24,890 nucleotides of DNA from a virus: IMG/VR virus record IMGVR_UViG_3300013110_000163, positions 1 to 24,890 of that record; one strand, written 5' to 3'. The notes beneath the pieces were generated by a model. The model was not told where the DNA came from. It saw only the letters and a program-made list of their open reading frames with translations, and ran no database searches. The translations under genes and the position numbers were made by a program. Below, piece by piece: positions 1 to 24,890 of this stretch (positions within the stretch are counted from its first letter, which is position 1; each line of letters begins with the position of its first letter).

Positions 1-535
1 ATGATATTTCAGTTAGTTCTACATATGATAAACTGGTCCAATCAACATAATTGTCTGTAGTTTGGATTTCTAAACTTGGATTAAACATATAAAACATTTG
101 TTCAGTAATTTGCATTTTTTGTTCAGTATTACTTGTCCAAATATCTGCATTAACTGTTAGTCTATATGGACTTGGCATACTACGTTCAATAGTATAACTA
201 TCACCAGGACCTGCTGTATATGAGGCCGTGTCCTTATCATAGAATCGTTCTTTAATATGAACTTTGTCTATATGAGAGGGAGATTGTATTCTATCTCGAT
301 CAAAAGCTACATTTGTTATATAACAAGAAATTTGGGGTACCGTATTAAGAGCATTTTCACTATTTTTGCGAATAATACTTGCTACTTGACGAGAAATATC
401 TCCATATTTTACAGGAACTTGAATTAATGCAGAGTTACCAGCAGAATCTTTGCCAGTTTCTACATAAAAATGACTTAACAGTCTAATAAATTGAGCAAGG
501 TAACGGCGCATTTGGCCGTCATAATAAAAATCCAT
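1..535 (-). CDS. 15: Tail sheath stabiliser / tail completion protein gp15 (partial, C-terminus outside window)
   Basis: This gene runs off the left edge; 178 residues from the N-terminus are visible. In T4, gp15 forms the hexameric ring that caps the contracted-tail sheath and tube and joins the tail to the neck. The visible protein starts MDFYYDGQMRRYLAQF and continues with a polar segment and ALIQVPVKYGDISRQ, then a PQISCYITN strand. This parallels T4 gp15 (FGYFYNSSFRRY, FIRVPITYAS, LPRINLHLVD) in order and spacing. The start ATG overlaps the stop codon of the upstream gene by one base (TAATG), so it is probably translationally coupled to the gp14-like gene and shares its promoter. Assignment is from memory of the T4 sequence, not an alignment. 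The remaining third is not in the window. Confidence 0.8.
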   Translation of the reverse strand, partial: MDFYYDGQMRRYLAQFIRLLSHFYVETGKDSAGNSALIQVPVKYGDISRQVASIIRKNSENALNTVPQISCYITNVAFDRDRIQSPSHIDKVHIKERFYDKDTASYTAGPGDSYTIERSMPSPYRLTVNADIWTSNTEQKMQITEQMFYMFNPSLEIQTTDNYVDWTSLSYVELTEIS

Positions 536-1743
536 TATTTGTCCTCTCTAGCACTTAATACATTTGATAAACTTTGTCTAGAATCAATTTTAGTACCGTC
601 TGCCAGTGTAATACTTGTTTTAGTATTAAAGTTTTTAGTTCTATATGTTGATCTTGTACTTGTATTTGTAATATCCATTCGTACATTATCTTCAACATGT
701 ACCCATTTTTTACCATTATAAACGTATAATCTGTTAGGACTATAGTCTGTTCTTAATACATATTCGCCTTTAGTTGGATTAATAGTAAAACTGGTTAATG
801 CTTTTACTGGTGCTCCGTTTGGTGGAATACCATCACCTGCCAAGTAATGTTCTAATTTTTTCTCGGGTCGGCCGTAATATGTATCACCAGTTACTGCGGC
901 TGGTGAAGATTCATCTGCATCAACTGTGATTCCAGTGTCGTCAGTAGATACTAATATTATTGAACCATCTTCAGCACCTGGTGCTATCCAAAAGCGTGTT
1001 GTATCATAACCACTACGACCATCTACTATATCTTGTGTAAATGGAGCCATGGCTTCTGCTTGTTTTATAACAGCGTCATTTACTTCTAAGTTTTTAGAAT
1101 AGTCACTTAAAATTTGTTTTAATGTATCATCACCATCACCAGATTCAATGTCACCAAGTATATCTCTATATTCTTGTGCATCTACTAGTGGGGTACATTT
1201 TACACGCCATAAATGTGGATACCAAGTTTGGCTAAATCCCTCTGCCGCCCTGCTACCGTCTTGTATTACGTAATAACGTTTTAAACTTTCGTATACTTTA
1301 TCAACATTTTCATCTTCTAATGCATAATCATCTTTTAAATGTGGCAATTCAATAACATCACCACTTATTAGTTTTCTACCAAGAACACTAACCATATCAG
1401 TCATATGAAATGTAATAAAAATAGTGTCATTTTGTAAAAACAATCCAAATTGACTTAAATCAAAGTCTATATCGTTTACGTTATAGACTCCTTTCATGAA
1501 AGTTACATCTTTTTCATATTTTCGATCACGATTTTCTAAAAACAATAAATCCTGTATGTTAGTTACAGAATTATTAGTGTGCATCGGTTGGTCGGCTTTT
1601 TTTAAGTCGCCTTGATTGACAGGACCCATGTATTTGTGTATATTAACACCAGTGCCGCCAATGATAAATTGCTCACGAATACGGTTATCCATGAACTTAA
1701 AGTCATTTCCTTTAGTTGGTTTCCACAGTGAAAGTCTTGGCAT
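535..1743 (-). CDS. 14: Probable neck protein gp14-like, with C-terminal extension
   Basis: A 402-residue protein encoded directly before gp15, where T4-like phages place gp14. T4 gp14 (256 residues) forms part of the neck that joins portal and tail. The middle of this protein (about residues 60-140) has the pattern NIQDLLFLEN, then FGLFLQND, then a strand ending in ISGDVIELPHL. T4 gp14 shows the same order (SPDLIFGEDL, FGMQVQDEV, KEGDLIYFPM). The protein is about 150 residues longer than T4 gp14, and the extra C-terminal part includes NRLYVYNGKKWVHV, a short tryptophan motif common in phage fibre and collar proteins. A late-promoter-like TAAATA lies about 30 bases upstream on the minus strand, and a weak AAGAG ribosome site precedes the ATG. 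Family call is moderately sure; the role of the extension is unknown. Confidence 0.65.
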   Translation of the reverse strand: MPRLSLWKPTKGNDFKFMDNRIREQFIIGGTGVNIHKYMGPVNQGDLKKADQPMHTNNSVTNIQDLLFLENRDRKYEKDVTFMKGVYNVNDIDFDLSQFGLFLQNDTIFITFHMTDMVSVLGRKLISGDVIELPHLKDDYALEDENVDKVYESLKRYYVIQDGSRAAEGFSQTWYPHLWRVKCTPLVDAQEYRDILGDIESGDGDDTLKQILSDYSKNLEVNDAVIKQAEAMAPFTQDIVDGRSGYDTTRFWIAPGAEDGSIILVSTDDTGITVDADESSPAAVTGDTYYGRPEKKLEHYLAGDGIPPNGAPVKALTSFTINPTKGEYVLRTDYSPNRLYVYNGKKWVHVEDNVRMDITNTSTRSTYRTKNFNTKTSITLADGTKIDSRQSLSNVLSAREDK

Positions 1744-1767
1744 TTTGTAACTCTTATGTTATAATAC

Positions 1768-1775
1768 TATTTAGC
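1768..1775 (-). promoter_or_regulatory. Late-promoter-like element (GCTAAATA) for gp14-gp15
   Basis: Read on the minus strand the octamer is GCTAAATA, close to the T4 late promoter TATAAATA. With T4 geometry transcription would start near 1762, giving a 19-base leader that contains a weak AAGAG ribosome site before the ATG at 1743. Confidence 0.55.
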
Positions 1776-1797
1776 ACTATATATACGAGGCAATACT

Positions 1798-2970
1798 ATG
1801 GCTAGAAAGAAACAAAAACGAGTATCTAAGAAGAAAGACGGGTTATTTTCTGAACCTAAATTTGATGATATTGTTATAGAAGGCGAATTAATGGATATAA
1901 GTGATAAACAACGTCAAGATATTAACCTTAGAATTAATCAGGGTTTAAATTTTTACAATTATCATTTTACTTCAAAGCATTCTAAACAACCATTAATACA
2001 GTGGATGGAAGCACAAAAAGTAGTAGATAAAGAATCTATTAGAAAAGTTCGATCGGCAAAAGATTGGCAAATAGGAATAACTGTGGGCTCTGTAGCAAGA
2101 ATGTTATTAAATGGTTGCCCACCAATGGAAAATCTTTTATTGGCTCTTAGGCAAAAAATAAAAGAGTTACCAGATGTAGTAGAAGAAGAAAAAGAAGAAG
2201 TTAAAAATCTTGCCCCTGTAATATCTATACAGGAACGCATGAAAATAAATCTTAATGAATTTCTTGGTGAGCATGTAGAAGGTGAGATTGATGACTTTTT
2301 TGATAATGGATTAAAAAGTGATTTTAAAATGTCAAATGCATTACAATTAAAGGAGATTACTGGTAAAGCGGCGGCATTAATACCTGCTATATACGCACAA
2401 GAAGTTGCAGACTTTAATACTTTGCTCAATCCTGTAGAGAAAGATGACGAATATGAGCAGTTGGTAGAAGCATACCCATATAAAAAAGCGGAGATAAAAC
2501 GTATATTAGAGTTTTATAATATGCTTATAGAGGATGCCTTACACCATTCTAATATACAAAAAGCAAATCGTAAAGTGCGAGCGAGAAAAGCACCATCAAA
2601 AGAAAAACAAGTAGCCAAATTAAAATACAAAGTAAATGATGACAAGTATAAATTAGTATCAATTGATCCTCAAAATATTATAGGTGCTCAAGAGTTGTGG
2701 GTGTTTAATACCAAAACTCGTAAAATTGGCAAGTATGTTGCTACAAATGGATTTAGTGTTGGTCAATTAGGTATTAAAGGAACTACTATTACTGGATTTG
2801 ATGATGTCAAGAGTATACAAAAAACATTACGCAAGCCTGAAGAATCACTTAAAGAGTTTAATAGTGCTGGTAAAGTAGTATTGCGTAAATTTTTAGATAA
2901 TTTAACTACTACAGGTATTAAATTGAATGGGAGAGTTAATAGCGATGTTATATTGCTGAAGGTATTTTAA
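1798..2970 (+). CDS. Conserved phage protein of unknown function
   Basis: A 390-residue soluble protein I cannot assign. It begins with a very basic tail (MARKKQKRVSKKKDG), contains an acidic Lys/Glu-rich stretch near residues 125-140, and ends in a more ordered domain with the phrase SIDPQNIIGAQELWVFNTKTRK and a GIKGTTITGFD segment. From memory this C-terminal part resembles hypothetical proteins beside structural genes in marine T4-like phages, which suggests a virion or assembly role (inference). The ATG is preceded by an ACGAGG Shine-Dalgarno about seven bases upstream. It is divergent from the gp14 gene, with only 54 bases between the two starts. There is no signal peptide and no obvious membrane segment. 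Confidence 0.8.
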   Translation: MARKKQKRVSKKKDGLFSEPKFDDIVIEGELMDISDKQRQDINLRINQGLNFYNYHFTSKHSKQPLIQWMEAQKVVDKESIRKVRSAKDWQIGITVGSVARMLLNGCPPMENLLLALRQKIKELPDVVEEEKEEVKNLAPVISIQERMKINLNEFLGEHVEGEIDDFFDNGLKSDFKMSNALQLKEITGKAAALIPAIYAQEVADFNTLLNPVEKDDEYEQLVEAYPYKKAEIKRILEFYNMLIEDALHHSNIQKANRKVRARKAPSKEKQVAKLKYKVNDDKYKLVSIDPQNIIGAQELWVFNTKTRKIGKYVATNGFSVGQLGIKGTTITGFDDVKSIQKTLRKPEESLKEFNSAGKVVLRKFLDNLTTTGIKLNGRVNSDVILLKVF

Positions 2971-2976
2971 TAAATA
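2969..2976 (+). promoter_or_regulatory. Late-promoter-like AATAAATA directly abutting gp13 start
   Basis: TAAATA is followed by five bases (CATAT) and then the gp13 ATG at 2982. In T4 late promoters about five bases separate the TATAAATA box from +1, so the transcript would begin at the start codon. No Shine-Dalgarno fits in between. Confidence 0.6.
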
Positions 2977-2981
2977 CATAT

Positions 2982-3746
2982 ATGGCAAGTAAAGAATTAA
3001 CTAAACTAAAAACTGCGTTGTTTGATAATGTTAGATTACGACTTGGTGCTCAGATTATTGACGTTGAATTAGATAATGAGCATTTAGAAGTAGGCTTAGA
3101 AAATGCTATTAATAAGTATCGTCAATTAAGTTCAAACTCTGTAGAAGAATCTTACGGCTTCTTAAAACTTGAGAAAAATAGACAAGATTACTTTTTAGAT
3201 GCTAATGTTTTAGAAGTAAGACAAATTTTCCGTAGAACAATTGGTAGCACAACAGGTGGTGGTGCCTCCAATTTTGAACCATTTGAAGCAGGATATATGA
3301 ATATGTATATGCTTAAAGCAGGTATGGTTGGTGGTTTAGCAACATATGAAATGTTTAGTGGTTATCAAGAAACAGCCGCAAGAATGTTTGGTGGTTTTAT
3401 TAATTATAGATTTGATCCAGTTACTAAAAAATTAACCATTGTGCGTAAAATTGATAGTGATGAAGGTGAAGATGTTTTGATGTGGATGTATAATCAAAAA
3501 CCAGATGAAAATCTTTTACAACATCATATGACTAAGAAATGGATGGAAGATTATACACTTGCTATGAATAAAGAAATACTTGGCGAATCTCGTGGTAAAT
3601 TTGCTACAATTGCTGGTCCACAAGGTGGTACTACTATGAATGGTGCTGAATTAAAAGCAGAAGGACAGCAAATGATGGCAGATTTAATATTACAACTTAA
3701 TAATTACGAAGATGGTGGTGTGCCAATGTCGTTTATTATCGGTTAA
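2982..3746 (+). CDS. 13: Neck protein gp13 (head completion)
   Basis: A 254-residue homologue of T4 gp13, a neck protein that binds below the portal and prepares filled heads for tail attachment. The N-terminal region has RLRLGAQIIDVELDNEHLE, matching the T4 gp13 phrase RRLGAPIINVELTPDQ. The C-terminal region has MTKKWMEDYTLAMNKEILG, a GPQGGTTMNGAEL segment and the terminal PMSFIIG, which mirror WVKDYATALAKELNGQ, PGGVTIDGQRL and PFGILVG in T4. It is shorter than T4 gp13 (309 residues), mainly in the middle. It lies on the opposite strand from the gp14 and gp15 genes, unlike the co-linear 13-14-15 order of T4. Confidence 0.88.
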   Translation: MASKELTKLKTALFDNVRLRLGAQIIDVELDNEHLEVGLENAINKYRQLSSNSVEESYGFLKLEKNRQDYFLDANVLEVRQIFRRTIGSTTGGGASNFEPFEAGYMNMYMLKAGMVGGLATYEMFSGYQETAARMFGGFINYRFDPVTKKLTIVRKIDSDEGEDVLMWMYNQKPDENLLQHHMTKKWMEDYTLAMNKEILGESRGKFATIAGPQGGTTMNGAELKAEGQQMMADLILQLNNYEDGGVPMSFIIG

Positions 3747-3758
3747 TAAATTTCTCTA

Positions 3759-3766
3759 ATTAAATA
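3759..3766 (+). promoter_or_regulatory. Late-promoter-like ATTAAATA abutting the next start
   Basis: TAAATA, five bases (TTACT), then the ATG at 3772. Same geometry as upstream of gp13. Confidence 0.55.
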
Positions 3767-3771
3767 TTACT

Positions 3772-4623
3772 ATGACTCAATCTCCATTGAAGTTCTATGT
3801 TATTGCGTATGCCAGTGGACATAAGGGCAATAAATTAGCACATAATTTAATTACAAAATTTCCAGAGCAATTTGAAGTAAAATACTATAATGAAAAAGTA
3901 CATAAATTAGATGGTTGGGGACATGAGTTTTTAGAACATTATCTTGCAGACATATATTGGTATCATGAGTTTTTACCTGTTGAAAAAAACACGTATTTTA
4001 GTACAGTATTATATCACAAATATGTTGATGAAATTATTGCTGACTTGCATCGTAGGTTACAAGATGATGACAGATATCCACGTAATGATAAATGGAAAAT
4101 AGTTTTAACTCATGGTAGTTCTATTATTCAATTACATGCTATACGTAATCAAATATTAGATGCTCTTGGAGGAGTACTGCTTCTTAATAGGAATCAATTA
4201 GGACATTGTGTCCATATTACTCAAGTAATGTGTGATGATCTACAGCAAAACGCTCAGTATTTTCGTCGGCACCATGAAAGTACTAATGGATATGGTGATT
4301 ATTTTGATGATTTACGTAGTTATGCTATAGGACCTGGTGGGTATATGTATTTTGGTGGGCAAGTAGATGTATCTTTTGAAACGGATACAATTATTAAAAC
4401 AGAAGATATAGATGATGAATCTTTTTATACTTTAGATAATTTATTTAAATCACGCCCAGTTTTACCTGAGTATATTGTAAATCGTTGGACTAAAAATATT
4501 ACTATAGAAGAAGATACTTGGATTTATACTAATATAGCATATAAATTACAGGCATTAGGGTATCAAGTGCCTCCAGATAAAATTTATAAAAATAAGGCAG
4601 ATTTGCTTGCAATTTGTGGTTAG
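3772..4623 (+). CDS. Unknown phage protein, possibly P-loop-like
   Basis: A 283-residue protein I do not recognise. It opens with a hydrophobic strand followed by a Gly/His turn, FYVIAYASGHKGNKLAHNLI, which looks like the strand-loop-helix start of a nucleotide-binding or sulfotransferase-like fold but lacks a proper GxxxxGK(S/T). A second strand-turn is seen at IVLTHGSSIIQLHAI. The protein is rich in aromatic and histidine residues and has no membrane segment. Its N-terminus is reminiscent of the 248-residue product starting at 12992 (FIFLCYPHGAGGEFLSYII); the two could be distant relatives (inference). It sits between gp13 and the dNMP kinase gene with its own late-promoter-like box. Confidence 0.75.
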   Translation: MTQSPLKFYVIAYASGHKGNKLAHNLITKFPEQFEVKYYNEKVHKLDGWGHEFLEHYLADIYWYHEFLPVEKNTYFSTVLYHKYVDEIIADLHRRLQDDDRYPRNDKWKIVLTHGSSIIQLHAIRNQILDALGGVLLLNRNQLGHCVHITQVMCDDLQQNAQYFRRHHESTNGYGDYFDDLRSYAIGPGGYMYFGGQVDVSFETDTIIKTEDIDDESFYTLDNLFKSRPVLPEYIVNRWTKNITIEEDTWIYTNIAYKLQALGYQVPPDKIYKNKADLLAICG

Positions 4624-4641
4624 TTATGCTACAATAATGAA

Positions 4642-5271
4642 ATGATTATAGGACTTGTTGGTCTAAAAGGCTGTGGTAAAGACACAGCGGCTGATTTTTT
4701 TATCACACATTATGATAATTGGATTAAGGGTAGTTTTGCTGACTCTCTTAAAGATACCTGTGCTTGTGTATTTGGTTGGGATAGAGAAATGCTTGAAGGT
4801 AGCACACATGAAAGCAGAGAATGGCGCGAAACAGTAGATAAGTGGTGGGCAGAAAAATTAGATCGTTCAGGCTTTACACCACGTATAGCCTTACAACTCA
4901 TTGGCACGGATTTGTGGCGTAATCAATTTAATGATGGTATTTGGTTATTAAGTTTTGAGAAAAAACTATTAGACATTAAAGAAAATGTTATGATTACTGA
5001 TTGCCGTTTTCCAAATGAGATTGATTTAATTCAACGATTAAACGGAAAAATTGTTAGAGTTAAACGTGGTGAAGATCCACCATGGTGGGATCTTGCTATT
5101 GAAGATAATGCTCGACGAAATGAACCATATTATAATCCAATGGTTCCACAAGCATATCCTGAAGTTCATGCTAGTGAATCTTCATGGGCAGGTTGCACTG
5201 AAGATTATGTTATAGTTAATGATGGAACATTGGAAGATTTAGAAGAGGCAGTTAAGAATCTGAATGTATAG
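4642..5271 (+). CDS. 1: Deoxynucleoside monophosphate kinase, T4 gp1-like
   Basis: A 209-residue P-loop kinase. In T4, gp1 phosphorylates dTMP, dGMP and hydroxymethyl-dCMP to diphosphates for phage DNA synthesis. The P-loop GLKGCGKDTAADFF sits at about residues 7-20. A later ITDCRFPNEIDLI motif (about residues 113-125) matches the (I/V)TDxRFxNE signature of phage dNMP kinases. Near the end, HASESSW plus VIVNDGT is also typical of the family. T4 gp1 is 241 residues, so this is slightly short but appears complete. No late-promoter box or Shine-Dalgarno is evident; the start is 18 bases after the previous stop, so read-through from the upstream promoter is likely. Its last 20 bases overlap the end of the convergent radical-SAM gene. 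Specificity is not visible. Confidence 0.9.
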   Translation: MIIGLVGLKGCGKDTAADFFITHYDNWIKGSFADSLKDTCACVFGWDREMLEGSTHESREWRETVDKWWAEKLDRSGFTPRIALQLIGTDLWRNQFNDGIWLLSFEKKLLDIKENVMITDCRFPNEIDLIQRLNGKIVRVKRGEDPPWWDLAIEDNARRNEPYYNPMVPQAYPEVHASESSWAGCTEDYVIVNDGTLEDLEEAVKNLNV

Positions 5272-6589
5272 CGTCATAAACTACCGGAAAAAGTTCTGGA
5301 TAATTAGTGCCGCGACGTCGGTCTAGTTCGGAAAGATAACGGTGTAGTTGTTTTTGTAATTCCTTATCGGGAGTAGATGCTTTAATACTTTTAGCAATGC
5401 CTTCCCAGTATTCTTTAGTGTTTATTATTGTTTGTTCACCAAATGTTTCTATTCTATTAATAGCTTCAGTATAACCCCAATCAAGAATTTGTGGTCCAAA
5501 TATAGAAGGGTGTATACAAGGTCGTCCACCTGCTTGCATCAATGAAATGTTTACTACTCTATATATTTTCTCTCTTTTTCTTTTTTCGGTTCTATTTTGT
5601 TTAAAAAATTGCTCTTGCCATGTATTAACTTTATCGATGAGATCTGCCATTGTAAAAGTTGTTAATGGCATCCAACACATGTTAATGCTTGGATTCATAT
5701 TAGTATTATCTATATAATAATTAAAATTAGTCTCCCACCATTCAAGATTTAACCCAGATCTAACATATTCTGCTTCCTTACCCCAACAATCTAAACTAGC
5801 GATAAGTTTAAATTGTCTTAAATTACCGTTATCACATAAGGCCTGCATTTTGTCCATCATGCGAGATACTTTTTTTGGTTCTAATGAAAGATTGCTATTA
5901 ATATTTAATATTAATTCAGGACATTTTTTAGTAGATAAGAAATCTAATAACTCGATGGTTTCGGGTTGAGTAAAGGGCTCGCCGCCTAATATATATAAGT
6001 TTCTTAAATGTTGTATATTTTCATCAAGCCAAACATATAGTTTTTCTTTTACATTTAACACGTTACTAGTATAGTTGGATTTCCAGTTTCTTGGATCCAA
6101 ATCTGTTGCAAATCCATACAGATATTCATCTATATGTCCAAATTTCTTATTTTCAGCTTCCCATGTAGTGCTAAAATATTGCCCACAATATGTACAAGAC
6201 ATTTGGCAATTAGTACTAAAAAATAATTCTAATTCAGTAGGGGTAATATTGTCGACTTGAGTAGGATTATCTTTTAATTCCTTTGCAGATTCTGGACCAT
6301 GTGGCCACTTTGAATGCAACATTCTATCGCTCATTCCGCCAGCATCTTCTATAACTTTACAATGTTCACAGCCGTTGCCTGGCCATTCATCCCTGAGCAT
6401 TTTTTGTCTTGCGAGAACTTTTTCTTCAGTGTTATGAAAATCAAAGTTATCTGGTATTCTATCTTGGTCAACTCTGTGGCAACTTGCAGTAGTGTTAGTG
6501 GTTAGAAATATAGTGCTATGTGACCATTTAAGACGACATTGTAAATTCGACTGTAATGGATGCATAAAATAATTTGGTCCGTTTGTCAT
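5252..6589 (-). CDS. Radical SAM protein with N-terminal twitch-like cysteine domain
   Basis: A 445-residue radical S-adenosylmethionine enzyme. The 4Fe-4S motif CQMSCTYC uses Cys128, Cys132 and Cys135; GGEPF at about 202-206 is the SAM-binding GGE motif. Upstream of the core is a cysteine region (Cys18, Cys37, Cys74, Cys77, the last pair as GCEHC) that resembles the auxiliary-cluster twitch or SPASM-type domain, here placed N-terminally. The same architecture recurs at 17793-18998. Such enzymes generally modify peptides or small molecules; the substrate here is unknown. The ATG follows TAAATA by exactly five bases on the minus strand. The HNH gene lies just upstream on the same strand. Other start codons are less likely because of that promoter match. 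Confidence 0.85.
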   Translation of the reverse strand: MTNGPNYFMHPLQSNLQCRLKWSHSTIFLTTNTTASCHRVDQDRIPDNFDFHNTEEKVLARQKMLRDEWPGNGCEHCKVIEDAGGMSDRMLHSKWPHGPESAKELKDNPTQVDNITPTELELFFSTNCQMSCTYCGQYFSTTWEAENKKFGHIDEYLYGFATDLDPRNWKSNYTSNVLNVKEKLYVWLDENIQHLRNLYILGGEPFTQPETIELLDFLSTKKCPELILNINSNLSLEPKKVSRMMDKMQALCDNGNLRQFKLIASLDCWGKEAEYVRSGLNLEWWETNFNYYIDNTNMNPSINMCWMPLTTFTMADLIDKVNTWQEQFFKQNRTEKRKREKIYRVVNISLMQAGGRPCIHPSIFGPQILDWGYTEAINRIETFGEQTIINTKEYWEGIAKSIKASTPDKELQKQLHRYLSELDRRRGTNYPELFPVVYDAIHSDS

Positions 6590-6594
6590 AATAA

Positions 6595-6602
6595 TATTTA
6601 CC
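6595..6602 (-). promoter_or_regulatory. Late-promoter-like GGTAAATA abutting radical-SAM start
   Basis: On the minus strand TAAATA is followed by TTATT and then the ATG at 6589. The box lies in the 15-base gap after the HNH gene's stop. Confidence 0.55.
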
Positions 6603-6604
6603 TT

Positions 6605-6961
6605 TTAAAAATCTGGTATTAAATCTCCTTGCTTCCATCCTTTTCCTGAGATATATAACATTCTATGGCAATTAGCACACACTGTTCTTAAATTTTTCCA
6701 ATTGTTGTTTTTTCTATTTCCATCTTGATGATATACATCTAGTTGTATATGATGTTGTGGTTTAAAACCACATCTTTCGCATTGAGTTTTTTTAGTATAT
6801 CCGCTTGCTTTCCATTCTGTGTGTGATGTTGTTTCTAATTTTTTATCTTGTCGTATGCATTTATCACACTGTGTTCTGTAATGTGGTATTCCTTTTTTAT
6901 AATAATTTACAGCAACTGGACGCATACCACAACGACAGAGTGGTCTTTTAGCATGTTTCAT
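6605..6961 (-). CDS. HNH endonuclease with zinc ribbons
   Basis: A 118-residue HNH-family nuclease. An N-terminal zinc-ribbon-like set (Cys9, Cys11, Cys32, Cys35) precedes the HNH core: Cys61-x2-Cys64, the catalytic-type His78 within DVYHQDGN, Asn90 within NLRTV, and Cys95-x2-Cys98-His99. HNH proteins of this size in T4-like phages are often free-standing homing endonucleases, and some phage HNH proteins assist DNA packaging; the sequence does not distinguish these. It lies just left of the tail sheath gene, transcribed away from it, with an abutting late-promoter-like box. Insertion between two divergent transcription units is consistent with a mobile homing gene (inference). Confidence 0.85.
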   Translation of the reverse strand: MKHAKRPLCRCGMRPVAVNYYKKGIPHYRTQCDKCIRQDKKLETTSHTEWKASGYTKKTQCERCGFKPQHHIQLDVYHQDGNRKNNNWKNLRTVCANCHRMLYISGKGWKQGDLIPDF

Positions 6962-6966
6962 AATAT

Positions 6967-6974
6967 TATTTATT
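6967..6974 (-). promoter_or_regulatory. Late-promoter-like AATAAATA abutting HNH start
   Basis: On the minus strand TAAATA, five bases (ATATT), then the ATG at 6961. It is about 65 bases from the divergent sheath promoter. Confidence 0.6.
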
Positions 6975-7035
6975 TCATGGAACCCTTTTTTATACCCTTT
7001 ATGAGTTTGTATCGACGCTTATTTTACTAAGATCA

Positions 7036-7043
7036 AATAAATA
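7036..7043 (+). promoter_or_regulatory. Late-promoter-like AATAAATA for tail sheath
   Basis: The box lies 72 bases before the sheath ATG. T4-like geometry puts +1 near 7049 and gives a 67-base leader ending in the CGAGGAAAA ribosome site. This is the longest leader in the window. Confidence 0.6.
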
Positions 7044-7054
7044 CGAGTATTAAG

Positions 7055-7074
7055 ATACATCAAAAAGGATGTAT
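7055..7074 (+). promoter_or_regulatory. Hairpin in the tail sheath leader
   Basis: ATACATC and GATGTAT form a perfect 7-bp stem around an AAAAAG loop, within six bases of the predicted transcript start. A 5'-end hairpin like this could stabilise the mRNA (inference). Confidence 0.5.
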
Positions 7075-7075
7075 G

Positions 7076-7093
7076 AATTTTAATATTAAAATT
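7076..7093 (+). promoter_or_regulatory. 18-bp perfect palindrome in the tail sheath leader
   Basis: AATTTTAATATTAAAATT is its own reverse complement. It is flanked by GTATG on the left and CATAC a few bases to its right, so the RNA could form a longer imperfect stem ending just before the ribosome site. It could also be a dimeric protein-binding site. Confidence 0.4.
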
Positions 7094-7115
7094 TAAGACA
7101 TACGAGGAAAAAATT

Positions 7116-10100
7116 ATGGCTTTAGTATCTCCAGGCGTTGAAGTTACAGTAACGAATGAGTCAGCGTATGTTTCTTCAGATCCCGGCACAGTTCCTTTAA
7201 TATTTGTTGCGACGGCAAACGATAAAACACAAGGTTCTGGTACTGGCACAGCTGCAGGAACAACTACCGCAAATGTAGACAAAACGTATCTCATCACTTC
7301 ACAAAGAGAATTAGTCAATACATTTGGTACTCCTACTTTTTATAAAAGTACTTCGGGTACCATGTTACATGGCTACGAATTAAATGAGTATGGTTTGCAA
7401 GCTGCATATTCATACTTAGGTTTAGCCAACAGAGCATATATTGTAAGAGCAAATGTAGATTTATCTGAGATGGCCGCATCAGCAACTGCACCATCAGGTA
7501 CACCTACAGCAGGAACATATTGGTTGGATCTTACAAATACAGAATGGGGCATTCATGAATGGAATGCATCCACTGGTACCACTGGTGCATTTACAAATAA
7601 AATACCAAAATTGGTAACAAAGGCTTCTGAACATAGCAGTCACGTACCAGTTGCATCATTTGGCTCAGTTGGTGATTATGCTGTAGTTACAACAACAACA
7701 AGTAACGCAGTATATTACAAAAATAGAAGTAATACATGGAAGTTGACCGGTGATGGCACAGCAACAACAGCCGCACATGCAGGTGCAACTAAAGATGCTA
7801 CGTGGGCATCTAGTCGACCTACAGTCGCAGGTACGGCGGCAAGTCCACCAGCAATGGCATCAGGTGATGCTATTACTGTTAATGGGCAAGCAGTTAACTT
7901 GTCAGCAGTTGCTAACGTTGCTAGTGTAGTTTCAGCAATTAACACAGTAATGGACGGTAGTTCAGCAGGTAAGAAAGGTGTTCAATGTGCTGTAGTTGAC
8001 AATAAGATTGAATTTTATGCTATTGGTTCAGCCGCAAGTAATGGAACTACAGTAGATGGTAAACTTGCTTTGGCTAATACAGCAGGCACACCATTAGCAA
8101 CATTGGGTGTAACTGCCGGTACTCATGCAAGTCCAACAACGCAATCAAGTTCATATACAGCAATACCAAGTTGGGAATCAACTGGTTCTGATCCACGACC
8201 AACAGGTAGTGTATGGATGAAGTTAGACAAAGCAGGTACAAATGCTACTGATTTAAAATTTAAATCATATTCATCAACTTCTTCATCATGGGTTGATTCA
8301 ACAATTTATACATATGATACAATAGCATTGGCAACAGCAGACTTGGGTAAAACAGATCCAAGAACCATTGCAGTAGGTCAATTGATTGCAGATCATGATG
8401 TTGATGAAGTAGAAGCATTAACATTAAAAACATATCGAAGAGTTTCATCAGGTGCAACTGTTATCACTGGTTCAGATACAACACCAAGTTTTACAAGTTC
8501 TGAAACATTTACAATAAATGGTACTACAGTAACATTGGGTGGCACAGGTGCAACAGATTTTGTTGCCGCAGTTAGTGCCGCGAGTATCGCTGACGTTTCA
8601 GCCGCAGTATTAGCAACCGGCGCAGTAAGTATTACACACGCCAAGGGTGGTGATTTAATACTGCGTGATACATCAGGCAAGCCATTGGAAGATGACGCTG
8701 GTATTAGTGATGCTTTAACTAATGTTTATAAACTTCCTAATAATGATTTTATTGGTACAAACTGGCAAGAGCTTACATATGAAGCAAAAGCAACAGAACC
8801 AACAACTGATCCAGCAAACGGTAGGTTATGGTATGATAGTACATTAGTTGCAGATATTATGGTTAATGATGGTACAACATGGAAAGGTTATAGAACAGTA
8901 TCCGCTGACTTTAGAGGATATAATTTAGTAAATACAGATCCAAAAGGTCCTATTTTTGCCGCAACAGCACCAACACTACAATCAGATAAAACTGCTCTTG
9001 TAAATGGTGATTTGTGGATTGATACTTCAGATTTGGAAAATTATCCAAAGATTTCTAGGTATCAAACTGATGCCTGGGTTGCAATTGATAATTCAGATCA
9101 AGTATCAGGTAATGGTATTGTGTTTGGAGATGCAAGATGGCAAACAGAAGCAGGCGCAACGGTATCAGGTACTGGTGCTGGTACAGCAAGCGATATTGAT
9201 GATATGTTGCTTGATAGTTTCTTAGATCCAGATGCACCAAATCCAGCATTATCTCCACGTGGTTCTTTGTTGTTTAATACACGACGAAGTGGTTATGGGG
9301 TTAAGGAATATAGTAAAGATGCAGTAACAGCTGCCAAATATCCTTCAGGTAACGCACGTTTTTCAAATGATGCAGTAACTGATTACTATCCAGATAGATG
9401 GGTTAATAAAGCAGGTAATAAAACTGATGGTTCACCTTATATGGGTAGAAAATCACAGCGTCAAGTAGTAGTAGCTGCATTGAAATCGGTAATTAATTCA
9501 AATACAGATGTTCGTGAAGAACAACGTCAATTTAACTTAATAGCAACTCCTGGATATCCAGAAGCAATTAGTAATATGGCAACATTAAATACTGATAGAA
9601 AAGAAACAGCACATATTATTGCTGATGCTCCTTTACGTTTAGCAGCTAACGCCGCTGATTTGGAATCATGGAGTAAGAACGCTAATGCCGCAACAGATAA
9701 TGGTGAAGATGGTCTAGTAACCAATAATGCGTATATGAGTGTTTATTATCCTTCAGGATTTTCAAGTGACCTAGCAGGTAACTCAGTTGTAGTACCATCT
9801 AGTCATATGATGTTGCGTACATTTGCTTATAATGATAGTGTTGGCTTCCAATGGTTTGCCGCCGCAGGCACAAACCGTGGTAAAGTTTCTAATGCTTCTG
9901 CTATTGGTTATATCGATGCAAAAACAGCAGAGTTCCAAAGTATTGCAGTTCGTGAAGGATTGCGTGATGCTTTATATACTAATAGAGTTAATCCAATTAC
10001 CTTTATTAATGGTAGTGGTTTAATGAACTTTGGTAATAAATCACGTGCTTCAACATCCTCTGCAATTGATAGAGTTAACGTTTCAAGGCTAGTTTCATAC

Positions 10101-10409
10101 ATGAGACGCCAATTGGACCTCATGTCTAAGCCATTCATCTTTGAACCTAATGATGAACTTACACGTAATGAAATTAAAGGTGTAATTGAATCATTTTGTA
10201 ACGAATTGATGGCAAAACGAGCCCTTAATGATTATTTGGTTGTATGTGATGAATCTAACAACACAGCCGCAAGAATTGATCGTAACGAACTATACGTAGA
10301 CGTAGCGATTGAGCCTGTGAAAGCGTTAGAATTTATTTATATTCCAGTAAGACTTAAAAATACAGGTGAAATAGCAGCTTTAGGTTCAGCAACAGTCACT
10401 GAAGAATAA
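7116..10409 (+). CDS. 18: Contractile tail sheath protein gp18, greatly enlarged
   Basis: The contractile sheath subunit, 1097 residues against 659 in T4. The N-terminus MALVSPGVEVTVTNES and the C-terminal domain are typical gp18: QWFAAAGTNRG, a VNPITFINGSGLMNFGNKS segment, VSRLVSYMRRQLD, and a final LEFIYIPVRL. The centre (about residues 120-660) carries a large repetitive insertion. It has short aromatic modules (GTYWLDL near 133, GSVWMKLD near 364, GRLWYDST near 569, GDLWIDTS near 631, each followed by a further W) and two Ala/Thr/Gly-rich segments beginning ITVNGQAVNL and FTINGTTVTL that resemble flagellin- or fibre-type beta domains. These are expected to decorate the outside of the sheath. 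A CGAGGAAAA ribosome site lies just before the ATG. The family call is firm; the decoration role is inference. Confidence 0.95.
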   Translation: MALVSPGVEVTVTNESAYVSSDPGTVPLIFVATANDKTQGSGTGTAAGTTTANVDKTYLITSQRELVNTFGTPTFYKSTSGTMLHGYELNEYGLQAAYSYLGLANRAYIVRANVDLSEMAASATAPSGTPTAGTYWLDLTNTEWGIHEWNASTGTTGAFTNKIPKLVTKASEHSSHVPVASFGSVGDYAVVTTTTSNAVYYKNRSNTWKLTGDGTATTAAHAGATKDATWASSRPTVAGTAASPPAMASGDAITVNGQAVNLSAVANVASVVSAINTVMDGSSAGKKGVQCAVVDNKIEFYAIGSAASNGTTVDGKLALANTAGTPLATLGVTAGTHASPTTQSSSYTAIPSWESTGSDPRPTGSVWMKLDKAGTNATDLKFKSYSSTSSSWVDSTIYTYDTIALATADLGKTDPRTIAVGQLIADHDVDEVEALTLKTYRRVSSGATVITGSDTTPSFTSSETFTINGTTVTLGGTGATDFVAAVSAASIADVSAAVLATGAVSITHAKGGDLILRDTSGKPLEDDAGISDALTNVYKLPNNDFIGTNWQELTYEAKATEPTTDPANGRLWYDSTLVADIMVNDGTTWKGYRTVSADFRGYNLVNTDPKGPIFAATAPTLQSDKTALVNGDLWIDTSDLENYPKISRYQTDAWVAIDNSDQVSGNGIVFGDARWQTEAGATVSGTGAGTASDIDDMLLDSFLDPDAPNPALSPRGSLLFNTRRSGYGVKEYSKDAVTAAKYPSGNARFSNDAVTDYYPDRWVNKAGNKTDGSPYMGRKSQRQVVVAALKSVINSNTDVREEQRQFNLIATPGYPEAISNMATLNTDRKETAHIIADAPLRLAANAADLESWSKNANAATDNGEDGLVTNNAYMSVYYPSGFSSDLAGNSVVVPSSHMMLRTFAYNDSVGFQWFAAAGTNRGKVSNASAIGYIDAKTAEFQSIAVREGLRDALYTNRVNPITFINGSGLMNFGNKSRASTSSAIDRVNVSRLVSYMRRQLDLMSKPFIFEPNDELTRNEIKGVIESFCNELMAKRALNDYLVVCDESNNTAARIDRNELYVDVAIEPVKALEFIYIPVRLKNTGEIAALGSATVTEE

Positions 10410-10426
10410 TATGCTATTATTATTTT

Positions 10427-10449
10427 TGGGGTGGTGTAAAACCACCCCA
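10427..10449 (+). other. 9-bp GC-rich stem-loop between sheath and tube genes
   Basis: TGGGGTGGT and ACCACCCCA pair perfectly around a GTAAA loop. The T-run lies before the stem, not after it, so it is not a classical intrinsic terminator on the plus strand. Position just after gp18 suggests an mRNA processing or 3'-end stabilising element, allowing different sheath and tube mRNA levels (inference). Confidence 0.6.
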
Positions 10450-10456
10450 TGAATAA

Positions 10457-10464
10457 GATAAATA
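10457..10464 (+). promoter_or_regulatory. Late-promoter-like GATAAATA for tail tube
   Basis: Predicted +1 near 10470, giving a 17-base leader with a strong AGGAGAAGA ribosome site before the ATG at 10487. This suits a highly expressed structural gene. Confidence 0.65.
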
Positions 10465-10486
10465 TTGATAACAATAGGAGAAGAAA

Positions 10487-11095
10487 ATGTCCGTAGCGTC
10501 ATTAACAAAATTTACAGTACCAATTAGTGGTGCTGGTTCAATGGGCACATTGATGCCGAAGTTAAAATATCGATATCGTGCAATACTTGAAAATTTTGGT
10601 GTTACTACTCCAAGATCAGAAATTACAAAAAATGTAATGGATATTACACGACCATCCGTTGCACATGATATGATAACACTTGATGTGTATAACTCAAGGG
10701 TATATCTAGCAGGGAAACATACATGGGATCCAACTACAATTCAGTTACGTGATGACGTAAATGGTGAAATTGCTCGTAGAGTAGGCGAACAAATGCAGAA
10801 GCAGTTCGACTTTTTTGAACAAACATCTGCTGTATCAGGATCTGATTATAAATTTGTAACAAAATTTGAAGTATTAGATGGCGGCAACGGTGCCGCAGCT
10901 GCAACAGTATTAGAAACTTGGGAATTATATGGTTGTTATATTGAATCAGTTAACTACCAAGATATGAACTATGCATCAAGTGAGCCAGCAACAATTTCAT
11001 TAAGTGTGAGATTTGATAATGCTTTGAATACACCAACTGAAACTGGTATTGGAGCCGCAGTAGGTAGATCAGTAAGTAGCGCCGCAACAGGATAA
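10487..11095 (+). CDS. 19: Tail tube protein gp19
   Basis: A 202-residue tube subunit, compared with 163 residues in T4 gp19; hexamers stack to form the inner tail tube. Supporting segments are the LMPKLKYRYRAILENFG strand, VMDITRPSVAHDMITLDVYNSRVYLAGKHTWDP (split here by eye into the usual beta hairpin), a VNGEIARRVGEQMQKQFDFFE helix, and a C-terminal ETWELYGCYIESVNY plus ATISLSVRFDNA. These match tube proteins of T4-like marine phages. It follows the sheath gene, separated by a stem-loop, and has its own late-promoter-like box and the strongest ribosome site in the window. Confidence 0.93.
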   Translation: MSVASLTKFTVPISGAGSMGTLMPKLKYRYRAILENFGVTTPRSEITKNVMDITRPSVAHDMITLDVYNSRVYLAGKHTWDPTTIQLRDDVNGEIARRVGEQMQKQFDFFEQTSAVSGSDYKFVTKFEVLDGGNGAAAATVLETWELYGCYIESVNYQDMNYASSEPATISLSVRFDNALNTPTETGIGAAVGRSVSSAATG

Positions 11096-11105
11096 TTAGT
11101 CCTGT
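11087..11105 (+). promoter_or_regulatory. Small inverted repeat over stop/GTG start
   Basis: ACAGGA and TCCTGT can form a 6-bp stem around a 7-base loop containing the gp19 stop. The stem covers the AGGA ribosome-site-like bases and the first two bases of the GTG start at 11104, so it could make the next gene depend on ribosomes finishing gp19. Short enough to be chance. Confidence 0.3.
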
Positions 11106-12138
11106 GGCATCATTTATAACGAATTTCTTGCATGGAATCGGTAGTGGAGAACATATCAAAGACTACCGCCATGCAAGTAATCTTTTCACTCATGATAATT
11201 TTAGGTTATCACCTAAAACCGCATTTTTATATCATTGTCTAATTAAATTAAATAGGCAAGCAGTTGGATATTCTGGTATGTCTGCAATGTTACAACATGA
11301 ACCTGAGTTAAGTTTCATGGTTAAAGCAGTAGATTTGCCTAGAATGTCGGTTGATATTGAAGAATTAAATCAATATAATCGAAAAACTTATAATATGACA
11401 AAAGTTAATTATAGTCCTATAACTATAACTTTTCATGATGATAGTGCAAATACAATTCGTGATTTCTTAGCAAATTATTATAATTACTATTTTAGTGACG
11501 GATCAGTTAGTCATGACGCGCAACATGATTTGCGTGATGGGACTGGACTTCGCCAGTCATATAGTCAAAATGGTTTTCTTGGTACTGGCGGAGCTTGGGG
11601 TTTAGATTCAACCTTCACACATGAGGCGAGAGGACAAAATTTACTTGATTATATTCAAATATATTCTTTAAGTAAAGGCAGAGCAAGTGGTTATAAATTG
11701 ATAAATCCAATACTTTCAGGTATAAATCATGGCACTCATGATGCTTCTGCTGGTGGCACTCCGATGGAACATAGTGTTACTGTAAATTATGAAGCAATTA
11801 TGTATGATGAAAAACAAGTATCTGAAATGAGTATTTTAGGTGGTTCTTTTTATGATAGAGAGAAAAGCGTATTGTCTGGAGCGGGTGGCGGAACTAATAG
11901 TGTATTAGGTCCAGGTGGCATGTTTGATAAAGGTATGGATATTTTTGGTAATTTACAACAAGGTGGCATTGGTGGTATAGCAAAAGCTGCTATAAATGCA
12001 TATTCTTTAAAAGAGCAAATGCGCCGTTTTGATGCAAGAGATTCTTTAAAACATGAAGTTCGTGATATGTCACGAGGCGTGGAAGACTATGTAGCACGTG
12101 AAGTTGGAAAGAAATTTGCAACAGCAACTCGTGAGTAA
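11104..12138 (+). CDS. Tail-tube-like virion protein (gp19/gp54-type fold)
   Basis: A 344-residue protein directly after gp19, starting with GTG. Its central region reads like a tube-fold protein: LSFMVKAVDLPRMSVDIEEL, then NRKTYNMTKVNYSPITITFHD, then a helix and an YYNYYFSDG loop, and a C-terminal HSVTVNYEAIMYDE strand. This pattern (strand ending in LPR, Y-x-P-Φ-T-Φ-T-F, final beta strand) is shared by gp19 and by the tube initiator gp54 of T4. A Gly-rich linker and a charged helical tail follow from about residue 260. It could be the tube initiator, a tube terminator, or a second tube protein; the sequence does not decide. No late-promoter box is seen, so it is probably co-transcribed with gp19. 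Confidence 0.7.
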   Translation: MASFITNFLHGIGSGEHIKDYRHASNLFTHDNFRLSPKTAFLYHCLIKLNRQAVGYSGMSAMLQHEPELSFMVKAVDLPRMSVDIEELNQYNRKTYNMTKVNYSPITITFHDDSANTIRDFLANYYNYYFSDGSVSHDAQHDLRDGTGLRQSYSQNGFLGTGGAWGLDSTFTHEARGQNLLDYIQIYSLSKGRASGYKLINPILSGINHGTHDASAGGTPMEHSVTVNYEAIMYDEKQVSEMSILGGSFYDREKSVLSGAGGGTNSVLGPGGMFDKGMDIFGNLQQGGIGGIAKAAINAYSLKEQMRRFDARDSLKHEVRDMSRGVEDYVAREVGKKFATATRE

Positions 12139-12141
12139 ATA
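12134..12141 (+). promoter_or_regulatory. Late-promoter-like AGTAAATA abutting the next start
   Basis: TAAATA overlaps the previous stop codon; five bases (TTACG) follow before the ATG at 12147. Confidence 0.5.
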
Positions 12142-12146
12142 TTACG

Positions 12147-12539
12147 ATGGCCATTAATAAAACTAATTTACCTATATTTGATGAGACTTTTGCTGAGTTT
12201 ACGCAAGATGAAAAACAAAAGCAATTTTTTAGTAATTATTATACACAAGTAGATTCAGTAGATCCAGCACATTTTGATATTGTGCGTGGTTTTCTTGTAG
12301 GTAAAAATTTTGATGCATCAACTGTTGATAATTTAGTTATATCATTGTTAGAAGTAGCAAAAGAGCAAGATTTAAGTATACCTGATTTAATAGAGCAATT
12401 AGATGGTTTGGAAGATACATTGCAACTTAATACCTTATTAAGTTTATTATTAAATACTACAAGAAATCGAACCAGTATATTGGGTTTTGAACAAACTACG
12501 GCAGTTTCTGATAATATTTCTCGAACTATACTGGCTTAA
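12147..12539 (+). CDS. Small unknown protein, likely virion-associated
   Basis: A 130-residue, largely helical, acidic protein I cannot name. It starts MAINKTNLPIFDETFAEF and has Leu-rich helices near residues 60-105. It lies between a tube-like gene and the gp4 nuclease gene, on the same strand, so a role in assembly is plausible from context only. The ATG is directly downstream of a TAAATA-N5 promoter-start unit, which supports the chosen start. Confidence 0.75.
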   Translation: MAINKTNLPIFDETFAEFTQDEKQKQFFSNYYTQVDSVDPAHFDIVRGFLVGKNFDASTVDNLVISLLEVAKEQDLSIPDLIEQLDGLEDTLQLNTLLSLLLNTTRNRTSILGFEQTTAVSDNISRTILA

Positions 12540-12542
12540 GTC

Positions 12543-12980
12543 ATGGCTAAATTTGCCCAAGGTCGTTTCCTTCCTAAAAACAATAAAAAATATGTAGGAA
12601 CAAAAAATCCAAAATATCGTAGTGGATGGGAATTTGCGTTTATGCAATTTTGTGATAATCATCCTAGCATAACAGAATGGGCAAGTGAAGCAATTAAAAT
12701 ACCTTATAGAAATCCATTAACAGGTAAACAGACACAATATGTTCCAGATTTTTTTATTGTGTATAATGATAAGTCTGGTAAACGTATGGCAGAATTAATA
12801 GAGATAAAACCTAAAAATCAAACATTAATAGAGAGAGCCGGTAAAAGTAAGTACAATCAAGCACACGTAGCAATGAACCATGCAAAGTGGGAAGCTGCAA
12901 ATAAATGGTGTCAACGTCAAGGTATACGTTTTAGAATAGTAACCGAGGACGATATTTTTCATCAAGGTAAGAAACGCTAA
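12543..12980 (+). CDS. 4: Head completion nuclease gp4-like
   Basis: A 145-residue homologue of T4 gp4 (150 residues), a head-completion protein with a PD-(D/E)xK nuclease fold related to TnsA. T4 phages lacking gp4 make DNA-filled heads that cannot join tails. Visible features: RFLPKNNKKYVGT near the N-terminus, then YRSGWEFAFMQFCDNHPSI with Glu30, and the catalytic set Asp69 in VPDFF with Glu87 and Lys89 in IEIKPK. The start lies three bases after the upstream stop with no clear Shine-Dalgarno, so translation is probably coupled to the preceding gene. Confidence 0.88.
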   Translation: MAKFAQGRFLPKNNKKYVGTKNPKYRSGWEFAFMQFCDNHPSITEWASEAIKIPYRNPLTGKQTQYVPDFFIVYNDKSGKRMAELIEIKPKNQTLIERAGKSKYNQAHVAMNHAKWEAANKWCQRQGIRFRIVTEDDIFHQGKKR

Positions 12981-12986
12981 TAAGTA
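12979..12986 (+). promoter_or_regulatory. Variant late-promoter-like AATAAGTA abutting a GTG start
   Basis: TAAGTA (one change from TAAATA) is followed by five bases (TTAGT) and a GTG at 12992. The geometry is identical to the TAAATA-N5-ATG units, which supports it as a weaker promoter for the accessory block. Confidence 0.4.
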
Positions 12987-12991
12987 TTAGT

Positions 12992-13738
12992 GTGTTCGTC
13001 TTACCTGAATTAAATTTTATATTTTTATGTTATCCACACGGTGCAGGTGGAGAATTCTTGTCCTATATTATAAGCAAATCAGACGAGTGTAATACTTTAG
13101 ATAGGCGTAAAATAGGTGATAGGTATAAAGTTGATGACGTATTTAATCAAAACTTATTGCGTATGGATTTTAAGCCAGAAAGATTATATGATCATAAAGA
13201 TATAAACACATTAGATAAAGACAAATATGTTGTAGTTCCTACGCATTATAGAGAAGATGACATATGGAAGTATTTTAAAAGATATAAATTTATTAATATA
13301 ACATATCCTGCTTCTAAAGAAGGCCATAAGCAAATATTACGCAATATTAAAAGTAAAGTTTGGTATCAGCCACAGCCAACACAGTTAGAATTTTTTGGTA
13401 TGTTGTTACAGTTAACTACGAATAATGACAAATCGTGGTATATCAATACACATTATAATATGAATACTATAGATATCATACTTGCCTCACGTAAACAAGA
13501 ATTAACAGATAAAAATAGAAAAAAATTAGAAAAAGAATGGGATAAAGCAGAGTATAATTATCATTCTGTTGTTGATAGAAATTTAAATATAAATTATGAT
13601 GATTTAGATGCTCGTCAACAATACGTGCCATCACAAAGTAGAGTATTGAGGCAAATAAGTCAACATTGTGACATAACTATGCAAGATGAGTTACATCAAG
13701 AGTTTCGAGTTAAAATAGAAAATGACAAACAAATATGA
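12992..13738 (+). CDS. Unknown protein with P-loop-like N-terminus, first gene of the accessory block
   Basis: A 248-residue protein beginning with GTG. The N-terminal strand-loop-helix FIFLCYPHGAGGEFLSYIIS looks like a P-loop or sulfotransferase-like phosphate-binding start, although no GK(S/T) is present. A second strand with a Thr-His turn, KYVVVPTHYRED, and a third, KFINITYPASKEGHK, fit an alpha/beta fold in which an anion is bound; sulfotransferases are one option, not shown. The rest is Lys/Tyr/Asn-rich. The next in-frame ATG would remove the first strand, so GTG is preferred. The 3' end overlaps the next gene by 17 bases. Confidence 0.75.
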   Translation: MFVLPELNFIFLCYPHGAGGEFLSYIISKSDECNTLDRRKIGDRYKVDDVFNQNLLRMDFKPERLYDHKDINTLDKDKYVVVPTHYREDDIWKYFKRYKFINITYPASKEGHKQILRNIKSKVWYQPQPTQLEFFGMLLQLTTNNDKSWYINTHYNMNTIDIILASRKQELTDKNRKKLEKEWDKAEYNYHSVVDRNLNINYDDLDARQQYVPSQSRVLRQISQHCDITMQDELHQEFRVKIENDKQI

Positions 13739-14615
13739 TTTAAAATACTTAGATGTAATGGTGCAATATGCTTGTAGTTTGTCTTGTAGGGGTTGTATAG
13801 TAATGTCTAATTATAATCGTAAAGGTCATGTTCCTTGGAGTGATGGTGAGCAATGGTTTAAAGAGTGGAGTCAACGTTTTACTATACAGGAAGTTAATTT
13901 GATGGGTGGTGAACCTCTGCTTAATAAAGATTTAAAACAATGGATGTTTGGTATAAGAGAATATTTTCCAACTGCTAGGGTAAAACTTATTACTAATGGA
14001 TTTCATTACTTTGTGCGTCCAGATTTATATAATTGGTGTAGAGAATTGGAAAATGTTTTAATACAAACTAGTTTACATTTTTATCCACCTTCAGAGGAAT
14101 ATATTAACAATGTTAAATTTTTCTTAAAACATTCTGATTGGAAAGTAACAGCAACTCCGTTTGATCCACCAGATAAACTTATTAAATTAAAAGATAGGAA
14201 TGCTGATATAAAATGGCATATGAATTTGTTTGGTGAGTTTAGGCGTCCATTTATGGGAGAAGGACCTAAATTAGTACCTGCTAATAATGAAGATTTTATT
14301 GGCGCCCATAAAGTATGCGGTGCTCCAAATTCTCCTACACTATATAAAAATAAATTATACAAATGTCCTCCCGTTGCTAATTTAGATGATACTTTAGCAT
14401 TGTTTAATATACGAGATTCAGAAGTATGGCAACCATACCTTAATACAGGATTAAGTTATGATGATAATCTAGATGAGTTTGTTAATAATATTAAAAAGCC
14501 AAATCCTGTTGTATGTAAGGCGTGTAGTGGTAATCCAGATGAAATAGAATATGATCATTATGGACAAGGAAATGTTATAACACGGAAGCAATATAATGCA
14601 ATATTTGCTAACTAG
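13722..14615 (+). CDS. Radical SAM protein with C-terminal cysteine (SPASM/twitch-like) region
   Basis: A 297-residue radical SAM enzyme. CSLSCRGC supplies Cys18, Cys22 and Cys25 for the 4Fe-4S cluster, and MGGEPLL at about 61-67 is the SAM-binding motif; VKLITNGF follows as the next core strand. Near the C-terminus are Cys residues in KVCGAPN, YKCPPV and the pair VCKAC, a spacing like that of auxiliary Fe-S clusters in SPASM or twitch domains. It overlaps the previous gene by 17 bases and the next by 20, so all three are probably translated from one message. The substrate is unknown. Confidence 0.85.
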   Translation: MTNKYDLKYLDVMVQYACSLSCRGCIVMSNYNRKGHVPWSDGEQWFKEWSQRFTIQEVNLMGGEPLLNKDLKQWMFGIREYFPTARVKLITNGFHYFVRPDLYNWCRELENVLIQTSLHFYPPSEEYINNVKFFLKHSDWKVTATPFDPPDKLIKLKDRNADIKWHMNLFGEFRRPFMGEGPKLVPANNEDFIGAHKVCGAPNSPTLYKNKLYKCPPVANLDDTLALFNIRDSEVWQPYLNTGLSYDDNLDEFVNNIKKPNPVVCKACSGNPDEIEYDHYGQGNVITRKQYNAIFAN

Positions 14616-15390
14616 TGGTTGCGGAATAAGTCAACGAGAATTTAAACATTATCCAATTTGGGTACATTTTCCTACACTTACACATAAATTAAAACATTTG
14701 TCTATGGGAGGACCTGCTGTAGGGAACGAGTTTATAGGACGAGTATGTAAAAAACATATATTAGAGAATTTAGACAAAGAATTAGTAGTAATAATACAAT
14801 GGACTAGTATTGGTAAATTAGATATGTTTGTTGAGGATCCTGAAGTTCTAAAGCAAATAAAAACATTTAATTTAAGAAATTTTATTGTAGATATGAAAGC
14901 AAATGTTGTAGAGAATAGAGGGTTTTGGGCAAGTAGTCATAGTGATGACAATATAATCAAAGAGTTATATATACAATCTAAAGTATATGATCATATAAGA
15001 GATTTAGAACAAATATTGGATGTGCAAAATTTATGTGAATTACATAATATTCCTTATTATTTCTTTTATGGATATCCATTTGATTTTGAATTTATAAACA
15101 ATACGGAAGAATTAGAACATTTGCGGAGTAATATTAAATGGGATAAGTTTTTAATACATACACCAATATATGATTTATATAAAGAAAGTGATCATTATCA
15201 GTATCGCATATTTGAAGATCCGAGGTTCATGTCTCCAATGCCTTCATTTCATATAGATTTTTATATTGAACATATTGTACCAATATTAGATACATATTTT
15301 ACAACAATAAATTTTGATACAGGTAAGTTGAAAGAATATTGTGTAGAGATAACAAACGAATTATATTACAAGTATAAAAATGTACATTAA
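14596..15390 (+). CDS. Possible SGNH-hydrolase-like protein of unknown substrate
   Basis: A 264-residue protein with a weak SGNH/GDSL-type signature. The block I position reads LLTSGCGIS (residues 5-12), with Cys where GDS enzymes have Asp. The block II-like GGPAVGNEFI contains Gly39 and Asn44; VVIIQWTSIGKLD (64-76) corresponds to the strand after block II. Near the C-terminus, PSFHIDFYIEHIVPIL contains His219 and His226, where a catalytic DxxH would lie. Phage genomes carry many such SGNH-like proteins near modification genes. The altered block I makes activity uncertain, so this is an inference from pattern only. It overlaps the radical-SAM genes on both sides (20 and 11 bases). Confidence 0.6.
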   Translation: MQYLLTSGCGISQREFKHYPIWVHFPTLTHKLKHLSMGGPAVGNEFIGRVCKKHILENLDKELVVIIQWTSIGKLDMFVEDPEVLKQIKTFNLRNFIVDMKANVVENRGFWASSHSDDNIIKELYIQSKVYDHIRDLEQILDVQNLCELHNIPYYFFYGYPFDFEFINNTEELEHLRSNIKWDKFLIHTPIYDLYKESDHYQYRIFEDPRFMSPMPSFHIDFYIEHIVPILDTYFTTINFDTGKLKEYCVEITNELYYKYKNVH

Positions 15391-16393
15391 TGCAGACAAA
15401 GTAAATTTATTACATGTTGAACCTACAACAAGATGTAATGCATCTTGCCCTGGTTGTCCACGTAATAATAATGGATTTGGGGTGAGAGATGATTTAATAA
15501 TTGGTGATATAGATCCAAATGTTGTAATTAACGTTGCAAGAAAACTTACTGAGTTAAAAGTAATACATTTGTGTGGTAATTTAGGAGATCCAATAGCATA
15601 CAAATATTTGAATGAATTAATTGATCAAGTTATAAAACAAAACAAATATTTTTGGAAACGGTATGAATTTTACCCAACAGGTGAGTATAAAGATCATTGG
15701 TTTGTTGATATACACACAAATGGTAGTTTACGTTCAGTAAAATGGTGGCAAGAATTAGGTGAGAAATGTAATAAAAATTTATATAGATTACATAAAATTG
15801 TATTTGGTATTGATGGATTAAAAGATACTAATCATATATATAGGCAAGCAACTAATTTTAATAAAATAATAGATAATGCTAAAGCTTTTATAGATAGTGG
15901 CGGGGTTGCGGAATGGCAGTTTTTAATATTTAAGCATAATGAACATCAAGTTGAAGATGCAAGGCAACTGTCAGAAAGTATAGGGTTTACTAGATTTTAT
16001 ACAAGGCAACCGTGGTTTACTAAAGCATTTCATTGGAAAACTAATGAAGAATATTACTTAGAACCAGGAAGTGTGTTTGGTGATGTGCAACGACCTAATG
16101 ATATGTATCATGAAAATAAATTATATGGAGATCCAGAGGCAGAAAACGAACTTCGTACAGATAACACTTATGTTAAAAGTGAGAACTGTATGCATTTAGA
16201 TATACACCAAGATAATTCTAATTTATATAGTATGTTTATGTCAATTGATGGAAAAGTTATGCCATGTTGTCATTGGTCTAATAGGTTTCCTTATAAAGAA
16301 GAATATGATATAGAAACATTAGATATTAGAAAAGAATTTAGTACTAATAACTATCGTTTAACTTGCCGGGCGATATGCGGATCAATTGAATAA
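15380..16393 (+). CDS. Radical SAM/SPASM protein, copy 1 of a tandem pair
   Basis: A 337-residue radical SAM enzyme. The cluster motif CNASCPGC gives Cys19, Cys23 and Cys26, after the strand LLHVEPTTR. The usual GGEP is replaced by LCGNLGDP, a variant seen in a class of SPASM-type radical SAM proteins. A C-terminal SPASM-like region contains ENCMHLD, VMPCCHW and CRAICG. It is a clear paralogue of the next gene: long stretches match, including NGSLRSVKWWQELG and GVAEWQ, but this copy has extra segments near residues 85-100 and 225-260. It overlaps the SGNH-like gene by 11 bases and shares one base with the next gene (TAATG). The substrate is not known. Confidence 0.87.
   Translation: MYINADKVNLLHVEPTTRCNASCPGCPRNNNGFGVRDDLIIGDIDPNVVINVARKLTELKVIHLCGNLGDPIAYKYLNELIDQVIKQNKYFWKRYEFYPTGEYKDHWFVDIHTNGSLRSVKWWQELGEKCNKNLYRLHKIVFGIDGLKDTNHIYRQATNFNKIIDNAKAFIDSGGVAEWQFLIFKHNEHQVEDARQLSESIGFTRFYTRQPWFTKAFHWKTNEEYYLEPGSVFGDVQRPNDMYHENKLYGDPEAENELRTDNTYVKSENCMHLDIHQDNSNLYSMFMSIDGKVMPCCHWSNRFPYKEEYDIETLDIRKEFSTNNYRLTCRAICGSIE
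15407..15480 (+). repeat. 74-bp exact direct repeat, copy 1 (radical SAM motif)
   Basis: This stretch, covering LLHVEPTTR to NNNGFG, is identical base for base with 16414-16487 in the paralogous gene. A further 38-bp identity links 15587-15624 and 16594-16631. Confidence 0.9.
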
Positions 16394-17313
16394 TGTATAC
16401 TGAAAAAACAACATTATTACATGTTGAACCTACAACAAGATGTAATGCATCTTGCCCTGGTTGTCCACGTAATAATAATGGATTTGGTCTTGCAGACGGG
16501 TTTGTGTTGCAAGATTTATCACCTGACACTATTGTTGCAGAGGCAAGTAAATTGCCTAATTTAAGAGCAATTCATTTGTGCGGTAATTTAGGCGATCCAA
16601 TAGCATACAAATATTTGAATGAATTAATTGACAAGGCAGTGGCCCAAACTAGATTTTTTCATCAATTTCTTAAAGTAGATAGATGTTGGGATATTAATAT
16701 AGCAACCAATGGCAGTTTGCGTTCAGTAAAATGGTGGCAAGAGTTAGGTAAAAAGTGTAGTGTAAATCTTACTAACTCTCATACTGTAGTGTTTGGTATT
16801 GATGGGTTAGCAGACACGAGTCCAATGTATAGACAAGGAACTAATTTTAATAAAGTAATTGATAATGCTAAAGCGTTTATAGATGAAGGTGGTGTTGCAG
16901 AATGGCAATATCTAGTTTTTAAACACAATCAACATCACATTGAGGAAGCAAAGCAACTAGCAAAAGATATAGGATTTAAGAAATTTTTTGTATTACAGCC
17001 GCATATCACATCGGCATATCATTGGAAAACAGGAGAAAGATATTATTTAGAACCAGCAGATTTTATAGAATCTAAGGATAAAGCAAATAATACATATGTT
17101 AAACATGAAGATTGTATGCATATAAATGTAAATGGTAATGGAGATTATAGTTTATTTTTAACAGTGGGTGGTAAATTAACACCTTGTTGTCATTTTGATA
17201 TTTTAGGAACCTCAAAAGAAGAATATGATATAGAAACATTAGATATTAAAAATGAATTTGATAATAATGAATACCGATTTACATGTCGTAGGAAGTGCGG
17301 ATCAGTTAAATAG
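16393..17313 (+). CDS. Radical SAM/SPASM protein, copy 2 of a tandem pair
   Basis: A 306-residue paralogue of the preceding gene. CNASCPGC provides Cys17, Cys21 and Cys24; LCGNLGDP again replaces GGEP; the SPASM-like tail has EDCMHIN, LTPCCHF and CRRKCG. By eye more than half of the residues match copy 1, with the core and the SPASM tail best conserved, and the substrate-facing regions differing. Two different copies of one family next to each other suggest either two related substrates or two steps in one pathway (inference). The gene ends just before the gp16 promoter-start unit, and the TAAATA of that unit overlaps its stop codon. Confidence 0.87.
   Translation: MYTEKTTLLHVEPTTRCNASCPGCPRNNNGFGLADGFVLQDLSPDTIVAEASKLPNLRAIHLCGNLGDPIAYKYLNELIDKAVAQTRFFHQFLKVDRCWDINIATNGSLRSVKWWQELGKKCSVNLTNSHTVVFGIDGLADTSPMYRQGTNFNKVIDNAKAFIDEGGVAEWQYLVFKHNQHHIEEAKQLAKDIGFKKFFVLQPHITSAYHWKTGERYYLEPADFIESKDKANNTYVKHEDCMHINVNGNGDYSLFLTVGGKLTPCCHFDILGTSKEEYDIETLDIKNEFDNNEYRFTCRRKCGSVK
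16414..16487 (+). repeat. 74-bp exact direct repeat, copy 2 (radical SAM motif)
   Basis: Identical to 15407-15480. Exact identity at synonymous sites, while flanking sequence has diverged, points to recent gene conversion or recombination rather than protein constraint alone. Confidence 0.9.
17305..17312 (+). promoter_or_regulatory. Late-promoter-like GTTAAATA abutting gp16 start
   Basis: TAAATA, five bases (GTATT), then the ATG at 17318. The box overlaps the end of the upstream radical-SAM gene. Confidence 0.6.
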
Positions 17314-17317
17314 TATT

Positions 17318-17806
17318 ATGACAAAGAAATTAGAAGAATTGTTTGATTTAGAAACACCTGTTGAAGAAATACAACCAGATAGTAAGATAGCAAAAACTGA
17401 TGCTAAAAAACTTAAAAAAGTTCTGTCTGATGTAGATAAAATAGACAGTGCTTTGCCACTTGTGCGAGATTTGGAAGCAAATGACTTAGAAATGGATAGT
17501 ATTGCTACTAAATCTGTAGATACGTTTAATGACTTGATGGACTTGGGTATGAATGTAGAGGCACGATACGCAGGTAAAATATTTGAAGTTGCTGGTACTA
17601 TGATGAAAAATGCTATAGATGCCAGAACAGCAAAAATAGATAAAAAGTTGCGTATGGTCGAATTACAGATTAAAAAACAACGGGTTGATCAACAAGGTAA
17701 AGACTTGGATCCATATAGTGATACTATGGATGGAGAAGCAACAATAGTAGCAGATCGCAATGAGTTAGTAAAACAAATCTTAAATCAAAATAATGACAAG
17801 AAATAA
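17318..17806 (+). CDS. 16: Terminase small subunit gp16
   Basis: A 162-residue protein matching the T4 gp16 length of 164. gp16 assembles as rings that regulate the large terminase during DNA packaging. The central coiled-coil-like helices (LMDLGMNVEARYAGKIFEV, then MMKNAIDARTAKIDKKLRM and ELQIKKQRVDQQ) match the gp16 plan of a long helical hairpin, and an acidic N-terminus plus a short C-terminal NELVKQIL helix are also as in T4. A longer reading frame starting at 17252 exists, but the ATG at 17318 is chosen because it follows a TAAATA-N5 unit and gives the usual size. It is separated from gp17 by about 4.5 kb of other genes. The last 14 bases overlap the next gene. Confidence 0.8.
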   Translation: MTKKLEELFDLETPVEEIQPDSKIAKTDAKKLKKVLSDVDKIDSALPLVRDLEANDLEMDSIATKSVDTFNDLMDLGMNVEARYAGKIFEVAGTMMKNAIDARTAKIDKKLRMVELQIKKQRVDQQGKDLDPYSDTMDGEATIVADRNELVKQILNQNNDKK

Positions 17807-18998
17807 TATTTGCATATTGCCGTGGGTATCTGTAGCAATAATGCCCGATGGTAATGTGTATCCCTGTTGTATGTCTATGCATGGCACAGCAATGGGAAAT
17901 GTTAATGAATCCTCTTTAGAAGATATTTGGAATAGTGATGTATCGAGAGACATACGCAAAGACTTCCTTGCTGATAAACGTCTTGATATGTGTTCTGAGT
18001 GTTGGAAAGTAGAAGATAAAGGCAACTTCCATAGCACTCGTTTGTGGGCCAATAAAAACTTTAAACATCATTTTAGTTTATTAGAAAATACTAATGATGG
18101 TAGAGCAGATATGAATTTAATTTATACTGATATACGATTCTCTAATAAATGTAATCTTATGTGTTTTTATTGTGGCTCGATTTTTAGTAGTAAGTGGGAG
18201 GCCTTTAATAAGAAAGTTAGTAAAAAAGTATCACCTATTCCTAAAATAAACAAACCTGAAAATTTATTAAACAGTTTAATAGATAACATTTCTAAAGTAG
18301 AACAAATATATTTGTCTGGTGGTGAACCAAGTATAATGGAAGAGAGTTATACTATGCTTGAAGCAATAATTGATATGGACCTATCTAAGAATATTAAACT
18401 ATTATTGAATAGTAATATGTCCAATGTAACATATAGGGGCAAAAACTTTTGGGACATATTATCAAAGTTTAAAGAAGTAGAACTTGCCGCAAGTATTGAT
18501 GAGATAGAACAACGTGCAGAATGGATACGTTATGGTGAAAAATGGCCTAATATTGTAGAGACTAATGATTATGTTAAACAATATCCTAACATTAGTGTGC
18601 AATACTCACCTGTTGTTTCTATGTTTAATTTTCATAGATTGCCAGAGATAATAACACATTGGCAAAATAAAGGATGGATTACGAAAAACTTTCATAATGT
18701 TTATTTGGCAGAGCCAGGTCATGGTACAAGTTCTGATTATAGATATATGCCAATGAAATGGAAACAGCATGTTAAAGAAGTTATGGAGTGTTTTCTTGAA
18801 GAAACCCAAATGCATATAAAAAATAGATTTTTATTTGATACTGCTACTAGTTTAATAAAAACAATGATAGAATTTAATGATGAAATAAAGATACGAGAGA
18901 ATATAACGTGTGTAATGGATGATATTAAACGACATGACGTATATAGAAAAGTAAAATTTATAGATATATTTCCTGAATTAGAGTTTTTAAATGAATGA
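17793..18998 (+). CDS. Radical SAM protein with N-terminal twitch-like domain
   Basis: A 401-residue radical SAM enzyme with the same architecture as the minus-strand gene at 5252-6589. The N-terminal region has CILPWVSVAIMPDGNVYPCC (Cys7, Cys25, Cys26) and MCSEC (Cys67, Cys70), a half-SPASM arrangement that normally lies C-terminal in this superfamily. The core follows with CNLMCFYC (Cys120, Cys124, Cys127), LSGGEPS (about 174-180) and a strand LLLNSNMSNV. The family resembles twitch-domain radical SAM proteins found in marine phages; the substrate is unknown. It overlaps gp16 by 14 bases and the methyltransferase gene by 8, so it is expected to be co-expressed with packaging genes. Confidence 0.87.
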   Translation: MTRNNICILPWVSVAIMPDGNVYPCCMSMHGTAMGNVNESSLEDIWNSDVSRDIRKDFLADKRLDMCSECWKVEDKGNFHSTRLWANKNFKHHFSLLENTNDGRADMNLIYTDIRFSNKCNLMCFYCGSIFSSKWEAFNKKVSKKVSPIPKINKPENLLNSLIDNISKVEQIYLSGGEPSIMEESYTMLEAIIDMDLSKNIKLLLNSNMSNVTYRGKNFWDILSKFKEVELAASIDEIEQRAEWIRYGEKWPNIVETNDYVKQYPNISVQYSPVVSMFNFHRLPEIITHWQNKGWITKNFHNVYLAEPGHGTSSDYRYMPMKWKQHVKEVMECFLEETQMHIKNRFLFDTATSLIKTMIEFNDEIKIRENITCVMDDIKRHDVYRKVKFIDIFPELEFLNE

Positions 18999-19698
18999 TT
19001 ATTGGAAAACAATACCTGGATATTTTCCTCCGACAAGTGCAGAAGGAATAACATATATTATTCCAGAATTACCATCGTCAGGCACTATATTGGAACTTGG
19101 TAGTGCTTATGGTAGATCTACATGTTATTGGGCAGGGCAGTTAATTAAGCATGGTAAAAATTATGACATCGTAACTATAGACGATTGGTCACTTATTACA
19201 GAAAAAATACATCCTTTATTTAAAAATTTAAAAGAAGGTAATAAAATTGGTAAGGATTGGGGGAATAATATATCTAAAATAATACTTGGAAATGATTGTA
19301 CCTCAGAGGAAAATTTACTTAAATTGCGAAATTGTTATCTTTATAATTCTCCAACTATGGCAGAATTATTTGATGATTATACTGAACCATATAAAAATAT
19401 GATTACAATATTAGATATAGATTTATTTAATCAAGCATACGCGGCTCCAGAAAATGTACAATGTGTTTTTGATGCTATTGGCAGTAAGTATGAAAAATGG
19501 TTTAATATAATATATGATAAACTAGAAGTTGGCGGTTATTATATTTTTGATAAACAAGCAATATATAGGGATAAAAAAATAATGGGTTATTTAGATCAGT
19601 TTTTGGCTAATAAAGGCACTAAAATACAAGATTTACAACTTAAAAATATACAAAGTAACGTATCAGAAATAAAATATTTTATAAAAACAACTAAATAA
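18991..19698 (+). CDS. SAM-dependent class I methyltransferase-like protein
   Basis: A 235-residue protein with a Rossmann-type methyltransferase core. Motif I is TILELGSAYGRSTCYWA (about 32-48). Motif II is an acidic strand end, IVTIDDWS (60-67), and a later strand, MITILDIDLF, may correspond to motif IV. A final strand GGYYIFD follows. The pattern resembles the small-molecule and sugar methyltransferases of the Methyltransf_24 kind, not a DNA methylase, since no DPPY or PC motif is present. It overlaps the radical-SAM gene by eight bases and completes the accessory block. Substrate unknown. Confidence 0.75.
   Translation: MNDYWKTIPGYFPPTSAEGITYIIPELPSSGTILELGSAYGRSTCYWAGQLIKHGKNYDIVTIDDWSLITEKIHPLFKNLKEGNKIGKDWGNNISKIILGNDCTSEENLLKLRNCYLYNSPTMAELFDDYTEPYKNMITILDIDLFNQAYAAPENVQCVFDAIGSKYEKWFNIIYDKLEVGGYYIFDKQAIYRDKKIMGYLDQFLANKGTKIQDLQLKNIQSNVSEIKYFIKTTK
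19690..19697 (+). promoter_or_regulatory. Late-promoter-like ACTAAATA upstream of the CTS-type protein
   Basis: The box overlaps the end of the methyltransferase gene. Predicted +1 is near 19703, giving a leader of about 22 bases with no strong ribosome site. Confidence 0.5.
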
Positions 19699-19724
19699 GT
19701 ATAATACCTTAATGGGCCAATATT

Positions 19725-20327
19725 ATGAAAAGTTTGAAAACATATATAACAGAAGCAAAGACAGAGTATCCTTTTAGGTTAAAATTTGCTGTAGATATTA
19801 CAGATGATCACCTAGATGCTCTCGAAAGTTGCCTAGATAGATATGGTGTAAAAAGCGTATCCAAAGCAACTAAAACAATTATGCAAAAGCATCCAATGGA
19901 CTTTGGTAACTTGCCAGCAGGCGAGATACACATTGTAGATATTGTATTAGAATATCCTACAACTCCAGACACATTGACCTCTTATTTACACAATAAGTTG
20001 GGTGTTCCGCAAAGTCACATTGTAGTGCGTAGTCCAAATCATCCTGAAGAAGTACAAAATGACAAGGATCAAAAAGCAATTGAAGATAAAGATCCAGACG
20101 CAAAGCCAGAATCTCTATTAGATAGTGATTATGAAGATAGTGATGGCGATGCTGTAGCAGGACAAGAGCACGTTGATGCAATGCTAGATACAGAAGATAA
20201 AAAACGTAAAGGCAGATTGTTTGATATGATTAATTTTGCAAAGGATCCAAGTAGTGAAATTGAGCATGATCCAGATGAGTTTCTTAAAGCTCCACAAGGT
20301 ACAAAATCACCAGTAGGAAGTAATTAA
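19725..20327 (+). CDS. Putative internal head/core protein with capsid-targeting-like N-terminus
   Basis: A 200-residue protein whose first residues, MKSLKTYITEA, resemble the capsid-targeting sequence of T4 internal proteins (MKTYQEFIAE). There the prohead protease gp21 cuts after an (L/I)-x-E motif; ITE followed by Ala11 fits this. The first half is ordered (FRLKFAVDITDDHLDALE, HIVDIVLEYP), and the second half is acidic and low in hydrophobics (DKDPDAKPES, YEDSDGD). A packaged or scaffold-core protein is therefore likely, but this is inference. It begins the 19.7-22.3 kb unit and ends one base before the next gene. Confidence 0.75.
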   Translation: MKSLKTYITEAKTEYPFRLKFAVDITDDHLDALESCLDRYGVKSVSKATKTIMQKHPMDFGNLPAGEIHIVDIVLEYPTTPDTLTSYLHNKLGVPQSHIVVRSPNHPEEVQNDKDQKAIEDKDPDAKPESLLDSDYEDSDGDAVAGQEHVDAMLDTEDKKRKGRLFDMINFAKDPSSEIEHDPDEFLKAPQGTKSPVGSN

Positions 20328-20328
20328 A

Positions 20329-22167
20329 ATGGAAGGTACAAAATATAATTTAAGTATTACAACAAGTGGCGAAAATGGCGACCACGCTTCAACTAATATT
20401 AGCACAAGTAACCCAGCACAACTTGCAGATATATTGCAATTGGCAGGAATGCAAGGAGGCCATCCAGTTGCTCTTAGCGCACCTGAAGCACCAGCACACG
20501 AAGAGCACGGCTCTTGTGATGTGTGTGGCGGTATGCATGAAGGTGATGAGCATGTTGCGGAAGGAGATAGTTGGGATAATGAACCAAATGGCGCAACTGA
20601 AGTAGTATATTCTCCAGAAGAAATTACACAAACTGGTAATGATTTACACAAAGTAAAGAAAACTTATCCAAAAGTAAATGGTGGCGATAATCCAATGGCT
20701 TTGGAAGAAGCAGAAGGCAAACTTCGAGAAAAATGGGAAAACTTTCTAGCAGAAGATATGGAAGAAGAAATAACAGAAGACGTTGAGTTAGTAAGTCCAT
20801 GGAAGAAGCAAGATACTAGTATTGAGATTGTTGAAGAAGAAGAGCTTGACGAAGAAGAAGTAGAAGAAGCCGCAGGTAAAATGAAGAAAAAGAAACCCTG
20901 TCCCGAAGAAAAAATTATTGAGAACAAAAATATGAATGATATAAGAAAATTAGTGGACAGTATAGATTCCATTAATGGTGATGGATCAACCGTTGTTACA
21001 GAAGCAACAACTGCCGAATTACAAGCACAAATTGCCGCATTGAAAAAACAATTAGCCGCACAACAAGCAAATGAGCCAGATCCTTGGAGTCCAGAAGGTC
21101 AAGCCGCGATGGCAGCTAGACAACAAGCCAGAGCGTCAAAGGAAGGTGGTAGAGAATCAGGTCCAGCAGGCAGTTTTACAGATGCTGATTATGATGATGA
21201 TGGCAATTTTATTGGTACTCCACTTAACGTATTTGGTAAAGCAGAAAAACATAGTGGTCGTGAATCAGGTCCAACAGGTAGTCATACAGCTGATGATTAT
21301 GAATTAGACGCCGATGGTAACGTGGATTACACAAAGCTTAAACCTGGCCGTGAAATTAAAGTATTTGGTAAAGCAGAAAAACAAGTTGGTCGTGAAAATA
21401 GTGGTGGCGGTGCACCTAGTGGGCCATACAATCCACGAACTCCTGGTATTAGAGCCAGAGCAGAAGGACTACAAGCAAGAATGGCCGCAGCTAGGGAAGC
21501 CGGTTATCCTTCACTAAAAGCCGCAAGAGCAGGTGGCCATCCATCTGGAAGTGAGCATACATGGACAGGAAGTGGTGCTTTTGAAGTAGGTGGTCCAAAT
21601 GATCCAAATCGCGCCGGTGCTGGTGATGGAGAGGATGGATATGCTATTACTACTGCACTACCACCTGGACCAGAAGTAGTAGGCACTCCAATTGGTGACG
21701 GTGACAAAGAAATTGCACCAGAAGTATTAGGTCAAATAATGCGGGAGCCGAAGTGGACGGACCAGCCAGCAGGTGATGATTCAAGTACTGATTCACAATT
21801 AAAAGATATAGTAAAACTTTCAGGTGGTTCATGGAGTGCTGAACAGCAAGCTGCGATGGCGAGACGCCAAGCAGAGCGATCGGCAAGAGAAAGAGGCCAA
21901 GGTGGTGGTAGAGAATCAGGTCCAGCTGGTAGTTACACAGATGATGATTATGATGATGACGGTAATTTAATCCGTAAGCCACTCAAAGTATTTAAAAAAC
22001 CAGAACCAAGATATGGTCCAGGAGATTCTAATAATCCAAAATATGGATCTGGTAAGAAAGTTGGTGGTAGAACTGGTGCAGAAATGGGAGGTGGCCCAGG
22101 TCACGTAGATCCTGTTTTTACAAGGCCGATTAAATCAAAAGGCAGAGAAGGCGGTAGAGAAAATTAA
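20329..22167 (+). CDS. Repetitive low-complexity protein of unknown function
   Basis: A 612-residue, mostly disordered protein. In order it has: an N-terminal segment with a His/Cys cluster (HEEHGSCDVCGGMHEGDEH, about 64-82) that could bind metal; an acidic and Glu-rich region (DMEEEITEDVEL, then EEEELDEEEVEEAAGK); a KKKKPC turn; a short helix MNDIRKLVDSIDSI near 202 that looks like an N-terminus, suggesting a fusion of two ancestral genes or an internal start; an Ala/Gln coiled-coil-like helix; and Gly/Asp/Arg-rich repeats (see separate repeat entries). A good AGGAAG ribosome site lies eight bases upstream. No family is recognised. Context next to the capsid-targeting-like protein favours a head or core role (inference). 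Confidence 0.8.
   Translation: MEGTKYNLSITTSGENGDHASTNISTSNPAQLADILQLAGMQGGHPVALSAPEAPAHEEHGSCDVCGGMHEGDEHVAEGDSWDNEPNGATEVVYSPEEITQTGNDLHKVKKTYPKVNGGDNPMALEEAEGKLREKWENFLAEDMEEEITEDVELVSPWKKQDTSIEIVEEEELDEEEVEEAAGKMKKKKPCPEEKIIENKNMNDIRKLVDSIDSINGDGSTVVTEATTAELQAQIAALKKQLAAQQANEPDPWSPEGQAAMAARQQARASKEGGRESGPAGSFTDADYDDDGNFIGTPLNVFGKAEKHSGRESGPTGSHTADDYELDADGNVDYTKLKPGREIKVFGKAEKQVGRENSGGGAPSGPYNPRTPGIRARAEGLQARMAAAREAGYPSLKAARAGGHPSGSEHTWTGSGAFEVGGPNDPNRAGAGDGEDGYAITTALPPGPEVVGTPIGDGDKEIAPEVLGQIMREPKWTDQPAGDDSSTDSQLKDIVKLSGGSWSAEQQAAMARRQAERSARERGQGGGRESGPAGSYTDDDYDDDGNLIRKPLKVFKKPEPRYGPGDSNNPKYGSGKKVGGRTGAEMGGGPGHVDPVFTRPIKSKGREGGREN
21085..21249 (+). repeat. In-frame repeat module, copy 1
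   Basis: Encodes an alpha-helical lead WSPEGQAAMAARQQ followed by GGRESGPAGSFTDADYDDDG and VFGKAEK. It pairs with 21832-22005. Confidence 0.75.
21253..21381 (+). repeat. In-frame repeat module, copy 2 (divergent, lacks the helical lead)
   Basis: Encodes SGRESGPTGSHTADDYELD, a spacer, and VFGKAEK. It follows copy 1 directly, so the Gly-Arg-Glu plus acidic unit is tandem here. Confidence 0.65.
21832..22005 (+). repeat. In-frame repeat module, copy 3
   Basis: Encodes WSAEQQAAMARRQAERSA, then GGRESGPAGSYTDDDYDDDG and VFKKPE. The DNA is very similar to copy 1 in the same frame, indicating duplication within the gene. Confidence 0.75.
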
Positions 22168-22172
22168 AGTTA

Positions 22173-22334
22173 ATGCTTATAAATGAAGTATTACTTGTTG
22201 AAAAAGCACCTCCGGGTCGTGAAAAACAAGTATTAGCATTAAAAAAGAAATTATGCGGCGGGAAGAAAGACTGTCCCGCCGCTTACCGCATTGCTTGGGC
22301 ATCCTACAATAAGTCCAAGAAAAAGAAATCTTAA
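22173..22334 (+). CDS. Small basic protein (53 residues) of unknown function
   Basis: A short frame beginning MLINEVLLVEKAPPGREKQV and containing KKLCGGKKDCPAAYR and AWASYNKSKKKKS. The Pro-Gly-Arg-Glu to Ala-Trp-Ala-Ser-Tyr pattern is one I recall from small proteins and C-terminal tails in marine phages, with no known role. It lies six bases after the repetitive protein and 24 bases before the gp17 ATG. The high Lys content suggests nucleic acid or acidic partner binding (inference). Two cysteines flank the turn encoded at the GC-rich hairpin. Confidence 0.7.
   Translation: MLINEVLLVEKAPPGREKQVLALKKKLCGGKKDCPAAYRIAWASYNKSKKKKS
22255..22282 (+). other. 8-bp all-GC hairpin inside a small coding region
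   Basis: GCGGCGGG and CCCGCCGC pair perfectly around a 12-base loop. It is the most GC-rich inverted repeat noticed in an AT-rich window. No T-run follows, so it is not a standard terminator. Confidence 0.7.
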
Positions 22335-22345
22335 CCGTTTTCCCT

Positions 22346-22353
22346 GTTAAATA
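22346..22353 (+). promoter_or_regulatory. Late-promoter-like GTTAAATA abutting gp17 start
   Basis: TAAATA, five bases (GTAGT), then the ATG at 22359. Confidence 0.6.
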
Positions 22354-22358
22354 GTAGT

Positions 22359-23942
22359 ATGGCCAATAAATCTCTCGATGGCAATTTAGTCAAGCGAGCA
22401 CACGCAAAAGAAAAATATACTGATGATCAACTATTGGAGTTGGCAAAATGTGCAGATTTGGCGACTGGTCCTGGTCATTTTATAAACAATTATTTTTGGA
22501 TACAACATCCGCGACGCGGCCGTATTCCGTATAAAGCGTTTGACTATCAAACAAGATTATTAGCAAGTTATCATGATAATAGATTTAGTATAAATTTAAT
22601 GCCACGGCAAACAGGTAAAACTACAACTGCCGCAGGTTATATATTGTGGTATGCTATGTTTATACCTGATAGTGCAATACTAATTGCCGCACACAAATAT
22701 GCAGGTTCCCAAGAGATTATGCAACGTATACGATATTCGTATGAAGACGTGCCAGATCATATACGCCCAGGTGTGTATAGTTATAACAAAGGTAGCATAG
22801 ACTTTGATAATGGCAGTAGAATTGTCAGTACAACAACTACTGAAAACACTGGACGTGGTATGGCACTCAGTATGCTATATTTAGACGAGTTTGCGTTTGT
22901 AAAACCCAGCATTGCGAGAGAGTTTTGGACAAGTATTTCACCTACATTAGCAACAGGCGGTAAAGCAATAATAACATCAACGCCAAACAGTGATGAAGAT
23001 CAGTTTGCTATGATTTGGCGCCAAGCAAATAAAACTATAGATGATGAAGGTAACGAAACTACTGTAGGACGCAACGGATTTTTTGCTTTTAGGTCATACT
23101 GGAATGAACATCCAGAGCGTGATGCTCAGTGGAAAGCGGAAGAAATGGGACGCATTGGTGCTGAACGTTTCGCTAGAGAGCATGATTGTGAGTTTCTTAT
23201 TAATGATGAAACATTAATAGACTCTAGGGCATTGTCAATGTTGCGTCCAACTGATGTATTAGAAAAACATGGACAAGTTAGGTGGTTTGATAAACCTAGA
23301 AAAGGACATAATTATTTGGTGTCACTTGATCCAAGTTTAGGAACAGGCGGAGATAATGCCGCCATTCAAGTGTTTGAAATACCAACTATGAAACAAGTTG
23401 CTGAATGGATGCATAACAAAACACCAGTTCAAGGACAAGTAAAAATATTACGGGATATTACTAATTATATTGCAGATGAGATAGATCACAGAGATGAATC
23501 AAACCCGGCCGTTTGGTATAGTATAGAAAATAATACATTAGGTGAAGCGGCACTTGTAGTTATTGATGATATGGGTGAACAGCAATTTGGTGGTGTATTT
23601 TTAACAGAAACTCGTAAGCATGGTAATACAAAACGTTATAGGAAGGGGTTTAATACTACCCATAAAAACAAATTATTAGCATGTAGTAGGTTAAAAAATC
23701 TTGTTGAAACAGACAAGATAAAGTTAAGAAGTAAGAATTTAATATCAGAACTAAAAACATATATTGCCCGTGGGCAAAGTTATGCCGCTAAAGACGGTGA
23801 AACGGATGATTTGGTTTCTGCTACATTATTAATAATACGGATGAGTTATGAAGTAAGGCAATGGGATATTAATTTATTTGACAGACTTAAAGATGGTTTA
23901 GATCAAGAGCATGATATGCCGATGCCTTTTATAATAGTTTAA
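22359..23942 (+). CDS. 17: Terminase large subunit gp17
   Basis: The ATPase-nuclease motor that packages phage DNA; 527 residues against 610 in T4. The ATPase half shows the Walker A variant MPRQTGKTTT (81-90), Walker B MLYLDEFAF (172-180, with catalytic Glu177) and the coupling motif ITSTPN (205-210). The nuclease half starts around the acidic SLDPSLGTGGDNAAIQ (322-337, Asp324), followed by IENNTLGEA and a late acidic TDDLVSA segment, matching the RNase H-like nuclease of gp17. The start follows a TAAATA-N5 unit. The gene lies about 4.5 kb after gp16, unlike the adjacent 16-17 pair of T4. Confidence 0.97.
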   Translation: MANKSLDGNLVKRAHAKEKYTDDQLLELAKCADLATGPGHFINNYFWIQHPRRGRIPYKAFDYQTRLLASYHDNRFSINLMPRQTGKTTTAAGYILWYAMFIPDSAILIAAHKYAGSQEIMQRIRYSYEDVPDHIRPGVYSYNKGSIDFDNGSRIVSTTTTENTGRGMALSMLYLDEFAFVKPSIAREFWTSISPTLATGGKAIITSTPNSDEDQFAMIWRQANKTIDDEGNETTVGRNGFFAFRSYWNEHPERDAQWKAEEMGRIGAERFAREHDCEFLINDETLIDSRALSMLRPTDVLEKHGQVRWFDKPRKGHNYLVSLDPSLGTGGDNAAIQVFEIPTMKQVAEWMHNKTPVQGQVKILRDITNYIADEIDHRDESNPAVWYSIENNTLGEAALVVIDDMGEQQFGGVFLTETRKHGNTKRYRKGFNTTHKNKLLACSRLKNLVETDKIKLRSKNLISELKTYIARGQSYAAKDGETDDLVSATLLIIRMSYEVRQWDINLFDRLKDGLDQEHDMPMPFIIV

Positions 23943-23950
23943 TATAAATA
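23943..23950 (+). promoter_or_regulatory. Exact T4-type late promoter TATAAATA
   Basis: The only perfect octamer noted in the window. The predicted +1 near 23956 lies four bases before the ATG at 23960, so the leader would be almost absent. Confidence 0.65.
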
Positions 23951-23959
23951 CTATAAGTT

Positions 23960-24890
23960 ATGAAAGAAATAGAACACATTGCAGAAGATTTATTTAATAA
24001 ATTAAGGTCGGCATATCCAACATTGCAGATTGGTGATGCTAGTGCTATAAAAACACTAGATCCAGAACAAGCTCGCTTTTTTGATTTTACGTTTGAATCT
24101 GAAGGAACAGATGTTGGTTCTGTGACCATTAGTTTAGTTGATGATCATTTTAAATTGTTTTATAACAAAGAGTTGACAGAAAGTTTGGGTGAAAATAAAC
24201 AACAGTGGTATAATTTTTTACGTGAAATGCGTCAGTTTGCAAAGAGGCGGTTAATGACATTTGACGTAAGAGATATTACAAAATCTAATCTAGAACGTAA
24301 GGACTTTGAGTTTTTACGCACACAACAACAAGAATTTAGGGATTCTGATATGAACGAAGGCAAAATGTACGGTAGCATTAAAAGCAGTTACCAAGATTTA
24401 GGCGAAACAGCAAAAATTATTGTAAGGCATAAACGCCCTGTAGATGAGGACGTTAGAGGTTCACGCAGTAGACACATTAGCAAAATTTTTATTGAAAATA
24501 CTGACGGCGAACGTATGCTTTTACCATTTAAAAACTTACTAGGCGCAAGAGCAGCTGCAAGGCACGTTAGTGAAGGTGGGCAATTACACGATGATATTGG
24601 CACACATATTACTAATACAGTGGATCAAATGGGACAGTTGAAAAATTTTATCAATTATAGTAAACGAAATAAACTAGTTAATGAGGATACTGTTGATATT
24701 GTAGAAAGTGTACGCGATGCGTATAACAACATTAGACAGGACTTAACTAGAATGACTTCACGCCGTGGTTATGCCAACTTTGCTGAAGGTTTTGACCCAG
24801 TAGAAGTGACATTATCTGAAGATGATTTGGATGAAATGAAAGACCGTTTTACTGTAAAGAAGCATGATGATAATGTTTTTGAATCCCTAC
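23960..24890 (+). CDS. Conserved phage protein of unknown function (partial, runs off right edge)
   Basis: At least 310 residues from the ATG at 23960, open to the end of the window. It has an amphipathic N-terminus (MKEIEHIAEDLFNKLRSAYP), then QWYNFLREMRQFAKRRLMTFD followed by VRDITKSNLERKD, a basic strand KIIVRHKRPVDED, and RSRHISKIFIEN leading to the GERMLLPFKNL and AARHVSEGG phrases. From memory this combination occurs in hypothetical proteins near gp17 in marine T4-like phages. The repeated beta hairpin and basic patches hint at nucleic acid or particle binding, but no function is claimed. The C-terminus is not visible. Confidence 0.8.
   Translation, partial: MKEIEHIAEDLFNKLRSAYPTLQIGDASAIKTLDPEQARFFDFTFESEGTDVGSVTISLVDDHFKLFYNKELTESLGENKQQWYNFLREMRQFAKRRLMTFDVRDITKSNLERKDFEFLRTQQQEFRDSDMNEGKMYGSIKSSYQDLGETAKIIVRHKRPVDEDVRGSRSRHISKIFIENTDGERMLLPFKNLLGARAAARHVSEGGQLHDDIGTHITNTVDQMGQLKNFINYSKRNKLVNEDTVDIVESVRDAYNNIRQDLTRMTSRRGYANFAEGFDPVEVTLSEDDLDEMKDRFTVKKHDDNVFESL

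Follow-up and report, generated by a model that had tools for sequence, protein, structure and literature searches.

TAAATA boxes five bases before start codons as candidate leaderless late promoters in SAR11 myophages and a clade of uncultured jumbo phages

Late transcription of phage T4 is a textbook system. In PMC2988020, T4 late promoters are described as having a TAAATA core roughly one helical turn upstream of +1 and AT-rich DNA after the box, and as lacking a -35 element. The T4 promoters (TATAAATA, served by gp55/gp33/gp45) share the core box and a gp55-family sigma factor with the phage clade considered here; unlike this clade, T4 shows no leaderless class, and within the clade conservation of the two bases preceding TAAATA is weak. 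Late promoters of the NATAAATA type, which contain the same box, are described for marine cyanophages and Pelagibacter phages in an excerpt of PMC2984593. Leaderless middle and late phage mRNAs as such are already known from the Thermus phage phiYS40, where most middle and late mRNAs have no leader according to the excerpted text of PMC3594737. Leaderless phage mRNAs would be common to both cases; the host differs, and no IF2/IF3 shift is known for the present phages. In Deinococcus-Thermus, leaderless mRNA arises where a -10 motif lies only a few bases ahead of the ORF (PMC12340547, in part). Those are cellular promoters, whereas the present case concerns a phage late box, and TATAAT shows no preferred spacing to ATG here; the idea that early promoters are leaderless too was rejected on this ground.

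The window analyzed is a stretch of 24,890 nt (positions 1-24,890 of IMGVR_UViG_3300013110_000163). The terminase of its phage is closest to those of the jumbo phages PA5oct, Phosso, and Atu_ph07, which makes the phage atypical among marine T4-like phages. For comparison, TAAATA-ATG spacings were counted in larger records (G001, G003, G004, and G006) from this phage and its sisters. The preliminary description listed seven ATG codons located five bases after TAAATA in the window, and all seven were found in place. In dinucleotide shuffles of the window, the mean was 1.61 sites and the maximum 6, with 0 of 100 shuffles reaching 7. The seven starts open frames of 118-527 aa, and six of them are the longest start of their ORF; the exception, ATG 17318, lies in-frame, 66 bases inside an ORF with the longest start at 17252. 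TAAATA itself is rarer in the window than expected (30 vs 61).

Five of the seven sites are on the plus strand. The box at 2971-2976 precedes the predicted leaderless gene of the head-tail adaptor Ad2 (2982-3746; phrog_211, E 7e-32; predicted leader 0), with the same box and spacing in the G004 (92% identity) and G003 (80%) orthologues. The box at 3761-3766 precedes a gene of unassigned function (3772-4623, without PHROG or Pfam match) and is kept in the G004 orthologue (78% identity). The box at 12136-12141 overlaps the upstream gene's stop codon and precedes another predicted leaderless gene without PHROG or Pfam match or assigned function (12147-12539). The box at 17307-17312, kept in G004 (92%) and G003 (74%), precedes a member of an unknown-function family (17318-17806; phrog_16202, E 1e-12) with a weak match to the terminase small subunit (phrog_445, E 8e-4). 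The terminase large subunit gene (22359-23942; phrog_36964, E 8e-116) follows the box at 22348-22353, which is kept in G004 (93%) and in G003 (83%, with other spacer letters). On the minus strand, the box at 6595-6600 precedes a gene with a weak radical SAM match (5252-6589; phrog_13987, E 8e-5; PF04055 below the cut-off), and the box at 6967-6972, kept in G004 (89%) and lost in G003, precedes a putative HNH endonuclease gene (6605-6961; phrog_2255, E 5e-10). Two of the seven sites, 6589 and 12147, lack conservation in the sister phage: both boxes are lost in the G004 and G003 orthologues, and that of 6589 also in G006.

The eighth site proposed earlier, TAAGTA at 12981-12986 (plus strand) before the GTG-start gene 12992-13738 (function unassigned), is present, and its box and spacing are kept in the G004 and G003 orthologues (89% and 53% identity), but the variant TAAGTA-N5-GTG shows no genome-wide excess (G001, 1 vs 1.55; G003, 3 vs 1.45, P 0.18; G004, 2 vs 2.45); this gene is a possible member of the class. 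The NTANT-like appearance ascribed to the spacers proved weak, with at most 0.8 bits, at the base preceding ATG.

Other boxes in the window lie further upstream. As described before, tail sheath and tail tube genes carry the same box with a leader: the box at 7038-7043 (plus) gives a predicted 67-nt leader with GAGG before the sheath ATG 7116 (orthologous box in G004 and G003), and that at 10459-10464 (plus) a predicted 17-nt leader with AGGAG before the tube ATG 10487 (orthologous box and Shine-Dalgarno sequence, SD, in G004, G003, and G006). Boxes at 1768-1773 (minus) and 19692-19697 (plus) have predicted leaders of 19 nt to ATG 1743 (gene 535-1743) and 22 nt to ATG 19725, both for virion structural proteins. 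The supposed gp14 gene also has a box, within TATAAATACTAT (23945-23950, plus), but for the gene starting at ATG 23960, which has a predicted leader of 4 nt, the only match is to a "virion structural protein" family.

In the larger records, genes were taken as greedy longest ORFs, and the P values assume independence; the pooled loci L001-L080, in which contigs of one species are repeated, were left out of them. The expectation that spacing 5 would stand out among spacings 3-9 survived: in G004 the counts at these spacings were 6, 5, 46, 14, 10, 9, and 11. Spacing 5 was found 46 times in G004 against a mean of 9.55 per other spacing (P 2e-17), 27 vs 5.24 times in G001, 25 vs 5.62 in G003, and 15 vs 4.38 in G006. 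An ORF of at least 60 aa was opened by 34/46, 25/27, 21/25, and 11/15 of these ATGs in G004, G001, G003, and G006, respectively, while other spacings opened 2.7, 1.5, 1.3, and 2.4 each. An unbiased scan of upstream hexamers placed TAAATA at -11 at the top, above the SD, in G001 (P 1.5e-25), G003 (P 4.7e-19), and G004 (P 3.4e-27); in G006 it was absent from the seven top signals shown. AUG is the rule for the class in G001, G003, and G004, where TAAATA-N5-GTG shows no excess; in G006 a weak excess of the latter was seen (5 vs 1.7, P 0.03). Among the control patterns, TAATAA-N5-ATG in G003 reached P 0.02 and TAAGTA-N5-ATG in T4 P 0.03.

The proposed division into leaderless and leadered genes is supported by the predicted leader lengths, which peak at 0, with a smaller group at 1-4 nt (10 genes in G004, 6 in G001, 7 in G003, and 8 in G006), then dip at 5-9 and spread broadly beyond. 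The leaderless arrangement accounts for 15-38% of genes with an intergenic box. At leadered boxes, the sixth base after the box is A in 48/68 cases in G004 (P 7e-9), 31/45 in G001 (P 7e-6), and 33/51 in G003 (P 8e-4); the 33/75 in G006 is not significant (P 0.08). Leadered boxes thus prefer A where the leaderless ATG begins, which would place +1 on the start codon. The statement that no SD fits upstream holds for the leaderless class: an SD-like tetramer occurs at 6 of 80 starts in G004, G001, G003, and G006 (3/30, 1/23, 2/19, and 0/8 by record), although this absence is partly forced because the box fills the SD position. The level equals that at internal ATGs (0.08-0.10), compared with 0.46-0.58 at leadered starts. 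Genes without a box have such a tetramer in 36-38% of cases, indicating modest SD use overall.

Between G001 and its nearest sister G004, 18 of 21 orthologues of leaderless genes stayed leaderless, and 11 of 19 did so in the next sister G003. In the most distant G006 (terminase 63% identical), the state was kept in 0/7 genes from G001 and 1/10 from G004. The flanks (-40 to -12) of the 11 G001-G003 pairs are 42% identical and the spacers 55%. In codons 2-11 of the 18 G001-G004 pairs, differences fall mostly on third positions (13, 5, and 32 of 180 each by codon position); this bias has nearly gone between G001 and G003 (40, 34, and 47 of 110). Protein alignments start from residue 1 to residue 1 in 18/18 pairs with G004 and 7/11 with G003, partly by construction, since the proteins were begun at that ATG. 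At the sequence level, the leaderless-spacing pattern is real and conserved.

Several features point to the box as a late promoter. In G001, G003, and G004, it is a TATA-like box about one helical turn before the predicted +1. No strong -35 consensus was found in the 30 bases preceding the box; the first two bases of the octamer, before TAAATA, are weakly conserved in the clade of the window, and A at the second position is clear in HTVC008M. Inside genes, with both strands pooled, no other of the 15 A4T2 hexamers is avoided as strongly as TAAATA. Observed and expected counts in coding DNA (antisense, then sense) were 156 vs 265 and 128 vs 251 in G004, and 39 vs 135 and 39 vs 130 in G006; in G001 the antisense deficit is weaker (85 vs 135; sense, 40 vs 110). 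Avoidance is not confined to the phages with the leaderless spacing (TAAATA is also the lowest of 15 in T4, PA5oct, and Syn9), and other, mostly restriction-like hexamers are avoided more (TAAATA ranks 36/1839 in G001 and 117/3161 in G004).

Matches to each of phrog_234 and phrog_12791, families of the gp55-type late sigma factor, were obtained in 15 of 19 records, and a gp55-type gene was found in G005 (E 5e-77), which belongs to the same species as the window. The four records without a match (G001, G007, G008, and G010) are partial, 82-158 kb in length. By eye, the jumbo-phage gp55 homologue shows no C-terminal hydrophobic or clamp-binding motif. In T4-type late promoters, the sliding clamp gp45 and the co-activator gp33 tie transcription to replication. 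The Pfam clamp PF02916 reached the cut-off only in T4, missing cyanophages and the annotated processivity factor of HTVC008M. The family phrog_205, wrongly guessed to be the late sigma factor, had no match.

Comparison with cultured marine T4-like phages, suggested in the preliminary description, showed the leaderless spacing in HTVC008M and Mosig, but no leaderless peak at starts in Syn9. In the SAR11 phage HTVC008M, 12 of 14 TAAATA-N5-ATG sites are RefSeq starts, and 12 ORF starts lie at spacing 5 vs 0.8 (P 6e-11). Among them is a divergent pair, 18916 (minus) and 18943 (plus), with 26 bp separating the start codons and a box at -11 for each. Mosig has 6 ORF starts at this spacing vs 1.0 (P 5e-4), and the excess in Melnitz (3 vs 1.3) is not significant. 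In T4, 10 spacing-5 sites were counted vs 5.9; ORFs of 60 aa or more begin at 3 of these sites vs 2.0 per other spacing, and no leaderless class is seen. The top start signal of T4 is AGGAGA. PA5oct shows no peak at gene starts. The suggestion that leaderless boxes are a general feature of gp55 phages was rejected, as T4, PA5oct, and Syn9 have no start peak. Further phages were screened by a reversed-pattern control (hits vs control): RaK2 5 vs 17, 121Q 6 vs 11, SCTP-2 24 vs 19, S-PM2 5 vs 3, P-SSM4 4 vs 6, phiM7 0 vs 0, Vibrio 2.275.O 3 vs 3, PhiW-14 0 vs 0, Phosso 3 vs 2, and Atu_ph07 15 vs 9. Phage IF3 was found in 5 of 22 records (Atu_ph07, Phosso, RaK2, 121Q, and Vibrio 2.275.O); as a marker, it is absent from the leaderless-rich records, but also from several others.

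The earlier proposal of leaderless late transcripts has good support from sequence in the spacing, conserved position, +1 A, missing SD, avoidance in genes, and gp55 homologue. With a probability of roughly 85%, TAAATA may be regarded as a gp55-type late promoter that gives leaderless mRNAs without SD beside leadered ones. A phage late sigma factor of the gp55 family, acting with the RNA polymerase of the host, would read the core of this T4-type promoter, and transcription would begin at the sixth base downstream of the box, which is usually A. In leaderless genes this A coincides with the A of ATG, so that +1 would probably fall on the start codon in the cell, and the mRNA would have to use leaderless initiation. 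The remaining boxes would give leaders, about half of them with SD.

The most serious competitor places the promoters correctly and the transcription start 1-3 bases off, so that leaders of 1-3 nt or a clipped ATG would result. The genes with predicted leaders of 1-4 nt fit this and suggest that near-leaderless mRNAs may be tolerated; the A preference at the sixth base in G001, G003, and G004 and the spacing spectrum, which shows no excess at spacing 4 and only a slight one at spacing 6, make it unlikely. Alternatively, the box at -11 could be an A/U-rich ribosome-binding element that replaces the SD on longer transcripts. It does occupy the usual SD position in genes without SD, but avoidance of TAAATA on the antisense strand of coding DNA would not be caused by a signal read solely in RNA. 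The same hexamer is also found at greater distances from genes many of which have an SD, with the sixth base again tending to A; a translation signal is quite improbable.

Starts in uncultured phages are predictions, and the ORF of ATG 17318 has a longer possible start, so the real starts might be downstream codons with a short leader and SD. This is very unlikely given the third-position differences already present in codons 2-11 of the G001-G004 pairs, the residue-1 alignments (partly by construction), and the annotated starts in HTVC008M. As for chance or composition, AT-rich DNA with upstream TAA stops adjoining ATG starts could produce such sites, and the boxes at 12136 and 2971 do overlap or touch an upstream stop codon. 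Chance and stop/start overlap were rejected on the spacing spectrum, the control hexamers, the shuffles, and the conservation of the sites while their flanks drifted. No start peak is seen in T4 or PA5oct, whose GC content is similar; this explanation has a negligible probability.

If the late-promoter reading is correct, a leaderless gene without its own SD should be translated poorly from read-through RNA and well only from its own late promoter. More speculatively, and with the balance leaning against it, leaderless late promoters could form a distinct regulatory class in two branches of gp55-bearing phages, the uncultured jumbo-phage clade and the SAR11 myophages. They would act as a late-only gate: a gene lacking an SD would yield no protein from early or read-through RNA, its translation requiring gp55-RNA polymerase to initiate precisely on the AUG, and promoter choice and translation mode would be one 11-base switch. 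In T4, proteins of gene e and I-TevI are made from RNA begun at the gene's own late promoter (PMC3014915, in part), and a hairpin hides the ribosome-binding site in longer RNAs, whereas the means proposed here would be the lack of any SD. The T4-type late promoter is seemingly used in two ways, the leaderless one giving the strongest start hexamer in three jumbo-phage genomes. The leaderless class lends itself readily to testing how mRNAs without leaders are translated, and start-codon calling in these phages would benefit. Candidate late promoters are also supplied for pelagimyophages, where the published prediction failed according to the available part of PMC7029224. The claim can be tested, since the host of HTVC008M and Mosig is a named strain, Candidatus Pelagibacter ubique HTCC1062.

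Promoter class may be related to the dosage of virion proteins; by copy number, the pattern among the 54 of 198 HTVC008M genes looked at is suggestive, with exceptions. Several leaderless genes of HTVC008M encode parts that are low-copy in T4. The portal and one baseplate wedge gene of this phage are leadered, and no box lies within 100 bases of its terminase gene. Among the 24 G001 genes of the leaderless class that were scanned, only 4 have a match to virion or packaging families. The tail sheath gene is leadered in both the phage of the window and HTVC008M.

All seven TAAATA-N5-ATG sites reported in the preliminary description were recovered at the same positions in the window. The mean in dinucleotide shuffles was 1.61, with 0 of 100 shuffles reaching 7, and TAAATA is scarce in the window overall (30 occurrences vs. 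61 expected). The ATG at 17318 lies 66 bases within the longest form of its ORF; residue 1 of its product aligns to residue 1 of orthologues bearing the same box. The window, a virus record of 24,890 bases, encodes terminase, tail tube, sheath, and head-tail genes in an order resembling that of PA5oct, and its terminase is 47–52% identical to those of the jumbo phages PA5oct, Phosso, and Atu_ph07. The entire window is contained in the 158-kb uncultured phage record G001 at 99.996% identity. G005 (235 kb) belongs to the same species (99.9–100% identity to G001 over compared stretches of 21.6 kb and 5.4 kb), and the terminases of G004 (322 kb), G003 (202 kb), and G006 (355 kb) are 93%, 83%, and 63% identical to that of the window, all these records being fragments or of unknown completeness. 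In addition, five radical SAM-like genes (5252–6589, 13722–14615, 15380–16393, 16393–17313, and 17793–18998) are situated amid the head and tail genes of the window. A terminator-like inverted repeat, GGGGTGGT...ACCACCCC, is located at 10428–10448, immediately 5' of the tail tube late box; G004 and G003 carry a comparable repeat of altered sequence.

TAAATA-Nk-ATG was counted on both strands of larger records for k (bases between box and ATG) of 0–40, and k = 5 was compared with the mean of k = 12–40 using Poisson P values; these, like the other P values given here, assume independent sites. This comparison of spacings, proposed in the preliminary description, revealed a significant excess at k = 5 in G004 (46 vs. 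9.55, P = 2e-17), G001 (27 vs. 5.24, P = 2e-11), G003 (25 vs. 5.62, P = 2e-9), G006 (15 vs. 4.38, P = 5e-5), and the cultured Pelagibacter phage HTVC008M (14 vs. 3.45, P = 2e-5). The excess was not significant in T4 (10 vs. 5.86), PA5oct (15 vs. 12.1), Syn9 (3 vs. 2.62), or the final 115 kb of G005 (3 vs. 2.17). The latter region (120001–235363), which carries the late sigma gene, has only three such sites, indicating that other parts of the genome hold most of the feature. None of four control hexamers gave a comparable peak, the largest effects being those of TAATAA in G003 (17 vs. 9.5, P = 0.02) and TAAGTA in T4 (5 vs. 1.8, P = 0.03). According to the simple longest-ORF gene calling used throughout, the ATG at k = 5 opens an ORF of at least 60 aa in 34/46 cases in G004, 25/27 in G001, 21/25 in G003, 11/15 in G006, and 12/14 in HTVC008M, vs. 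2.7, 1.5, 1.3, 2.4, and 0.8 such ORFs per other spacing. In a hexamer scan of all positions between −45 and −6 before starts, TAAATA at −11 ranked top in G001, G003, and G004, ahead of every Shine-Dalgarno (SD) hexamer, and a close second in HTVC008M. It was absent among the top seven signals shown for G006, PA5oct, and T4, and the scan listed no signal for Syn9. HTVC008M starts also show TATATT immediately 5' of the ATG (−6), with an enrichment equal to that of the late box (10 vs. 0.41).

As for promoter function, intergenic boxes 9–150 bases from a gene and without ATG at spacing 5 were analyzed separately. The sixth base after these leadered boxes is A in 48/68 cases in G004 (P = 7e-9), 31/45 in G001 (P = 7e-6), 33/51 in G003 (P = 8e-4), 38/70 in PA5oct (P = 0.01), and 33/75 in G006 (P = 0.08). 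The preference was not significant in T4 (20/38), HTVC008M (8/15), and Syn9 (10/30), where purine fractions were 0.71–0.80. Such a preference is the trace that a +1 would be expected to leave, and its position coincides with the A of the leaderless ATG. Within genes, TAAATA is the most avoided of the 15 hexamers of four A and two T relative to synonymous shuffling, with sense and antisense observed/expected ratios of 0.51 and 0.59 in G004, 0.36 and 0.62 in G001, 0.49 and 0.55 in G003, and 0.30 and 0.30 in G006. It is likewise the most avoided of the 15 in HTVC008M, T4, PA5oct, and Syn9, where the effect is weaker or chiefly on the antisense strand. Stronger avoidance is seen for other hexamers (TAAATA ranks 36/1839 in G001 and 117/3161 in G004). 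GCAGCA/TGCTGC is almost missing from the coding sequence of G001, G003, and G004 (observed/expected 0.01–0.03), where AGCT-containing hexamers are also strongly avoided, as if in escape from a host restriction system. A gene for the gp55-type late sigma factor, the proposed reader of the boxes, was found in 15 of the 19 records searched, including G005. No −35 element was seen before the boxes.

The proposal of two mRNA classes, leaderless and leadered, agrees with the predicted leader lengths. The numbers of genes with leaders of 0, 1–4, 5–9, and 10–59 nt are 34, 10, 3, and 64 in G004; 26, 6, 3, and 33 in G001; 21, 7, 2, and 33 in G003; and 9, 8, 1, and 73 in G006, i.e., the lengths peak at 0, with a shoulder at 1–4, a trough at 5–9, and a broad spread beyond. 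The proposed lack of an SD at leaderless starts was also borne out: among ORFs of at least 80 aa, an SD-like tetramer precedes 3/30 leaderless starts in G004, 1/23 in G001, 2/19 in G003, and 0/8 in G006, which is the level of internal ATGs. Such a tetramer is found at 35/66, 19/40, 17/37, and 41/71 starts, respectively, with a box at k = 12–74, and at 36–38% of starts without a box. The sheath and tube genes retain a leader and SD in G001, G004, and G003. Counting as leadered the genes with an intergenic box at 9–130 bases (shorter distances left out), the leaderless share of boxed genes is 34/95 in G004, 25/66 in G001, 21/71 in G003, 11/72 in G006, 12/25 in HTVC008M, 3/36 in T4, and 3/65 in PA5oct. 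A PHROGs scan of 24 of the 25 leaderless G001 genes (the other crosses a piece boundary) gave matches for 11: adaptor, terminase, baseplate-like protein, PAAR protein, two radical SAM proteins, HNH endonuclease, nucleotidyltransferase-like protein, and three families of unknown function. Thus, the class extends beyond virion proteins.

The predicted leaderless state is conserved among orthologues. Reciprocal best matches of leaderless G001 genes are also leaderless in G004 in 18/21 cases, vs. 1/128 for other pairs (Fisher P = 3.5e-19); in G003, 11/19 are kept so (P = 4e-8), and in G006, 0/7. Five of the seven window sites are kept in G004 (2982, 3772, 6961, 17318, and 22359) and three in G003 (2982, 17318, and 22359). 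In the 11 G001–G003 pairs leaderless in both, where box identity follows from the choice of pairs, identity is 42% over the 29 bases 5' of the box and 55% over the spacer. Differences in the first ten codons after the ATG are mostly third-position in the 18 G001–G004 pairs (13, 5, and 32 of 180 each), and this bias is almost gone in the G001–G003 pairs (40, 34, and 47 of 110).

In HTVC008M, 12 of the 14 TAAATA-N5-ATG sites are RefSeq start codons, including those of the DNA end protector, head closure, baseplate tail tube cap, baseplate wedge subunit, tail completion, tape measure, and CsgF genes. The end protector and head closure genes are divergent, with 26 bp between their start codons and a separate box at −11 for each. 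Among the 54 of 198 genes covered by the leader listing, predicted leaders are 56 nt for sheath, 25 for portal, 14 for prohead protease, 13 for another wedge subunit, and 3 for adaptor Ad2; the terminase lacks a box within 100 bases. Mosig, which also infects SAR11, has six leaderless-type ORF starts vs. 1.0 (P = 5e-4), and Melnitz three vs. 1.3 (not significant). Together with the jumbo-clade sites, these sites indicate a feature common to two separate branches.

A co-directional upstream gene is present for 20/25 leaderless genes in G001 (median gap 15 bases), 26/33 in G004 (31.5), and 17/21 in G003 (16); the upstream gaps of leadered-box genes are wider (59, 45, and 70, respectively). Read-through RNA must then be common, and it supplies leaderless genes with no SD, so that these genes would be translated mainly from RNA started at their own late promoter. 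This arrangement may act as a late-only gate. A similar outcome is described for T4 gene e and I-TevI, where the ribosome-binding site is hidden by a hairpin in longer RNAs, according to a passage in PMC3014915. The HNH endonuclease of the window belongs to the leaderless class.

Leaderless phage mRNAs are already known. A review passage states that most middle and late mRNAs of Thermus phage phiYS40 have no leaders (PMC3594737), a 2025 paper mentions −10 motifs adjoining ORFs in Deinococcus-Thermus (PMC12340547), and a remark in the AR9 paper notes that phage transcripts are often leaderless (PMC5312081). Late-promoter prediction in pelagimyophages is described as unsuccessful in one study (PMC7029224). 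Leaderless use of T4-like late promoters was not found stated in the literature searched, which took in few subscription papers; given these precedents, it appears to be a new variant rather than a new kind.

Several translation-related genes were also detected. A homologue of the initiation factor IF3 was found in 5/22 records (Atu_ph07, Phosso, RaK2, 121Q, and Vibrio 2.275.O), none of them clearly leaderless-rich; IF3 disfavours leaderless mRNAs. A ribosomal protein bS21 homologue is present in 13/22 phage records, including G001 (101762–101917), G003–G006, HTVC008M, and Mosig; it was not found in G002 and G009, both of which are partial records. In addition, G001 encodes an elongation factor G homologue (137153–139252; L114:17153-19252) of 699 aa as called from TTG, with Pfam matches to all EF-G domains and a late box at k = 27.
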